Shown in pieces: positions 1 through 64,000 of a stretch of DNA of 64,000 nucleotides. The stretch is from assembly GCF_031199965.1 (NCBI RefSeq), contig NZ_CP133605.1, positions 3,876,501 through 3,940,500 on the forward strand, given 5' to 3'. This stretch comes from Paenibacillus sp. D2_2. Lineage in GTDB: Bacteria > Bacillota > Bacilli > Paenibacillales > Paenibacillaceae. The number at the start of each line of letters is the position of its first letter. Positions within the stretch are counted from its first letter, which is position 1. Under the pieces are notes generated by a model, which was given only the letters and a program-made list of their open reading frames with translations, searched no databases and had not been told where the DNA came from. Both the position numbers and the translations under genes were made by a program.

Positions 1-812
1 TTGTCGAATTAGAAAACATCTCCTCTGTGTCGATGAAAACAGACTGTGAGCGTTCAAGGATTGGAAAAAGAAAATTCATACCGATGCCCACCTGTGTCTT
101 TACTACTCCTTTTTTCATGCGAAGGAATTTTTTTATTGCTAATTCGATTCCACTATGGATTTCGATTGTATATAATACTTTGGCTAGTGGAGCATTTTGA
201 TATAATTTATACATTTCAGCACTTATTTTATCCAATTCACTCCGCGAGAAAAAATCATGCATACATCCGCTTTCACGAAGCAGCCAAATTAAACAGATTA
301 TCTCATCTGTTACCAAGCCATCCTCCAGAAACTCTGCCCAATACTCTCTGTAATTCTTAAAAATCCTTGAATCTGGCTACGATATTCCTTGATATTAACG
401 CCTGCGGAATCAAAATACAAATCACACCCTAAAATATGGGGGATTTCTTCGAGTAAGTTCGCTTCTTTTAGAGAATCCGAAATTGCGTGTTCAAGCTTTT
501 TCAATATTTTGTCAGATAGGTTAGAAGCCTTTTTAAGCCACCAGTTCAGATCGCCCATTATTTCAGCATTTTTATGGGCTAAGGATTTTAATATAATTTC
601 CCGATAGAGCGTGGTATGAGACTGCTCAAGCACATCTTTTTCAGAACTAATTTATTATTAGCTTGTGTAAAACCACTGTCTAAGTAGACCTCTAAAATAA
701 CCGCCGCTGCTATGCAACGAAGAGCCACCTTCTTCGCAGTTGTCATCTCAAGACTTCTCTGCCCATTTAAAGCTATCATTGAAAAACTTTGTACCAATTT
801 TAGATCTGTCAT
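1..812 (-). pseudogene. GPP34-like protein, frameshifted and cut by the window edge
   Basis: Three reading frames on the minus strand join into one protein. The first (812 to about 640) begins MTDLKLVQSFSMIALNG and holds an Ala-rich helix (RCIAAAVILEVYLD). The second (about 635 to 350) begins SEKDVLEQSHTT and contains GDLNWWLKK. The third (about 345 to 1) reads YREYWAEFLEDGLVTDE and stays open to the window start. Two single-base shifts, near 640 and 350, separate them. The N-terminal pattern resembles bacterial GPP34 (Golgi phosphoprotein 3-like) proteins; that is a weak, memory-based match and the function is unknown. The shifts may be sequencing errors, because all three parts keep good coding character. 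Confidence 0.5.
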
Positions 813-884
813 CGAAATCCTCCTCCAATCATCATTTTCTAAAAGCAGTTTGATGTTTATTTTGTATGAGGAATCAGTTGAAAT

Positions 885-958
885 TTACTTACTACTTACT
901 ACTTACTACTTATCGCTTACTACTTACTACTTACTACTTATCGCTTACTACTTACTAT
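885..958. repeat. TTACTAC heptamer tandem array
   Basis: About ten near-perfect tandem copies of the 7-base unit CTTACTA, interrupted at regular intervals by TATCG, giving a higher-order unit of about 28 bases present twice. It lies about 75 bases upstream of the GPP34-like gene (minus strand), in its 5' region. Slippage-prone; it has no spacers and is not CRISPR-like. Confidence 0.85.
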
Positions 959-1037
959 ATAAGTTATTCTTTTTACTTTGTCAAGCGTTAAACACAAATA
1001 ATTCCATATAACAATTTTAGTCAATACAATAAAAATA

Positions 1038-1118
1038 GGCTGCCTCTAAAGGCAGCCCATTGCCTATTGCAGAATAGGCAGTAGCTTTTCTTGTGAATCG
1101 GTGTAATTCTTCCCTCCA
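1038..1118 (-). pseudogene. Remnant of a second FusB-type gene
   Basis: On the minus strand about 60 bases read RITPIHKKSYCLFCNRQ, nearly identical to RITPIHKKGYCLFCNRHQ of the intact EF-G-binding protein at 1953-2600. The remnant keeps one CxxC of the zinc finger. It runs straight into a hairpin (GGCTGCC, loop, GGCAGCC at 1038-1057), which is also the type of terminator found after the intact gene. No longer open frame surrounds it, so it is debris of a duplicated paralogue plus its terminator. Confidence 0.7.
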
Positions 1119-1241
1119 TATACTATTTATGTATATTAACTTCGTTTTAAAAACATGAAACCCTTTATCTATGCAGTTTTCACGTTTATTCTGCAGACAA
1201 AATATCAGTCATCCAGATCCATCGATAATCTCCTTGAGCAA

Positions 1242-1411
1242 TAGCGAGTTTAATTTCGCGACGATACGACATTCCAGATATTGTTCTTGAAGCTTTTCCA
1301 GAAGATTTCGATTATCAAATCCTAAAGCCAGCACTTGATAGCCTTTGGAACTCGGCTGGTTTTGCGTCATGTAATCTATACAATCACAATGGGGACTGGA
1401 CTGCTAACTAA
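1242..1411 (+). pseudogene. C-terminal remnant of an unidentified gene
   Basis: A plus-strand frame without a start, following a stop near 1240, reads SRRYDIPDIVLEAFPEDF and ends SCNLYNHNGDWTAN before a stop at 1409-1411. The residue composition is protein-like and a strong terminator follows immediately, so this looks like the tail of a deleted gene. I do not recognise the family. Confidence 0.35.
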
Positions 1412-1413
1412 TG

Positions 1414-1451
1414 AGAAAAGCCCACCAACCAATTAAGGTTAGTGGGCTTTT
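1414..1451 (+). terminator. Rho-independent terminator
   Basis: Hairpin with stem AAAGCCCACCAACC / GGTTAGTGGGCTTT and loop AATTAA, flanked by A- and T-runs, so it can act in both directions. It follows the remnant ending at 1411 and also lies beyond the stop of the minus-strand peptide gene at 1533. Confidence 0.8.
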
Positions 1452-1532
1452 CTTTCATATTTCATGGCGGGATTGACATATTGGTGTGTAACCCCAACTA
1501 TTGGGAAGTTGAGCTGATATTAGAGTGATTAA

Positions 1533-1679
1533 TTAAAAAACAAAGGCTCTAGTAATGATAACAAGCAAAATGAACAGAACCAAAATAGCTGCAGTTGAAG
1601 TCCATAATCCACCGCCACAGCTATAACCTACACCTACACCGCCTACACCTTCTACACCGCCTAGACCTTCACATCCCAT
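1533..1679 (-). CDS. YjcZ-like glycine-rich membrane peptide (48 aa)
   Basis: A very strong ribosome site (AAGGAGGT) lies 7 bases before the ATG. The first 24 residues are Gly/Val-rich (MGCEGLGGVEGVGG...) with cysteines at 3 and 21; residues 30-42 form one transmembrane helix (AAILVLFILLVII), ending TRAFVF. This is the layout of YjcZ-type small sporulation/membrane proteins of Bacillales. The second half is almost identical to that of the peptide at 53430-53552 beside the YcaO gene (GGLWT, then ILVLFILLVIITRAF). The two are clear paralogues, but this one has only a single Ser-Cys pair. The family role is not well established; association with spores is inferred from relatives. Confidence 0.8.
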   Translation of the reverse strand: MGCEGLGGVEGVGGVGVGYSCGGGLWTSTAAILVLFILLVIITRAFVF

Positions 1680-1912
1680 GTGCTTACCTCCTTGTATTTT
1701 GAGTACACACCATCCTATTCAATTTTTGGTAAACAAATTGGACATTTTACCTATGAAAAAGTCTATTTTTTAGATACTTGTACTACAAGTTATATCCCTG
1801 ACCTCCAGGCTGACCCACAGCGCATAGTTGCGCCGTTTCTTCTCTTGTTATTGGCGCTCCTGGACGCTATCCATGAAAGTAAAGCTTAGCCACATCCGTA
1901 AAATCAATTCAA
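1680..1912. other. Intergenic, with possible short remnant
   Basis: Between FusB and the YjcZ-like peptide. On the minus strand a short frame reads GAPITREETAQLCAVGQPGG and ends at a stop near 1785, without a credible start. It may be debris of a small sporulation-type protein; I cannot name it. Otherwise AT-rich leader of the peptide gene. Confidence 0.3.
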
Positions 1913-1937
1913 AAAAGGCTGCCTTAAAGGCAGCCTT
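1913..1937 (-). terminator. Terminator of the FusB-like gene
   Basis: Perfect hairpin GGCTGCC-TTAAA-GGCAGCC, followed in the minus direction by TTTTTTGAATT. It lies 16 bases past the FusB stop. The same stem sequence recurs at 1038-1057 and 6159-6178. Confidence 0.85.
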
Positions 1938-1952
1938 ACATCGATTAATGTG

Positions 1953-2600
1953 TTATTTACTGACCGAGAGAATGAACTTCTCCAATGGCCCTGTATTTGT
2001 AATACGGTGATTACATCCTTGATTCTCCAGACAAACATAATGTCCCATGAACGAAAGATTATCCGGTGAAGAGTTAGCAGGCTTCGTCTTAACCGAGAAA
2101 AATGCAAGCTCCTGATGCCTATTACAGAACAGGCAGTAGCCTTTCTTGTGAATCGGAGTAATTCTTCCCTCGATACCGATAAACCTTCCTTCGAACGGAT
2201 ATACAATGTATAACTTGTTCGTGGCAATATCTACCCAGCTCAGATATGTTAAATATCGAAAGTCGGTAGCGTTCAGATCGGGTAATTTCAACTTCTTATT
2301 CTTAGGGAATAGCTTCTGAATCTGCTTCAGCGTAATCTGCGGAAAAGGCTCCAGGTAAGGTTCCAATGAGCTAAGGTATCTCTGGAAGTCACTAGCCGAG
2401 TCTAAGGTAGATATTTGTTCCAGCATCTGCTTCTGAGCATCTGTCAGTAAAGGAAATGCTTCAACAATGTTCGTGACAGCACTGTACCTTACGGTTTCCA
2501 AGACTCTCCGATCCGCGACCGTTTGCAGTGTTTTCTGAAGGAATTCCGCTTGTTTCATTATAACGTTATATTGATGGTTTCTAATAAATGGTGTACTCAT
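1953..2600 (-). CDS. FusB/FusC-family EF-G-binding protein
   Basis: A protein of 215 residues. The N-terminal ~130 residues are helical. The C-terminal part carries the treble-clef zinc finger typical of the family: YCLFCNRH near residue 155 and, ~40 residues later, HYVCLENQGCNHRI, giving four cysteines. Family members bind elongation factor G and help release it from stalled ribosomes; FusB and FusC give fusidic acid resistance, and chromosomal homologues are widespread in Bacillales. Whether this copy protects against fusidic acid cannot be read from sequence. Start ATG at 2600; monocistronic with its own terminator. A degraded paralogue lies at 1038-1118. Confidence 0.85.
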   Translation of the reverse strand: MSTPFIRNHQYNVIMKQAEFLQKTLQTVADRRVLETVRYSAVTNIVEAFPLLTDAQKQMLEQISTLDSASDFQRYLSSLEPYLEPFPQITLKQIQKLFPKNKKLKLPDLNATDFRYLTYLSWVDIATNKLYIVYPFEGRFIGIEGRITPIHKKGYCLFCNRHQELAFFSVKTKPANSSPDNLSFMGHYVCLENQGCNHRITNTGPLEKFILSVSK

Positions 2601-2623
2601 AGCTCTTCAGCCCCTTATTTAAA

Positions 2624-2857
2624 TTGAAAAATAATAAGGTGCAAAGCCTGTTATTAGAAACGATAAAGTTAAGTTTGGGCGATCAAATCAAATTCATATC
2701 ATCGCACCCCACGCAAAGTATCGCCCTGAATCAGGCTTTGCATGAGGCCTTCCTAGCTAACGAGCAATTCAGCATTGCCACTGGAATAACCCCCAATCAC
2801 AAATTATACGCAAAGTATATCAGTAACTTCCGCTTAGAGCAATTCATACCGGATTAA
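2624..2857 (+). CDS. Hypothetical protein (77 aa), doubtful
   Basis: Open frame from a TTG codon, divergent from FusB with only 23 bases between them, and no clear ribosome site. The protein (VQSLLLETIKLSLGDQIKF..., ending NFRLEQFIPD) has protein-like composition and ends just before AAACCGTCTTTTTTT. It may be the C-terminal piece of a larger lost gene. No family recognised. Confidence 0.35.
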   Translation: MKNNKVQSLLLETIKLSLGDQIKFISSHPTQSIALNQALHEAFLANEQFSIATGITPNHKLYAKYISNFRLEQFIPD

Positions 2858-2885
2858 AAACCGTCTTTTTTTGTTATGAGTTACA

Positions 2886-3757
2886 CTACATTGATCTTTT
2901 TGTCATTCTTGCAAATCTAGGCCCTGCTTGAAAGCCTACTTTCTTATAAAGTACTTCTGCATTATTTCCTACAGTGACACATAATTTCACAACCTCTGTA
3001 TAAGCACTGGCTGACTCTTTGATGTAATTTAACATGAACTCAGCAATCCCTTTGTTCCTATATTTAGGAATTACACACAATTCACCTATCTCAGCAAATC
3101 CCAGTGGCATATTTTCGCTAATACCAGCTATACAAAGTCCAACAATGTCTTGGTCCTGCTCATTTACAACATAAATAGAAAGATTTCTATGCCTGTAAAC
3201 CTGCATAAGGTACGCTAGATCTTCCATGATCTTCTCATCATTAGGAACACCATATAGCTCGAAGTCAACTCCTCCACGGTATCCTTCCTTCATAACATCT
3301 TTAACTCTAGTCATATCTAAAGAATCATCTAATAAGTACAAAGACAGTCCACCTGGAAGCTCCGGCTTTTTACCTCCACCCGTCGGGCAACACATGACCT
3401 GCCTTGTTACATTCACTTTATAACCAAATGACTGCAGTATATTAACATCATTTTGCAGAACTCCGTTGATATTACATATATCCTGGCAGCATTTCAGTAA
3501 TCCCCTCCACATCTCTTGTCGATCAGAAAATGGGGAGTAATAAAAGGGAACATTACAGTATCATTTATCTTTACAACTCCTCCAATACGATCATCGTCAT
3601 ACATGATCCAATAACATTGATCAGTAAACTTCGTGTCCTCTATGCGAGTATTCCAGTCATACCACATCTCAATATCGGAGTTAGAGTAGATCACTTGATG
3701 GACTGCAAATACATTTGGATCTGCCTGTTCTAATCTATACTGTTTCATGATCTTCAC
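2886..3757 (-). pseudogene. GNAT acetyltransferase, frameshifted
   Basis: Two overlapping frames form one GNAT protein of about 290 residues. The N-terminal part (3757 to ~3500) reads MKIMKQYRLEQADPNVF...; the C-terminal part (~3512 to 2886) holds the acetyl-CoA signature: FAEIGELCVIPKYRNKGIAEFML, then NAEVLYKKVGFQ. A one-base shift at 3494-3512 (LIDKR into EMWRGLLKCC) separates them. The substrate is unknown. Cys-rich stretches (KCCQDIC, QVMCCPTGGG) lie in the linker between the halves. Likely intact in the living cell if the shift is a sequencing error. Confidence 0.7.
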
Positions 3758-3894
3758 CTCTCAATTCATTTTATATTTGGAAGTGAGTCTTCTTAATCAA
3801 ATTAGCTCTGCACGATGCCTAATCAAAACACTACCAATTTCGGGATAAAAAACGAAGGGAAAGAACAACTATGGATAAACTATCCCATGTGGAG

Positions 3895-4833
3895 CTATTG
3901 TAATTTTGCAAATCTTGTACCTTCATCTTTACGGTTACCAACTAGATCCTTCTCTTTGATTAATAACGATGAGAACTCACCTCGACTGTCGGCTATGTAT
4001 TCCAAAGTCATACTGATGTTATCTAAGTAAAATTGATTGGACTCTTTTGGCTTCAAGCGTTGATCTCCGAATATCACCAATTCATGATCCTGTAACTCAA
4101 TTTGAATCTTCAACCCCATTTCCTCATTTTGAAACACCCCTACAAACTTCTCTAACTCAGATGGTGTAACCGTTGGATCAGGGAAATATGATATATTCAG
4201 AAAATTCAACACCCTTTTGTGATATAACGACCAATCCCAATTCGTATTATCAATCTGTAAGGAATCCAATCTATGATTGGCAAATGCTGTATGACCTATT
4301 GATGAGTATTCTTGCAAAAAATGAAGATGCAACTCTTTACCGGCCTGGCCGCGATTTATGTAGTAAGGCTCGTGCTTATATTTCTCATACGTATTTTCAA
4401 GCCAAGTCTCCCCACCTCTTGCAGCCATCATTCGGTTTATTCCAATAAGGGGATCTTCCTGATAGAGATAGATCAAATTACAATTCACTTTTGTAAGTAC
4501 ACCATATAACTGGTTAATAAATTGAACTATCTCGTTCTGGCTAACATCCATATGGAGTAGATGAATAATTGGACTTTGGAACAAGACAGATTCCATAACG
4601 AATATGGAGTCCGAATCCATTTGTTCTTCCAGAAAATGATTCCAATTTTGAAAATATGTATTTCTCCAAGTATCTGGATGGTTAATATCATTTTCTATTA
4701 AAATCGGATGTTGAAAAGTGGACTCATGAAATAGCTTGGCCTTTAACCCATTCCTTTCGAGCTGCAAAGCTATAAACCTCGCGGTTGTGGATTTCCCTGA
4801 ACCGGGTATTCCTTCAACAATGATTAATTTCAT
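3895..4833 (-). CDS. P-loop NTPase, kinase-like (312 aa)
   Basis: The N-terminus MKLIIVEGIPGSGKSTTAR is a textbook Walker A motif (GIPGSGKST, residues 8-16). The following ~190 residues match small-molecule kinase-type P-loop proteins of Bacillales, with FVMESVLFQ as the likely Walker B strand. The last ~110 residues form a separate beta-rich tail (VGVFQNEEMGLKIQIE...). The phosphate acceptor is unknown. Monocistronic, minus strand; repeat copy 1 lies just upstream. Confidence 0.7.
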   Translation of the reverse strand: MKLIIVEGIPGSGKSTTARFIALQLERNGLKAKLFHESTFQHPILIENDINHPDTWRNTYFQNWNHFLEEQMDSDSIFVMESVLFQSPIIHLLHMDVSQNEIVQFINQLYGVLTKVNCNLIYLYQEDPLIGINRMMAARGGETWLENTYEKYKHEPYYINRGQAGKELHLHFLQEYSSIGHTAFANHRLDSLQIDNTNWDWSLYHKRVLNFLNISYFPDPTVTPSELEKFVGVFQNEEMGLKIQIELQDHELVIFGDQRLKPKESNQFYLDNISMTLEYIADSRGEFSSLLIKEKDLVGNRKDEGTRFAKLQ

Positions 4834-4857
4834 TAATGACCTCTCCTGATCTATTAA

Positions 4858-4932
4858 AATAAAACACCCAGCCTTAGATCGCTCTTATCTTAGGCTGGGT
4901 ATTCATGGACTAAGCTTTCTCTAATTATATAT
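4858..4932 (+). repeat. Palindromic repeat, copy 1
   Basis: Core CACCCAGCCTTAGAT-CGCTCTT-ATCTTAGGCTGGGT (4864-4901), then the tail ATTCATGGACTAAGCTTTC...ATTATATATC. Lies past the stop of the deacetylase gene (minus) and could end its transcript. Tail on the right, as in the other copies. Confidence 0.85.
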
Positions 4933-4950
4933 CACCGAGCATGGCGAATC

Positions 4951-6024
4951 CTAGTTAATCTCCAAATAATCAATATAGACATCCCATGTCCCGTTATCAG
5001 CTGTTACGATAAGCTCAATTTGCTGGTTACCAGTCCCGTTGCTGATATTGTTGAGAGTATAAACCGTAGGAGTGGTCCCGCTAAAGGAGAAGGTCCCTTT
5101 CGTCTGACCGCCTATTCTCAGATCAACCTTGGCCGTGTTGGAATTATTAGAAGCGCCGCGGAGTGTAAAATTGTGGGTTCCAGTCGTAAAGTTTTGCGTG
5201 TACTTGACTGAATCACCATTGGCATATAGAGCAACTCCATTGAATGGTGAGCTGATGTTCCCGGTGTATTGACCGCTCTTCGTCATGCTCTCAGCTTCCA
5301 CTCTCGTTGCATTGGTTGGAGGGGTAGTTGAACCGCCGCCGTCAGGTGCGACTGCCCGGCCAGTTGACGTCGAGATCATACCAGAACATAGTCCGCGATT
5401 CTTCAGGTTCTGCGCGATCTGTGGAATCGCTTGGAGCGTCGTCTGATACTGGTCATGCATCAAGATCACGTCCCCGTTCTGCATTGTGCCCACAGCAGAT
5501 ACGATTTGAGCGGTAGAGGCACCGTTCCAGTCCTGGGAATCAACATTCCACAGCACTTCAGTTAGACCATTTTGCTGCTCGATCGATTTCAAGGTAGCGT
5601 TCGTCTCACCGTACGGTGGACGGAACAACTTCGGAGCGGTTCCGGTAGCTGACTGAATCGCTTGTTGTGTCTTCGTAATTTCCGATGACATCTGTGAGCT
5701 GCTCAATGTAGTCATGTGCGGATGTGTATAGGAATGATTGCCAACCCACATACCCGCGGTTACTTGAGCCTGCACCAAAGACGGGTTATTTTGCGCGTTT
5801 TGCCCCATGTTGAACATCGTTGCACGTAAACCAGCCTGCTTGAGCGCATTGAGTAGGTTTGTCGTGTTGCTTGGATTAGGTCCATCGTCGAATGTCAGGC
5901 CTACGTAACCATTCGGACAGCTGGCATCAGCTGCACTAGCTATAGGCATCATCGGAATGGAGAACATAGTGCTGAAGAGCCCTAAAGTCACTAAAACTTT
6001 TACTACCTTGGCTTTGAACATCAT
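4951..6024 (-). CDS. Secreted CE4 polysaccharide deacetylase with C-terminal CBM
   Basis: 357 residues with a signal peptide ending near IASAA (about residue 32). The NodB/CE4 catalytic domain shows TFDDGP (44-49), metal-binding HSYTHPH (97-103), RPPYGETN, DSQDW and ILMHD. These match acetylxylan esterase/chitin-oligosaccharide deacetylases of the Streptomyces AxeA type, including CSGMIS...TGRAVAP at the domain end. A Gly/Pro/Thr linker (about 225-235) leads to a CBM6/35-like beta-sandwich (RVEAESM... to WDVYIDYLEIN). It probably removes acetyl groups from extracellular xylan or chitin-type polymers. Strong ribosome site AGGAGGAGGT before the ATG. Transcription runs toward repeat copy 1. Confidence 0.9.
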   Translation of the reverse strand: MMFKAKVVKVLVTLGLFSTMFSIPMMPIASAADASCPNGYVGLTFDDGPNPSNTTNLLNALKQAGLRATMFNMGQNAQNNPSLVQAQVTAGMWVGNHSYTHPHMTTLSSSQMSSEITKTQQAIQSATGTAPKLFRPPYGETNATLKSIEQQNGLTEVLWNVDSQDWNGASTAQIVSAVGTMQNGDVILMHDQYQTTLQAIPQIAQNLKNRGLCSGMISTSTGRAVAPDGGGSTTPPTNATRVEAESMTKSGQYTGNISSPFNGVALYANGDSVKYTQNFTTGTHNFTLRGASNNSNTAKVDLRIGGQTKGTFSFSGTTPTVYTLNNISNGTGNQQIELIVTADNGTWDVYIDYLEIN

Positions 6025-6156
6025 AATACCTCCTCCTTTCTTGTAATCGCTTGCAGTTGTTATCTTAACAATTTTTTACTTAAATTCCTAATTAATAAAG
6101 TAAAGATTATGCCGTCAAAAGTATATGATTTCCCGCCTACAAAAAACGAATACAAA

Positions 6157-6182
6157 TAGGCTGCCTCTAAGGGCAGCCAGTT
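6157..6182 (-). terminator. Terminator after VOC gene
   Basis: Hairpin GGCTGCC-TCTAAG-GGCAGCC at 6159-6178, followed in the minus direction by TATTTGTATTCGTTTTTTG. It is the third instance of this stem in the first 6.2 kb (also 1038 and 1917). Confidence 0.75.
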
Positions 6183-6210
6183 TCATGTAACCGATCAATA
6201 AATGTCTTTC

Positions 6211-6597
6211 TTACGATTTCCGTGGAGTCCATTCAATTAAATTAATTGAATTTCCGTCTGGATCAAAAATATCAAAATCGAAATGGTCATTCCAGTCAGA
6301 AGACCACTGGTTTAAAGATCCCACAATAATACCTTTACTCTTTAATTCTTCATAAGCTTCTAGAATGTTACTACAAACCAAATTAAAGTTTGGTTGCTTT
6401 GATGGTTCGAGTGATTCTCCTACTTCAATCAATGTTAGTAATGTAGATTGATTTGGAAATTTGTAATTTGCTCCTCTACCATCATCCCATTGCTCAACAT
6501 CACGCAATTGTAAACCAAGCACTTCAGAATAGAAGGGTAATGCCTCGTCCAAATTGCTAACCCGAATAAATATAGTGCCTAGATCTTTTACCTTCAT
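6211..6597 (-). CDS. VOC-family (glyoxalase/bleomycin-resistance fold) protein
   Basis: 128 residues: KVKDLGTIFIRVSNLDEALPFYSEVLG at the N-terminus and FDIFDPDGNSINLIEW at the C-terminus, the two beta-alpha-beta-beta-beta halves of a vicinal-oxygen-chelate protein. The closing Glu of NLIEW is the usual metal ligand. Substrate unknown. Ribosome site GGGAGAGATAC before the ATG. Single gene. Confidence 0.8.
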   Translation of the reverse strand: MKVKDLGTIFIRVSNLDEALPFYSEVLGLQLRDVEQWDDGRGANYKFPNQSTLLTLIEVGESLEPSKQPNFNLVCSNILEAYEELKSKGIIVGSLNQWSSDWNDHFDFDIFDPDGNSINLIEWTPRKS

Positions 6598-6895
6598 TGT
6601 ATCTCTCCCTAATAATAAGATATTGAAGATTAGATTCCTCTTTTCTTAGGCCGATCCAATCAATTGCAATGAACATTGGGGATGATAATCAACAACGCTG
6701 ATAAGCAGATATTACCAGAATCAAGGCGGTAGGTGAAGAGAAAGAACAATTTATGGATAAATTTTTTAAGCTTTCTACATTACTTTACAAATTGCGGCGT
6801 ACATTGTCAGGTTTCATGGTGAAAAAATAAGCCCGCTATGCTACAATATAAAAATTGTACAAGCTCATAGGACTAGGGAGGATTTTTGAATAAAC
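6598..6895. promoter_or_regulatory. udk upstream region with likely promoter and remnant
   Basis: A -10-like TACAAT at 6842-6849 and ribosome site AGGGAGG (about 6876) precede udk. A start-less plus-strand frame (about 6700-6830) reads KAVGEEKEQFMDKFFKLSTLL and ends MVKK before a stop, probably debris of an unidentified gene. Nothing else seen. Confidence 0.35.
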
Positions 6896-7527
6896 ATGCT
6901 GATTATTGGTATTTCCGGCGGCACCGGATCAGGTAAAACAACGGTTGCCCATTCCGTCATTGACCGACTTGGTTCAGACAAAGTCACCTTTATATCCCAA
7001 GATAACTACTATAAAGATAATCCCCATCTTAGCTTTGCTGAGCGTGAGAAGATTAACTATGATCATCCTTTCGCTTTTGATAATGAACTCATGATCGAAC
7101 ATATTCATGACCTGGTGGAGGGCAAGACAGCCCATGCCCCTGTTTATGATTTCACGCTTCATGCCCGTTCTAAGACACAAACGCTAGAACTGAAGCCTAA
7201 CAATATCATTATTCTTGAAGGTCTTCACATCCTATCCGATGAGCATCTTCGTGCCATCCTGGACATTAAAGTATTCGTTGATACAGATCCTGATGTTCGC
7301 ATACTTCGCCGTGTAGTTCGAGATATTGAGGAGCGCGGACGTTCCATTCGGTCAGTACATGATCAGTATTTAAGTACGGTTAAACCTATGCATGAGGCTT
7401 TCATCGAGCCTTCTAAAAATACGCCGACCTCATCATTCCCGAGGGCGGACATAATGAAGTCGGTATCCAATTGCTAACCACATTGACTGAGAAATACTTG
7501 CACAGTGGTGAAAATTTTAGTTGTTAA
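6896..7527 (+). pseudogene. udk: Uridine kinase, frameshifted near the 3' end
   Basis: Uridine/cytidine kinase, which phosphorylates uridine to UMP in pyrimidine salvage. Walker A is GISGGTGSGKTT (residues 5-16); further family marks are SQDNYYKD, NYDHPFAFD, VYDF, IILEGLHIL and VFVDTDPDVR...RRVVRDIEERGRS. Near residue 172 an A-run has one A too few: the frame ends early as TPTSSFPRADIMKSVSNC, whereas one extra A restores KKYADLIIPEGGHNEVGIQLLTTL and the stop at 7525-7527. This final helix is standard in Udk. Intact apart from that base; probably a sequencing error in the homopolymer. Confidence 0.85.
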
Positions 7528-7544
7528 ATAGCCTGACTTCAGTT

Positions 7545-7592
7545 CATACTCCAGTCTTAGTTAGCTCCTAACTTTGGCTGGGGTATTTTGTA
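7545..7592 (+). terminator. Terminator of udk, related to the dispersed palindrome
   Basis: Hairpin ATACTCCAGTCTTAG-TTAGCTCC-TAACTTTGGCTGGGGTAT followed by TTTGTATTT. Sequence and spacing echo the CCAGCCTTAG/CTTAGGCTGG repeat, but the conserved tail is absent; it may be a diverged copy. Confidence 0.65.
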
Positions 7593-7675
7593 TTTCACGA
7601 GTTCACATGGTACAATTTTGAAGTAAATCGATTTGTTTGATTTATATATTGAATCCATGATGAGGAGTGAAGTTA

Positions 7676-8092
7676 GTGGCTGTTGATGTTTATTTGTATT
7701 TTAACGGTAATTGTCGTGAAGCTGTAGAGTATTATGCACAAGTATTCGAGACAGAGAAACCGAATATTATGGCTTACGGTGATAACCCACCTAACCCTGA
7801 ATACTCACTTCCTGAAGAAGCAAAGAACTTAGTCATGCACTCACGGCTTAACATCAATGGCAGCAATGTCATGTTCTCAGATGTCTTCCCTGGTTCGCCA
7901 TTTACTGTAGGGAACAACATCGGTCTTGCTTATATAAGCAATGATATCGATCAGATCAAACAATTATTTAACAAGCTGCAAGACGGCGGCGCGGTAAAAA
8001 TGGAACTACAAGAGACGTTCTGGAGCAAATGCTATGGTAACCTACGAGACAAATTCGGAATTGAATGGCAGCTTAGTCATGAAAATGAATAA
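7676..8092 (+). CDS. PhnB/YjdN-like VOC protein
   Basis: Start set at GTG 7676 (MAVDVYLYFNGNCREAVEYYAQVF), because GAGGAG lies 10 bases upstream; the earlier GTG at 7667 overlaps that site. The family (PhnB-like, 3-demethylubiquinone methyltransferase-like fold) is marked by LVMHSRLNINGSNVMFSDVFPG and by WSKCYGNLRDKFGIEWQLS at the end. Members have no well-defined reaction. 138 residues, monocistronic, with its own terminator. Confidence 0.85.
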   Translation: MAVDVYLYFNGNCREAVEYYAQVFETEKPNIMAYGDNPPNPEYSLPEEAKNLVMHSRLNINGSNVMFSDVFPGSPFTVGNNIGLAYISNDIDQIKQLFNKLQDGGAVKMELQETFWSKCYGNLRDKFGIEWQLSHENE

Positions 8093-8117
8093 CTGCTGAT
8101 CCGGAAGGTACTCATTA

Positions 8118-8166
8118 ATAAAGGATATAGATCATCTCTTCTCAGAGAAAATCTATATCCTTTTTT
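8118..8166 (+). terminator. Rho-independent terminator
   Basis: Stem AAAGGATATAGAT / ATCTATATCCTTTTTT around a loop that contains a small inner hairpin. Lies between the convergent PhnB-like and GNAT genes and can serve both. Confidence 0.85.
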
Positions 8167-8171
8167 GCCTA

Positions 8172-8606
8172 TTAATACTCCAGTTTATATACGACTTCCC
8201 CATCGATCACTCGGCCATCTTCCTTAAATCCTAATTTTTCATATAAATGTTTGGCCCACGCATTCTCAGGTTCAAAGCTTATGTATATGACTCGATGATG
8301 TATATCCTCCTTAATTCTTTCAAGGAGCATCTCCATTGCAGCCTTCCCATAACCTTTAGACTGATACTTTGTATCTACCATTAATCGATAAATCCAATAT
8401 TCTTGATCCTCTTCATCTATACAATACATCGTAAATCCTACGAGAACATTGTCATTATAAATTGCCAAGCAAATACACTCTGGAAATGCCTTGGCCTGTG
8501 CGAGTGAAAGCACGTTCGTCGCAACAAACTCTTTCTGTTCATCAGCAACACTTAGTTTAATGACGTCAAAGAAATTGTTTCGATCTATTTCTTTAAGTGT
8601 GATCAT
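8172..8606 (-). CDS. GNAT acetyltransferase, BltD/spermidine-acetyltransferase-like
   Basis: 144 residues with the acetyl-CoA loop YQSKGYGKAAMEML preceded by IYRLMVDTK, and the C-terminal PENAWAKHLYEKLGFK. The order and residues (VGFTMYC, WIYRLMVD, ISFEPENA...LYEKLGF, GEVVYKLEY) resemble BltD and PaiA-type polyamine N-acetyltransferases. The polyamine substrate is inferred by resemblance only. Ribosome site AGGGGGAG before the ATG. Confidence 0.8.
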   Translation of the reverse strand: MITLKEIDRNNFFDVIKLSVADEQKEFVATNVLSLAQAKAFPECICLAIYNDNVLVGFTMYCIDEEDQEYWIYRLMVDTKYQSKGYGKAAMEMLLERIKEDIHHRVIYISFEPENAWAKHLYEKLGFKEDGRVIDGEVVYKLEY

Positions 8607-8669
8607 AGATACTCCCCCTTTTCTATGAGATTAATGCATACGTGACTGTTGATATTTGCCTATTCGGGA

Positions 8670-9269
8670 TTACCGATCATTTAAGCCCTTACCATCGAGA
8701 ATTTGCGGTACACATTTTTCAACTCTGGACTCCCGGGTTTTAGATTGTTTTGGTGCAGAGAAGAACATCAAGTACGCTTTTTGCCGTCCCGGAGTCAATG
8801 CCTCGAAGGCCGTTTTTAAGGCAGGATTCTCATCAAGTTTATTTTGAAATTCATCGGCAATGTCATATTCTGTTTCCTTTTTGAATTCGATTTTCAAACC
8901 GGATTTTTCCACTTCTATGGCTGCATGAATGTATTCTTTCAAGATCGATTCCATTTCAATGATTTCTTGAACATTCGTGAATCGAATCTGACGTGCCGCC
9001 TGTACATTTTCCGTTTGTTGAATCAGAATCCCATGGGGATCCTGCAACAAGGCACCTTTATGGAATAGAAGTGCACAATATTCTTTGAATCCATGGATTA
9101 TTACAATGTTTTTGTTATCAAACGTGTAACAAGGATGCATCCATTTGAATTCTTCAGTCAACTCACAGTCAAGAACAATATCTCTCAACTTCTCATAGTG
9201 TTCCTTCCACTTTTTAGATTTACCTATGAATACATCAACCTTGGGATTCGTTTCATTTCTCATTGTCAT
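8670..9269 (-). CDS. YdeI/DUF1801-type protein
   Basis: 199 residues. The first half is the DUF1801 fold (VDVFIGKSKKWKEHYEKLRDIV, WMHPCYTFDNKNIVIIHGFKEYCALLFHKGALL). The second half is the YdeI C-terminal module (ALKTAFEALTPGRQKAYLMFFSAPKQSKTRESRVEKC). Homologues occur across Bacillales; the biochemical role is not known. Single gene. Confidence 0.8.
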   Translation of the reverse strand: MTMRNETNPKVDVFIGKSKKWKEHYEKLRDIVLDCELTEEFKWMHPCYTFDNKNIVIIHGFKEYCALLFHKGALLQDPHGILIQQTENVQAARQIRFTNVQEIIEMESILKEYIHAAIEVEKSGLKIEFKKETEYDIADEFQNKLDENPALKTAFEALTPGRQKAYLMFFSAPKQSKTRESRVEKCVPQILDGKGLNDR

Positions 9270-9337
9270 GTTAGCTAGCTGCCCCCTAATTTCCTCCTGA
9301 AACTTCTTAAATTATTTTACCTTAAGAAATAAGTTTT

Positions 9338-9811
9338 TTAAATTTGATTTAAATAGTACTGTATTCCAGCCCGATCGATATCTGAGAACTGTAGAGGATG
9401 ATTCTCCATAAGATCTTGTAACTCACTGGTTGTGATCCATCTAATGTCTGTTGTCTCGTCTCCTGATTCCAATAATTCACCCTTGGCTTTGCATCTAAAA
9501 TAGTATCCCACAGAATCTACAGGTCCTTTAACAGTTTGATATGCGGCAAAAGGTTTCATACATTCTACTTCAAATGAATGACCAGTAGTAACGGTTCTAA
9601 GTTCTTCCCCTTCGATTTCATACACCTCTAACCCAGTCTCTTCTTTGACTTCTCTTCTCAGAGCCTGTACTAATGATTCAAAAGGTTCAATACGCCCTCC
9701 GGGAAGTTCAATGCTTACGGGTTCATTTGGCTTCACTCTATTTTGAATGACAATTTCAATATTTCCATCAACATATCTTTCAATGATTGCCCTTGAATTG
9801 ACATAGAACAT
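9338..9811 (-). CDS. Nudix hydrolase
   Basis: The Nudix box is present: GGRIEPFESLVQALRREVKEETGLEV, with the REVKEETG metal-binding core. It hydrolyses nucleoside diphosphates linked to another group; the substrate is undetermined, though spacing resembles ADP-sugar pyrophosphatases. I chose ATG 9811 (MFYVNSRAII), preceded by GAAGAGGAG nine bases upstream; the ATG at 9835 has AGGAG only four bases before it. 157 residues from the chosen start. Confidence 0.8.
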   Translation of the reverse strand: MFYVNSRAIIERYVDGNIEIVIQNRVKPNEPVSIELPGGRIEPFESLVQALRREVKEETGLEVYEIEGEELRTVTTGHSFEVECMKPFAAYQTVKGPVDSVGYYFRCKAKGELLESGDETTDIRWITTSELQDLMENHPLQFSDIDRAGIQYYLNQI

Positions 9812-9863
9812 GAGTATCAACTCCTCTTCATTCATCTCCTAAAATCTTATCAAAGATATTTGA

Positions 9864-10073
9864 TTATGTATTCCAATAATTATTTCTATCCTTATAATAG
9901 TCTTCTTCCGCTTTTGACCTAGAACCAAATGCCAGTATACCTAAGGTTGGTATAATTGAGAACGTAATGACATAAATCAGATTTTCTGCTTTAAAGCCAA
10001 AAATCACTCCATAGCCTCCGAAACAGATCAAAAAGGCTATGATGATAGCTATTACTTTTGCTTTCCAAGACAT
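9864..10073 (-). CDS. Small two-helix membrane protein (69 aa)
   Basis: From ATG 10073 with AGAGGGG eight bases upstream: MSWKAKVIAIIIAFLICFGG, a second hydrophobic stretch (NLIYVITFSIIPTLGILAFG), and a charged tail (SRSKAEEDYYKDRNNYW). No family recognised. It lies 26 bases downstream of the APH stop, so the two are probably cotranscribed. Confidence 0.65.
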   Translation of the reverse strand: MSWKAKVIAIIIAFLICFGGYGVIFGFKAENLIYVITFSIIPTLGILAFGSRSKAEEDYYKDRNNYWNT

Positions 10074-10098
10074 AGTTATCCCCTCTAATCTGATATTG

Positions 10099-10928
10099 TT
10101 AACACCAGTCATCAAAATGTTCTTTAAGAAATTTGACCTCGTTCATGTAATGAGCTAGATGGCCTTCTTCAACAAGCCTTATAAATGCAAGGTCACCGGA
10201 TGCTGCACGTTCAGATAGTGTAGTACACATAAATTTAATACGGGAAATAACCCATTTCTTCAGATCAATCGGCGCGTCTATCCCGTAGGTATGAAAAAAT
10301 AATTCAATGCGTCTTCTTCGTACAGGTGCATGATTCACTCTGTTATACTGCACGACGGCTTGGTTCTCTTCACTTGGTGAGAATGATGACAGCGGAATAG
10401 AAGTATACAACATGTATGCGATATCCCATATTCGCGGCCCTGGTCCTGCCTTATCAAAATCAATGAGGCCAACAGGTAGATTGTCCTTAAACACAATGTT
10501 ATACAATGCAGCATCGTTATGGCAGACAACTTCATGTAAAGAAATATCAGGATACTCATTCGTGGAATGTACAGATGGAATAAATCCTGTAGCTGCATCG
10601 TGATAACTTCTTAAGAGTTTGGCAAGCTCAGCTAACGTCTCATCTGACCACATATACTTTTCGATGTCAGGATAATCATTCCCTGGTACAACACCTTCAA
10701 GGTAGGAGAGATCTCTCGCCCTTCCTCATCTATTCCGATATATCTAGGTGAGTTGGGGTATCCGACCTGTTCTAGGTGCGTTAGCAATTCATGTACATAT
10801 GGATTAGGTGCAGCAGTACGGCGGACTGTCCCGCCTACTTTTACGACCTTATTAATATTTCCTCCAGTTAGTACTTCCTCATGTTCTGGCAAATTCATTC
10901 CCCTTCTCAATTCATCGTTATCTCTCAA
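10099..10928 (-). pseudogene. APH-family phosphotransferase, frameshifted
   Basis: Two frames form one aminoglycoside-phosphotransferase-fold protein of about 275 residues. The N-terminal part (10928 to ~10720) holds GGNINKVVKVGGTVRR, the ATP-binding beta hairpin. The C-terminal part holds the catalytic loop VCHNDAALYNIVF and the DFD metal motif (GLIDFDKAGPGPRIWDIAY). One base is missing near 10713, where EEGREI should continue SYLEGVVPGNDYPDIEKY. The start overlaps the upstream Nudix gene by 11 bases, suggesting translational coupling. Substrate unknown; resistance cannot be inferred. Confidence 0.75.
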
Positions 10929-11391
10929 AATGTGCTCTTTCTACCTGGCTTGAGCTAAATATATATTCTGGATAATTGTTCGCTATTGGCGGAAGCTTAT
11001 ACTCTGAGAAATAATGTAGTTCCTTCATCTCTTCGTTATCTGGTATCAATTGCCCACCTGTAATCATACATTCAAAAACAATCGTTATATATTCTACTTG
11101 ATGTCCATTACTATAAATAAAGCGGTGTTCTTCCCCACCATAAACCCCTATGATCCGCCTCGGTTCAACAACAAGCCCTGTCTCTTCTTCCACTTCTCTG
11201 GCCATGGCTTGAGCTGGAGTCTCCCCAAGTTCAATCGCACCTGCGATGAGTCCCCAATTCTCCTCATTGTGTTTTCTGCCGAATAGTATCTCCCCACGTT
11301 CATTTCTAATAATTCCAGCCACAGCAGGCATAAATATAAGTTGATTGCCTATGTTTTCTCTTAATTTTTGATAGTAGTCTGACATACCCAT
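10918..11391 (-). CDS. Nudix hydrolase
   Basis: 157 residues with Nudix box GAIELGETPAQAMAREVEEETGLVV. The preceding MPAVAGIIRNERGEILFGRKHNEENWGL is the usual first strand pair. Ribosome site GGAGGTG nine bases before the ATG. Its 3' end overlaps the APH start by 11 bases, so the two are an operon. Substrate unknown. Confidence 0.85.
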   Translation of the reverse strand: MGMSDYYQKLRENIGNQLIFMPAVAGIIRNERGEILFGRKHNEENWGLIAGAIELGETPAQAMAREVEEETGLVVEPRRIIGVYGGEEHRFIYSNGHQVEYITIVFECMITGGQLIPDNEEMKELHYFSEYKLPPIANNYPEYIFSSSQVERAHFER

Positions 11392-11412
11392 AAGTAAACA
11401 CCTCCATGCTCC

Positions 11413-11646
11413 TTATTTATAATCCTTCTCATTTCCGCGCTTAAAATTCCCTGTCAGTTTAGCCATTACTAATTGAGTTTCCAGATGATTCTTACCTTCT
11501 ATCGATTTGATAAACTTCTCACTCGCCTTACCAGTGAGTATCGTAACTTGCTTCCCCTTCCAGTAAATAAACACTTTATTATCTTTAGTCTTCTTAAAGG
11601 TGAAGACTTCTTCACTAAGTTTATTTCGTTGATCAATGTTATTCAT
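11413..11646 (-). CDS. Conserved hypothetical protein (77 aa)
   Basis: Small soluble protein: EEVFTFKKTKDNKVFIYWKGKQVTIL... ending KLTGNFKRGNE. I recall similar short proteins in other Bacillales but no function. It ends 21 bases before the downstream Nudix start and may head that operon. Ribosome site weak. Confidence 0.65.
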   Translation of the reverse strand: MNNIDQRNKLSEEVFTFKKTKDNKVFIYWKGKQVTILTGKASEKFIKSIEGKNHLETQLVMAKLTGNFKRGNEKDYK

Positions 11647-11677
11647 ATTTTCATTCCAATCGGATGGATTTAGATAT

Positions 11678-12466
11678 CTAGTTCACCGCTATCATCTGAA
11701 CGACCGTTCGGTCATCCCCCTTCAGCTTGACTTTACCAGCCAATAGTTGTGAGGATCCATCCCCGTCAAGAAATATGGCCTCAATTAAATTTCCTACGGC
11801 AATGTTCCTCTTAATAGCGGTTCGAAACTCCTCTGCATTACATTTGGTAGAAGACACAATCAGGTATACTTTTCCATCATTATCATAGGCCATTCCACTG
11901 CGAAGACGCTCATCATCGGGAAAGGGCATTGCTTCTTCTATGGCGGCTAATCTATACCAGTTGCTTTCGTCTCTTAAATTCATACTGATCCCGCCTTGTG
12001 CCCAATACTTTGTAGTGTCTGTTATATGAAGATCATCAACGCTTGAAGCTCGTTGCACATCAATCATTCTTGTGACCCGATCATATACCATCGTTCCTCG
12101 AGCGTATTTGGCGTTAAACCAACCTGATCCATATTCTTGAGGAGTTCCGTTTGCAGGCATTCCATCCATAGCAGCTATGCTTAACAACTGATTCTCCCAA
12201 AAGAATCCGCCATTTATTCCAATAGTTTTCGACCTCACGACATTGTCGTTAATACTCTTTAGCGAAATACTACTCGGATCCGTCTTCAGCACATGTAGAA
12301 CAACTCCGTTGTTAGCTTTTATTTGAAAGTAATTAACTCCTTTGGGAATACCGTCTTTACTAAAAATCCATCCAAATAGGATCCCACAAATGAGAATGAA
12401 AACACATATAATAATTGGATAATAACTTCTTATAGCGGCGAATTTTTCTTTTGCTGTTCCCTTCAT
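11678..12466 (-). CDS. Membrane-anchored phosphodiester glycosidase (NAGPA) domain protein
   Basis: 262 residues. One N-terminal transmembrane helix (SYYPIIICVFILICGILFG) anchors an extracytoplasmic NAGPA/DUF2233 domain, marked by IGINGGFFWENQLLSIAAMDG, MAYDNDGKVYLIVSS, and EAIFLDGDGSSQLLAG. Family members cleave phosphodiester-linked sugars, and bacterial ones are linked to wall polymers or spore processes; the substrate here is unknown. Ribosome site AAGGGGACG before the ATG. Repeat copy 2 lies upstream. Confidence 0.8.
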   Translation of the reverse strand: MKGTAKEKFAAIRSYYPIIICVFILICGILFGWIFSKDGIPKGVNYFQIKANNGVVLHVLKTDPSSISLKSINDNVVRSKTIGINGGFFWENQLLSIAAMDGMPANGTPQEYGSGWFNAKYARGTMVYDRVTRMIDVQRASSVDDLHITDTTKYWAQGGISMNLRDESNWYRLAAIEEAMPFPDDERLRSGMAYDNDGKVYLIVSSTKCNAEEFRTAIKRNIAVGNLIEAIFLDGDGSSQLLAGKVKLKGDDRTVVQMIAVN

Positions 12467-12507
12467 CCGTTCGTCCCCTTATGCGTTAATCGCTATGGTA
12501 TCTATTC

Positions 12508-12620
12508 CGTAAATACACAAAACGACCCAACCTAGGTAGTTCATCTCGTAGGCAGGGTCGTTTGTTGGCGGAGCTTCTTCCACAATTATATATCTGTCAA
12601 TTGAGGGGCGATAGTCCTTT
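12508..12620 (+). repeat. Palindromic repeat, copy 2
   Basis: Core AACGACCCAACCTAGGTAG...CTCGTAGGCAGGGTCGTTT (12521-12563), left flank AAATACACA, tail GTTGGCGGAGCTTCTTCCAC... AATTATATATCTGTCAATTG then GGGGCGATAGTCC. Lies between two minus-strand genes. Confidence 0.85.
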
Positions 12621-12693
12621 CGTGACGTCTTTTCAGCTTAATGGGACAGAGGATAAACCTCCATAAATATAAATCTCCCTCCCTTTAATGCCT

Positions 12694-13458
12694 TTATAAG
12701 GTAACCTCGTTATGTTCTTCGTGCATCTGAACTATTTCGATATGATTAAATCTGTCCTTAAGCTTCTGAGCAAGTGACATAACTCCGAATATCTCCGTAA
12801 ATGTATGGCTCCCAACAATTAGATTCAATTTGATGAAATTAGCATACTGAATGGTATAAAGTGTTTTTTCTCCAGTAATATAAACATCACAGTTGCTATT
12901 TATAGCATCTCTTAATTGATTCGTTCCATTCCCTGCGCCTGTTACCATACCGATTCTTCTAATTTCTTTGTTGTTATTTTTCTGAAAATAGACTTTTTCA
13001 CCCAATAACTCCGTCATTGTGTCTACAAGATACTCTAATGTCGTTGGCTTATCTAACTCCCCAATCCCAATTGAACTGTACCCTTCAATATGTCGGGATT
13101 GTTGAAGAATTTTACCGACTCCAAGAAGTTTAAATAACGAATTGCATGTTCCAAATTCAACATAATCCAGTGGTAAATGAATATAAAAATGGGCGATATG
13201 ACGCTTCTCCAACAATTCTATGCACTTTTCCTTCATTCCATAAACAAAATCCCATGCATCATGATGTGTAACTAACAAATCTACGCCTATCTCGGCTGCC
13301 TGTAATATGACCTCAGGAGTAATATTCGTTGCATAACCTATTTTGTTGTAGTTATTCAACGTAAAATTACTGAATCCGTACTCTTCATCCTCTTTAAATT
13401 CTATTAGAAGATGGCCAAATATCTCATGAATATATGATTTGAATTGTTCAGTATTCAT
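12694..13458 (-). CDS. NIF3-like dinuclear metal-binding protein
   Basis: 254 residues. The metal-binding motif LLVTHHDAWDF lies near residue 61. The last metal ligands are LIVGSHTFTEIFG...LAQKL. The family (NIF3/YbgI/YqfO) is built on a dinuclear metal site; some members act as GTP cyclohydrolase 1 type 2-like enzymes, but most have no proven role. Strong ribosome site AAAGGGGGGATCC. Monocistronic. Confidence 0.8.
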   Translation of the reverse strand: MNTEQFKSYIHEIFGHLLIEFKEDEEYGFSNFTLNNYNKIGYATNITPEVILQAAEIGVDLLVTHHDAWDFVYGMKEKCIELLEKRHIAHFYIHLPLDYVEFGTCNSLFKLLGVGKILQQSRHIEGYSSIGIGELDKPTTLEYLVDTMTELLGEKVYFQKNNNKEIRRIGMVTGAGNGTNQLRDAINSNCDVYITGEKTLYTIQYANFIKLNLIVGSHTFTEIFGVMSLAQKLKDRFNHIEIVQMHEEHNEVTL

Positions 13459-13612
13459 TTGGATCCCCCCTTTTTAGATTTGTGAAAAGTCTAAATCAAC
13501 TATCCCCCACAGATTTCCTACAGGGCATCGTTTTATGCACAAAAGAATAATATTTAACGATAGCAGAATCTAACGTGGACCAACAAACTGTTCAAAGGAG
13601 GAAAGTCATAAG

Positions 13613-14692
13613 ATGCTGAGGATGGTTTACATGATGTCCAATCGGGAAGCGATGAATGAAGTAATTGCTTTTTATCGGGATATGAATGGTATGCTTACCT
13701 TTATGGGTTCCTACCCGACATATGGAAAAGGCACTGGGACAAGGAAAGTTTCAAATGTCACTGCGAATGACGGTATCGATCCCCTTATATCACAAGGCTC
13801 CTTAACTTTGTCCCAGGATTCCCGTTACTTATTTGCAGTTAATGCGGGAAGCAATAGTATTAGTAGTTTCATTGTTACCGACAACGGAGGACTTGTACTC
13901 GCCGATGTGAAGCCATCGGAAGGTGTTCAACCAAACAGTGTAGATGTATTCGCTGACCTTCTCTATGTTTCAAATGTAGGTAATGCCGCCAATCCATTTG
14001 CATCCAATATCTGTGGATTTCGCATAGGAGATAACGGACGTCTTACTCATATTCCGGGAGCCATCCATCATCTAAGTACCATGAATGCTCAACCAGCGCA
14101 AGTATTATTCACTCCAGATGGCAGTAAAATCGTTGTATCAGAGCTTACTACAGACCGTCTCAGCGTATACCATGTTAATGATTACGGAACTGCTACAGGA
14201 CCAATCATTAACGCTTCTATGGGTACAAGGCCGTTAGGCGCTTATTTCCTATCTTCAGGAATCCTGTTAGTAACAGAGGTAGCTTCTAGCGCATTGTCAT
14301 CCTATGCAATGAGAGACAACGGAATATTAGATGTTATCAGTGGTTCTGTTCCGAACGGTCAGAAGACAGCATGCTGGATTACAGTTACGAGGGATGAACG
14401 TTTTGCATATACCTCTAATACCTTAAGTGGTACAATATCTACCTACCGAATAGATGACAACGGAAAGCTAACGGTTCTCGGTCATACAACCAGTACACCA
14501 GTTGGCACACCTACAGGGATACCCATCGATGCAAGAGTCAGCAAAGATGGACGCAATTATTACGTCCTCAATGGTAATCAAGGCACAATCTCCGTATTTA
14601 ATATCCATGATGATGGTAGTTTAGTCAGTTTGCAAGTAGCTGCCTCGACACACTACCCGTATTTTGGCTCGCAAGGTTTAGCTGTGCTTTGA
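13613..14692 (+). CDS. Lactonase-family seven-bladed propeller protein
   Basis: 359 residues of repeated beta-propeller blades, each ending in patterns such as SRYLFAVNAGSNSISSF, DNGGL, DDNGKLTVLG, and ENIHDDGSLVSLQ. This resembles the 6-phosphogluconolactonase-type lactonase family (PF10282). No signal peptide, so cytosolic. Gene start ATG 13613 with AAGGAGG; MVYMM offers a later ATG. The exact substrate is unknown. Confidence 0.8.
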   Translation: MLRMVYMMSNREAMNEVIAFYRDMNGMLTFMGSYPTYGKGTGTRKVSNVTANDGIDPLISQGSLTLSQDSRYLFAVNAGSNSISSFIVTDNGGLVLADVKPSEGVQPNSVDVFADLLYVSNVGNAANPFASNICGFRIGDNGRLTHIPGAIHHLSTMNAQPAQVLFTPDGSKIVVSELTTDRLSVYHVNDYGTATGPIINASMGTRPLGAYFLSSGILLVTEVASSALSSYAMRDNGILDVISGSVPNGQKTACWITVTRDERFAYTSNTLSGTISTYRIDDNGKLTVLGHTTSTPVGTPTGIPIDARVSKDGRNYYVLNGNQGTISVFNIHDDGSLVSLQVAASTHYPYFGSQGLAVL

Positions 14693-14702
14693 TTAATTCA
14701 CA

Positions 14703-14745
14703 AATGACCCAACCTTAGATAGCTTATCTTAGGTGGGTCATTTAT
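14703..14745 (+). repeat. Palindromic repeat, copy 3 (bidirectional terminator)
   Basis: Core AATGACCCAACCTTAGAT-AGCTT-ATCTTAGGTGGGTCATT, then TATTGTTAG, which is already the end of the minus-strand gene at 14748. It separates convergent genes and fits a shared terminator. The tail is lost or overwritten by coding sequence. Confidence 0.8.
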
Positions 14746-14747
14746 TG

Positions 14748-14939
14748 TTAGTGCTCCTGTTTTCTTTTAAAGTGATTTCTTAAATTTAAGATCCCGCTAA
14801 TACAAAACAATACTGCGACAAAAATAAAAGCATAACTCATTTTTGAATTACTAAAGTTATTAAGTAGCGATGAAACAATAAAACAAATTGCAGCCAAAAA
14901 GTTCAAAACCGCTATTAACATATAATTGGTTTTATTCAT
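14748..14939 (-). CDS. Small membrane protein (63 aa)
   Basis: Two hydrophobic helices (MLIAVLNFLAAICFIVSSLL and MSYAFIFVAVLFCISGILNL) and a basic tail (RNHFKRKQEH). Ribosome site TTGGAGATGG. No family recognised. Confidence 0.65.
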   Translation of the reverse strand: MNKTNYMLIAVLNFLAAICFIVSSLLNNFSNSKMSYAFIFVAVLFCISGILNLRNHFKRKQEH

Positions 14940-15032
14940 TTTACCATCTCCAAATATACCTATATTTTCAACTTTATATCAATCTCTTTTTATATACAAG
15001 TACCCAATACTACATTTTAATATCAACAGATA

Positions 15033-15060
15033 ATAAAAAAGGAGTTCAGAATGAACTCCT
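15033..15060 (-). terminator. Terminator of the yesMN-like operon
   Basis: Hairpin AGGAGTTCATTCTGAACTCC followed by TTTTTTATTA in the minus direction. It overlaps the stop of the response regulator at 15059. Confidence 0.85.
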
Positions 15061-15841
15061 AGCAAGATTTATTCTTATATTCAATCGGACACACACCAAC
15101 CCGGTTTTTAAAAAGCCTACTAAAATAATACTGATTCGTGTATCCTACCTTCACCGCTAGCTCGCCAATTTTGATATTATGCATCGAATGATCCAAGATT
15201 TCCTTTGCCTTCGAAATACGAAGCTCAGTTAAATACTCAAGAAAAGAAGCTCCTAGCTCTTGTTTCATTTTTTTACTTAAATACGTATGATTCATATAAA
15301 ATATTGCGGCAACACGGGATACCGTTAATTCTGGATCATGGTAGTGATTATCGATATATTCCGTTACTTTGCTCATGATCACTGTACCCGTTCCTTGATC
15401 TATCTTGCTGTTCGATTCTTCCCGACAATCTTCCATCATATTGTCTGTCGGATAGCATTGACGCAAATGTATATCTATCTTCTGTAATACCCGCTTTAAA
15501 TCGCTTTTAGGAACCGGCTTTAACAAATAGTCATAAGCTTGCAACTGCACAGCTTGCCTCGCATATTCAAACGAATCATATCCGCTAACAATAATAGCAA
15601 TCACTTGTTCATAACGACTCTTCACAAGCCGCAACAGATCAAGTCCATTCATATCTGGCATATTGATATCCACGAATAATAAATGAGGAGAGGTCCTCTC
15701 CATCAAAGCTAGCGTCTCAGCCGCATTTCTCGCTTTGCCGATCACTTCAAAGGGTAATTGACTGTCTTTAATATATTGGGTAAGTCCTTCACGTATCGTC
15801 TTCTCATCATCCACAATAATTACTTTCCACATCTTATTCAA
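15059..15841 (-). CDS. YesN-type response regulator with AraC output
   Basis: 260 residues. The receiver domain has VIIVDDEKTIREGL (acidic pair), the phosphoacceptor Asp in PHLLFVDINMPDMNGLD, and KP in DYLLKPVPKSDL. The output is a two-HTH AraC/XylS domain (TVSRVAAIFYMNHTYLSKKMKQELG and GELAVKVGYTNQYYFSRLFKNRVGVCPIEYK). Shorter than the usual ~500-residue YesN because it lacks the central linker. It overlaps the sensor kinase by 8 bases, so the pair is coupled. By position it may control the divergent NusG-II/reductase genes. Confidence 0.9.
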   Translation of the reverse strand: MNKMWKVIIVDDEKTIREGLTQYIKDSQLPFEVIGKARNAAETLALMERTSPHLLFVDINMPDMNGLDLLRLVKSRYEQVIAIIVSGYDSFEYARQAVQLQAYDYLLKPVPKSDLKRVLQKIDIHLRQCYPTDNMMEDCREESNSKIDQGTGTVIMSKVTEYIDNHYHDPELTVSRVAAIFYMNHTYLSKKMKQELGASFLEYLTELRISKAKEILDHSMHNIKIGELAVKVGYTNQYYFSRLFKNRVGVCPIEYKNKSC

Positions 15842-17459
15842 TCTCCTCTAAAGGTAAAATCAAAGTCATCGTTGTCATACCATGTCTACTATCTACCTGC
15901 AGTCCATAAGGTTCACCATAGGTTAATTTCAATCGATGGTTTACGCTGTATAAACCAAAGCCAATGGTTCCATCCTTCCACCTGCTACTAGACAATGCCT
16001 GCTGAATGACCTTCATCCTCTCTTCTGAGATTGGTAATCCATTATTCTCGACTACAATATGCATATCCCGGTCCTTCTCATAGGTGCGAATGGAGATTTT
16101 GCTTTTCTGATCAATTAATGGCTTAATTCCATGATAAATGGCATTTTCAACAAGAGGTTGCAGTAAGAAGCGAATAACCCTTTTTGAACCCAGATGTTCA
16201 TCATACAATAACTCATATTCTAATATCTCTTCATACCGCACACATTGGATTTGCAGATAACTTTCAACATGATGGAATTCCTGTTCTAAGGTAATAAATT
16301 GATTGCATCCCCCTAAGCCAAGTCGGAAATAAGTACTTAATGACTCGACCAATTCGACGACATCATCCGCTCCATAGGCGTCAGCTTTCCACTGAATTGT
16401 ATCCAAAGTGTTATATAGAAAGTGAGGTTTGATCTGTTCCTGGATGAGACGCAGCTCCATCTCCTTCTTTTCTTGTTCGTAGTGATAGAGCTTCGCTAAC
16501 ATCTGATTAAAACTTCTCCCTAAATCTCCGATCTCATCTTGATAATTCTCGGTGGCACGAATATTTCGATCTCCTGCCTCGACCTTGCCCATAATTTTCT
16601 GCAAAGAGCGGATCGGCTTGACGATCGAGTTACCAAGTAGAATCAATAGTAGGAAGAATACGAATCCGGTCACACCACCGACGAGCAGTGCGGATCGTTG
16701 AGTTTTATCGACCCCTTGCAACAATTGTGAATGAGGAACTTGAAATTTCAATTCCCAATGAGGAACCTGCTCTATCGGTGCTATAAAGGTTGCCATCTTA
16801 TCTGCATTCTGGGCCATCTCGTTATCTTTTCCATGTTGACCCGTCTGCGGAGCATAAAACTCATGATCGAATAATAATTCGCCCTTCCCATCATAGACAT
16901 TAATATCCTTCGCAATTTCTTGCATCGCTTCAATGGACACTGCTGCGGCAATATAAGCAGCATCATCATAGACTTGCGGATTAATCCGATAAAGAATAAC
17001 GACAATATCCGCTTGATTCGCATGGGACTGAATTCGATTGCTCACGACATAAGGAGCATCCGATTCACAAAGCCGCACATAATATTCTCGATCGACGATC
17101 GAAAAGGGCTTATCGTATGAAGACCAGGATTGACCGTACCGATTCACCACTCGAATGGATTCATATTCTTTATTACGCAGAAGAGCCAGCTTCTCAACTT
17201 CTTGTAACAACGCCTCCCGATCCCACTTATGGTCTTCAGCTAATGTTGCTAACATCTCAACCTCCCCAATTCGCTGCTTAAACCAATAGGAAATTTGTTC
17301 ACTGCGTGCACTGACAATCTGTTGCGTCAAACTTTTATTCAAAGGAATAACCGTTCGTTCTAATTCAAAATGAATAGCGCCTAAGATCGCTAGAAATAAA
17401 CATAAGAAACAACCACCCGCATACCAAGCAATCTTTTTTGTATCGATTTCATCCCCCAT
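15834..17459 (-). CDS. YesM-type sensor histidine kinase
   Basis: From ATG 17459: one N-terminal TM helix (IAWYAGGCFLCLFLAILGAI), an extracytoplasmic dCache-like sensor, a second TM helix (SALLVGGVTGFVFFLLLILLG), HAMP, the His_kinase phosphoacceptor region EQIKPHFLYNTLDTIQWKA, and an ATPase domain (LLQPLVENAIYHG; GFGLYSVNHRLKL). The frame is open to 17660, but that part reads poorly and would invade the divergent gene, so I prefer 17459, though no clear ribosome site precedes it. It senses an unknown outside signal and phosphorylates the regulator encoded just downstream. Confidence 0.88.
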   Translation of the reverse strand: MGDEIDTKKIAWYAGGCFLCLFLAILGAIHFELERTVIPLNKSLTQQIVSARSEQISYWFKQRIGEVEMLATLAEDHKWDREALLQEVEKLALLRNKEYESIRVVNRYGQSWSSYDKPFSIVDREYYVRLCESDAPYVVSNRIQSHANQADIVVILYRINPQVYDDAAYIAAAVSIEAMQEIAKDINVYDGKGELLFDHEFYAPQTGQHGKDNEMAQNADKMATFIAPIEQVPHWELKFQVPHSQLLQGVDKTQRSALLVGGVTGFVFFLLLILLGNSIVKPIRSLQKIMGKVEAGDRNIRATENYQDEIGDLGRSFNQMLAKLYHYEQEKKEMELRLIQEQIKPHFLYNTLDTIQWKADAYGADDVVELVESLSTYFRLGLGGCNQFITLEQEFHHVESYLQIQCVRYEEILEYELLYDEHLGSKRVIRFLLQPLVENAIYHGIKPLIDQKSKISIRTYEKDRDMHIVVENNGLPISEERMKVIQQALSSSRWKDGTIGFGLYSVNHRLKLTYGEPYGLQVDSRHGMTTMTLILPLEEIE

Positions 17460-17590
17460 ATTAGAACATGTTCTACACCGACACATATAGACTTGTCTCA
17501 ACAATTGTCCGAAATAGATAAAAAAAGGACGGTTTGTGCAAATACTTTTTATACGATGCTCTATATAATTCTTATTGTACCTTTTTTCAC

Positions 17591-17960
17591 AAGGTAGGTG
17601 AAGCGATATTAAAAAATGGGATATTTTTATTGTGGTATCGATTGTTGTCATTGCGTTCATCGGATTCAGCTTCCATTCGCAGCCTCAGTCCAGTAGCGCC
17701 GCGAGTAGCAAATTTCTTGAAGTCTATGTCGGGATCAGTTGGAGAAGCGAATTGAAATTCCTGATGACAATTATACGCAAACATTCAGCATCGTTACCGA
17801 ACGCGGTATGAACACGGTACGCATTAAGGATGGCGCCGTGTCCATGGTTGAAGCAGACTGCCCAGATCATCTCTGTGAGCATAGCACACCCATACATCGA
17901 TTGAATGATCTCATTGTATGTATGCCCAACCGCGTTATTCTCACGTTGGTAAGTGAATAA
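17591..17960 (+). pseudogene. NusG-domain-II protein, frameshifted
   Basis: One frame gives a TM anchor (DIFIVVSIVVIAFIGFSF), a Gln/Ser linker and KFLEVYVG. The next frame continues DQLEKRIEIPDDNYTQTF... ADCPDHLCEHSTPIHRLNDLIVCMPNRVILTLV. The CPDHLC and VCMPNR motifs are typical of NusG domain II proteins, which sit next to FMN-binding redox proteins in Firmicutes. A base is missing in the GGG run near 17738, and a second shift (TATT before AAAAAA at about 17600) hides the start, probably GTG AAG CGA. It ends 37 bases before the reductase. Confidence 0.65.
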
Positions 17961-17970
17961 TTTCACTTAA

Positions 17971-19782
<1,812 letters not shown>

Positions 19783-19814
19783 TTAAAGCTTAACTTCCAG
19801 TTTGTTAAAATAAT

Positions 19815-19876
19815 TGGCTGCTCCGATCGCACAACCTCTACAGGTTCGTTACGATTTGGAAGCAGCCGTTTTTTTA
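19815..19876 (+). terminator. Terminator of reductase gene
   Basis: Stem GGCTGCTCCGATCG / CGATTTGGAAGCAGCC with a TTTTTTT run. It also borders the convergent DinB gene. Confidence 0.75.
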
Positions 19877-20380
19877 CTTAAAACCATCTTTAATCTCATT
19901 CATTTGTGCAATATGTCTCTGTTCATGCAAATACAATGATTCTAACCATTCAATTAATAACATTTCTTGAAAAGCTGGGTGTTTAAAATATCTTCTACTC
20001 AGCACAGATGGGTCTTCTAACGTATTTAAGAATTCATTAAACTTCACTCTTGAAATGTGTAGTTGTTCAATGATTTCTTCACGTTCTAATATTTCTTCAG
20101 TTGGTTTAACAATATCCGGAGCTTCTAACTTCCTACTTCTATCTAGTAGCAATTCTACTGGCTTACTCTCTATTATTGAATCTTCGTTGCTCCTTAACCC
20201 TCTCTTGATGGCTAAGACATATAATTCTTCTGTCTTAATTAAATGTTGACATACCTGTCCAATACTCCAGCTATCTGGTTTTCTCCGCGCGTTTAATTGA
20301 TCTCGGCTTAGATCATTCAGAGTCGTTAGTAACTCCTCTCTCGTCTCTTTCAACTTTTGATTAATGTCTTGAAATTCCAT
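19874..20380 (-). CDS. DinB-family protein
   Basis: 168 residues, four-helix DinB_2 fold with the metal-ligand histidines in SIGQVCQHLIKTEELY and LYLHEQRHIAQMNEI. These proteins are metal-dependent thiol-transferase-like in fold (bacillithiol/mycothiol S-transferase superfamily), but few have known substrates. Ribosome site GGGAGG before the ATG. Single gene. Confidence 0.8.
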   Translation of the reverse strand: MEFQDINQKLKETREELLTTLNDLSRDQLNARRKPDSWSIGQVCQHLIKTEELYVLAIKRGLRSNEDSIIESKPVELLLDRSRKLEAPDIVKPTEEILEREEIIEQLHISRVKFNEFLNTLEDPSVLSRRYFKHPAFQEMLLIEWLESLYLHEQRHIAQMNEIKDGFK

Positions 20381-20489
20381 CAGAAACCTCCCTTATTCAC
20401 TTCATTTCCGGATTCTCTGAATTGAAAAAACTATTTCTCGAGCAACTCATTCATTAAATTCTCAAACAGGGGTTTACTCAGTCCTATGA

Positions 20490-20999
20490 TTACTTTAGCA
20501 TCCTAAGAACCATTAAATCGTCATCATAATATTGATCCTCGTATTTAAGAGCGTTTCGTTCCTGTCCATAAATTTCAAACCCTAACGACAGATATAATCT
20601 TTTTGCATTGTCATTATTAGAAACCACTGTTAAATTGATCTGTTCTATCCCTTCCATTTCTCTTGTTCTTCTAATTAATTCTCCCATGAGTTCTCTTCCT
20701 AACCCAGTTCCTCTTTTCTCTGGAACTACGTACATTCCGAAAACATTGCCTTTATGATGTGTTTTCATCCCAGTATCACGCATAAAAGTTACAATTCCAT
20801 ATAAATGACCGTCATCTCCAAATGCACCTAGTACAAATTTATCACTACTAGGTCTTATTCTTTCAGCTACGGTCTCGAGAGAGAATTTCGCTTCGCGGTC
20901 ATACGTAGAACCAAAGGCACTAGGATCGTTCCTTAGACTATCCAATCTAACTTGTTGATACGCCTGAGCATCTGATTCTCGCAAGATACTGATCCTCAA
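20490..20999 (-). CDS. GNAT acetyltransferase
   Basis: Start assigned to TTG 20999 (MRISILRESDAQAY), since GGAGGGAG lies about 8 bases before it; the frame is open to 21014. Acetyl-CoA motif: GNVFGMYVVPEKRGTGLGRELMGELI, then NDNAKRLYLSLGFEIYGQE. RimI-like general fold; substrate unknown. Confidence 0.82.
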   Translation of the reverse strand: MRISILRESDAQAYQQVRLDSLRNDPSAFGSTYDREAKFSLETVAERIRPSSDKFVLGAFGDDGHLYGIVTFMRDTGMKTHHKGNVFGMYVVPEKRGTGLGRELMGELIRRTREMEGIEQINLTVVSNNDNAKRLYLSLGFEIYGQERNALKYEDQYYDDDLMVLRMLK

Positions 21000-21173
21000 T
21001 ATATCTCCCTCCAAACTCTCAATGATTTACAAACATTGGTGTATGATTTCTAGCTTTACCTTTTAGGATTCCTCATTTTATTGAATTTTCCTCCTCTGGA
21101 TTGTTCCTGTTTCATATTGTCCGTATTCCCGAACCTCTTACCCCATAAATTGATAAAAGCTCACCCGGCAAAA

Positions 21174-21205
21174 TTAAGGTTAATTAAAGGTTGCATTGCT
21201 AGAAT
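21174..21205 (+). promoter_or_regulatory. Direct-repeat operator and -10 before the response regulator
   Basis: TTAAGGTT (21174-21181), two bases, then TTAAAGGTT (21184-21192); seven bases on, a -10-like TAGAAT (21200-21205). The repeat sits in the -35 position, as expected for an activator of the OmpR/PhoB class. The same repeat recurs at 23271-23289 before the transporter genes, so this regulator probably binds both. Confidence 0.7.
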
Positions 21206-21229
21206 AGAAAAGAACAAGGAGGTATCTGC

Positions 21230-21919
21230 GTGCGAATACTTATCGTTGAAGATGAAATACATTTGGCTGAGGCCGTGGCACAGGTTCTTAAAAAGAACAA
21301 TTATACAGTCGATTTAGCTCATGACGGTGAATACGGGCTGGACTGCGCAGTATCGGCGATTTACGACTTCATCATTCTAGATATTATGCTCCCTAAAATA
21401 GACGGTATAACGATCCTTAAAGAAATCAGAAAGCATGGTCTCGCTGTTCCTGTCGTTCTACTAACGGCAAAAGGTGAGACAAAGGATACAGTCAACGGGT
21501 TAGATAGCGGTGCGGATGATTATATGGCCAAGCCATTTAAATCCGAAGAACTTCTTGCCCGCCTTCGTGCGCTTAGCCGTCGGAAGGGTGAACTGGTGCA
21601 GGATGGTACATTGTCTTATGGAGATATCGATATGAATCCTAATTCCCTCGAATTATATTGCGGTAGTAAATCGTACAAGCTCACATTGAAAGAATTCCAG
21701 CTACTAGAGTTACTGATCCACATGAAAGGCATGGTCGTATCCAAAAATACCATTATTGAAAAGCTATGGGGATACGATGGTGAAGCCGAAGATAATAATG
21801 TTGAGGTATATATTTCGTTCTTACGAAAGAAATTAAGTCATATTAAATCTGAGACATTTATCAGTACGATGCGTGGTGTCGGCTATGTTCTGAAATCACA
21901 AGGTGACAAGCATGTTTAA
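21230..21919 (+). CDS. OmpR/PhoB-family response regulator
   Basis: 229 residues. Receiver: ILIVEDEIHLAEAVAQ, phosphoacceptor Asp in DFIILDIMLPKIDG, Thr in VLLTAKGE, KPF in DDYMAKPFKSEELLARL. Output: winged helix (YKLTLKEFQLLELLIHMKGMVVSKNTIIEKLWGYDG; NNVEVYISFLRKKLSHI; MRGVGYVL). Start GTG 21230 after AAGGAGG. First gene of a regulator-kinase-ABC cluster, and likely autoregulated through the direct repeat upstream. Confidence 0.9.
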   Translation: MRILIVEDEIHLAEAVAQVLKKNNYTVDLAHDGEYGLDCAVSAIYDFIILDIMLPKIDGITILKEIRKHGLAVPVVLLTAKGETKDTVNGLDSGADDYMAKPFKSEELLARLRALSRRKGELVQDGTLSYGDIDMNPNSLELYCGSKSYKLTLKEFQLLELLIHMKGMVVSKNTIIEKLWGYDGEAEDNNVEVYISFLRKKLSHIKSETFISTMRGVGYVLKSQGDKHV

Positions 21920-23209
21920 GAGATTACGTAACAAATTTATGATCCTCAATATGACCATCATTACAGTTGTCATGATTTCAGCCTTTGCTGTCATTTACAT
22001 GGTAACGTACACAAATATACAGAAAGAGAACCAAAACAAACTTACGAATATAACTACGTCCTCCCTTATGATGAATCCACTGAGTAAATCAGCCGAGAAC
22101 AATAGCACCGGTAGAGTATTTGTCGGGAAAATACCAAACGATTATGCTTCCTCTTTTAATGTATTAGTCGGTGAAGATAACAAATTGCTCAATGTTCATT
22201 CTTATTTAGATTTAACAGAGGAAACCTATCAAAAAGCTACCAAGCTCGCCACATCTTCAAAAAAAGATAGTGCCGTGATTTCGATTAATGGCCAGCGTTG
22301 GCTCTATAAAATGAATCCTATGAACGCAAATCTTATTATCTATGGAAAGACCAGCGCAACCAAAGCGGCTGTACACAAACAGATTTATTTTATTGATGTA
22401 ACCGAGTCATACAAAATACTTTCGCAGCTTCTGCTAACATTCGGTGCCATCAGTATCGTGATGCTATTTGTTATTTTCGGTATAAGTCTGTTTTTTGCCC
22501 GGCGTGCCATTAAACCTGTGGAAATAGCCTATGAGAAACAAAAGCAATTTATCGCAGATGCTTCTCACGAACTGAAGACACCGATCGCTGTCATTAATGC
22601 CAATGCTGAGGCTTTGTATGCCAACAAAACCGAGTCAATTGAGAGCCAGCAGAAATGGCTAAATTATATTACTGCGGAAACTGATCGAATGGGAAAACTC
22701 GTTAGTGACCTATTGTATCTGGCTAAAACCGACAGCGAAGCTGTAAACAACGAGCTCATCCCTTTTAATATTAGTCATATTGTCACCGATGTATTGCTTG
22801 CAATGGAAGCTGTTGTTTTTGAAAAAGGGATCACCCTCTCTCATGATATTGAGCCAGATCTCATTGCATACGGTGCTAGCGAAAAAATGAAGCAAGTGGT
22901 TATCATACTGCTGGACAATGCCGTAAAGTATGTGAACGAAAACGGCAATATTGATGTTGCACTGAGAAAATCCCGAAACCATGTATTCTTTTCTGTGAAA
23001 AATACAGGAAGCGGCATTCCTAAGGAAAGTCTACCGAAGCTATTTGATCGCTTTTATCGTATAGACGCTTCAAGGGCTCATGACGGAGGTTATGGTTTAG
23101 GACTATCCATTGCTAGAGCAATCATAGAAAATGCAGACGGAAAATTTACGCCACGAGCGTTGAAGGAGAAAGTACAACCTTTGTATTTGAGCTGATCAGA
23201 AAAGAATAA
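21912..23209 (+). pseudogene. Sensor histidine kinase, frameshifted at the last 20 residues
   Basis: Starts ATG 21912 inside the end of the regulator gene. Two TM helices flank a ~130-residue outside domain; the DHp motif is FIADASHELKTPIAVINANAEAL; the ATPase shows VIILLDNAVKYVNENG, FDRFYRIDASRAHDGGYGLGLSIARAI. At 23147 an A is missing from GGAAAATTT: the frame then reads FTPRALKEKVQPLYLS, whereas the other frame gives IYATSVEGESTTFVFELIRKE and a stop at 23207-23209. The last strand is standard for this class, so a sequencing error is the simplest reading. Confidence 0.85.
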
Positions 23210-23217
23210 TGAATCCT

Positions 23218-23257
23218 GTAAAAGCCTTCGGATCGTACTCCGAGGGCTGTTTTTGTT
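23218..23257 (+). terminator. Terminator between kinase and transporter genes
   Basis: Hairpin AAAGCCTTCGG-ATCGTACT-CCGAGGGCT followed by GTTTTTGTTTTG. It separates the two-component genes from the ABC genes, which have their own promoter site. Confidence 0.8.
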
Positions 23258-23270
23258 TTGAATTTACGAT

Positions 23271-23304
23271 TTAAGGTTGGTTAAAGGTTTGTCCCTTTTA
23301 ATAA
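23271..23304 (+). promoter_or_regulatory. Direct-repeat operator and -10 before the ABC genes
   Basis: TTAAGGTT (23271-23278), GG, TTAAAGGTT (23281-23289), then nine bases and TAATAA (23299-23304). Nearly identical to the operator at 21174-21192 before the response regulator gene; the shared sequence and same position relative to the -10 point to control by that regulator. Confidence 0.7.
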
Positions 23305-23337
23305 TCAATATGAAATTCTATGAGGAGGAAATGGATA

Positions 23338-23718
23338 GTGAAAAAAAATCTTATCAGCATCATTATCTTTATGCTTTCCGGTATTATTCTAGCTTTGGGC
23401 ATATGTCAGCTCATCCTGTATATTCCGGCACAGCTTGATATGGTGGATAACGCCCTTCTGCAAGGTGCTACGGAGGAGCAAATATCTGATTACTACTGGC
23501 ATGAGTTAATTCCACAGATCATTACTTATGTCATTACTTTTCTTGGCTTTGCGGCTGTGTTGTTTGCGACAGGTATGCTTTACTTAAAACTTGCTGTTAA
23601 ACAACCATCCTACAATCGTAATATGGATTGGCCACTTCAATCCAAAGATTCGGCTGACGAAGAGCTGGATGATTTCTTTGATGAATTTGAAGCGATAAAC
23701 GCGATGCAAGAAAAATAA
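23338..23718 (+). CDS. Small membrane protein of the ABC cluster
   Basis: Start GTG 23338 (MKKNLISIIIFML), with GAGGAGG ten bases upstream. 126 residues with two TM helices (SIIIFMLSGIILALGICQL and IITYVITFLGFAAVLFATGML) and an acidic C-terminus (DSADEELDDFFDEFEAINAM). It precedes the permease by 26 bases and is presumably an accessory subunit. No named family. Confidence 0.75.
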   Translation: MKKNLISIIIFMLSGIILALGICQLILYIPAQLDMVDNALLQGATEEQISDYYWHELIPQIITYVITFLGFAAVLFATGMLYLKLAVKQPSYNRNMDWPLQSKDSADEELDDFFDEFEAINAMQEK

Positions 23719-23744
23719 TAAAAGTGCAAAAGGAGTTTATAAGT

Positions 23745-25309
23745 ATGTATATCTTACAAAATGCACTGAAAAATCTGGTGCGGAACAAAGGTAGAAACAT
23801 GATGATCGGCGCGATTATTTTCGTCATCATCCTAACAACCGTTGTCTCATTAATCATTAACAATACCTCTTCGGCAGTTATTGAGGACTACAAGGAGCGC
23901 TTTGCCTCTGAGGTATATATTACTCCCGATATGCAGAAGGTCATGCAAGAGGCCCAAAACAACTCTACAGACGGCAGAGTAATGGTCAAAAAACCAGAGA
24001 TTCCTTCGGAACAGCTATTGCAGTTCGCTGACTCGGAATATCTCAAAGAAAGTATTGCGACAGGTACAATTTCGGCAAACAACTCAGATATTAAAGCGAT
24101 TGACCAAGATGACAATGATACATCTTCGTCAGGGACAGGCTCTACATCCATCGTCGGTGAGGGCGGTATGATGAGAAGCATCGGGAATAACGGAAATTAT
24201 AGGTTGTTAGGAGATAGCTGGGAAGACTTTAACGATGGACTCCGAAGCCTTGAAAGCGGTAGGCTACCAGAAGCAGAAGGTGAAGGCGTGATTAGCGAAG
24301 AGCTTCGTGACTCAAACCATATTAATCTCGGCGATGTAATGACTTTTACGGCTAATCTGAGCGTTGATGCACCTTCTGATATGACTTCTGACAATGTACA
24401 AGAGGGCGATAAAGTAACTGTAGATGGTATGGAATATACCGCGTCCATCTCCGGAATGGGTACTGTCCGCTTACAACGTGAGGTTGCCTATCCATTAACC
24501 ATTGTTGGTGTTTATCAGGACATGACCGATGAATATGCAAATGACAATATGCCAAAATCCGCAGCATTTAACAGCCGTAACGAAGTACTGACAACACTCG
24601 AAACTTTACTTACCCAGCGCAAGGCTAACGAGACAGGAGTTAATGTCAACGTAACCTATTATCTGAAAAGCCCAGAAATGCTGGAACCATTTGAAGCGGA
24701 GGTCAGAGCAAAGGGACTTTCGGATCTATTCAATGTGGATACAGACACAGCTTCTTATGAAAAAGTAGTAAAGCCAGTTGAGGGACTAAAGAGTATTTCT
24801 ATAACATTTATGGTCGTCGTTATCATTCTCGGTTCGATTATTCTACTATTGCTTGCTTCGATCTCGATCAGAGAGCGTAAATATGAAATCGGTGTTCTTA
24901 GAGCGATGGGTATGAAAAAAATGAAGGTTGCACTTGGACTTTGGCTCGAAATTGTTACAATCACCTGTTTTTGTCTTGTAATTGGATTAGGTATAGGAAC
25001 GGTTGCTGCACAACCTGTTTCCGACATGCTGTTGCAAAATCAAGCTGAAGCGGCTGAGTCAAGTACATCCCAAGGTGCTGGCGGCGGAAATGTCATGATG
25101 GGTCCGGGGGTATGCAATTAGGTGGTGCACAGCTTGGAGGAGCACAGTCTAGTGCAAAACCGTTATCCGAAATGAAAATCTCATTAGATACGGTTACAAT
25201 ATTGGAAATTATAGGAATTTCAATTTTACTGGCTTCATTTGCTGGCTTAATTTCCATCAGTAAGATCACAAAGTATGAGCCCATCAAAATACTCATGGAA
25301 AGGAATTAG
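23745..25309 (+). pseudogene. MacB/FtsX-type ABC permease, frameshifted
   Basis: ATG 23745 with AAGGAG; the GTG at 23724 is less likely. An N-terminal TM helix (MMIGAIIFVIILTTVVSLII), a ~300-residue extracytoplasmic domain, then FtsX helices (MVVVIILGSIILLLLASISIRERKYEIGVLRAMGMKK, and ITCFCLVIGLGIGTVAA). Frame is lost in a GGGGG run at ~25105 inside a Gly-rich loop (GPGGMQLGGAQLGGAQ). The other frame completes the last helix (LEIIGISILLASFAGLISI) and ends ILMERN at 25309. Similar to Vex/SalY-type exporters of peptides or lipid-linked compounds. The shift is probably an error in the G run, though phase variation is possible. Confidence 0.8.
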
Positions 25310-25318
25310 GTGATATCG

Positions 25319-25990
25319 ATGAGTGTACTTACACTAAATAATGTGTCCTACAAATACGAAGGTACGAAGAAGAGTGTTCTCAAGGGAGTAAATGCTACCT
25401 TTGAATCCGGAAAGGTTCATACCATCGTCGGTAAGTCTGGATCCGGTAAATCAACTTTGCTGTCATTAATTTCGGGACTCGATATATGCACAGATGGAAC
25501 CATCATGCATAACGAACAGGACTTGAAGAAGCTTGACCGTGACGATTACAGGGCCAAAGGGATTGGTGTTGTATTTCAAAGCTTCAATCTCCTTACCAAT
25601 GCCACCGCAATTGAGAACATTGTGCTATCTATGAATATTAATGGGAGCCGTGAAAAGGATAAAAGAGGTTATGCCTATGATCTGCTTGAAAAGGTCGGGA
25701 TTGATAGAGAAACAGCCGACAGAAAAATACTGAGGCTATCCGGCGGCGAACAACAGCGTGTTGGTATTGCCCGGGCAATTTCGCATAATCCCGATATTAT
25801 CATCGCCGACGAGCCGACGGGTAATCTTGATAGTGCTACGGAGGAAGCTATCTTAGAAATTTTCACTTCACTCGCCCATCAGGAGGGCAAATGCGTCATC
25901 ATCGTTACCCATTCCAAAAAGGTAACAACCATAGCTGATGTCATCTATGGGATGAGTGATGGGAAACTAGCAGAGATGAAGCGAAAATAA
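25319..25990 (+). CDS. ABC transporter ATPase (MacB/LolD class)
   Basis: Start ATG 25319 with AGGTGA upstream. 223 residues: Walker [13 protein letters not shown]-loop VFQSFNLL, signature [15 protein letters not shown], Walker [16 protein letters not shown]-loop VTHS. These are standard for three-part exporters in which one ATPase serves an FtsX-type permease, encoded directly upstream. Last gene of the operon. Together with the upstream kinase and regulator it resembles VncRS-Vex or antimicrobial-peptide-sensing modules. Confidence 0.9.
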
Positions 25991-26048
25991 GCCTCTAGAG
26001 GAGGCTGTCTCATAAGTTGATTATCGACTTGGAGACGCCTCTTTTGTG
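25990..26048 (+). terminator. Terminator of ABC operon
   Basis: Stem GAGGCTGTCTC...AAGTtgattatcGACTT...GGAGACGCCTC followed by TTTTGTG. Confidence 0.75.
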
Positions 26049-26084
26049 TGCCAAAAAATTGATTTCCATACCCATGTTTTGAAC

Positions 26085-26275
26085 TGATTTCACGGTCACT
26101 TTTGACCGTTAGCATTGATCCTCTAATATTCCTCCGCTGTAACGGACAATTATGTCCATTATAAGGGAAATATGTCATGGAAAACCCCATTCATTACTTC
26201 TAATGGTCAAAAGTGTCCGTAAAAAGAGCAAATTTGTTTTTCCGTAGCTCTAACGGTCATTTTTGACCGATTGAT
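26085..26275. repeat. Cluster of short TTTTGACCG-type palindromes
   Basis: Four imperfect palindromes in 190 bases: CGGTCACTTTTGACCGTTAG (about 26090), AACGGACAATTATGTCCATT (26140), AATGGTCAAAAGTGTCCGTA (26204), AACGGTCATTTTTGACCGAT (26251). They look like one REP-type unit repeated with inversions. No coding frame runs through them. Confidence 0.7.
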
Positions 26276-26289
26276 ATTGTCTACCTATT

Positions 26290-26360
26290 TCTCAACTCTC
26301 TCCCGGGAGCTCCCATCCTACTCGCTACTTATTAATTATTATGATAAATTGAATATGGCT
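26290..26360 (-). pseudogene. Fragment of a Nudix gene
   Basis: On the minus strand the sequence reads QFIIIINK, stop, RVGWELPGES, closely matching NQFIIINNTKRGGWEIPGGS of the intact Nudix gene at 26870-27334. It is a decayed duplicate of about 60 bases, 600 bases from the intact gene and on the same strand. Confidence 0.65.
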
Positions 26361-26388
26361 TTCTCTTTAATTAAAGGAGGAAAATATC

Positions 26389-26907
26389 ATGCAAACACTT
26401 GAAACTGAACGCTTGATTCTTCGAGAATGGCAGGAGAGCGACGCTGACGACTATTTTGAATTATATAACAATAATGATGTTGAAAATGCTGGAGCAAAAA
26501 TTTGCGAGAGTATTCAAGAAAGTCTTGAATCTATCCGTCTATTCATCAAATGTCAGGAATCCTGGGCTATCGTCTTAAAAGAAAATAACAAGGTAATTGG
26601 TTCAATATTTCTAAGCGATATAAACAGACACGACCGCTATAAAGAGATAGAGTATATTATTTCCGGGGACTATCAAAATAAAGGATATGCAACGGAATCG
26701 GTTAAGTGTGTGTTAAAACACGCCTTTAATGAACTTGACTTATTGGTTGTGGCCGTTTGCCATTATTCGTCCAATTTAAAATCCAAACGTGTTATCGAAA
26801 AATGTGGTTTTACATACGAAGGGACACTACGCAAATACAGCAGAAACTTAACCGATAGTGTACGATATTCTATGATAAAAGAGGAATGGGAAAGCCTAGA
26901 TTCTTAA
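26389..26907 (+). CDS. GNAT acetyltransferase (RimJ/RimL type)
   Basis: 172 residues: LETERLILREWQESDADDYFELYN at the N-terminus; YKEIEYIISGDYQNKGYATESVKCVLKHAF as acetyl-CoA loop; NLKSKRVIEKCGFTYEGTLRKY near the end. Typical of the ribosomal-protein-acetyltransferase-like branch, but target unknown. Strong AAAGGAGG. The last 38 bases overlap the convergent Nudix gene. Confidence 0.85.
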   Translation: MQTLETERLILREWQESDADDYFELYNNNDVENAGAKICESIQESLESIRLFIKCQESWAIVLKENNKVIGSIFLSDINRHDRYKEIEYIISGDYQNKGYATESVKCVLKHAFNELDLLVVAVCHYSSNLKSKRVIEKCGFTYEGTLRKYSRNLTDSVRYSMIKEEWESLDS

Positions 26908-27334
26908 TATCTATAGCATATTTCTCTAGTCTCTTATCCTTACGTTCATTCCATCTATCATACAAATTATAAAATAAATCTCCAAAATTCATTCCTTCAG
27001 GCATATCATCTTCAAACTTTATTTCTTCAATTTCGAAATTGGGTAATGTGCTCATCTCTTCTACTTCTGCGAAGAATACCATTCCATAACTTCCGTTCAA
27101 TTGGTAAATTCCGAATGGCGTTAATTCAAATCTCACTGCTCCCGTCTCTTCATACAATTCACGACTGGCTGTATATAAAACTGATTCTCCTATTTCTCTG
27201 CTCCCTCCTGGGATCTCCCACCCTCCTCGCTTCGTATTATTTATGATGATAAATTGATTATTGTATTTGGCGATCAATATAGTGAACCTTATAATTTCAT
27301 GGTTAATTTCATTTAATTCATACCAGTGTCTCAT
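26870..27334 (-). CDS. Nudix hydrolase
   Basis: 154 residues: Nudix box GGSREIGESVLYTASRELYEETGAVRFE, preceded by NNTKRGGWEIPGG. Ribosome site AAAGGATAC. It ends KNLGFPIPLLS inside the 3' end of the convergent GNAT gene. MutT-like fold; substrate not known. Confidence 0.82.
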   Translation of the reverse strand: MRHWYELNEINHEIIRFTILIAKYNNQFIIINNTKRGGWEIPGGSREIGESVLYTASRELYEETGAVRFELTPFGIYQLNGSYGMVFFAEVEEMSTLPNFEIEEIKFEDDMPEGMNFGDLFYNLYDRWNERKDKRLEKYAIDIKNLGFPIPLLS

Positions 27335-27376
27335 AGTTGTATCCTTTCTATAATGATTAGGGTTCTCTTATACAAT

Positions 27377-28177
27377 TCAACTTAATCCTTCTCTTACAAT
27401 CCGAAGCAACTCTCCCTTGTTGTCTGGATGACATGCTATTAAGTAGGGTTCCTCTTTCATTCCAGTGAACGGATTCCCTTCAAAATCTATAACAATCCCT
27501 CCAGCTTCCTTGACCATTAAAATACCTGAATACAAGTCATCACCTTCAGAATTGTACAGCACAATTCCATCGATATCGCCTTTGGCCAGCATACACCATT
27601 GTAGAGTCGGCGCCCATAGTCTCATCATTCTCTTAAAGTTAATATCAATGAATTGTCTTAGTTTTAATGCTCTTTGATCATGTTGCACCTGATGACCTTG
27701 AATCCAGCCTACATTCCCTTTTACGATATTGGGGTTGCTCTTCACATGCATTGGTCGATTATTACACTTTGCTCCTTCCCCAGCAGCAGATACAAATAGA
27801 CGATCTGTCAATGGCTCATACACCACTCCGAGCACAGGTTCTTTTCTGTACATGAGTGTAATAAATGTCGTAAAAATAGGTAAACCAATCGCAAAATTAT
27901 TTGTTCCATCTAAAGGATCAATCAACCACAACCAATCGTCATTCGAGCCAATTCCCCCCGCTTCTTCACTATGTATTTGATGATTAGGAAATGCCTCTCG
28001 AATTTGATTAATGATGATTTCTTCGCAAATATGATCCACTTCAGTGACTACATCCCCAAATTCATCTTTGGATCTCCATTCAACAACATGATCAAACTTC
28101 TCTTTAGAAATTAACCCTGCTTCACGAATCACACTTACTGATAGTTCTTTGGCTACTTCGATAATCTTTCGATCCAT
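27377..28177 (-). CDS. Inositol-monophosphatase-family phosphatase
   Basis: 266 residues from ATG 28177 (GAGGTG upstream). All family motifs are present: metal-binding HSEEAGG, WLIDPLDGTNNFAIGLP (the DPLDGT core), and the final DDLYSGILMVKEAGGIVIDFEG. It dephosphorylates sugar- or inositol-type phosphates (IMPase, FBPase, PAP phosphatase superfamily) with magnesium. Physiological substrate not assignable. Single gene, minus strand. Confidence 0.85.
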   Translation of the reverse strand: MDRKIIEVAKELSVSVIREAGLISKEKFDHVVEWRSKDEFGDVVTEVDHICEEIIINQIREAFPNHQIHSEEAGGIGSNDDWLWLIDPLDGTNNFAIGLPIFTTFITLMYRKEPVLGVVYEPLTDRLFVSAAGEGAKCNNRPMHVKSNPNIVKGNVGWIQGHQVQHDQRALKLRQFIDINFKRMMRLWAPTLQWCMLAKGDIDGIVLYNSEGDDLYSGILMVKEAGGIVIDFEGNPFTGMKEEPYLIACHPDNKGELLRIVREGLS

Positions 28178-28256
28178 ATAGCACCTCAATCGTTATATAA
28201 ATTAAACTAGTTAATACAATGTAAAATCTGGATGCAGCCAATTCTTCGGACCAATC

Positions 28257-28757
28257 TTAAATCTTTATCCAATATCGACAGATCCCGTCGTCTACTACAT
28301 CTAATTTTCCGTTGTTTCCTTCTACTACTTTCCTAGATCTTATATTATCTTCATCACAAGTAATTAGTAATTGATCCATGCCGATATCTTTGGCTGCCTT
28401 AATGATTTCATGAAGAAACAGCTTCCCATATCCTTTACCTCGCTCGCTTGGTCTAACTATGTAACCGACATGACCTCCATACAACATTAAGTGTTTTGTT
28501 AATCTGTGTCGTAACTTTCCATAGGCTACTGGATAGCCGTTAACATACATCCAATAAATGGTTTGAGGAACATATCCATCTGGAAGATCGATTCCTCCTG
28601 AAATCTGAACCAATCTAGGTAAACTATTCTTGAATTCTTCTAAATCACATTCGGGAAAGTTAGTCGTAAAACCGTTCTCCCCTAATCCAATCTCTTGAAT
28701 CATTTCAAAAACATCCTGATCATCGGCTTCACTTAATTTCTTTATTTCAATCTTCAC
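28257..28757 (-). CDS. GNAT acetyltransferase
   Basis: Start uncertain: I prefer GTG 28757 (MKIEIKKLSEADDQDVFEMI), since conserved sequence begins there; the frame opens at 28790. Acetyl-CoA motif GGHVGYIVRPSERGKGYGKLFLHEIIKAA, then CDEDNIRSRKVVEGNNGKLD, as in the RimJ-like YjdJ/BH-type acetyltransferases. Substrate unknown. Repeat copy 4 begins directly upstream. Confidence 0.82.
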   Translation of the reverse strand: MKIEIKKLSEADDQDVFEMIQEIGLGENGFTTNFPECDLEEFKNSLPRLVQISGGIDLPDGYVPQTIYWMYVNGYPVAYGKLRHRLTKHLMLYGGHVGYIVRPSERGKGYGKLFLHEIIKAAKDIGMDQLLITCDEDNIRSRKVVEGNNGKLDVVDDGICRYWIKI

Positions 28758-28791
28758 TGGAATCAACTCACTTTCAATAATCGCTAGCATA

Positions 28792-28890
28792 TAACGTTCT
28801 TATGTTTATAAAATAACCCAGCCTTAGATACTCATATCTTAGGCTGGGTCGTTTGTTGTTTGAGTCTACTTCCATAATTATACACTCAAG
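28792..28890 (+). repeat. Palindromic repeat, copy 4
   Basis: Left flank ATAACGTTCTTATGTTTAT, core ATAACCCAGCCTTAGAT-ACTCAT-ATCTTAGGCTGGGTCGT (28813-28852), tail TTGTTGTTTGAGTCTACTTC, ATAATTATACACTCAAG. Tail on the right. Confidence 0.9.
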
Positions 28891-28992
28891 GTAAGCATAA
28901 AGTCTTTATCCTTATTCAATACAGTGTTATGTCCCGATATCCATGTTTCCCATTAGTCAAAGCACATATGTATTCCGGGCTCACATAATCAA

Positions 28993-29032
28993 AACGGAGA
29001 ATGACCCCGATCAGGATCATTCTCCGCCTTAG
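28993..29032 (-). terminator. Terminator after the 93-aa gene
   Basis: Strong hairpin GGAGAATGACCC-CGATCA-GGATCATTCTCC, followed by GTTTTGATT in the minus direction. Just downstream of the gene ending at 29045. Confidence 0.8.
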
Positions 29033-29044
29033 AAGAAGATGTCT

Positions 29045-29326
29045 CTATCTCCCCCACACCATGTTCCACATTCGTCTTCGATGGTAAGAGTTCTGCGGAT
29101 CTACTCCACATCCCATCAACCACTGTACCGCATTATCCCGTTCAGCAGCCGATACGGATACACCCATACAATCCGACAGCTGATCAACCAGGCTACAGCA
29201 GCCACGGTGGCAATTTAAATCCTCTAATCTTTGAGCGTACAAAATACGGCACACCTTATTGAAATATAACGGATTCATCATTCTACAGCGAAATGTTCCC
29301 ATTAAGCGGGGATCAAGCTGGGCCAT
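29045..29326 (-). CDS. Cys-rich hypothetical protein (93 aa) beside the triterpene cyclase
   Basis: Starts ATG 29326 after AAAGGAGATAG. MAQLDPRLMGTFRCRMMNPLYFNKVCRILYAQR, then LNCHRGCCSLVDQLSDCMGVSVSAAERDNAVQWLMGCGVDPQN. Six cysteines plus a Met/Arg-rich end. I do not recognise a family. It lies downstream of the cyclase on the same strand and might be co-expressed during sporulation; that is inference from context. Confidence 0.65.
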   Translation of the reverse strand: MAQLDPRLMGTFRCRMMNPLYFNKVCRILYAQRLEDLNCHRGCCSLVDQLSDCMGVSVSAAERDNAVQWLMGCGVDPQNSYHRRRMWNMVWGR

Positions 29327-29476
29327 GTACTATCTCCTTTCACATATAATTATTCCGTCCGCGGCTGGAGGCAGAGCTTACTTCATTTTACAGACCTTGT
29401 AGACGGTTAATTCAATATATGCGAATCAGACGGTCAGGACAGGGTATATACCTGTGTCTTCGGGATAATAGGGCGT

Positions 29477-31350
29477 TTAACAGCCATTGTACTTCTGTAC
29501 ATAGTGACTAAGTGTGAGCAGGGGCCAAATCCGCGGGTAGCTGTGATATCGGATATAAAAATGTCCCGGAAGTCCTGCTCCGGTTGGGTACGTTACCCTT
29601 CTGTCTTTGTCCTCACTATTCCACTCGATCATGAGTGATATTGCCTCGTTGATCTCCCTCACGGGTTGATCATGAATGGCAATCAGCATATCCAGCGCCC
29701 AAGCTGTGTGAACAACCGTAGAATAGGGGCAGGGATGTAGGTCTTTGCCGCATCGCTTTTGCAAGACTCGCCCCAGCCGCCATCCGATTGTCTGATGCGC
29801 AGCAGCCAGTCAGCCGCTTTTTGAATCGCGGGATGCTTGGCGGGTACGCCTACAGCTCTCAGTCCGGTCACTGCAGCCCATGTCCCGTATAGATACGACA
29901 CTCCCCAGCGACCATGCCAAGAGCCATCAAACTGCTGCCGATTCAATAGCCAATGCACTCCCGCCTGCACACGTGGATGATCGGCTGACAGCTTCATATA
30001 AGTCCCTAAAAACTCCAGTGTTCGCCCAGTTAAATCTGCCGTTGAAGGTTCAAATGCTGTATCTTCAAAATTTTCAATCGAAAATAGACTCGTCATCCAA
30101 GATGTACTATTCCGTTCGAAAGCGGCCCAACCGCCGTCATCATTTTGCATACGGAATAAGTACTGAATACCCTTCCGCCAAGCTTCGTAACCATCCTCAT
30201 TCTGATGTGTGAACCCTGTCAACGCCCTTAATACCGCTTGCGTATCATCTACGTCAGGATTCGACGTATTGCTTTCGGAAAATCCCCATCCTCCTGATTT
30301 ACGTATGAACGGGCTTGCTAACGGGATAGTCCTCTCTTGATGCTGAAGGGACATCAAATACGCTGCAGCTCGCTGAATCCCTTCATCATCGGTTGAGAGT
30401 CCCGCTTCCTGCAGCGCATAGGAAATAAGCGCCGTATCCCACACGGTCGACGGAGAATTCTGAACATGGATACTCCCATCTTCCGTTTGTGTAACAAAGG
30501 AAAGCAGCCCTTTCACAGCATGGGTAATAACAGGGGAATCCTGCTGATAACCGATGGCCAGCAGCGCATAGATCATAAAAAATGTGGCGCTTGCATAACT
30601 GTACAGCGTCCCATCTCCTTCGATATTTTCCAATATCATGTGTTCAGCCGTGCGAATCATGCGGTTTGGCTTTCGCTTTGCTGTATGCCATCTGGTCCAA
30701 CGGGATTGGCGGTGCAGCTTACGATATTTCTGCGTCGTATATAGATGGTTGATGTTTGCCAAGGTATGATGCGGCGGCAATGTAAATTTGAAGTGACCCA
30801 ACACGAGAATCGGAGCAAAATGAATCTTTACGTACGAACTCCAGCGGTAAAAGCTAAACGGCATCCATTTCGGGAGACGAATTAAAAATAGAGGTAAGGG
30901 GTATATGGTTGGCCACGGGTACAAGCCGTGCAGAGCCAGCATGAACTTAGTAGAGATGTGGGCTTTTTCGACGCCGCCACTACGGAGGATATAATTCTCA
31001 GCCCTTTTCATCGGTGGAGAATCCCGATCCAGATAACCGGATAACAGCAGTGCGGTGTAGGCCTCAATGGTAGAGGAAAGATGTCCGTTATCGTCGTCAT
31101 ATTGCTTCCATTCGCCTTCTGCCGCCTGTTTGCGTACAAGCCGTTCTGCTAGCTTCCAAATGAGGTCTTTTTCATCCGGAAAGAGGGCGCTAAGGAGCAA
31201 GATCATACTGGCATCCGTCATCGGACCGCTTTCAAAATCATATCTCCAGGATCCGTCATCCTGCTGCTCGGATTGAATCCGGGCCACATAACGGCTGATT
31301 TCCTCATGCACGTTCTCCAGCAATTTCTTTATGGTCTCACCCCCTGTCAC
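29477..31350 (-). pseudogene. Squalene-hopene/sporulenol-type cyclase, frameshifted
   Basis: About 620 residues across two frames, the usual family length. The catalytic DxDD motif is NPDVDDTQAVLRAL. QW repeats include QNDDGGWAAFE, QFDGSWHGRWGVSYLYGTWAAVTGLRA and QSDGGWGESC. Near 29735 one C is missing from a C run: the long frame ends ILRLFTQLGRWIC, while the other continues YSTVVHTAWALDMLIAIHDQP to GLPGHFYIRYHSYP. Family enzymes cyclise squalene or C35 isoprenoids on the membrane; in Bacillus SqhC makes sporulenol. Which product is formed here cannot be told. GTG 31350 is the longest start; TTG 31323 is possible. Confidence 0.85.
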
Positions 31351-31469
31351 CCGGTCGAATATCTGTCCATTGTTGCCCTTAGATGTTCTCTATCCTCTAT
31401 CATATGTAGGGAGTCCACGATTTGCGGAGGTATATACCCAAGCTAATCCGTCATGACTGTCAAATAAAA

Positions 31470-31518
31470 AAGAAGTCAACGCAGACCGCCCTCTAGGCAA
31501 GCTTGCATTGACTACTTT
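31470..31518 (-). terminator. Terminator after lipoprotein gene
   Basis: In the minus direction GTCAATGCAAGC...TCTGCGTTGAC followed by TTCTTTTTTATTT. Separates the lipoprotein gene from the cyclase. Confidence 0.65.
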
Positions 31519-31547
31519 ATTCATGGTCCCTTTTAGTGGAACATAGT

Positions 31548-32307
31548 CTATTCTTCTTGCTGTCGCATTCTTACTGAATCTACGGTTTCATTTACGATAA
31601 GAACCATTGCATCTACGGCTATGATTGGACATCGATACTCAATCCGGAGAACATGTTGATCGAATTCGTAGTAAAAAACGCCGAAAAAGACAGAATCATC
31701 TTTATATTGATTATGTTCCCCCTTCAGACCACCGTTTGAGACAGTATCGATAAACTTGCCGTAGAACGCGTCCTCATGATCCTGGATCTCCTTATCTACT
31801 GCTTCATCCAAAGATGTATTCTCTATCACTTCATATATCATTGTTGCTTCGGCTGACATATCAATCGAAAGGTCTTGCGAGAAAACAAATTTCTCGTCTT
31901 CTACAACAGGTTCACCCATGCCTGTTCGCAATGCGAAGGTCACACCATATGGCTCAATTGTATATTCCCTTCCATCGAACACCGCCTCTACGTGCTCTAT
32001 GGAGGTTTCCAGCTTAACGTCCTTACCAGTCACAATCGATAGCTTCTTTTCTTCGGACTTAGGGGCGTCCGTCTCTAACATCGCTGTTTCTTCCGCTTCA
32101 GAGTCCCCAACAGATGTTTTAGGAACATAAGCCTCGCCTGTTCCAAAGTCCTCTTCGTTAGACGTGTCCCAGGAGAATGCTGATTCTCCATTTGAGTCTC
32201 AGTTGCATGCTCTACCGATTGTTCAGTTGCAACAGGTTGCCCATACAACCGGTTAACAGCAATATAAGTACGACGACCGGTAGCAGTTGTACCCATCCTT
32301 TATTCAT
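31548..32307 (-). pseudogene. Lipoprotein, twice frameshifted
   Basis: ATG 32307 (GAGGAGACAAG upstream) gives MNKGWVQLLPVVVLILLLTGC, a clear lipoprotein signal (LLLTGC). The frame then shifts twice (about 32240 and 32165): ATEQSVEHATETQ, then TSNEEDFGTGEAYVPKTSVGDSE, which runs in frame into ETDAPKSEEKKLSIVTGKD and on to the stop at 31548. The mature protein is an acidic linker plus a ~160-residue domain (HVEAVFDGREYTIEPYGVTF... RIEYRCPIIAVDAM). No family recognised; probably a cell-surface protein. The shifts may be sequence errors. Confidence 0.6.
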
Positions 32308-32378
32308 CAAACTTGTCTCCTCTCCGTCTAAGTACCATGATATATACTCCTATTTCTCACAAACCATTAAATATCGCT

Positions 32379-32827
32379 TCACTTCGGTAAATCAAATATG
32401 ATCTCTTCGTGTTCAGATACACAAGTTGCTCTATTATATTCATGACGAATTAAGTGATACACACCATCGTTATATGTCCAAGTTCGGCAGTCATTATGTT
32501 TGTAATCATTATGATATTTATAGTAATTATCGTTCCACATCTCATATATAAACACACCGTTATCATTTAAAGATCTGTAGATTCGATTTGTAGAAATCCC
32601 TGTTAGTTCCACTAGGTCGGTCCATACTGCAATATCAAAATGATTTTCAAAATCTATATCATTAAAATCACTTACAACATACTGAGCCTTGTCAAAAGCT
32701 TTATTGTAATTTCTTAAGTATTCAATGAATGTACTTGAAATATCTATGCCAGTAACCTCGAGCCCCAATCGATGTAAGACGTATCATAATCTTGTTCCCC
32801 ATAGCGATTGAATTTTTCCTCGATCAT
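32379..32827 (-). pseudogene. SAM-dependent methyltransferase with missing motif I
   Basis: From ATG 32827, MIEEKFNRYGEQDYDTSYID, then a frame shift into LGLEVTGIDISSTFIEYLRNYN...YVVSDFNDIDF...DIAVWTDLVELTG. The normal segment with the glycine-rich SAM loop (D-x-G-x-G) between the two parts is absent, so residues were deleted rather than only shifted. The remainder includes motif II/III-like parts, NDNGVFIYEMWND and EHEEIIFDLPK. Very likely inactive. Confidence 0.6.
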
Positions 32828-32883
32828 TTTCAAGTCATTCAGCTCCTGGCCTTATGATTTTTGTTGTCATCCTTTACGCCGAT

Positions 32884-32985
32884 TTCTGATAACGTTAAGC
32901 TATTCACGAAAAGACCCAGCCATTAGATAGCTTCTATCATAGGCTGGGTCTTGTGTAGTCTGAGCTTCCCCAAGCGTATCAGTCA
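32884..32985 (+). repeat. Palindromic repeat, copy 5
   Basis: Left flank TTCTGATAACGTTAAGCTAT, TCACGAA, core AAGACCCAGCCATTAGATAG-CTT-CTATCATAGGCTGGGTCTT (32910-32952), tail GTGTAGTCTGAGCTTCCCC. It lies between divergent genes, so it is not there simply as a terminator. Same orientation as the others. Confidence 0.85.
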
Positions 32986-33132
32986 ACAGAATCTTATGCA
33001 AGCAGGAGCTGCTTTATCTCGAACAGTACGCAAATAATGAGAATATCGCTTTCATTTTTTGAGAAGCCATTGACGACAATGCTGTCTATAATCAGTGATA
33101 AAGAAATTCACAACACTATGGAGGAACCCATT

Positions 33133-34512
33133 ATGACGAAATGGATTGGTCTGCGAGATCTTGTCAGGCATGAAATACAGCAGCGCGGAGAGGAAGGCTG
33201 CCGCGTAACAGGTTTCATAGAGCGACTGGAAGCGACCGATATGGATGAAACTCAGATTATGGGAATATATCGTGAATTAATGGCACTTGAAATAAGCCCT
33301 GATTTTAAGTATATCGAGCCATCAGATTTGGAATCGATTCGTGCTGAACGCCCAGAAGGGCCGCGTATAATTAGCAGTGAATGGGATGACGAGGTATGGC
33401 AAAACAAGTTTTATGGTGCCTGGCTCGGCCGCGCAGCCGGTTGCGCATTGGGTAAGCCGCTGGAGGCTCCATCCTTCATGCAGGGATCAGCAGGTAGACC
33501 CGGCTGGCACAATATTAAGCTCTGGTTCGAAGGCGCTGAGCAATGGCCGATTCGCCATTACACACCAAGCAAATCTACTGCTGAGGCTCAATATGACATT
33601 GAGATTTCTCCCTGGAGCCTGGCCAGCTGCCGAGATCATATCCGCTTTATGGAGACGGATGATGATATTCGTTACACGGTGCTTGGCCTGCTCATGCTTG
33701 AAGAGCGCGGTCTGGAATTTAACTCTTGGGATGTCGGTAAGATGTGGCACCGTCGCCTATCCTTCGGTCAGGTATTCACTGCTGAAACACAGGCATACAT
33801 GAATTTTGCCCAAGTCACTTCGCATATTAGCGGTGAGCAGCCTGATGATTGGGAGAAGCATATCCATTGGGTACGTTCCTATTTGAATCCTTTCCGAGAA
33901 TGGATCGGTGCTCAAATCCGTGTGGACGGCTATGCATATGGCGCTGCCGGCCAGCCTCAGCTTGCGGCCGAGCTTGCTTGGCGGGATGCCTCGTTCTCTC
34001 ATGTGAAAAATGGTATCTACGGCGCCATGTTCTGCTCTGCGATGATTGCAGCCGCATTCGTTGAGAGCGATGTGAAGCGGATCGTTGAGATCGGACTAAG
34101 TGAGATTCCGAAGCGCAGCCGTCTGGCAGAAGACATTAAACTGGCGGTCCAAATTGCTGAAGAAACACCAGATCAGCTTGAACTGGTTGAGAAGATTTGG
34201 GATGCCTTTAAGCACTATAACTGCGTTCATACGAATAATAATGCCGCATTATGCGCGGCTGCGCTCATTCATTCCGGCGGCGATTTTGAAAAAGGGATCA
34301 CTACAGCCGTTCTTGGTGGCTGGGACACCGATTGCAATGGCGCCACCGTCGGATCCATCCTTGGCGCTTCGCTTGGAGCGTCTGCGCTGCCTGAAACCTG
34401 GATCAAGCCACTGAACGATACTTTGTATGCGGATGTCAGCGGCTTCCACCCGATTGCCATCTCAGAATGTGCTCAAAGAAGCTATCATGTATTTCGGAGA
34501 CTTCAGCAGTAA
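33133..34512 (+). CDS. ADP-ribosylglycohydrolase-family protein
   Basis: Start ATG 33133, because GGAGGAA lies 6 bases upstream; the frame is open to 33037. 459 residues. The family domain begins KFYGAWLGRAAGCALGKPLE; further marks are ETDDDIRYTVLGLLML, AYGAAGQPQLAAELAWRDASFSHVKNGIYGAMF and the DxDxxGAT-type motif GGWDTDCNGATVGSILGA. The acidic residues bind a metal pair that removes ADP-ribose. The N-terminal ~80 residues precede the domain. The following AraC gene probably belongs to the same unit. Confidence 0.85.
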   Translation: MTKWIGLRDLVRHEIQQRGEEGCRVTGFIERLEATDMDETQIMGIYRELMALEISPDFKYIEPSDLESIRAERPEGPRIISSEWDDEVWQNKFYGAWLGRAAGCALGKPLEAPSFMQGSAGRPGWHNIKLWFEGAEQWPIRHYTPSKSTAEAQYDIEISPWSLASCRDHIRFMETDDDIRYTVLGLLMLEERGLEFNSWDVGKMWHRRLSFGQVFTAETQAYMNFAQVTSHISGEQPDDWEKHIHWVRSYLNPFREWIGAQIRVDGYAYGAAGQPQLAAELAWRDASFSHVKNGIYGAMFCSAMIAAAFVESDVKRIVEIGLSEIPKRSRLAEDIKLAVQIAEETPDQLELVEKIWDAFKHYNCVHTNNNAALCAAALIHSGGDFEKGITTAVLGGWDTDCNGATVGSILGASLGASALPETWIKPLNDTLYADVSGFHPIAISECAQRSYHVFRRLQQ

Positions 34513-34601
34513 GTTTCTTCTTGGATAATTGTGCAACCACAATAGCAGCTCTTATTGTATACTTTCCTTATACCATGATTAATGTCAGGGGGCGATGGAA
34601 A

Positions 34602-35450
34602 ATGAAGCTGCATATTACATACGATCATCCAATTCCGATCAACGCTTTTGAATGGACCCCTGCTACGAATCGACAATCGCCCCATATGCATTCAAGTCTG
34701 GAAGTCGGCCTCTGCCTGTCAGGCAAAGGCTGCTTCTTCTTTGGCAGCAAACGCTATACGGCTAGTCCTGGCGACATATTTATCGTCAATAACGAGGAAC
34801 ATCATATTGCTCAATCTGACCCGGATGATCCAAGCCACTATCTCTTTATTAACTTTGATTCGGCGCTACTGTTGGCGGAGGAACCAGGTCTTTTACTGCC
34901 TTTCTCCTATCGTTCTACCCATTTTCGTAATCATATTGTCGGTAGCTCGCCGCTTGCAAGTGAACTTACGCCCTGGATCCTTGCAATAGCGGAGGAGCTT
35001 CGAGATAAATCCCCGGGTTATTTGGCGATGGCAAAAAGCGCGCTTATCCAGTTATGCGGCCGCCTACTTAGACATTACAACGAGTTACTCAGTGCTGACG
35101 AGCGGCAGGCGATGGTACAGACGGTTCGTCAAGCACAATCTTTAGCCACTTTGGTGGATCGGCGATTTCATGAACCGCTGAGTTTGGTGGGACTAGCAGA
35201 TGAGTTGGGTATAAGTGTATCGCGCCTCAGTCGTGCATTTCTGGAAACGACCGGGTACCGCTTCTCTGATTACGTATCTCTCTTACGTGTCCAAGCTGCA
35301 AAACGAGAATTGACGGGGACAGATAAAGCAGTAACCAATATCGCATTCGAATGTGGCTTTCAAAGCTTGCCAACCTTTTATCGTGTTTTCAAAGACATTA
35401 CTGGCGTATCCCCCGTGACTTATCGTCAATCTATGGGGCTTGTGCAATGA
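34602..35450 (+). CDS. AraC-family transcription regulator with cupin domain
   Basis: Start ATG 34602 (MKLHITYDHPIPINAFEW) after AGGGGGC; the frame opens at 34467 inside the previous gene. The N-terminal cupin (HMHSSLEVGLCLSGKGCFFFGSKRYTASPGDIFIVNNEEHH) is a ligand-sensing fold. The C-terminal HTHs are FHEPLSLVGLADELGISVSRLSRAFLETTG and TNIAFECGFQSLPTFYRVFKDITGVSPVTYRQ. Likely regulates the neighbouring ADP-ribosylglycohydrolase gene. Confidence 0.88.
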   Translation: MKLHITYDHPIPINAFEWTPATNRQSPHMHSSLEVGLCLSGKGCFFFGSKRYTASPGDIFIVNNEEHHIAQSDPDDPSHYLFINFDSALLLAEEPGLLLPFSYRSTHFRNHIVGSSPLASELTPWILAIAEELRDKSPGYLAMAKSALIQLCGRLLRHYNELLSADERQAMVQTVRQAQSLATLVDRRFHEPLSLVGLADELGISVSRLSRAFLETTGYRFSDYVSLLRVQAAKRELTGTDKAVTNIAFECGFQSLPTFYRVFKDITGVSPVTYRQSMGLVQ

Positions 35451-35467
35451 ATAGTAGTTTCGCTTTT

Positions 35468-35550
35468 TTCACAAAACGCCCCAGCCATAGATAGCTCTTA
35501 TCTAAGGCTGAGGCGTTTGTTATCTGAGCTTCTTCCACATACTTCGATTA
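35468..35550 (+). repeat. Palindromic repeat, copy 6
   Basis: TTCACAAAACGCCCCAGCC then ATAGATAGCTCTTATCTAAGG-CTGAGGCGTTT (35474-35519); tail GTTATCTGAGCTTCTTCCAC. Lies between convergent AraC and ABC permease genes. Confidence 0.88.
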
Positions 35551-35600
35551 CTTTAATAATCCAGTATTACTGCTTCGCAGCGACTCTTCTGCGTCTTGTC

Positions 35601-36356
35601 TTACTTCCGCCACTTCATGAACCGATAGTCCAGCAGGTCCACCAACAGGAACAAGACGAAGCCGACCAGACTGAATAGTAGGATCCCGGCATACATTTGC
35701 GGATAATCCAGTCGGAGCCATGCATCCATAATGAAGAAGCCCATGCCGTGCTCGGTGCCGTAGATTTCAGTAAAGAACAGAACCGAAATGGCTGTCCCAA
35801 GCGAGATGCGGATGGTGCTGAGGATTACGGACAACGCTCCGGGCAAGGTGACATGCCAAAATTTCTGACCCGGCCCTGCGCCTAGGCTTGTCAGCACATC
35901 ATAAGTGCTCACTGGAATGGCTTTTACTCCGTCTCGTACAGAAATGATAATCTGGAAAATCAGGATCAGCATAATCATGAGAATCTTGGAAGTCTCGCCT
36001 AGCCCGAAGAACAGCATAACCACCGGGAGAAGAGCGATCTTGGGCACCGGATACGTCAAATACACCACTGGGTCCAGCAGCTTGTTCCAGAGGGGCGAAC
36101 GCCCCATCAGAAGCCCGATCAGCAGACCGATAATTAGCGCTAGCAAAACCCCAGCAAAAATCCGCATCAGACTATAGCCGACATTCAGCACAATATCCCT
36201 TCCACCAAGGTGTCCCATTGCCTGATAGACCTCCAGCGGGCTGGGCAGCATCGGATGATGCACTAGCAGATATGCCACGTACCAGATCACATGCATTCCC
36301 AGGAACACTAGCAATAATCTCAAAATATAGTTAAGCCGTCGTCGTTTATTCACCAT
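35601..36356 (-). CDS. ABC importer permease (TauC/SsuC type)
   Basis: 251 residues, six TM helices, with the EAA-type loop DVLTSLGAGPGQKFWHVTLPGALSVILSTIRISLG that contacts the ATPase. Third gene of a binding protein-ATPase-permease operon on the minus strand; overlaps the ATPase by 7 bases. Sulfonate/nitrate/pyrimidine-precursor class; substrate undetermined. Confidence 0.88.
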   Translation of the reverse strand: MVNKRRRLNYILRLLLVFLGMHVIWYVAYLLVHHPMLPSPLEVYQAMGHLGGRDIVLNVGYSLMRIFAGVLLALIIGLLIGLLMGRSPLWNKLLDPVVYLTYPVPKIALLPVVMLFFGLGETSKILMIMLILIFQIIISVRDGVKAIPVSTYDVLTSLGAGPGQKFWHVTLPGALSVILSTIRISLGTAISVLFFTEIYGTEHGMGFFIMDAWLRLDYPQMYAGILLFSLVGFVLFLLVDLLDYRFMKWRK

Positions 36357-37126
36357 TTCTCTTGCATTACCTTCCTGATTCTCTTGATCTGGTCAAAAAA
36401 GGCATCACTGGCTCGCTTCTCCCCTTGCTCCAGCCCGAATACTGCCTCATTATCAATAATCTCCGGTGCCTCGCTCTTGCTCGATGGGAGCACGATAATC
36501 TTCTGCCCCAGCAGAATGGCCTCATCCACATCATGCGTCACGAATAGCGCTGTAGTAGGATTCGCTTGCCAATGTTCCAGGAATAACTGCTGTAGCCCCT
36601 CCCGCGTAATCGCATCCAGCGCAGAGAAAGGCTCGTCCAGTAATAAAATAGACGGAGCAATTGCGAACGCCCGCGCAATGGCAACCCGTTGCTGTTGCCC
36701 ACCACTCAGCGACAGCGGATAACGCTCTGCTAGTTCCAAGATGCCCATCGCAGACAGCCAGCGATCAATTTGCGCCTCCTGGGACTTCTTATCCTGCCTC
36801 TTAGAATTCGCGATCTTCATTGCTACCCTGATGTTAGCCTTCACCGTCTTCCAAGGCAGGAGACCGTAATTTTGCGGCACCAAGCCAATCAGAATGTCCT
36901 GTTCGCGCAGGGACTGTCCATTGAACAGCAGCTCGCCTCGATATTCCGGCAGCAGGCCGGACACAGCGCGTAGCAACGTGGATTTCCCACTCCCGGATGG
37001 CCCTAAAATGGTGTAAATCCCATGCTCCGGCAAGGTGAAATTCACTTTCCCAAGCGCTAGCTCTCCGCCTTTATATTCAACCTCAAGCTCTTTTACGCTG
37101 AGTCCTTTATTTCTTGAACTGGACAT
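36350..37126 (-). CDS. ABC importer ATPase (TauB/SsuB type)
   Basis: 258 residues: Walker [16 protein letters not shown]-loop VPQNYGLLPWKT, signature LSGGQQQRVAIARA, Walker B SILLLDEPFSALD, H-loop FVTHDVDEAILLG. It overlaps both neighbours (20 bases with the binding-protein gene, 7 with the permease), giving tight translational coupling. Confidence 0.9.
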   Translation of the reverse strand: MSSSRNKGLSVKELEVEYKGGELALGKVNFTLPEHGIYTILGPSGSGKSTLLRAVSGLLPEYRGELLFNGQSLREQDILIGLVPQNYGLLPWKTVKANIRVAMKIANSKRQDKKSQEAQIDRWLSAMGILELAERYPLSLSGGQQQRVAIARAFAIAPSILLLDEPFSALDAITREGLQQLFLEHWQANPTTALFVTHDVDEAILLGQKIIVLPSSKSEAPEIIDNEAVFGLEQGEKRASDAFFDQIKRIRKVMQEKW

Positions 37127-38090
37127 TGGAGATCACATCTTCAGGGGTGATGTTTTTGGTCAACAGACCCTGCTCGCGGGCCCAGGCGAATGCCGACTCT
37201 ACCTCTTTCACATCGACCTGATTAGCTGGAATGTAAGCTGGTACCACTATTTGGTCTTTCAAGTTTTCCGGGTAGCCGACCTCCTTGATCACCAGGTCAA
37301 TATAATCCTTCTGGTCATGAGATTTCATATAAGCAACCGCATCATCATAAGCCGCATACATAGCGCGGATTGCTTCCGGCTTGGCTTCAATTACGCTTTG
37401 CGGAAAGGCCAACACAAATGGGTTCACCTGAGCCTGCTTCGTGGAGCTAAGCACGCGTAATCCTGACGTTTTCCCCATCGTAACGAACGGCTCTGGCAAA
37501 ATTGCAGCGTCTGCTTTGTTATTTTTCAGTAACTCAAGACGGGTTGGAATTTGTGGTACTTCAGTAATATTGATGTCCTTCTCCGTCAGTCCAGCCTGCT
37601 TCAACATCATGGCAACGGTGTACTGCGTAGAGGTATTCTTGGACAGGATCACGGATTTACCCTTCAGATCCTTCACATCCTGGATCTCTTTATTACCGGT
37701 GAACAAATCAAATTCCCCAAAGGTCGTGCTGGTAATTTTCACGTCTAACCCAGCTTCATTATAGATCGAAATTGCGACCAGATCCGCGCTTAACCCTTCA
37801 ACCTTGCCTGCTTGAAAAGCTACATCACGGTCTTTAGCGCTTTTGAATGTCTGAATGTTCAGTTTCACACCATGCTTCTGATCAAAGCCCTGCTCATGAG
37901 CAATAACGAACGGAATCTCATCAATCGAAGGCAACAAACCCAGCGACAGCTCTGTTGGTTCCGTCGTTGTACTGCCCGCGTTACCTGCGTTGGCATTATT
38001 CGTCTTGTTGCCGCATGCTACGCCAACTATGCTAACAACTAGCACCAGCGCCAATAGCATCATCATTCTTCTTGTTGTTTTAATCTTCAT
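37107..38090 (-). CDS. ABC importer substrate-binding lipoprotein (NMT1/THI5-like)
   Basis: 327 residues. Signal and lipobox: LVLVVSIVGVACGNK (Cys at about 26). The mature protein has the NMT1/SsuA-like pattern LSLGLLPSIDEIPFVIAHEQGFDQKHGVKLNIQTFKSAKDRDVAFQAGKVEG...ADLVAI. It captures a small organic substrate (sulfonate-, pyrimidine- or vitamin-precursor-like) outside the membrane. The 250-base leader shows no thiamine- or FMN-riboswitch signature that I can recognise, so a vitamin role is not supported. Confidence 0.85.
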   Translation of the reverse strand: MKIKTTRRMMMLLALVLVVSIVGVACGNKTNNANAGNAGSTTTEPTELSLGLLPSIDEIPFVIAHEQGFDQKHGVKLNIQTFKSAKDRDVAFQAGKVEGLSADLVAISIYNEAGLDVKITSTTFGEFDLFTGNKEIQDVKDLKGKSVILSKNTSTQYTVAMMLKQAGLTEKDINITEVPQIPTRLELLKNNKADAAILPEPFVTMGKTSGLRVLSSTKQAQVNPFVLAFPQSVIEAKPEAIRAMYAAYDDAVAYMKSHDQKDYIDLVIKEVGYPENLKDQIVVPAYIPANQVDVKEVESAFAWAREQGLLTKNITPEDVISNVQFKK

Positions 38091-38337
38091 GGTTCTTCCA
38101 TCCCCCTATGTGTTCTATATAGAATTGGCATAGTAACGTGCCTTCTTTACTTGAGACGTCTTTCACCACTTTGCGTCTTTATTCACAAACAATATCGCAC
38201 AAAATCATATGTCCGTCAGAAGTCTCAAGCAATGTCAATTTTACACCTATAATTGCATTTTGTATATTTACAAATTTAAATATTATGCAAATTTTTCATA
38301 TACAAAGCATTCCTTTCAGCAAAAGTTCTTGGATTTG
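38091..38337. promoter_or_regulatory. Leader of the ABC importer operon
   Basis: AT-rich, no reading frame of interest. No TPP, FMN, cobalamin or SAM riboswitch core recognised on the minus strand. The transcription start of the importer operon must lie here; a specific promoter could not be fixed. Confidence 0.3.
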
Positions 38338-38412
38338 ACGAAACGCCCCAGCCTAAGAGAACTCTTAGGTTGGGGCGTTTTGTTGTTTTGACTCTTCTTC
38401 AACATACCAGTC
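38338..38412 (+). repeat. Palindromic repeat, copy 7
   Basis: GAAACGCCCCAGCCTAAGAG-AA-CTCTTAGGTTGGGGCGTTTTG (38339-38383) and a tail TTGTTTTGACTCTTCTTCAA. The stem is perfect over its inner 10 base pairs with a shorter loop than in other copies. Confidence 0.85.
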
Positions 38413-38450
38413 ATCGAAAGCTCACCCAAAATGATGGGCCTCCTTCTTTC

Positions 38451-38804
38451 TCATTTTTTTTCGTTATTCTTTTCTATTGTTTCTATATTATTATCAAACA
38501 TGTATTTCTCTAGTTCTTCCTCTATTTCTTTATTAATCTCTGAGATTATCTCTGGATGATCCTCTTTCTTTTCAAAAGCTTGGAGCCCCTCATCAATTCC
38601 TTGTTGAATCTTTTCATCTTCTCTCAAAAGTCCTAATTTTTCTCTTATTTTCTTAATGTCTTCATATATTTGTTTATTTCTTTGATACGTACTAAAGACT
38701 ATTCCGAATAAAATAACAAGAAAGATCCCTACTCCATATGGGCCGATTAAATAAACGGATAGAAATAATATGATAGCTCCAATAACCATACCGATTACTG
38801 TCAT
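38451..38804 (-). CDS. Membrane protein with coiled-coil tail
   Basis: 117 residues: two N-terminal TM helices (VIGMVIGAIILFLSVYLIG, VGIFLVILFGIVFS) then a charged, probably coiled-coil region (YQRNKQIYEDIKKIREKLGLLREDEKIQQG...). No family recognised. Confidence 0.65.
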   Translation of the reverse strand: MTVIGMVIGAIILFLSVYLIGPYGVGIFLVILFGIVFSTYQRNKQIYEDIKKIREKLGLLREDEKIQQGIDEGLQAFEKKEDHPEIISEINKEIEEELEKYMFDNNIETIEKNNEKK

Positions 38805-38844
38805 TTCTATTTCATTCCTTTCTTGCGAATGCGGACAAGGGGAT

Positions 38845-39297
38845 TCACCCTTTTACTTCACGCATAGCACCTAACACGATATTATATTTATCTGGATCTT
38901 GAACATATACATTCTTAAATTCCCATTTTCCGTGTGACTCTTTTACCGGATCATATCGAACAATTCCGCCCTTATTTTGAATGTCATCAACGATTTCATC
39001 TATCTCGTCCCAACTAACATGTATAAAGGTATCCCAGCCATAATCAGGTCCCTCCGATTCCGTTGGATAATCGGAACGTTTCTTTGAAGGAGCATTGGGT
39101 CTAACATCTTCAAGGGACTCGGCTTGTTGCAGAATAACAATCATTCCGTCACGCTCTGCATGCCCCCAACCATCAATTGTACAACCTAAGACATTACGAT
39201 AATATTCTTGTGATTTTTTTAAATCTGAGACTAACCGTACTTGAATTGTTGTTCCAAACTTCCATTTTTTGTCTGGATCATTGAATTGATTATTCAT
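38845..39297 (-). CDS. VOC-family protein
   Basis: Start ATG 39297 after GGGAGAT. 150 residues; TTIQVRLVSDLKKSQEYYRNVLGCTIDGW is the first half of a VOC fold and FIHVSWDEIDEIVDDIQNKGGIVRY...FKNVYVQDPDKYNIVLG the second. The start overlaps the end of the hydrolase gene (39299) by touching its stop, implying translational coupling. Confidence 0.8.
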   Translation of the reverse strand: MNNQFNDPDKKWKFGTTIQVRLVSDLKKSQEYYRNVLGCTIDGWGHAERDGMIVILQQAESLEDVRPNAPSKKRSDYPTESEGPDYGWDTFIHVSWDEIDEIVDDIQNKGGIVRYDPVKESHGKWEFKNVYVQDPDKYNIVLGAMREVKG

Positions 39298-39298
39298 T

Positions 39299-40381
39299 TT
39301 ATATCTCCCCAATAGGTTTTCCTTCAATATCGACCTCAACAATTTCAACATTCTTCTTATTACCCAGCAATCGTTGATAGGACAAAGTCTCAGCTTTCAT
39401 AAACTCACACAAGAAACATGTCGCATATATACTTATGATCTTATGTTTGTTAGAAATTTGCTCTTCATTAAAAAGCATAGGTATATCACTAAAGGTCATA
39501 TGATGTGCCTCACGAACCTTAATAAAGGAATTATATTTCGAGAATAAAGTGAATAGCCTTTGATATCCATTTATATAAGGGGTGATTATTCCTTCTGAAA
39601 GTTCATTACGTAATTCCTCATAAGTACACTTTTCTTGTCTCATTATTAAAAAAGGTGTGTTTAGCTTTATATTCTCTTCAAATTCCATAAGATGAAAACT
39701 AGGATCTAATAATACACCTGCTTCGATCCTAGAGTCTCTTGCTGCCACTTCTATTGCAGCGGCACCACCTAACGAATGACCTACTATGCCAATACTACTA
39801 AATATAATTGGTTCATGAGTTAATTGTGATTGTATTTCCTCTAGATGATTCAAAACGTAGTAAATATCTTCAACTCGAGTATCCAGTAGTTCTCTCCAAA
39901 ATTGAAAATCTGTACTATTAATTTTAGATATATCTTCAGATTGCCTAACAAACAGTCCTTCAGGAAAGATGGAAAACATGGATTCATATGTGGAACCAAT
40001 GGATACTACAATAAACCCATTATCCACTAATTGTTGGATGTGATAGATATACATATCCCTAACAACACCAAAAGCCGGAACATATAAAATAATGGGGTAA
40101 CTATTTAGATGAAGATTCGGTTTGGCATTGTTATGTACTTTAGTTTTAGTTTCTCTAATAAAATGGATATCGAAATTCATTTCTTCAAGAATAGTAGTCG
40201 CTTTCTCTTGACACGGATCAAATAATTCCAAATAACTTGTTTCATTTAATTCTGTATTCTCAACTTCTGTTGGATAGAAAATACTAACTATAATTGACCT
40301 CTTATCATTTATTGAAAAGAGGTCATTCCTAGAATTATCATGAAGCACATGCGTAATTCGTCCCACACTCATAACTCTCAC
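39299..40381 (-). CDS. Alpha/beta hydrolase (PAF-acetylhydrolase-like)
   Basis: 360 residues. Nucleophile elbow SIGIVGHSLGGAAAIEVAARD (Ser in GHSLGG), preceded by YPIILYVPAFGVVRDMYIYHIQQLVDNGFIVVSIGSTYE (oxyanion-side strand). The acid is probably in VLLDPSF and the His in REAHHMTFSD. Resembles the platelet-activating-factor acetylhydrolase/dienelactone-type esterases. No signal peptide. The downstream VOC gene begins at its stop, so they form an operon. Confidence 0.82.
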   Translation of the reverse strand: MRVMSVGRITHVLHDNSRNDLFSINDKRSIIVSIFYPTEVENTELNETSYLELFDPCQEKATTILEEMNFDIHFIRETKTKVHNNAKPNLHLNSYPIILYVPAFGVVRDMYIYHIQQLVDNGFIVVSIGSTYESMFSIFPEGLFVRQSEDISKINSTDFQFWRELLDTRVEDIYYVLNHLEEIQSQLTHEPIIFSSIGIVGHSLGGAAAIEVAARDSRIEAGVLLDPSFHLMEFEENIKLNTPFLIMRQEKCTYEELRNELSEGIITPYINGYQRLFTLFSKYNSFIKVREAHHMTFSDIPMLFNEEQISNKHKIISIYATCFLCEFMKAETLSYQRLLGNKKNVEIVEVDIEGKPIGEI

Positions 40382-40465
40382 CTTTTATCTATTGTTTGGG
40401 TTTCCCGACTTTCTAACCTACTGTTTGATCTCCGAACTGATGTCAGATCATTCTGAATCGTTATT

Positions 40466-40765
40466 TCATCGAATTATCAGATAAATTACCAGTGCAGATA
40501 ATATGAACGGTAATCCAATTAAAAATAGTACAAGTGAAGACTTCGTCCTATCCATTTTATCTTCAAAAGTCTCCATGCTGTTTATTGCCCTTGCCCGATC
40601 TCCACTAGTAAATGCTCCAGAGGATATTCCAGCTATCAGCCAGGATACAGCTCCTATGCCACCAACTATCTCCAATGCTACTTCCCAATTGATCAATAGC
40701 CCAATAATTAAAGTAAAACAAACACTAAAAGATATACTTATCATTAAAGTTTTAATTTTTATCAC
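40466..40765 (-). CDS. DUF5316-like membrane protein
   Basis: 99 residues with four hydrophobic segments (MISISFSVCFTLIIGLLI, VGGIGAVSWLIAGISSGAF, SLVLFLIGLPFILSALVIYLII) around a conserved-looking SGDRARA. It resembles DUF5316 proteins of Bacillus, by recollection. Function unknown. Confidence 0.65.
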   Translation of the reverse strand: MIKIKTLMISISFSVCFTLIIGLLINWEVALEIVGGIGAVSWLIAGISSGAFTSGDRARAINSMETFEDKMDRTKSSLVLFLIGLPFILSALVIYLIIR

Positions 40766-40832
40766 TCCTTTAGAGAGATGATGTCACCGCTTTCAAGATT
40801 AATGCTTCAATAGATTAAATCTTCCCGAACTT

Positions 40833-41204
40833 CTATATGATTTTGTTTGACCATTCAACTTCATTCATTAATGGTTCCAAATCTTCACCTTCAATAACTA
40901 TTACTGTCATTCCATGTTCTGATCCAGATTCGTGTTCTTCCCTAGGAACCCAATATGCTGCCTTTCCGGATTGAATATGATATTTAATTCCTTCCTTACC
41001 TTTAACCCAGCCTTGACCGTTGAGCACTAAGAATAACTGATTAACTGTAGCTGGATGTGACCCTATAATCCCCTCAGCTCCAATGTAAAAACATCCTATC
41101 TGTACTGGTTTGTTATGTTGAATAATTCTTGAAAAAATAGATTGTTTACTATTAAAGTTTGTAATTTCTCTACCAAATTGCTTTTCAAAACTAAAGATTC
41201 TCAT
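40833..41204 (-). CDS. Cupin-domain protein
   Basis: 123 residues: IGSHPATVNQLFLVLNGQGWVKGKEG and IQSGKAAYWVPREEHESGSEHGMTVIVIEG are the two cupin motifs, with histidines/glutamates for a metal. Function unknown. Single gene. Confidence 0.75.
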   Translation of the reverse strand: MRIFSFEKQFGREITNFNSKQSIFSRIIQHNKPVQIGCFYIGAEGIIGSHPATVNQLFLVLNGQGWVKGKEGIKYHIQSGKAAYWVPREEHESGSEHGMTVIVIEGEDLEPLMNEVEWSNKII

Positions 41205-41254
41205 AAAATCACTCCTAATAATTTCTATATTTCTTTTCCTTCTTTATTAGGAAC

Positions 41255-41291
41255 AAAACCCACCTTTGGTCTTAACCTTCGGGTGGGTTTT
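41255..41291 (-). terminator. Hairpin AAAACCCACC...GGTGGGTTTTT
   Basis: Stem AAAACCCACC / GGTGGGTTTT around TTTGGTCTTAACCTTCG, with T-runs in both directions. It sits in the position and spacing of the dispersed palindromes and is followed by TTGTTGTTTTTGATG, so it might be a diverged copy. Confidence 0.65.
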
Positions 41292-41420
41292 TCACTTTCT
41301 CTTGTTGTTTTTGATGTATGCGAAAGGAGCAATAATAAACGACTGTAGTTATATTTTACCTTTATTTACATCTGCGTACAAGCGTTCCTATATTTTTTTG
41401 AATATGGTTTTATATAATCC

Positions 41421-42424
41421 TCATAACCATGTTATGAATTCTGTAGACATTTCAGCCCACTCAGAAAAGGATAAATGGTCATCCCATGTTACATGACCAA
41501 TGGCCTTAGCACATCCCCAGTCCAGTATTCTTTGATGAAGCATATGAACTTTAAAACGTTCTTTGAACGCTTCTTTATTTTCAATTCGATTGAAATATTC
41601 CGAGATAAAATGTCTGGCAAGTCTATCTTCCCCATCCGCTTGATACATGGTAACTATTTTCGGTAAATCAGCTATTCCGTCACCAAAATAACCATTTGTA
41701 AAATCGAATATTCCACTTAATTCCCAATTCTCCGTTGACTTTTGAACAAGAATATTATCTGCTTTGAAGTCCCCCATTACAAATGTGGCGAATGCAACGT
41801 ATCAAACGCTTCTTCACATTCTAATAATAAGTCCTCTACCCAATTTACATCTTTCGTGGTTATTACTGAATATTTCTTTGCATCTTCTAGCCAATATCTT
41901 ATTCGATGATAGATCCACGTTTTGTAAGAATCATGAAAAGGACGTATAGTATAATTTTTAGGATCAAACTCTCCATAACTTTCTACTTTCCAATGATGTA
42001 ATTTACACAAACACTCTACTAATACTTCAACAATCTCTATTTTCTCTTCTAGGTTCATTTGTTCTTTCAGATCTTGATCGTTAAAATGAACTCCAGAAAG
42101 TCGTGGCATAATAGCATAGGTCCAACCGAATATATCATTTTGTTGATCTACGATATATGGTAACGAAAGGGGGAGATTTGTAAGTTCACTTAAATTCTCT
42201 ATATAAAATTTCTCTTCAACAAACTGTCCTTCATATAACGGGTTACCTTTAAGCACAAATTCTCCTGCAGTTGAACTTACAAACATAGTCTGCTTTCCTA
42301 CGCCTTTTGAAGTTTCTTGAATTGATATGAGTTTGCCTAAGTTATAGCGATCTAACATCTCCTGTACTTGATTATTGGTAAGAACACCTACTTTATTCGT
42401 GGAGAAAAATATTTCTGTAGTCAA
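41421..42424 (-). pseudogene. APH-family phosphotransferase, frameshifted
   Basis: About 335 residues across two frames. The first (42424-~41780) holds GKLISIQETSKGVGKQTMFVSSTAGEFVLKG (nucleotide-binding hairpin) and YAIMPRLSGVHF. The second gives HSPTFVMGDFKADNILVQ (catalytic loop with D...N) and GIFDFTNGYFGDGIADLPKI (DFD-like metal motif). A base is missing near 41790 (TTGCATTCGCCACATTTG). Antibiotic or small-molecule kinase fold; substrate unknown. It ends 16 bases upstream of the neighbouring Nudix gene stop and may form a pair with it. Confidence 0.75.
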
Positions 42425-42439
42425 TTTGATCGCTCCCTA

Positions 42440-43057
42440 CTAATCAAACATAATTTCTTTATTTGGATTCTTCATCATTTCAAAAAGCGTTTGTATCTGC
42501 TCTATCGTATTCCTGTCCTTAGATAGATCCGGCAGGTACTCTTCTTCAAAAAATCCGACTTGTTCTGTCTCGATCCCCGTCTTAAATTGGCCACCAACGA
42601 TCTCACAAAGAATGAATACTTTATATACGTGAAATGCAGAAGGTGGATGGTTATAAAACTTCTTATCAATAAGACCTAATAATTTAACCGGTATTACATC
42701 TAATCCAGATTCTTCTTTAACTTCTTTAACTACAACCTCTTTACTTGATAATCCTATATCTGCCCAACCTCCAGGCAGGGACCAAGCTCCATCGGCTCTT
42801 TCTCTAACTAATAATATCTGATTATCCTTAAAGATAACTCCTCTAACATCCACTTTAGGAGTGGGATAACCCATTTCATTCGCAAATAGATTTCTGATCT
42901 TATCACTATCGACGTCAGTATATTCGTTTAAAATCTCGATGCTTAGGGTTCTAAGTTGTTCAAATCGCTCAATATCATAAACGTCCTTGGAGTAAGTAAG
43001 CCCTGCCTGGCTAATGGCCTGGATTTGCTTGGCCCACTCAATCCATTTAGTCTGCAT
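42440..43057 (-). CDS. Nudix hydrolase with N-terminal helical domain
   Basis: 205 residues. The first ~65 residues (MQTKWIEWAKQIQAISQAGLTYSKDVYDIERFEQLRTLSIEIL) are the helical Nudix N-terminal domain (PF12535-like). The Nudix box is GGWADIGLSSKEVVVKEVKEESGLDV. This two-part layout is found in ADP-ribose/ADP-glucose pyrophosphatases of Firmicutes. The frameshifted APH follows 16 bases downstream on the same strand, a likely operon. Confidence 0.88.
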   Translation of the reverse strand: MQTKWIEWAKQIQAISQAGLTYSKDVYDIERFEQLRTLSIEILNEYTDVDSDKIRNLFANEMGYPTPKVDVRGVIFKDNQILLVRERADGAWSLPGGWADIGLSSKEVVVKEVKEESGLDVIPVKLLGLIDKKFYNHPPSAFHVYKVFILCEIVGGQFKTGIETEQVGFFEEEYLPDLSKDRNTIEQIQTLFEMMKNPNKEIMFD

Positions 43058-43099
43058 TAGATGATCAGTCCCTTTATATAAATTTGCGAAGACATTTTT

Positions 43100-43659
43100 C
43101 TATTCTTCTACACTCACTATGATTGAATTGATATGGATACCATTCGGTAAATCTTCCTTTAACACACTTATAAGAGATCTTATGAAGACCTCGCCTTTCA
43201 TTTCTTTATCTGATGCATTTTCATTATTCACTGGTATTGTCTCAATTTTTAGATAGGGGCTCTCCTCTTTATTTTCATCCTGCAAATTCAGAGATTTTAT
43301 CTTAAACCCTTCTGTTACTGATGCTTTTTTCCCGATGCTTACACATATGAAATACTGGTAGAGGTTTCTTTTACTATAAATCTGCCAGGGGCTGAATTTT
43401 TAAAATCTTCATATCTTTCGATTATTTCTTTGGGCAAATCTTCGGTATTACTCCACCCCCAAGAAAAGTTAGAGGAATCCTTTGAGTACAAATGCTGTTT
43501 GAAAGGAATATGAATACTGTTCTTAGCATCCTCAACTTCCGTTGCTACAGTTATATTCCCCGCCTCATTTTCATTCCCCTTTATGCCTTCCTCACTACAG
43601 CCCATCTGTAATCCCAAAATAACAATAATTATTAAAAGTACATTCACTTTTTTTAACAA
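43100..43659 (-). pseudogene. Lipoprotein, frameshifted (PrcB-C-like tail)
   Basis: MLKKVNVLLIIIVILGLQMGCSEEG is a lipoprotein signal (LQMGC). The first frame ends FIVKETSTSISYV at 43339; the adjoining frame continues YFICVSIGKKASVTEGFKIKSLNLQDEN... to SLISVLKEDLPNGIHINSIIVSVEE. One base separates them. Mature protein of ~165 residues; its second half recalls PrcB_C-type protease-inhibitor domains, which is a weak suggestion. Confidence 0.6.
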
Positions 43660-43764
43660 TGCTAATCCCTCCTAACTAAAAACTGTTCCATCCATAATAC
43701 CTATGTTTAGATTATGATTCTCTTTATCTAATAGTCCTCGTATGAATTAGTGTCATCAGTGAAA

Positions 43765-43800
43765 CTAAAGGACTACCACGTGGCAGCCCTTTAGTTTTCT
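43765..43800. terminator. Bidirectional hairpin
   Basis: AAACTAAAGGACTACCACGT GGCAGCCCTTTAGTTTTCT: stem with a single mismatch and T-runs on both sides. It lies past the GNAT stop (43811, minus), so terminates it. Confidence 0.8.
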
Positions 43801-43810
43801 GTTTCTGCAG

Positions 43811-44386
43811 TTATCTCTTTCTTAAAATGTAATAATTGTATTTCCTATTTTCAATCTCAATATTATTTTGGAATTCAAAACCACATTTTTGTATCACTTT
43901 GTTCGATGGTACGTTACGCACCTGAGCTATCGCGATGAGATCCTCGACATTGGTGTTTTCAAACAAATACTTAATTAACCCTTTTGCGGCTTGAGTCGTG
44001 TAACCCTTATTTATATAGTCTTCTGAGATTCCATAAAAAATCTCTCTATTGGGTGATGGTACTTTATCCAATATCCCTGTACCACACACACCAATAAACT
44101 CACGGGTTTCCTTGGTTATTATACCCAACCGCAAACGGAGATGCCCTATGTCTCCATTTGTTGATACTGCTTGTAAAAACCGCTTATTATCTGGTATTTC
44201 ATAGTTCTTGATCCATTCTTCCCGTTGTTCCTTGGAGACGTTCCAATCAATCAGAAATTCGTGAAAATGAGGCTGCCAAGTAATGGCATGTAAAGCGTCT
44301 AAATCCTCAATCCTATATTCCCGCAAAATGATATCTCCACAATCAATAGTAAAGATGTCTTCACTTAAGTTTTGTATGTTACTCAT
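43811..44386 (-). CDS. GNAT acetyltransferase (RimJ type)
   Basis: 191 residues: IILREYRIEDLDALHAITWQP, GYTTQAAKGLIKYLF in the acetyl-CoA site, and VPSNKVIQKCGFEFQNNIEIENRKYNYYILRK at the end. Strong AGGAGG before the ATG. Substrate unknown. Confidence 0.85.
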   Translation of the reverse strand: MSNIQNLSEDIFTIDCGDIILREYRIEDLDALHAITWQPHFHEFLIDWNVSKEQREEWIKNYEIPDNKRFLQAVSTNGDIGHLRLRLGIITKETREFIGVCGTGILDKVPSPNREIFYGISEDYINKGYTTQAAKGLIKYLFENTNVEDLIAIAQVRNVPSNKVIQKCGFEFQNNIEIENRKYNYYILRKR

Positions 44387-44673
44387 TGCTACCTCCTAAT
44401 GTATAGAAGGAATACAAAGCAGAGATGAGTTGGGACCTACATATCACAAAAAATGCAGCAATCCATATAATACAAGGATTCGCCGCATCTAGTAATTATA
44501 TATACACTATGCTTTGCATCCTTATAATAGTGAAAAACGAATTTTAGCAAACTATTAGAAAGATGCTGGCATCATAATTCTCCTTCCAATTATATCCTGA
44601 ATAAATTGTAGCAAAATTTGAAAATCTATTCAATTAAATACAAGAGAATGGCTTATACAAGGTTATTATTATC

Positions 44674-45117
44674 TTAGATTAATGTCTGAAAAAATTGATT
44701 TCTTATTTCTTTATTATTCTTTTCCGCCCATTCAGTTAACTTGTTCAATCCGTTTACTTCCTGGCTTTTATCAAAATAAAAACACAGATCCATAGAAACC
44801 AATCGCTTTCCCTGCACTTTAAATCCAATCCTTCTGTAACTCATATAAATACACTCAATTCTAGATGATCCATACTTCTTACCACTTGAGGATATTATAT
44901 AATCTGTTCCCAAAGTAATGCTTAGTTTAGTGAAAAACATCCGTTTAATTATCACGATAATATAAAATAAAACAATGAGCATTAGAAAGGATATAAGGTA
45001 CGTTATTAGATTATTTCGGTTAATAGAAAGATTAATTAACAGACATCCTTCAATTAAAATCATGGCAATTAAATTAAGTTTTGCTCTTGGATAAATGGCT
45101 TTAAATGCATATTCCAT
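44674..45117 (-). CDS. Membrane protein, PH-like (147 aa)
   Basis: Two TM helices (LNLIAMILIEGCLLINLSI, YLISFLMLIVLFYIIVII), then a basic, beta-rich tail (KLSITLGTDYIISSSGKKYGSSRIECIYMSYRRIGFKVQGKRLVSMDLCF). This layout is like bPH-domain membrane proteins, but the match is weak. The 287-base gap to 44387 contains no gene I can see. Confidence 0.6.
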   Translation of the reverse strand: MEYAFKAIYPRAKLNLIAMILIEGCLLINLSINRNNLITYLISFLMLIVLFYIIVIIKRMFFTKLSITLGTDYIISSSGKKYGSSRIECIYMSYRRIGFKVQGKRLVSMDLCFYFDKSQEVNGLNKLTEWAEKNNKEIRNQFFQTLI

Positions 45118-45174
45118 TCTGATGTTCCTTTCTCGTTGATTTCAACTAATGTTCTTAGTGTTCGCGACATCCCA

Positions 45175-46172
45175 TTAACTCAAGTCACGCTTTTTCAATG
45201 AAAACAGAGTGTAGATCGTATCAATTTCATGCGATTCTTCCAAAACCCACGAGGTTTGGGTTAAAATTCGCTGCAGACCCTCCAGCCCAAGATATCGGAT
45301 TTGCACACCAATAAACTCTGTAAATCCCAGGTATCCCGGATTTACATGCGCCCGATCGAAAATTAATGAACCTGTGACCCGGGCGTCCGCCGGGAGTTGG
45401 TATAGAAATGGTTTAAATTCTTAATGATATCTGAATCCGAACCGTACTCAAAAAGACTGCCCTCCGATGAAAAAAGCTGAATCCAGCCGGAACGTTCCAT
45501 ACTCATATTTAGTAATGCCTCCGGCTGACTCCAGTTAAATTGAACGATATTGACGGTAATGTCCAGGCCATCGAAGCGTTCCCTTGGCTGCTTCAAGACA
45601 TCAATACACCGTTTTGCAAAATTAGGGCCGTAGGTATCGATATCTAAAATATTTATCTCAATCTTCCGTCCCTTGAGTAATTCCGGGTTCGATTCCTGGA
45701 TTAGAATCAAGGTGTTGATACTGTCGGTAGCGGCCCCCCCAGCGATATTGAAAAAGCAAAGGTTCCGTTCAGGAAATTGCCCTAGTTGAGGCAGCAAAAT
45801 ATTTGACTGACGTCGGCAAAGATCCCTCAGCCTGATCCGAAGTCCCATGAAAGAGGTTTGCTTCACCGCCCACTTGTCCCGGAATCCTATTTTAATCCCT
45901 CGGCTTAAGTCGGGACCAAGTTTGTACAGCAAAGTACGCCTGCCGCTAAGATAGGAATTATCAACATTCGACATTTTCACAAAGATATTCCGGATAAATC
46001 CAGGCATCTTCTTTAATGATTCAATGCTTCGGGCTGATTTGAGGCAGTTCAAATGATACGCCTGTTCATCAATACTCGCGTTGAATAGGGGATGAGTAAT
46101 ATCCAAAATAGGTAATTGAATGTCATTTTCGAAAGCCGCATAGAGAATTCTTTGATTTTGATTTGCATCCAT
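45175..46172 (-). pseudogene. Methyltransferase-like protein, frameshifted
   Basis: Start ATG 46172 (MDANQNQRILYAAFEN) after GAGGTGAG. About 330 residues: FFNIAGGAATDSINTLILIQE (glycine-rich SAM-like loop) and INILDIDTYGPNFAKRCIDVL (acidic loop) are class-I methyltransferase features. The frame stops at 45363 (RRTPGSQVH), but the adjoining frame continues ARVTGSLIFDRAHVNPGYLGFTEFIGVQ to FSLKKRDLS and a stop at 45175. A base is missing in GCCCGGG near 45380. Not clearly assignable to a named family. Confidence 0.6.
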
Positions 46173-46229
46173 GGTTTTCAACTCACCTCACATGAACTAT
46201 GATCCATTCTTCAAATGTATGTTTAAGTT

Positions 46230-46342
46230 CATATTCATTAGAATAGATTCGATTGGATTCACAAAACGCCCCAACCTTAGATAGCGTTTATCTTAGGCTG
46301 AGGCGTTAGTTGTCTGGACTTCTTCCATGATTATACATCTAA
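46230..46342 (+). repeat. Palindromic repeat, copy 8
   Basis: GATTGGATTCACAAAACGCC then CCAACCTTAGATAGCGTTTATCTTAGGCTGAGGCGTT (core 46264-46310), tail AGTTGTCTGGACTTCTTCCATG ATTATACATCT. The tail matches copies 9, 10 and 13 closely. Confidence 0.9.
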
Positions 46343-46358
46343 AAACCATGGAATTCCA

Positions 46359-46825
46359 TTATTCAAATAATTCAACTTTTAAGTTTTTATTATTAATCAT
46401 CACGTATGTATGCAACTGACTTCTATGATGGTATAAATGACATAGTATTTCTAACAACCATTCATATCTCGTATATCTAACCCCCAATATGATTGTTTAT
46501 ATTCACTCAATTCATCTATAGAATATTTCAAAAACTGCTCTACTAGTTCCGTATAATTATCTATTAATGCTTCCTTAATTTCGTTAATTGTTTGTTTAGT
46601 GTTCTTATCATAATAATCTTTCATTTCCTCCTGAGTGGCCTCATTTAATATCAAATAATCAGCCTTACATATTAATGCAATATGGCACAATAATTCTCGT
46701 ATCGTTCTCTTATTATCTATCGGTTTATAATCTAAATCAGCTTCCGATAGCTGTTGTATAATTTCATTAACAGAGTCAATGGCTACTTTCATTTGATGAA
46801 ACACACCAGATAAATATATATTCAT
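46359..46825 (-). pseudogene. DinB-family protein, frameshifted
   Basis: Start ATG 46825 (MNIYLSGVFHQMKVAIDSV) after AAGGAG. Helices with RTIRELLCHIALICKADY (first His). The frame ends early (GLDIRDMNGC) at 46451; the other frame gives RYEWLLEILCHLYHHRSQLHTYVMI, with the HLYHHRSQLH metal motif, and a stop at 46359. One base is missing near 46470. Confidence 0.75.
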
Positions 46826-46942
46826 TTTTGTTTGCTCCTTCAAAATGCGTCTTCAAAGCTCTTTTCATTTTCTTTTTTTGTGTTTTTCATTTTCATTTAA
46901 TTTAAATCTGATAAGTGTTGTTATCATTAAGGATAGTTCTAT

Positions 46943-47549
46943 TTATAAGTTGGGTTCATTGTTGTTATTCTTTAATTTACGAGTTTTCTCAATATACAAT
47001 TGTTTCTTCATTTCTATGAATTCATATACTTGCGTTATTTCGGATATGTAGTCTTCATTAATCTCAAAATAGTCAGATCTATGTTCCAAACATTTTCTTC
47101 TCATCTCATCATGTTCTAAAATCATTTCTTCGACTGTCCTGTCCTCATCGTATTTACGTGTTTCTATAGCACTTCTATTGGCTATGATGTTTGATGCAAA
47201 ATTATCCGTTATATACCTTCTTGAAAATCCAAGAAATACTGAAATAATATGATCAGAATACGATTCTTCAAAGTCCTTAATATGATGGGGCAATATATAA
47301 CAGCCTTCTATTATTAAACTTTGATCGTTTTCTATGTTGGTCATGATTATTCCTTTTAGGATTGGCCATAACTTCTCACCGATTACTTCGGTGCTATCAA
47401 GTGGTGAAAAACCAATGTTACTTACTCCTCTGTATAAACCCATTTTCAAATGATCAATTGAAAGATATGGAATCTTATATTTCTCTAGTAACTTCTGCGA
47501 CAAAAGAGTCTCGCCTGGTACAGCTATTACCGCTGATCAGAATTATCAT
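46943..47549 (-). pseudogene. P-loop kinase-like protein with broken Walker A
   Basis: From ATG 47549 (MIILISG) the frame shifts near 47530 to AVPGETLLSQKLLEKYKIPYLSIDHLKMGLYRG... The expected loop would be GxPGKT; here the Lys is Glu (PGET), so even with the frame corrected nucleotide binding looks lost. The rest is intact: SLIIEGCYILPHHIKDFEES and VFLGFSRRYITDNFASNI. Probable pseudogene rather than only a sequence error. Confidence 0.65.
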
Positions 47550-47687
47550 TTTATATCCCCTTTTTTATATCTTCTTGACTTGAGCGTGGTGAAATCGACG
47601 TATAGACGGGCACATTAGATAATTAGATGATATTGTTAATGTATAATATACTTTTATTTTTTACACATCGAAAAGAGGTCTTCATAC

Positions 47688-48032
47688 ATGATCACAGAAG
47701 AAAAAAAACGACAGTTGAACGATGGTCCTATAATTCGTAAAGAAAAAGATATTGTTTCAAAAATGATTCGTCTATACTGCAAGAAAAAACATCACCATAA
47801 AGAGTTGTGTGAGGAATGTCAGGACCTAAACCATTATGCTATGAAAAGGCTATCCCTCTGCCAATTTGGTGAAGATAAAACAGCTTGTGCAAAGTGCCCT
47901 GTCCATTGTTACAAACCGGATTATCGTCACAGAATTAAGGAAGTTATGCGTTTCTCAGGTCCGTGGATGCTACTGTATCATCCCATTGAGTCCATAAGGC
48001 ATATACCAATACCAAGTAAGTTAAGAAAATAA
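47688..48032 (+). CDS. YgbA_NO-family protein (nitrous-oxide-stimulated promoter family)
   Basis: 114 residues, Cys/His-rich: CKKKHHHKELCEECQDLNHYAMKRLSLCQFGEDKTACAKCPVHCYKPDYRHRIKEVMRFSGPWMLLYHP. The spacing of CxxC and CxxCxxxC with YRxRIKEVMRFSGPRML is the family hallmark; E. coli YgbA of this family is tied to nitrosative stress. Ribosome site AAAGAGGT. Metal or cluster binding through the cysteines is inference. Its plus-strand position and single-gene unit contrast with the minus-strand run around it. Confidence 0.88.
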   Translation: MITEEKKRQLNDGPIIRKEKDIVSKMIRLYCKKKHHHKELCEECQDLNHYAMKRLSLCQFGEDKTACAKCPVHCYKPDYRHRIKEVMRFSGPWMLLYHPIESIRHIPIPSKLRK

Positions 48033-48037
48033 GCCAA

Positions 48038-48127
48038 CTAGCATCGTTTCTGAGTGGCATTCTCGATCATCGCGATTTCCTCATATCCATATTTCTTATA
48101 AAAATCAGGAGCCTGAAAGCTAAATGT
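48038..48127 (-). pseudogene. C-terminal remnant of a GNAT gene
   Basis: Minus-strand frame THLAFRLLIF-shifted into FSFQAPDFYKKYGYEEIAMIENATQKRC then stop. FQAPDFYKKYGYE is the classical C-terminus of GNAT proteins. No upstream part remains; repeat copy 9 begins at 48155, 30 bases away. Confidence 0.65.
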
Positions 48128-48154
48128 GTGCAACTTAATAAAAGTGCATTTTCT

Positions 48155-48235
48155 TGAAACGACCCTGCCTTTAGATAGCTCTTATCTTAGGCTGGGTCGT
48201 TTGTTGTTCGAGCTTCCCATGATTATACACCTGGA
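48155..48235 (+). repeat. Palindromic repeat, copy 9
   Basis: GAAACGACCCTGCCTTTAGATAGCTCTTATCTTAGG then CTGGGTCGTTT (48156-48202), tail GTTGTTCGAGCTTCCCATGA TTATACACCTGG. It follows the GNAT remnant and precedes the convergent GNAT gene end. Confidence 0.9.
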
Positions 48236-48253
48236 AAAATCCTATCCCTGCTT

Positions 48254-48691
48254 TCATTCATATACTAAAACCCAGTACTCCTCCCCAAGTTTTCCTTCTT
48301 CAACGACCTTCTTCCATCCACTTTTCTCATAGAACATCAATGCTTTATGATTCTCAGATACACACTTTAGTCTTACTGGCTTACCCATTTTTTCTATAGC
48401 CTTCTTAACTAACTGAGTGCCAACCCCTTTGCCATTAAAGTCGGGGTGTACAAATAAATTATGAATAAAACGATCAGGTAGATATAAAGATGTAAATCCA
48501 AGAATCTGTGAATTTTCCTCAGCTAATAGTACGTATTCTTCAATTGTATCCTTATCAAAATCATTTAAAGTCATCTCATCGGCATTCGCCCAGTGAAAGC
48601 TTTTACGACGTGATTCAAGATATATTTGTCTTAACTGAGGGTAGTCTGTTTTACTTGCTTCTCTGATAATAATAAGATCAATCCCCTAACT
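48254..48691 (-). CDS. GNAT acetyltransferase, start unclear
   Basis: The frame carries GNAT features from IIIREASKTDYPQLRQIYLESRRKSFHWANADEM through RFIHNLFVHPDFNGKGVGTQLVKKAIEKMG (acetyl-CoA loop) to NHKALMFYEKSGWKKV. It is open to about 48690, but no ATG, GTG or TTG lies at the expected N-terminus (DLIIIREA). Either ATT is used or a base is lost near 48690. The ATG at 48574 would drop the first strand. Confidence 0.7.
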
Positions 48692-48698
48692 ATTTCTT

Positions 48699-49169
48699 TT
48701 ATTTTTTATTGTTACTAATTCGCTGATAAGTCCTGAAGCTAATTGGGATATGTCCGATCGCTAATAACATACTACTAAGAAATAATAAAGGAGAATGCAA
48801 TACGACCGACGCACAAATGAAATATAAGATTGGGCTAATAGCTAGAGGCACCGGAATTCCAATCATTGGTGAGAACAGTAATTTATTATCTCTGCCCCGC
48901 CTAAAATATCGTATCCATCCAATATAATAAAGCAGCAGAAAGATGGACATTCCAATTAGCGATAAGACTTCGTAATTTTCTTCATGGTGTATCGATGAAA
49001 GAATAGGTGATATAAATACTCCAAGCCTTCCAATACCTTCCGCTATCTTAAAAAGCAAACTTTCTTTATCTTCCATATTATCAGGTAAATTTGTAGGTGG
49101 TATTACGAAAAAAAATAGATTAGGCAATAATATGGCAATGGGTATGATTATACTGATAAAATGAAACAA
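48699..49169 (-). CDS. Polytopic membrane protein (156 aa)
   Basis: Four to five TM segments: FISIIIPIAILLPNLFFFVIPP, LLFKIAEGIGRLGVFISPILSS, VLSLIGMSIFLLLYYIGWIRYF, AISPILYFICASVVLHSPLLFLSS. Resembles small Bacillales membrane proteins, no function assigned. Lies directly upstream of the GNAT gene on the same strand. Confidence 0.65.
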   Translation of the reverse strand: MFHFISIIIPIAILLPNLFFFVIPPTNLPDNMEDKESLLFKIAEGIGRLGVFISPILSSIHHEENYEVLSLIGMSIFLLLYYIGWIRYFRRGRDNKLLFSPMIGIPVPLAISPILYFICASVVLHSPLLFLSSMLLAIGHIPISFRTYQRISNNKK

Positions 49170-49191
49170 GTCATTCTTGCCTCCCTTCTGG

Positions 49192-49593
49192 TTAATCTAA
49201 GAAATCACAGCTATATATATTCACCTGCTCGTTATTAATTTCAAACACCGTGATAGACTTGCTTTTGAAAAGATAGCTCTTACCATCCACAAGAAGACCA
49301 TTAGCCAATATATTAGACTGATAGTCATTCTGATCATCAGAATTTATAACAATGATGTTTACTTTCCCCTGATCCAATGCGCTATACACTTTGATATTCT
49401 CGTTATTGCTTTCTACTTTTATTAATGAACCTCTCAAAAAGTTTGACATTAAATAAAAACTGTAAAACGACGGTCTTTTTTCGCCAAATGTTTCGTTGTT
49501 GATCGTTAATTGCCCGTTTGAAATCAGCCCGTGTTCGCCACTGTCTTGTAGGTTCCAATAATTTGCGTAATCAACGCCATTTTGCGAGCTGGC
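49192..49593 (-). pseudogene. C-terminal fragment of a glycoside hydrolase
   Basis: The frame is open from 49593 and reads NGVDYANYWNLQDSGEHGLI, then SFYSFYLMSNFLRGSLIKVESNNENIKVYSALDQGKVNIIVINSDD to QVNIYSCDFLD. This is the C-terminal beta-domain plus end of the barrel of a GH39/GH51-like arabinofuranosidase/xylosidase, judging from NYWNLQDSG...YSFYLMSNF. The 5' part is missing: the open frame stops exactly where repeat copy 10 begins. Confidence 0.65.
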
Positions 49594-49690
49594 TTATGAT
49601 AGCAGTTATCATAGGCAGGCTCATGTCATTCAAACCATCTTCCATTATTATACATCCAATAACCTAGGGGTGATAGTTCATAACACACTT
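49588..49690 (+). repeat. Palindromic repeat, copy 10 (diverged)
   Basis: GCTGGCTTATGATAGCAGTTATCATAGGCAGGCT (49588-49622) lacks the outer CGACC arm; the tail (CATCTTCCATTATTATACATC, CAATAACCTAGGGG, GATAGTTC) matches other copies well. Sits between the truncated hydrolase and the shortened TOMM maturation gene. Confidence 0.75.
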
Positions 49691-49847
49691 ATTCAACAAA
49701 TATTTAAAGCTCCGTTATAGGTAAGTCATAGAAAAACAGCCGACCACATATATCTTTAGAATGAAATTTGTCGTTCGTGAGAATAAGGTTTGACTAGCTT
49801 GAATAGTTCATTGATGTTTCACAATGTTGGGAAAGGAGTTGTGCAGG

Positions 49848-51389
49848 ATGTCACTTCAGGAGGAAGGTGCGCTTGCAATCGGTTCCGGCCGAATCTTGCT
49901 CTCGCTTGCTGAATCATGGTACGAATCCGGTTTATCAAATCTCACAGTTTATGTAACCAATAAGGAACCAACAGACATGGGAAAACTCACAGAACTATAC
50001 GAACATACTCAAAGCAGTGAGACCGAGACCAGGTTAAATATGATTGCTGCAAAAGAAGATGAGATGCTGGATTGGAGATCGATCGTTCGGCCTTTTCAAT
50101 TTATTTTGTATGTTTCGGAGCATGGCGAATTGGAGGAGCTTCGGAGTGTTCAGCATGCTTGTATAGCGGAGAGGAAACAGATGCTCCCTGCTATCGCGAT
50201 AAGAGGAATGGGAATGGCAGGCCCGCTGCTGTATCCTGACGGGGATGGATACTGGGAATCGGCATGGCTGCGAATTCATTCGTCCGTCTTTCCCGAAACA
50301 CAAACGTCTGAGGTCTTCTCCACAGCGACTGCAGGCATCTTATCGAATCTTATTGTTCATGAGTGGCATGAAGCGATTACGGGTGAGCATGAAATAGACC
50401 ATAGAAACCAATGCTTTTTACTTGACCCTATCACGTTAACTGGAAGCTGGAATTCTTTTCTACCTCATCCTTTAGTATCAGGCTATGATGCGGCACGTCC
50501 GGTGAAAGATATAGAATTTAACATAAGCAAAAGTCATGAACAGGTAAGTCCAGAGGTATGGTTTGCTGCCTTCAACCAATTGACTTCGACGGTAACAGGC
50601 ATTTTTCATGCATGGGAAGAGAGGGACTTAATCCAACTACCACTGGCACAGTGTCTTGTTCAACCTGCAGATCCCTTATCAGAAGAACCTGCACATCTTT
50701 TGCAAACCATTGTCCGTAGTGGATTAACGCATGTAGAGGCTCGACGAGAATCGGGATTGGCAGGACTAGAAGCCTATATGGCCCGCTTAATCCCGCTGCT
50801 GTTTGCTGACCTACCCCCACATCAGCAGGAAGGAATCGGCATCGGAGTTGGGTGCGATATAACTGAAGCCGCTTTGCGGGGAGTTAGGGCTTGTTTAACT
50901 AAAGAGTTCAGCAAGCGGATTTTATCTGATGAGCCGACTGTTGTTCGACGTATAGCATGTTCGCAAATTGAAGACATCCGTTGCCTGTATTATTTACAAG
51001 CTTTAACCATCCTAGAAGGAGAACCTGTTATTGCAATAGGTGAGCCGTTGCTCGGTTTTCCGACTGTATGGGTCTATTCGAATTCCTCGTGGTATGGCAG
51101 CGTAGATCTTAGCCTCACGCTTGCACTTCGCCAATCCCTGCAGAAGGCGCTCCGTAAATCCGAACGTACGGCTCTCTCTCCTGTCCTTCAGAATAATCAT
51201 GAAGTGCAAGACATTACAATTTCTGATGGTGATCCTCAAAACTATAGCTCTTTGATGTTAATTGCCATTGAGACTCTGAAACAATACGATAAGCATCTTG
51301 AGGTGTTTGAACTGAACAGCGAATCTTTGTGGGGTAAAGGACCGTTTGTAGCATATGGAATAGTTCTCGGAGAGGAGGAATCCCTTTGA
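49848..51389 (+). CDS. TOMM ThiF-like maturation protein, N-terminally shortened
   Basis: Start ATG 49848 (MSLQEEGALAIGSGRILLSLAESWYESGLSNLTVYVTNKEP) because AAAGGAG lies nine bases upstream; ATG 49824 lacks one. 513 residues. The sequence follows the 'putative thiazole-containing bacteriocin maturation protein' family (ocin_ThiF_like, heterocycloanthracin clusters): the Rossmann loop AIGSG, GPLLYPDGDGYWESAWLRIHSSV, QCFLLDPITLTGSWNSFLPHPLV, FPTVWVYSNSSWYGSVDLSLTLALRQSLQ. From memory, relatives are ~640 residues with ~130 more at the N-terminus (likely leader-peptide binding); here that part is missing, and none is found upstream in any frame. Its stop overlaps the YcaO start by 4 bases (ATGA-type coupling). 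Confidence 0.85.
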   Translation: MSLQEEGALAIGSGRILLSLAESWYESGLSNLTVYVTNKEPTDMGKLTELYEHTQSSETETRLNMIAAKEDEMLDWRSIVRPFQFILYVSEHGELEELRSVQHACIAERKQMLPAIAIRGMGMAGPLLYPDGDGYWESAWLRIHSSVFPETQTSEVFSTATAGILSNLIVHEWHEAITGEHEIDHRNQCFLLDPITLTGSWNSFLPHPLVSGYDAARPVKDIEFNISKSHEQVSPEVWFAAFNQLTSTVTGIFHAWEERDLIQLPLAQCLVQPADPLSEEPAHLLQTIVRSGLTHVEARRESGLAGLEAYMARLIPLLFADLPPHQQEGIGIGVGCDITEAALRGVRACLTKEFSKRILSDEPTVVRRIACSQIEDIRCLYYLQALTILEGEPVIAIGEPLLGFPTVWVYSNSSWYGSVDLSLTLALRQSLQKALRKSERTALSPVLQNNHEVQDITISDGDPQNYSSLMLIAIETLKQYDKHLEVFELNSESLWGKGPFVAYGIVLGEEESL

Positions 51390-53320
51390 ATACTGTCGCT
51401 GTTATTGGGGAGGGAATACTAGCCGACGCCGTGTGCAAGCGTCTGTCCAGTATCTCGTTTGTCCGAAAGAAGGACCTCAGTGAGGATATACCCGCTGTAG
51501 ACTTGGTATTGATGCTAAAGGATGAGGATAACTCCACTTATTATTATGAAGCTGAAAAGCTGCTGCGCCCGCGAGGTATTCCTTGGTTATGTGCCCATGT
51601 ATCCTTGGGTGAAGGAATCATTGGGCCGCTGAATGTTCCAGGAACTTCCGGATGCTTCCAATGTGCAGAAACTAGGGTTTCGTTGGCGGGTAGCAATCGC
51701 CAAGAAGTCGAGGATTTGCTTATGCAACTCATGTCTGATGATTTTATTCCCCATAATACCGCTCAAATTTCTCCGGCGGGAGCTAGTTATATGGCGCATA
51801 TTATCTCAGCGGAGACGGATAAGGTGCTACGCGGCGATAGAGCCAATACGGAAGAACATCTCTACTTGATCAACTTGAATAATTTAAGCTGCACAATCCA
51901 TTATGTCATGCCACTTGGAACTTGCCCGGTTTGCGGGCAACTGCCCTATGATTCTGCTGAATTAGCGGAGATATCACTACAGAAATGTCTAAAACAGGGC
52001 AACAGCTACCGCAGCCGCTCTATGAGTGATTTGAAGAAAGTTCTACTCAAAGATTATTGGGACAGTCGTACCGGAATCTTTAATGATATGAAGTGGGGTC
52101 TCGACTCTGTCTTTGCCAGTGCCGGTATTAACCTTCCTTTAGGTTTTTACGATGAGATCACTGGGGGTCGTTCACACTCATTTACGGATAGCGAGCTCGC
52201 GGGAATATTAGAAGGGCTAGAGCGTTATTGCGGAGTGACTCCGCGCGGCAAACGAACGATTGTGCGGGACAGCTATTCCCATCTTCAGACTACTGCGCTG
52301 GACCCGTCTACGGTAGGGCTTCATGCAGTGGAGCAATACGAACAATCTGATTTCCCCTTCATGCCGTATGATCCTGAATCTCCAATGGAATGGGTCTGGG
52401 GATATTCGTTGCTACAAGCACGTCCGATTCTGGTGCCCAAACTGTTGGCTTATTACAGTCTGGGCGGAGAAGAGGGCTTTGTATATGAAACCTCCAACGG
52501 TTGCGCGGTAGGAGGAAGCTTAGAGGAGGCTATTTTATACGGGATTCTCGAAGTGGTTGAGCGAGATTCCTTTTTGTTGACCTGGTATGCAAGACTACAG
52601 GTTCCACGGCTTGACTATAGTTCGTCGGGTGATTTGGAGCTGATCCTGATGATTGGGCGTTTAAGAGCGGTTACGGGTTATGAAGTGAGCTTATACAATA
52701 CCACGATGGAAAACGGAATTCCAAGCATATGGGCACTAGCAAAAGGAGGAGCGCAAGACAGGGTGAACCTCATCTGTGCTGCTGGAGCTCATCTCGATCC
52801 GATTCATGCGGCCAAGAGCGCCATACATGAGCTTGCGGGCATGATCCCGATGGCTGAAAAGAGATTGAAGGAACGAAGGCTAGAAGCCGAGGCTATGCTT
52901 GATGACCCATTCCTTGTACAGCATATGGAAGATCATTCCTTGCTCTATAGCTTGCCAGAGGCAAAGGAACGGCTTCACTTTTTATTAGACGAACGGAATC
53001 CTATCCGTACTTTCGCCGAAGAGTTTCATTCTGTGCCGTGGCAAGAAGATTTAACAGAGGATTTAAAACAAATACTTCAAATCTTCCACAGTCTTCAAAT
53101 GGATGTCATTGTAGTTGACCAGTCCTCAAGTGAGACACTCCGAAACGGACTGCATTGTGTGAAGGTGCTCATACCGGGAATGTTACCCATGACATTCGGA
53201 CATCATCTTACCCGGCTAACTGGCCTGGATAGGGTCCTGGATGTACCGATGAAGCTAGGATACGCAAATCACAGGCTGACTCAGCAGGAGCTTAACCCCT
53301 ATCCACATCCATTTCCTTAG
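51386..53320 (+). CDS. TOMM cyclodehydratase, E1-like + YcaO fusion
   Basis: 644 residues, full length for the family (TOMM precursor leader peptide-binding protein/YcaO). N-terminal E1/ThiF-like Rossmann domain (VAVIGEGILADAVCKRL) with zinc tetrathiolate pairs GCFQCAETR (about 90-93) and TCPVCGQL (about 178-181). The YcaO domain binds ATP and magnesium through GILEGLERYCG, TSNGCAVGGSLEEAILYGILEVVERDSFLLTWYA and CAAGAHLDPIHAAKSAIHELAG. The C-terminus ends NPYPHPFP, a PxPxP motif typical of azoline-forming YcaO enzymes. It cyclises Cys, Ser or Thr of a peptide to azolines, with the upstream protein as partner. No SagB-type dehydrogenase or protease gene is nearby. Confidence 0.92.
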   Translation: MNTVAVIGEGILADAVCKRLSSISFVRKKDLSEDIPAVDLVLMLKDEDNSTYYYEAEKLLRPRGIPWLCAHVSLGEGIIGPLNVPGTSGCFQCAETRVSLAGSNRQEVEDLLMQLMSDDFIPHNTAQISPAGASYMAHIISAETDKVLRGDRANTEEHLYLINLNNLSCTIHYVMPLGTCPVCGQLPYDSAELAEISLQKCLKQGNSYRSRSMSDLKKVLLKDYWDSRTGIFNDMKWGLDSVFASAGINLPLGFYDEITGGRSHSFTDSELAGILEGLERYCGVTPRGKRTIVRDSYSHLQTTALDPSTVGLHAVEQYEQSDFPFMPYDPESPMEWVWGYSLLQARPILVPKLLAYYSLGGEEGFVYETSNGCAVGGSLEEAILYGILEVVERDSFLLTWYARLQVPRLDYSSSGDLELILMIGRLRAVTGYEVSLYNTTMENGIPSIWALAKGGAQDRVNLICAAGAHLDPIHAAKSAIHELAGMIPMAEKRLKERRLEAEAMLDDPFLVQHMEDHSLLYSLPEAKERLHFLLDERNPIRTFAEEFHSVPWQEDLTEDLKQILQIFHSLQMDVIVVDQSSSETLRNGLHCVKVLIPGMLPMTFGHHLTRLTGLDRVLDVPMKLGYANHRLTQQELNPYPHPFP

Positions 53321-53387
53321 ATAAGGACAATATTCTTTAAATATTCCCCGTTTTTTTATAAGAGTCCAATCACCTAGTCGTTTTCAT

Positions 53388-53420
53388 TCATACAATTTAG
53401 AATAAACGGGCGAAGGGAGG
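53388..53420 (+). promoter_or_regulatory. Putative sigma-E/K-type promoter and RBS of the 40-aa peptide
   Basis: CATACAAT at 53389-53396 matches the -10 of mother-cell sporulation promoters; no convincing -35 is seen 14-16 bases upstream, so this is tentative. The ribosome site GAAGGGAGG at 53412-53420 is strong. Confidence 0.35.
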
Positions 53421-53429
53421 AATATCGCG

Positions 53430-53552
53430 ATGGGAGAACTAGGTGGAATCGGAAGCTGTAGCTGTAGCTGTGGTGGCTTGTGGACAAATACAGGCGCAAT
53501 CCTCGTATTATTCATTCTGTTGGTTATTATTACTCGCGCATTTATTTTCTAA
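53430..53552 (+). CDS. 40-aa SCSCSC membrane peptide next to YcaO; candidate TOMM substrate
   Basis: MGELGGIGSCSCSCGGLWTN, then a TM helix (TGAILVLFILLVII), ending TRAFIF. The strong AAGGGAGG lies 9 bases before ATG 53430. Residues 9-14 alternate Ser and Cys (SCSCSC), all suitable for heterocyclisation. Paralogous with the YjcZ-like peptide at 1533-1679 in its second half. Found 110 bases after the YcaO stop on the same strand, before a terminator. It could be a substrate, or merely a spore-type membrane peptide: known linear azole precursors put the core at the C-terminus, whereas here the Ser/Cys run is N-terminal and the C-terminus is a membrane helix. Confidence 0.75.
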   Translation: MGELGGIGSCSCSCGGLWTNTGAILVLFILLVIITRAFIF

Positions 53553-53643
53553 TTACAACATATTGACATCCTGCCCTGTGTTGATGTATGAAAATCCTTG
53601 TAATGTCCTTGATAGACGTTATCGGATTTTTATCTAGCCTGTT

Positions 53644-53681
53644 AAAGCTCGAGTGGATACACCCACTTGAGCTTTTTCATT
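53644..53681 (+). terminator. Terminator after the 40-aa peptide gene
   Basis: AAAGCTCGAGTGGATACACCCA CTTGAGCTTTTTC: stem with one mismatch and T-run. Ends the TOMM locus. Confidence 0.85.
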
Positions 53682-53751
53682 TTTTAAATATGCAGAAGCC
53701 TCCAGTTTTTATACTATGGCTTTGTTAAATTCTAATGTTGATATTTGACCA

Positions 53752-53789
53752 TAAACCAAACCGCCTTGGTGATAAGGCGGTTTGGTTTA
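53752..53789. terminator. Bidirectional hairpin
   Basis: AAACCAAACCGCCTTGGTGATAAGGCGGTTTGGTTTA, near-perfect stem. Follows the minus-strand gene ending at 53812 and terminates it. Confidence 0.85.
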
Positions 53790-53811
53790 TGGAGCTATCG
53801 TTCTCCTCTAT

Positions 53812-54081
53812 TTAAATATGATTCCTAACAAAAGTATCAAGAATGACTCCAACGGTAAATCCTAATATAATTATAAAAGCCCCTACCCAAATAGGAACTT
53901 CCTTTTCAGTTAGTCCAGATTTCCCCAACAACCAAATTACTATTGTAAAGGATATTATTTCTATGATATACCTCCAGATTCCTAATCCTAATGCATCAAG
54001 TGAATCGAACCCTGAAATAAATATAAAAAGTACACAGAGATATAATGGTTTCTCCAATCTCACTGGTAGTTCCAGTTTCAC
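53812..54081 (-). CDS. Small membrane protein (89 aa)
   Basis: GTG start at 54081 with AAAGGAG. Three hydrophobic segments: LYLCVLFIFISGFDSLDALGLGIW, IEIISFTIVIWLLGKSG, WVGAFIIILGFTVGVILDTFV. No family recognised. Confidence 0.65.
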   Translation of the reverse strand: MKLELPVRLEKPLYLCVLFIFISGFDSLDALGLGIWRYIIEIISFTIVIWLLGKSGLTEKEVPIWVGAFIIILGFTVGVILDTFVRNHI

Positions 54082-54141
54082 ATTACATTCTCCTTTCTAA
54101 CATGTTTATTTTTTCTTTGCTTCGTTCATATCTCTTAGCCA

Positions 54142-54456
54142 CTACTTTGCTGTTCTTTCACGATATACAATAAGAGTAATTGCATTTAATATGATGGTAA
54201 CAATGAGAAGAAATGCGGCGGCGAACACCACAGCACCTGTTGTGTCCAAAAGAGCAGACCAATCCTCAATCTTTACAAGATGATAAATATTGAAAATCTG
54301 AAGACATAACGAAATAGTACAAAAACCGATGCTCATTATAGAAAGAGCAACCCAATTCTTATGCTCATATTTTTTATATCGCATGAAATTAACAATAGGA
54401 AGGATCCAAGCAATTAGTCCGAGCACGAAGCTGCCAAGATTAAGCATACCCATCAT
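54142..54456 (-). CDS. Membrane protein (104 aa)
   Basis: Three TM helices: MLNLGSFVLGLIAWILPIVNFM, WVALSIMSIGFCTISLCLQIF, TTGAVVFAAAFLLIVTIILNAITLIVY. The sequence resembles short membrane proteins next to YrdB-like genes. Overlaps the upstream yrdB-like gene by 17 bases. Confidence 0.65.
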   Translation of the reverse strand: MMGMLNLGSFVLGLIAWILPIVNFMRYKKYEHKNWVALSIMSIGFCTISLCLQIFNIYHLVKIEDWSALLDTTGAVVFAAAFLLIVTIILNAITLIVYRERTAK

Positions 54457-54661
54457 ATCTCCCTCCTATTATTTGCAACTTAATCGTCGCTTTTGGTGAA
54501 ATTATCTTACCCCAGATTATTGCAGTAATGAGTGGCAGTCCAATTCCTAACACAATCTGAATTATTATTTCAGAATCAAAATGGAATCCCCAATAACCTA
54601 GTGAAAACAATATCATTAATTCTAATAAAAATCGTAATGTAAGATTTATTACATTAAGCAT
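54440..54661 (-). CDS. YrdB-like DUF2568 membrane protein, shortened
   Basis: Start ATG 54661 (MLNVINLTLRFLLELMILFSLGYWGFHF) with GGAAGGAAG upstream. NLxLRFLLEL...LGYWGF and IIWGKIISPKATIKL are typical of the YrdB/DUF2568 family; the normal last TM helix is missing after KATIKL, so the C-terminus looks truncated (IIGGRYDGYA). It overlaps the next gene by 17 bases. Function of the family unknown. Confidence 0.65.
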   Translation of the reverse strand: MLNVINLTLRFLLELMILFSLGYWGFHFDSEIIIQIVLGIGLPLITAIIWGKIISPKATIKLQIIGGRYDGYA

Positions 54662-54697
54662 GAAATACTTCCTTCCTAACCAGGCCATCAACAATTA

Positions 54698-55108
54698 TTA
54701 AATAAATGTTCTTAAACTATTCAATGTCTCTTCCCACCGCATTTTCATCTCTTCTCTGACATTGATATCTGGTAAATTCTCTTGATGAAAACTAAGAGTG
54801 GTTTTATCACTACCATTAGAAATTGTTCGTATTTGAAGCGTTGATGACTTGACCCAATTTTCATTTTTCCAGGTTAATCTGATATTTTGATATTGATTAA
54901 CAACCCGTATTTCTCCTGAAACTCCTTCACTAGTAATATATTGCTGACCAACATCCATACTAAAAGAAGAGATTTCACCTAACCATGTATTAAATCCTTT
55001 ATGCGTAATCAGCTCCCAAGCTTCTTAGATAGTAATTGGGAATGTCCTCCTTACACCCACTTGAAAGCCTGTTGAAGCTGTCTTAACAACGGGTCTAATC
55101 TTCTGCAT
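54698..55108 (-). pseudogene. SRPBCC/AHSA1-type protein with premature stop
   Basis: From ATG 55108: MQKIRPVVKTASTGFQVGVRRTFPITI, stop (TAA), then EAWELITHKGFNTWLGEISSFSM...GEIRVVNQYQNIRLTWKNENW and ETTLSFHQENLPDINVREEMKMRWEETLNSLRTFI. This is an activator-of-Hsp90-ATPase-1-like START-fold protein split by one nonsense codon at about 55026-55028, unlike most broken genes here, which have indels. Confidence 0.7.
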
Positions 55109-55152
55109 TCGAATTCCTCCGATCATTAGGGATATTGGTTTAATTGCGTGTC

Positions 55153-55260
55153 TTTCTGATAACGATGTTGTATTCACGAAACGACCCAGCCATAGATAAC
55201 TCTTATCTTAGGGCTGGGTCGTTTGTTGTGCGCTATATTTTCCTTAATTATACATTTTAC
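55153..55260 (+). repeat. Palindromic repeat, copy 11
   Basis: Left flank TTCTGATAACGATGTTGTAT TCACG, core AAACGACCCAGCCATAGATAACTC then TTATCTTAGGGCTGGGTCGTTT (55178-55223), tail GTTGTGCGCTATATTTTCCT TAATTATACATTTTA. The best example of the full element. After the tail comes ATTCAAGGGACGATAGCCCC, echoing copies 2 and 10. Confidence 0.92.
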
Positions 55261-55314
55261 ATTCAAGGGACGATAGCCCCGATACATGTGGTGTTATTTG
55301 GAGGATTAGTTCCA

Positions 55315-55997
55315 TTATTTAACCCTAGCGTTCTCCATGATAAATTCAGGCAAACAGTCAACAGCATACCATGTAGCGACTTCATCTTTAAATTCAGTAT
55401 TCCAGGCGATAATAAAATGAATCTGGCATACTTCATTGGGCTCTAAATCTGGCATTTGAACTTGTATTCCTTCATTAAAACCTGATACTAAAGTAAATGA
55501 CTCATTAAACAAATCGATAAATCTCTTCGGAATATAATCATTTTTTACTGCTCTGGTCTCTAGCACTTCATCATCTTGTGTACCTATTGTAACTACATAA
55601 TCATTGTCTGAAAAAGCACGTGCTTCTAAATATTGTCCCCGTTATAGCCGGATTCCTCCCATTTATAATTCTCTTTCCACGTGATAATAAAATTTGGTTC
55701 ATGAATAAACTTTGAAGCTTTAAATCTCCATAAAAAGGCCCAACAATCTAATATTTGCTGCTCTGGATGTATGAAATAATTGGGTCTACATGTTAATAAC
55801 TCTGCCTCAAAATCCTCAGAACAGAAAGTTGTAATCCTAGCTCCAGTTTCAAGCCATATCGTACTTTCAGCAATATTATCATCTACTACCTTGTCCAAAT
55901 GTGTAATGTATGTAGTTACTTGACCTAAGGGTGTGTCAATAATTGAATCTATTGCTTCAGTTTGAATATAGTTACAATCCAAAGTAAATAACTTCAT
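55315..55997 (-). pseudogene. Hypothetical protein, frameshifted
   Basis: Start ATG 55997 (MKLFTLDCNYIQTEAIDSI) after GAGGGG. First frame ends NYKWEESGYNGDNI at 55626; the other continues GQYLEARAFSDNDYVVTIGTQDDE VLETRAVKNDYIPKRFIDLF and ends CLPEFIMENARVK at 55315. A base is lost in the GGGG run near 55640. Together about 225 residues. I do not recognise a family; no signal or TM. Confidence 0.6.
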
Positions 55998-56079
55998 TGA
56001 ACTACCCCTCATTTCGCCCATACTGATCTATCAGATAACGTTCTTGTATTCAGACATCACACCACCTTATGGCACCTAG

Positions 56080-56490
56080 TTAATTAATAGTGGGTTGTAC
56101 GTATATCATGATTTCTTCTGCATTTATAATTACTTGATCCCCTACTGACGCTACTCCTTTCCCCACTACAAATCCACGCTTATTTTTAATGATCTCATAG
56201 TATAAGTCTATCCGATCTCCCGAATAAGCTTGACCTATCACTTCAATTCCTTTAAGTGAAGAAAGAAATCCTATACCACTCTCTTCTGAAATGACTGCAA
56301 AAGCACCCAGCTGAGCCAAAGCCTCTACTACCAATGTACTTGGAATAATAGTGTTCCGCTCATTCATATACCATTCATTACTCGAAACATTCTTATATCC
56401 CTTCGCCCATTTGTTTTTCTCGACTTCCAGCACTTTATCAATTAACAAAAATGGATACCTATGAGGCAGAATATCTTGAATATTAATCAT
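56080..56490 (-). CDS. FabZ-like hotdog hydroxyacyl-ACP dehydratase
   Basis: 136 residues: INIQDILPHRYPFLLIDKVLEVE contains the catalytic His of the FabZ motif; VVEALAQLGAFAVISE carries the catalytic Glu. Dehydrates 3-hydroxyacyl-ACP in fatty-acid synthesis; here it stands outside a fab cluster, so a role in a specialised acyl pathway is possible. Ribosome site AAAAAGGAG. A primary FabZ is presumably elsewhere. Confidence 0.85.
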   Translation of the reverse strand: MINIQDILPHRYPFLLIDKVLEVEKNKWAKGYKNVSSNEWYMNERNTIIPSTLVVEALAQLGAFAVISEESGIGFLSSLKGIEVIGQAYSGDRIDLYYEIIKNKRGFVVGKGVASVGDQVIINAEEIMIYVQPTIN

Positions 56491-56624
56491 TAAAGAGACT
56501 CCTTTTTATAAACTACAACAATTTCTGAACGGACCCGTAAGTCTAAAGTGACTAGTGAACAGGTCATAGCGTCAATAAGATGTTATCAGAAGTTAGCGTC
56601 TTCTTCGACTAACTTGAAATAATT

Positions 56625-57028
56625 TCATAATTTTTTTGTTAGTATTACTTCCAATGGTTCTGCCTCTAATAATAAACATCCTGCATCACGATATCCCATC
56701 GTTCTATAGAAGTGTTGAGCATCTTCATTTGACAAGGTTGAAGTCATTACTAGATTAAACCCTCTTTGTCTCATTAATTCTTCCCAGTGGAGAACAATTT
56801 CTTTACCGATCCCTCTTCCCCATATTCTTCATCGATCCATATCATATTCATAAAAGGGATGTTATCCCAGAAATAACCATACCTCATCCATCCAATTTCT
56901 TTGTCCTGATCCCAGATAACAAATATCTCCTGCTCTCTAATCTTTGATGCTACAAGTGATTCATTGATATGTTTATCTCTTTCAATTATGAATTGATAGT
57001 CTTCATTTGTTGCAAATTCTATTTTCAT
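56625..57028 (-). pseudogene. GNAT acetyltransferase, frameshifted
   Basis: MKIEFATNEDYQFIIERDKHINESLV...EIGWMRYGYFWDNIPFMNMIWIDEEYGEE, then a shift near 56815 to GRGIGKEIVLHWEELMRQRGFNLVMTSTLSNEDAQHFYRTMGYRD and on to a stop at 56625. The acetyl-CoA loop (GRGIGKE) is split by the shift. Strong AGGAGG before the ATG. Confidence 0.75.
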
Positions 57029-57065
57029 GATAAGCCTCCTGAATCTACTATCGAATAATCTTCCC

Positions 57066-57524
57066 TTATGTTCTTAATATGGATTTTATATCATTCTTTA
57101 AGTCTTCAATTAAAGGTCTTTGCACAGTACTTATTTCTTCAAGATTAATGTCTTCTATCGATTTAAACTCCAACTGTAATGACTCTTGCTCTTTATCTAT
57201 ATAAATAAGTGTTTTATTATCTTCATCAATTTTTCCTGTTAAGTCTGCCTTTACATTAAATATAAACATTACAAATACAACTTCATTTCCATCTGGATAC
57301 TTATACTTCATCCGTGAACCACTATATACAGAATAAAGTTCATGATCTGTTACAACTAATCCTGTTTCCTCATGAATCTCTCGAATCATCGTCTCTTCAA
57401 TAGATTCACCTGCATTCATTCCGCCACCAGGAAGTCCCCAGTTACCATAATCAGATCTTCTCTGTAGTAATATCCTATCTTGATCGTCTCGAATGATTGC
57501 ACCGCCAGTTACTAATATCTTCAT
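57066..57524 (-). CDS. Nudix hydrolase
   Basis: 152 residues. Nudix box GGGMNAGESIEETMIREIHEETGLVV preceded by VTGGAIIRDDQDRILLQRRSDYGNWGLPGG. MutT/ADPR-ppase-like; substrate unknown. The RBS is GAGGTTAATC. Confidence 0.85.
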   Translation of the reverse strand: MKILVTGGAIIRDDQDRILLQRRSDYGNWGLPGGGMNAGESIEETMIREIHEETGLVVTDHELYSVYSGSRMKYKYPDGNEVVFVMFIFNVKADLTGKIDEDNKTLIYIDKEQESLQLEFKSIEDINLEEISTVQRPLIEDLKNDIKSILRT

Positions 57525-57642
57525 CTTTGATTAACCTCTCTGATAATGATTCATCCGCCTTCATCGAACCATTAACAACTCTCTTTTAAGATTTGTCGAA
57601 TTTTTCAATTGCTTTTGAAGAACACATTTTATTTCTTTAATT

Positions 57643-57933
57643 TTACTGACTCAAAACTACATAGCCTATCCACCCAATAACAAGATAAACAGGCATACAT
57701 GCCAATATCGAAAGCAATCGCTTGTTCTTTCTTATTAATTTTGCAGCTCCTACATAGCATAACGGGAGTAATAATCCCCAAATCAGAAATATTGGCCACC
57801 CAGCTATATAAATAGACATTGGTATTATTAAAATAGCTGAGACATATAAACTTTGATGGCTTTTAATCAACACTCCCAGGATAGAACAAATTATTGATGC
57901 AATCATAAAAGGCCAGAATAATACTGTAATCAT
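57643..57933 (-). CDS. Membrane protein (96 aa)
   Basis: Four hydrophobic stretches: MITVLFWPFMIASIICSILGVLI, LYVSAILIIPMSIYIAGWPIFLIWGLLLPLCYVGA, LLSILACMPVYLVIGWIGYVVLS. No family recognised. GTAGGGTGG precedes the ATG. Confidence 0.65.
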   Translation of the reverse strand: MITVLFWPFMIASIICSILGVLIKSHQSLYVSAILIIPMSIYIAGWPIFLIWGLLLPLCYVGAAKLIRKNKRLLSILACMPVYLVIGWIGYVVLSQ

Positions 57934-58023
57934 GTATTCTCCACCCTACATGTTTTAAATGTTTAGTATACTTTGCAGACTTTGTCGGGACTCAGCGTAG
58001 ATACGGTGTTATCGGATATTCAC

Positions 58024-58569
58024 TTACAAAATCATCTTGTACCACCCTGCTTCACCTACAAAATCATCTCTTGTTACATGTTCTTCACCTATTATTTTTC
58101 GGTAATTATTAATCGTTCCATCATGAGTCACTAGATAGATTCTACAATTCAATGTCTTATTCCATTCTATAAATCGATGGACATATCCCTTGAATTTTGT
58201 TGTCCATAAATCTTCATTAAAATCAACGATCTCAAATTCTCTATACAGTTCTTCAATGTCTTGTCTTCTATAGATCTCATCGCAAGCTAATGTAATCCAT
58301 TCTGGATTCTGTGGAAACATTCTTGGACCAATAAAAGGACTAATATATTTCTTTAAGTTCTGTCGTTCTGTAAAAATATTAGTCGTTTCAATTGTTCTTC
58401 TTGTTGGACTTGAAATAATAATATCCGTTGGCTTTAAGTCAAATATATCTGTCAAATTTCTTGCCTGTACTTTACCTTTTTCCGTTAGAGCTGGGTGCCG
58501 AATGTCTAAACTGTTTGGTAAATTAATTGTGTGTTCTCCTTGTGCATGCCTGATAAATACTATCTCCAT
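58024..58569 (-). CDS. Histidine phosphatase-family protein
   Basis: MEIVFIRHAQGEHTIN has the RHAQGE catalytic motif (normal RHG/RHA), and the second His is in YLVTHDGTINNYR. Related to phosphoglycerate-mutase-like phosphatases; substrate unknown. ATG 58569 has AGTGAGTG upstream, inside the end of the DJ-1 gene (58579); the two are adjacent and probably cotranscribed. Confidence 0.8.
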   Translation of the reverse strand: MEIVFIRHAQGEHTINLPNSLDIRHPALTEKGKVQARNLTDIFDLKPTDIIISSPTRRTIETTNIFTERQNLKKYISPFIGPRMFPQNPEWITLACDEIYRRQDIEELYREFEIVDFNEDLWTTKFKGYVHRFIEWNKTLNCRIYLVTHDGTINNYRKIIGEEHVTRDDFVGEAGWYKMIL

Positions 58570-58578
58570 TGTATACAC

Positions 58579-59163
58579 TCACTTTATAACAATAATTCCT
58601 TGCACTTCGTACGGATAATCGATTTGTTTCTTAACTACATCTACTGCTTCCTTATTTACAAAACGCTCAACGATATATAATGCAAGATCAATTGATGTGG
58701 ATACTCCACCGGCTGTAATAAGATTTCCGTCTTTAACAATTCTGGCTTTGATAACTTCCTTACAGTATGGTTCTAATAATTCATATGCATTTGGATGTGT
58801 AGTCGCACTCTTATTCTCCAGGAACCCTGCTGCACCTAATAATAGTGATCCAGTACAAACTGATACCAAATGTTCAACATTAGCGGCTTGGCGCAGCCAC
58901 CCGATGAATTCTTCATCAAATCGAAGCTTTCGTGTCCCCATTCCTCCAGGAACAAATACTAAATCATACTCTGACAGATCTGGTTTGATTTTATCCACTT
59001 TAATGGTTAGTCCTAATTCATCGGAGATTTCTTCTGATAATCCACAAATATCCCATGTAGTTCCTTTGGTTTCCTCAAACATATTCAATCGATAAATCAC
59101 ATCATAAAATCCAATAAAGTCCAAAAACGTGAGTCCGTTAAAAACAACAAAGCCAATTTTCAT
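58579..59163 (-). CDS. DJ-1/PfpI-family protein
   Basis: 194 residues. KIGFVVFNGLTFLDFIGFYDVIYRL, FVPGGMGTRKL (nucleophile elbow region), and VSVCTGSLLLGAAGFLENKSATTHPNAYELLEPY, where the Cys of VCTGS is the nucleophile. Resembles the isonitrile hydratase/AraC-N class of the DJ-1 family, roles uncertain. RBS GAGGGGGGA is very strong. Operon with the phosphatase gene. Confidence 0.85.
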   Translation of the reverse strand: MKIGFVVFNGLTFLDFIGFYDVIYRLNMFEETKGTTWDICGLSEEISDELGLTIKVDKIKPDLSEYDLVFVPGGMGTRKLRFDEEFIGWLRQAANVEHLVSVCTGSLLLGAAGFLENKSATTHPNAYELLEPYCKEVIKARIVKDGNLITAGGVSTSIDLALYIVERFVNKEAVDVVKKQIDYPYEVQGIIVIK

Positions 59164-59279
59164 TGAAATCCCCCCTCTGTTTCTAAGAGAATCTGCTAAT
59201 TATGGTCTTTCTTCTATTGAAGATCGACTTTATATATTTCATAGAAAAGTTTCTTCTAATAATTAATGAGGAAACCAAC

Positions 59280-59816
59280 TTACAGAAAATACCTCTGTAT
59301 CACTTCATCATCCCAGATCTGTACTTCAATATATCTTTCAGGTCCTTTATCTCCATTCCGATTCCATTCCTGTGGCATTTTAAATTCATCGATTACTTTA
59401 ACTATCTCTTGTTTGGAATATACCTGTCTACGATACGGCTTATTATCTTGATACCTCATCGTTGGAAATAGATCACCATATGTGAAACTAATTGTATTTT
59501 CATCAAACTCATCTAAGTTAATTGTTATCCAACTAGGATTCATATACCATGTCTTTAACCAATCGCAAGATCCCAGTGTCATATAGTGCGGAAAAAAGTT
59601 CTTTGGTTTTCCACCCTTAGCCATGAATTGTTCTCTGGCTATCTTCTCGAGATCTCTTCTAATTAGCATATAATCATCAGGTCTCTGACTTGCAAACAGC
59701 TTTCCGTCCTGTTTGATTTGTCGTGAAACATCAAGAGCCTCGTCAATTGAAAGACTAGATAGATTTCTTAATGGTCCTATATCCTTTTCAAAATAATGAT
59801 ACAAAGTATAATTCAT
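59280..59816 (-). CDS. Conserved hypothetical protein (178 aa)
   Basis: MNYTLYHYFEKDIGPLRNLSSLSIDEALDVSRQIKQDGKLFASQRPDDYMLIRRDLEKIAREQF...GSCDWLKTWYMNPSWITINLDEFDENTISFTYGDLFPTM... Soluble; no known domain recognised. I recall proteins of the same layout in Paenibacillus and Clostridium. Repeat copy 12 lies immediately upstream. Confidence 0.7.
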   Translation of the reverse strand: MNYTLYHYFEKDIGPLRNLSSLSIDEALDVSRQIKQDGKLFASQRPDDYMLIRRDLEKIAREQFMAKGGKPKNFFPHYMTLGSCDWLKTWYMNPSWITINLDEFDENTISFTYGDLFPTMRYQDNKPYRRQVYSKQEIVKVIDEFKMPQEWNRNGDKGPERYIEVQIWDDEVIQRYFL

Positions 59817-59859
59817 GTGTATTGTTCCTTTGTTTTTTATTTACTGTTCTTCAGAGATT

Positions 59860-59930
59860 TCATCTAATGTTTGTATTCACAAAACGACCCAGCCTTAGAT
59901 AGCTTTTATCTTAGATCGGGTCGTGTATGA
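59860..59930 (+). repeat. Palindromic repeat, copy 12
   Basis: TAATGTTTGTATTCACAAA, core ACGACCCAGCCTTAGATAG then CTTTTATCTTAGATCGGGTCGT (59884-59924). The tail (GTATGACAGAATGGG) is poorly preserved. Between two minus-strand genes. Confidence 0.85.
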
Positions 59931-59966
59931 CAGAATGGGCAATTGCGCCGCAGCATATATGCATTA

Positions 59967-61316
59967 TTAAACGAATGAACTCTGATTAACATCAGATAGT
60001 TGCAGCATTTCTACCAAATAAGGGTTCATGAATACACCTGAAGGATCAAGCTCTTGACGAAGGTGAAGAAATGCATCCCACTTCGAATATACCGTACGTA
60101 GCTGCTCCGCGTGCATCGTGTGCATCTTGCCCCAGTGCGGTCTCCCGCCATACCGTCTACAGATCTCCTCTACTTTGGCAAAATAGTCGGCATACTCCAT
60201 CCCACGGTACATATGTACAGCAATATAGCCAGAATCACGTCCATTCGCCGGACTAAGCCATATATCGTCTCCCTGGACATAACGGCATTCGACTGGAAAA
60301 TGAACAGCAAATTGGTATTTATCTACTGCATCGCGTATTTCCTCAAGTACCATTCGCAAGCGATCTGCCGGGACGCTGTATTCCATTTCATTAAATCGAA
60401 CGAGCCTCGGCGTCGCGAAAATGCGGTGACTATATCCCACTTCCTGCACATCTGGCACGCTTGTTGCTGATAATCGGCTTATCGGTTTACAAAGGCGAGG
60501 AATGAAACGGCAACACTCCGACAATAACCAGAATAGCGCATTCTCCATCAGCATGATTTTCCAGTAGCTCCAGCGGCTTGGCGTTCCGGGGACCTCATCC
60601 GTCTTATTGGTCAGCTTTATTTGAGCAATATCCGTGTAAGGGAACCAATAAAATTCGAAATGACGGTTTTCCTTTTTAAATAGATCGAGCTGCTCAAGGC
60701 ATTGGGAAAACGGCATTTTGCTGCTTGTATAGCAGAGCGCGTACGAAGGTATAACACGAAGCTTCACCTTCACGATAATTCCGAACACCCCTAGTGACAC
60801 CTGCATCGCCCGAAAAAGTTCTTCATCCTGCTCGGCTGAACATTCGAGGATTTCCCCTGCCGCTGTAACTACCGTCAAACCTACCGCTTGCGTTGCAAGG
60901 CTCCCGAGTCGTTCTCCTGTCCCATGTGTTCCTGTACTGATCGCCCCTGCAATGGATTGCGCATTAATATCGCCCAGATTCTCTTGCGCGACCCCATAGG
61001 CATGCAATTCTTCCCCGAGACGGTCCAGCTTTGTTCCACCCCACACCTCGGCAATCCCCTTCTCAGAATCAACAGCAATCATACCCTGCAATTGATCCAA
61101 GGAGACCAATACATCATCGGTCTGGACGAGCCTTGTAAATGAATGTCCGGATCCGACGACACGCAGCTTACGTCCTTCGGCGCCACATTCCTTAACAATC
61201 CCGACCACCTCTTCTACGCTGGCTGGATATACAATGCTTCTCGGTAATCCGCGTACGAGTCCTGACCAATTACGCCATTCTTTCTTATTGCGCTCCTTCA
61301 AATCTACAGAAAGCAT
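59967..61316 (-). CDS. FAD-linked sugar-lactone oxidase (D-arabinono-1,4-lactone oxidase-like)
   Basis: Start ATG 61316 (MLSVDLKERNKKEWRNWSGLVRGLPRS); the frame opens at 61394. About 449 residues: VAO-type FAD domain (RKLRVVGSGHSFTRLVQTDDVLVSLDQL; GTHGTGERLGSLATQAVGLTVVTAAG), and the ALO domain (FPVECRYVQGDDIWLSPANGRDSGYIAVHMYRG; RPHWGKMHTM; HLRQELDPSGVFMNPYL). Oxidises aldonolactones or a related sugar alcohol. Its start lies inside the 3' end of the upstream PLP gene (stop at 61285), overlapping by 32 bases. Confidence 0.85.
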   Translation of the reverse strand: MLSVDLKERNKKEWRNWSGLVRGLPRSIVYPASVEEVVGIVKECGAEGRKLRVVGSGHSFTRLVQTDDVLVSLDQLQGMIAVDSEKGIAEVWGGTKLDRLGEELHAYGVAQENLGDINAQSIAGAISTGTHGTGERLGSLATQAVGLTVVTAAGEILECSAEQDEELFRAMQVSLGVFGIIVKVKLRVIPSYALCYTSSKMPFSQCLEQLDLFKKENRHFEFYWFPYTDIAQIKLTNKTDEVPGTPSRWSYWKIMLMENALFWLLSECCRFIPRLCKPISRLSATSVPDVQEVGYSHRIFATPRLVRFNEMEYSVPADRLRMVLEEIRDAVDKYQFAVHFPVECRYVQGDDIWLSPANGRDSGYIAVHMYRGMEYADYFAKVEEICRRYGGRPHWGKMHTMHAEQLRTVYSKWDAFLHLRQELDPSGVFMNPYLVEMLQLSDVNQSSFV

Positions 61317-62491
61317 AGTCCGTCCCCCGATATGTCGTTGTCTTACCAACGATACTGCCATTCGAAATGTAGTAGAGATGTGCGAATCGTTCACATAACT
61401 CTCCTGCCTTACTATGACGCATAAAGATCGGATCGCCGAGTTTCAGCTCTTCTAGCCCGTTGTAGCGGATTGGCGTCTGAACTTCGCCCGCCCCTTCCAT
61501 CGCAAGAAGTGCCGTACCTTTCGGCAGATATGGACGCGGCAGTTTGTCACTGCCTGCAGCACCTGAAGCCGTGTATCCACCGCCTAAGCAAGTGTAGAGA
61601 TCGCCACGGGGCTGACGCACGATCTCGATCGCATACCCTGCGGCGGGCATTAAGGTGAAGTCCCGGTAGTGGTCGAACAGGCCGGGCGAATCGAACCCCA
61701 GCCGGCTGTAACCTCGGTGACGGCTGGCTCCATGCTGCTTGTATGTAGGCTGCCCGTGCCACCTGCATTCACGAACCGCAGCGGAGGAAGACCCAAGCGG
61801 TCGATCTCCCTGACCAGTTCGGCCCGCCGGGCAGCGGCTTCACGGATCGAGCGGCGCTTGAGCAGCCGAACGATCGCGTTCTTCATCACCTGCCCAGGTA
61901 CGCTGTCGCCTAAACCTGCGACCTGCGCTTCGTAGCCCATGAGGCCGTCGAGCACGACGTGCTTTGACTGCGCGATGCGCCGGGCGAGACCGAGCGCCGC
62001 TGCTGTGGAGCGTATTGGCGAGCGCCATACGCCGAAATGCAGCCCCGGGACATCGATCGACATATCAATGTCTACACAAAGCGGCAGCCTCACACCATAC
62101 TTGGCTGCTGCCGCTTCCGCCTGCTCGACATGCGTCTCGCAGTCAACCATCAGCGTGATGCTGCGCCCTTCACGCTGATGTATAGCGACGGACTCGAGTA
62201 GTCGTGCGTCCGTCGCAGGGTAGCCTAGCAGCAAGTCGGTGAATCCGTGCTGCGCGAGATGGAGTGCTTCGGCACCGTGAAGCACATGATCCCTTGAAAC
62301 TGCGCATTTGCCTGAAGAATGCGCCGCAGTACATCAACAGAGCGGATCGATTTGCTCGCAATGCGGACTTTTTTTCCATTCGCCCGATGAAGAACGCTCT
62401 GAATATTCTGCTGCAGCAGGTCCAGATCAACGAAGGCAAAGGGCATCGGTAGCCCAGCGCAGACTTCTTTATAGTAACGATAATCACGCAC
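61285..62491 (-). pseudogene. Alanine-racemase-fold PLP enzyme (D-amino-acid aldolase/deaminase type), frameshifted twice
   Basis: Three frames make a ~400-residue protein. First MRDYRYYKEVCAGLPMPFAFVDLDLLQQNIQSVLHRANGKKVRIASKSIRS (PLP Lys in ASKS), then ALHLAQHGFTDLLLGYPATDARLL... VTAG, then FDSPGLFDHYRDFTLMPAAGYAIEIVRQP to TYRGTDYAFCRFEGA. Shifts lie near 62270 (TGCCGAAGC) and 61690 (GCTGGGG). This type of fold-III PLP enzyme (D-threonine/serine-type aldolase) is often next to ALO oxidase genes in Paenibacillus. Substrate inferred, not shown. GC content is visibly higher than in the flanking genes. Confidence 0.75.
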
Positions 62492-62589
62492 TTAACTCGA
62501 CCTCCTTTGTCTGGAAGATACAAGATTTCTTGTATTATTAATATTCTAACAATAGAGAGATAACCCATATTTTCTTATGTATTTTATAT

Positions 62590-62668
62590 ACAAACAACCC
62601 AGCCTTAGATACCTCTTATCTTAGGCTGGGTCGTTTGTTGTCTGAGCTTATTCCATGATTATATCTGG
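62590..62668 (+). repeat. Palindromic repeat, copy 13
   Basis: AAACAACCCAGCCTTAGATACCTC then TTATCTTAGGCTGGGTCGTTT (62592-62636), tail GTTGTCTGAGCTTATTCCATG ATTATATCTGGACAAC. In a 331-base gap upstream of the divergent genes; the rest of the gap shows only a small leader for 62823. Same orientation as all others. Confidence 0.92.
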
Positions 62669-62822
62669 ACAACCAAGGGTCTGTCTCAGCTACGCTAGTT
62701 CAGGGGCTAGATATACTAAGTAGCCTGTACTTCTTAATTTACGAAAAAATTCAAAGAACATTAAAGATAGTGAAATCTATGATAAAATAGTCAAATATAC
62801 TTTAAACTAGGGGGTGTGAATC

Positions 62823-63014
62823 ATGTTCCCGAAAAGTCTAGATTCAGTTGAGGAAGATATAGCAAAGAAAAGATTAGAAGAAACGCAAATAGAGCTATTA
62901 GAGAAACCTAGGGATAGTTTTTTCTGGAAACTGAGCAGTACATTAATAGCAGGAATTATGGTCCTTGGCGTATTTTTTTTATTTTTATGGATAATGCATA
63001 AGATCAGATATTAA
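62823..63014 (+). CDS. Single-pass membrane peptide (63 aa)
   Basis: Charged N-terminus (EEDIAKKRLEETQIELLEKPRD), then one TM helix (SSTLIAGIMVLGVFFLFLWI). Ribosome site AGGGGGTG. No family recognised. Confidence 0.65.
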   Translation: MFPKSLDSVEEDIAKKRLEETQIELLEKPRDSFFWKLSSTLIAGIMVLGVFFLFLWIMHKIRY

Positions 63015-63037
63015 AAGTACCGATATGCATTCAATCC

Positions 63038-63513
63038 TCACTTAGTATTCTCTACAAAACTTCTAGCGATATCATTCGCTTCATTAATTGTATTTGCAGG
63101 GCCCGATTTATAACCTTCAACTATGTCATATTTTGAGTTCACTTCATCTGATTTAATCCATACTCTGTCGAAGTTATTGAAATCAAGACTGAACCTATAG
63201 TTTTTACAGTTCTAAATTCACTTTCAATGGATGTTAATAATCCAAAATATTTGTTATTTTCTTGATCCAATTTAATATCACGCTTTACATCTCTATCTAA
63301 AATCAATTCGCCAATAAATACATTCCTACCAAAAAGATTTTTATATAGATCTCCGTGGATATTGATTAGTGTATTCTTCTCGAACTTAGATTCATTTACA
63401 TATATTACTCCATTATATTCCACGTCGATTTTATGTGGTCTAAGATAGTTAATTAAGAAATACATAACTGGAACAATAATAAGACAACTAATTATCCATA
63501 TAATTTTCCTCAT
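63038..63513 (-). pseudogene. Membrane-anchored hypothetical protein, frameshifted
   Basis: MRKIIWIISCLIIVPVMYFLINYLRPHKIDVEYNGVIYVNESKFE: one TM anchor and a beta-rich outside domain. The first frame ends STEYGLNQMK at 63139; the adjoining frame continues LDFNNFDRVWIKSDEVNSKYDIVEGYKSGPANTINEAND to VENTK and a stop at 63038. One base lost near 63195. Confidence 0.6.
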
Positions 63514-63567
63514 CGTATCCCCTCAAAAATATTCAATTCTGATTTCCGATTACATCTTGAGTTACCT

Positions 63568-63999
63568 TCAAGGTATCTTTACCTTGTCTTCTCCAAAATA
63601 AAAACCTTTAAGTTGTTTATCAAAGAAATCCTTTAAATTTTCTTGATTGATTATATAGATGACTCGGCCAAACCTTATATCCGTTCTTGTTATATAAATA
63701 TTTTCAAGATCGTATTGAATTCTAATTTCTTTTCTGGTATTTAATCTAAAAACAATCCCCGCGCTAATGCTTGTGTTTGATGGTATTTGATTCAACTCTG
63801 TAATATCTGAAGCCGATGCAGAATTAATCCAATCTACAATATTATTAATTTCATTCTGATTTAATTCTACTTTTATCCAATCGATATATGCACCACCCGA
63901 TCCATTACTGGTATATTGTACTTTGGACATCTCGGCGCTGGAGATTTTTTTTGCTTGAATCTCTTTATTTAACTTTGTCTTACTCATGAGATTATTCAT
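63568..63999 (-). CDS. Hypothetical protein, possibly cut by the window edge
   Basis: 143 residues visible from ATG 63999, at the window edge: MNNLMSKTKLNKEIQAKKISSAEMSKVQYTSNGSGGAYIDWIKVELNQNEINNIVDWINSAS... ending FYFGEDKVKIP. Beta-rich, no TM; the true N-terminus may lie beyond the window. No family recognised. Confidence 0.55.
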   Translation of the reverse strand: MNNLMSKTKLNKEIQAKKISSAEMSKVQYTSNGSGGAYIDWIKVELNQNEINNIVDWINSASASDITELNQIPSNTSISAGIVFRLNTRKEIRIQYDLENIYITRTDIRFGRVIYIINQENLKDFFDKQLKGFYFGEDKVKIP

Positions 64000-64000
64000 A

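Follow-up and report, generated by a model that had tools for sequence, protein, structure and literature searches.

What is a palindromic repeat that recurs, always facing the same way, between the genes of a Paenibacillus chromosome? The question is raised by a 64,000-nucleotide window (the whole stretch of DNA analysed here) of Paenibacillus sp. D2_2, for which a first-pass annotation listed 13 copies of a hairpin with a right-hand tail and often a left flank, and left three readings standing: a replication-linked motif, a MITE inserted in one way, or a cassette-joining site. We propose that the repeats are very probably attC-type sites of a sedentary integron-like array of approximately 130 kb, now without its integrase (a CALIN) and partly decayed, above all within the window, and that in relatives these sites are joined by an integrase without the I2 insertion.

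A one-way array without an integrase

The repeats far exceed chance expectation in a window search allowing up to 3 mismatches, with 13 matches to the left arm (0.02 expected), 19 to the right arm (0.39 expected) and 4 to the tail (0 expected). All 13 listed copies are present in the window, along with a weaker fourteenth, and these 14 are part of an array of 42 copies over 130 kb, extending from -12,923 to 117,655 in window coordinates. The uniform orientation first described for the window holds there (14/14) and throughout the array (42/42); because the hairpin almost equals its own reverse complement, short copies were assigned to the better-scoring strand. Outside the array, at least two further repeat places are found on the opposite strand, one near 2.477 Mb and one near 2.787 Mb. 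With the copies clustered in one 130-kb stretch, the replication-linked motif is not supported.

The copies in the window are preserved to different degrees, and all are on the minus strand, strand here denoting the attC reading direction. Both ends are found in the sites at 28791..28930 and 55159..55297, the latter being the best of the window (103 bits), and incomplete ends in those at 46253..46369 and 62590..62687. Diverged sites are located at 12504..12633, 32889..33046, 35459..35604, 38320..38459 and 59864..59970, the last of these with most of its tail gone. The remainder are partial: hairpin and part of the middle at 4857..4933, a hairpin part at 14699..14758, a partial site at 48153..48237, one both partial and diverged at 49584..49680, and the weak fourteenth copy, a hairpin only, at 7546..7593. 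A lone 3' end (56035..56054, also on the minus strand), with one difference from the end motif, stands outside the 42.

Between the sites are small genes (median gap 652 nt), and the longest open reading frames are co-oriented with the attC direction in 94 of 108 cases, a cassette consisting of one or a few genes in that direction. An integrase of the kind discussed below is not encoded in this genome, in which seven PF00589 recombinases were found, none of them near the array. Nor did tblastn with five integrases detect a remnant of such a gene in 224 kb around the array (best E 0.016 over 54 aa), and, the integrase being gone, no attI is present in this genome. A cluster of 42 sites with no integrase beside it is a CALIN, the attC sites being judged here by the models of this analysis and not by IntegronFinder, and the window is a decayed part of this sedentary cassette array. 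Gene matches between this region and ten sister loci are scattered and point to no common insertion place.

Anatomy and fold of the site

The hairpin that was first noticed is the inner stem, the third of three inner hairpins, of a longer attC-like site, and the right-hand tail and left flank, both correctly seen, turn out to be further parts of this site, whose ends pair with each other. Intact copies measure 122-163 nt, with ATAAC at the start and ACGTTAT at the end; read on the minus strand, they start with ATAAC-spacer-L'' and end with L'-spacer-ACGTTAT, and between these pairing ends are the three inner hairpins. When a hand-written four-hairpin fold is applied to 44 sites, 89.5% of cells are paired, versus 32.5-41.8% for slid versions of the same fold, and its covariation is 0.267 versus 0.122 in shuffles, none of the 500 shuffles being as high. 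Exceptions are the outermost pair, which fails in 22/44 sites, and the pair 9-172, which fails in 17/44. The structure counts refer to 71/76 sites of 134-166 nt, from 154 of all lengths, in two hand-split alignments. Site length and inner stem sequence vary freely with pairing preserved, the inner stems differing between sites through paired changes while the ends persist. The site shows the hallmarks of attC, with AAC and GTT at its ends, R and L boxes that pair, a conserved fold and free inner sequence. Unlike the sites of canonical sedentary integrons, the Paenibacillus-type site consists of an outer stem and three hairpins. Its spacer is longer by 3-4 bases on the R' side (b>a in 50/56 and 47/51 sites), an excess stated here for these sites only, as the generic site rule yields few sites (13) in six canonical control arrays.

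The proposal that the repeats are shared bidirectional transcription terminators, spread by homologous recombination, would suit the GC-rich hairpin and its frequent position at gene ends, but no T-run follows the hairpin, and the uniform orientation, the paired outer ends and the integrase described below would be left unexplained. The argument already made against plain terminators holds: in a scan of 44-64 kb, which covers 6 of the 14 window repeats, none of the 13 terminator-like matches falls on a repeat, and 13.1 such matches are found in shuffles. We give this proposal practically no credence. Two other candidates were dropped. The middle loop often reads TATAAT, suggestive of a promoter within the site, but no properly spaced -35 element was recognized by eye; and the sole Rfam match on a repeat, mir-3075, is a chance match (E 0.61), its 26.8 bits falling far short of the gathering score of 91.

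The recombinase of the relatives, attI and cassette boundaries

A tyrosine recombinase is encoded in 17 of 39 sister genomes (those with a TIGR02249 piece above 87 bits, the next best being 77), and in all ten sister genomes fetched it heads an array. In 11 named Paenibacillaceae loci, all 77 sites stand behind the integrase and share one orientation. Four low-scoring single matches, in L118, L121 and L144, are found besides these 77. Repeated one-way insertion of a MITE or REP-like element would account for many palindromic copies of similar size. Against it stand the single cluster in place of dispersal, the paired changes in the inner stems with persisting ends, the location between unrelated genes behind a recombinase, and the polarity constant relative to this integrase; the MITE reading is not supported, and we regard its likelihood as negligible.

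Judged by its sequence, the recombinase is related to both IntI and XerA, and is equally close to the two. It aligns with IntI without the IntI-specific I2 insertion, the I2 region measuring 25-28 residues in 48 relatives versus 67 in 11 canonical IntIs (one open frame per locus was counted, for 48/80 loci, while 32/80 gave no protein by pattern). Four of the integrases score 202.3, 222.2, 211.7 and 206.9 bits with NF040815 (XerA), for which the curated cut-off is 220. Most of the integrases read carry an extra N-terminal domain of approximately 80 residues, which alone has no PDB match below E 0.39 (single-sequence model, pLDDT 70.8), and some of the genes, that of G025 among them, are interrupted. 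In a tree that left out 8 of 102 proteins and includes some partial rows, the array-linked rows group with moderate support only (90/79), one of them, L185, being labelled from its closeness to P. amylolyticus and not from its surroundings. Genomes with the integrase (17) have a median of 15 sites, versus 7.5 in those without (22), a difference (one-sided p 0.004) that is only indicative, as up to 75 candidates were scored per genome and kinship was ignored. Several genomes without the integrase are still rich in sites (59 and 35, for example), and one genome in 450 contigs (G028) has the integrase and zero sites.

One might suppose that a canonical IntI encoded elsewhere moves the cassettes and that the neighboring recombinase is a bystander; canonical integron integrases are reported to act in trans on CALIN cassettes (PMC9668308). 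We consider this very improbable: a canonical IntI above the TIGR02249 cut-off is found in 0/40 genomes of the genus and in 0/5 checked genomes from other groups with such arrays or integrases, and it is the I2-less gene that keeps a constant position and polarity relative to the sites.

An attI-like GTTA follows the integrase in 12 of 19 loci of relatives, approximately 90-145 nt beyond the stop codon, the pattern having no match in the other 7. At this GTTA the alignment of three pairs of relatives breaks off. Two shared cassettes (99.7% and 98.8%) end at AACGTTA and are then followed by different neighbors, while of five array-side blocks common to close relatives, three end elsewhere than at GTTA. 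In G020, a cassette present in four copies has its bounds within TAACGT, the last copy lying directly against attI; in G026, one copy has other letters instead of TAAC. At the resolution of these comparisons, coarser than a single base, the boundaries lie inside ACGTTA; the crossover in canonical integrons is placed inside the R' box (G/TT). With cassette structure, attI, an adjacent integrase in relatives and boundaries at the predicted core, it is the cassette-joining site, among the readings of the first-pass annotation, that is supported, the longer site, the integrase and the decay having escaped that annotation.

In the relatives, a tyrosine recombinase encoded at the array end would join attC-like sites to the attI that follows its gene. 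Cassettes, each carrying its own attC, would in this way be added at the integrase end, all in one direction. We infer that the joining is done by this I2-less integrase; the folded single strand would be its substrate, and the longer R'-side spacer may choose the strand, a part played in canonical integrons by extrahelical bases in the L box and by I2, which canonical integrases use on folded single-stranded attC. The same array and integrase could instead engage in double-stranded, Xer/dif-like recombination, the fold serving otherwise, for example in ending transcription. Such an alternative, which we regard as rather unlikely, though worth serious attention, draws on the lack of I2 in an integrase as near to XerA as to IntI, and on published work linking I2 to the use of single strands (PMC4792948, PMC7790495). 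Against it, compensatory changes preserve pairing across the whole site, beyond the core, while short arms would suffice for a double-stranded site, and pairing is maintained although the sites differ freely in length and in their inner stems.

Relation to known systems and wider distribution

We read the array and the recombinase of the relatives as an I2-less integron lineage, the recombination itself being inferred. A Xer-like recombinase is held to have become an integron integrase by acquiring I2. If our reading is true, Paenibacillus-type Bacillota commonly carry integron-like arrays, and tools that require the IntI-specific domain overlook them. That I2 and attC arose jointly has been called a chicken-and-egg paradox (PMC4792948), and the absence of intermediates has been remarked on (PMC7790495); with cassette arrays of foldable sites next to a relative without I2, this question would become directly testable. 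In one survey, a single complete integron and a few CALINs are recorded in the whole phylum Bacillota (PMC9024848), and the few CALINs it reports in Firmicutes genera could include arrays of this type. Among the matches listed in open-licence PMC literature, to which the search was confined, no description of such a system is found.

In canonical sedentary integrons, of the Vibrio and Treponema types, small genes are likewise lined up in one direction in long arrays, the attC sites have AAC...GTT ends and attI is beside the integrase; in Treponema the integrase gene is similarly directed toward attI (PMC3607928). Unlike canonical integrons, the integrase here lacks I2 and mostly carries the extra N-terminal domain. 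The D2_2 array is a CALIN by its 42 sites with no integrase near, but the integrase accompanying these sites in relatives is no IntI. XerA resolves chromosome dimers at dif, and the extra N-terminal domain and the linkage to attC arrays distinguish the present integrases from XerA-type recombinases (NF040815; PDB 4a8e, 5hxy). One more comparison is with pdif modules of XerC/XerD, in which genes are flanked by dif-like sites of approximately 28 bp; the present sites exceed that length and all face the same way.

Sites of one geometry follow relatives of the integrase in seven phyla, partly in MAGs. A third of these wider loci show no array, fewer than two sites being found in 17 for which the downstream sequence measures 4 kb or more (the end of the integrase was set at ~11,050 for most loci). 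Two loci, L112 and L136, have repeats behind the integrase that fall outside the generic site rule. Some MAG contigs may be misbinned, the sites of L144 and L145 being near-identical, and L114 and L160 belong to one MAG. We lean toward the existence of a second widespread integron lineage, in Bacillota, Bacteroidota, Spirochaetota, Nitrospirota, Nitrospinota, Atribacterota and one archaeal MAG, with a XerA-like integrase that never acquired I2 and would handle foldable attC otherwise, perhaps via the constant 3-4 nt excess of the R'-side spacer or via the N-terminal domain, as a pre-I2 state or a parallel solution. Such a lineage would show how attC can have preceded the domain that is thought to read it. 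Archaeal integrons, as described in PMC9668308, also combine attC arrays with an attI that follows the integrase, in MAGs of archaea, and their IntIs are said to carry the IntI-specific additional domain; on the Altarchaeum MAG contig L144, by contrast, the recombinase has only 26 residues in the I2 region.

The repeat family and the anatomy of its sites

The palindromic repeats of this region are almost certainly attC-type cassette sites in a decayed array. All 13 copies listed in the first-pass annotation were recovered, and a search of the whole genome (5.75 Mb, a single contig) with one copy returned 25 matches, all of which, except for one place with two matches, fall inside 3,875,959-3,994,155. 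With a profile HMM and two covariance models applied to the surrounding 224 kb, 42 sites are found from -12,923 to 117,655 (the window, 3,876,501-3,940,500, holds 14 of them, and its coordinates are extended here past 1-64,000 along the array), and all 42 point the same way, bearing out the uniform orientation first claimed. At least two lone attC-like sites lie far from the array in this genome (G000:C1:2477650-2477779 and G000:C1:2787080-2787237), on the strand opposite to it.

Complete copies at 106-117 kb reveal parts missing from most window copies. The full site measures 122-163 nt, with pairing ends and three hairpins between them, and on the minus strand, the direction of most genes, it typically reads ATAAC-ACC-GTATTCACG ... 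CGTGAATAC-AAGAAC-GTTAT. The hairpin, right-hand tail and left flank originally described are all real, and take their places as the third hairpin, part of the second hairpin and the 3' end of this longer site, the described hairpin being its inner part only; inner stems differ in other sites of the same array. In a sequence-based MAFFT alignment of 44 sites from 13 genomes, a hand-written fold has 89.5% of cells paired (32.5-41.8% with slid partners, as a control), 148 two-sided changes where shuffles give 52.7, and covariation scoring 0.267 versus 0.122 when shuffled, with none of 500 shuffles as high; not all pairs hold, the outermost being broken in 22 of the 44 sites. In 27 sites of the originally described hairpin type, aligned likewise (A2), compensatory changes affect 18 of the 24 pairs of the predicted fold. 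Whichever strand is taken, individual sites are much more stably folded than shuffled ones (z of -6.15 and -6.40 on the two strands for the 106.9-kb site), and thus folding energy alone cannot choose the strand. The middle-hairpin loop of the A2 sites is frequently GATGTATAATCATGG, which resembles the -10 word of a promoter and is conserved between genomes.

Cassettes and window content

Adjacent sites in 17 loci are separated by 115 segments of 150-1600 nt (median 652 nt), and the longest open reading frame (ORF) runs in the attC direction in 94 of the 108 having one of at least 60 aa. Among 63 window ORFs, six match GNAT acetyltransferases and five Nudix proteins, and others belong to DinB, glyoxalase and further accessory families. 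Relatives of some of the region's genes occur within arrays of other species (58579-59163, 85% with G019; 38845-39297, 74% with G025). Long site-free stretches contain regulators and enzymes, and may represent later insertions or decayed cassettes. The window also holds two near-identical intergenic pairs that are not attC-like (1028-1057 and 6149-6178, 93%; 1061-1120 and 2116-2175, 92%), a repeat with a 14-bp unit of the TACTTACTACTTAC type (886-962), and a 73-nt repeat pair of 84% identity (26284-26356 and 27189-27261).

An I2-less integrase and its putative insertion site

None of the seven PF00589 recombinases of this genome is near the array, and no convincing integrase remnant was found near it. 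The array's final site, at 117.6 kb, is truncated, and immediately beyond it, in the place expected for the integrase end, come prophage-like genes (GH25 lysin, holin-like, tail proteins; L030:14320-20000 and L031, both from this region; window coordinates from about 118,320). In 17 of 39 sister genomes a recombinase is hit piecewise by the integron integrase model TIGR02249 (pieces of ~87-120 bits, positions ~180-235 skipped), and none of the 40 genus genomes passes the cut-off of 265. Around this recombinase, in ten of the 17 (40 kb fetched, 23 kb for one), every locus has 3-20 sites that begin near its 3' end, and 122 of the 123 sites scoring >17 share the common direction of their genome; the integrase gene is interrupted in some sister genomes. 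In a scan of named genomes, from which the best 80 of 581 relatives were retained, 11 Paenibacillaceae loci (nine from Paenibacillus, one each from Saccharibacillus kuerlensis and Cohnella lupini) have sites, 77 in total, and all 77 are behind the integrase and point the same way; two further Paenibacillus loci (L096, L098) have none, but their sequence stops ≤0.8 kb behind it. Most of the integrases read, such as that of P. phocaensis (L092, residues 1-77), carry an extra alpha/beta domain before the integrase core, with no Pfam or confident PDB match.

Integrase and site number go together in the 39 genus genomes (site model R1; one-sided p 0.004), with a median of 15 sites where the integrase is present (n=17) versus 7.5 where it is absent (n=22, own genome included). 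One genome (G028) has the integrase and no sites, and two lack it yet carry 59 (G001) and 35 (G011) sites. Close to attC-like sites, two genomes have integrase fragments containing stop codons (G011:C1:4627695-4627982, G017:C2:278807-278956), consistent with decay, as if arrays had repeatedly lost their integrase.

GACGTTA or GAAGTTA, a putative attI, lies ~92-143 nt behind the integrase stop in eight loci, and GGAGTTA is found in four further ones (G002, G014, G018, G019); in the remaining 7 of 19 the search pattern picked up none. G020 and G038 share 95.7% identity from before the integrase up to TATAAATGACGTTA and then diverge, while G024/G026 and G019/G014 diverge immediately after GTTA, only a short GAAA still being common. 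Of five array-side blocks common to these pairs, two (99.7% and 98.8% identity) stop at AACGTTA with different neighbours next, a third forms one block with the first of these, split in G020 by a ~1.2-kb element, and two end elsewhere. G020 also carries one cassette four times, bounded within TAACGT, the last copy adjoining attI. These boundaries and the repeated cassette are as would be predicted by insertion at the attI end. The G020 element, insertion-sequence-like and 1222 nt long, is present in two 100% identical copies (C1, 4924-6145 and 16368-17589 within the 40-kb stretch around the integrase), one of which splits a shared cassette. The first cassette bases behind attI often follow the core with a common word, GTTANNNGAAA (G002, G014, G018, G019, G024, G025, G026, G038).

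Position, polarity, attI and boundaries, all read from sequence, make it very likely that the I2-less integrase moves these sites, and it would likely act, as a putative mechanism, on folded single strands. For want of I2, the IntI-specific insertion, the system cannot be called a canonical integron, while the description 'works like an integron' stands; published systems were compared through PMC9024848, PMC3607928, PMC4792948, PMC7790495, PMC9668308 and PMC8138268.

Wider spread of the site geometry

A search of 80 loci by geometry only (TAAC, 2-4 nt, 8 paired bases, ..., 5-8 nt, GTTA) gave 108 forward sites, against 3 for mirrored spacers and 3.7 for shuffled sequence; 104 lie downstream of the integrase and two well upstream, despite more upstream sequence being searched. 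At least two sites occur in 21 of the 48 loci with ≥1.5 kb downstream: nine Paenibacillaceae, a Bacillus MAG, Fusibacter, Brucepastera, two Flavobacterium, Arundinibacter, a Bacteroidetes MAG, two contigs of one Nitrospirota MAG, and Nitrospinota, Atribacterota and Altarchaeota MAGs. Fewer than two occur in 17 loci having ≥4 kb downstream. With spacers left free, the spacer before the GTTA end (R'-side) exceeds the other one in 50 of the 56 Paenibacillaceae sites and in 47 of the 51 from elsewhere, usually by 3 or 4 nt. No IntI over the cut-off was found in five genomes (Brucepastera, Flavobacterium limicola, Halanaerobacter, Cohnella lupini and an Azoarcus MAG), and since 10 of 40 genomes of Brucepastera's family have one, both integrase kinds exist within one family. 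Among 299 Bacillota genomes, one has a canonical IntI (375 bits), which sits at the end of a contig (G162:C122:3188-4054, L172).
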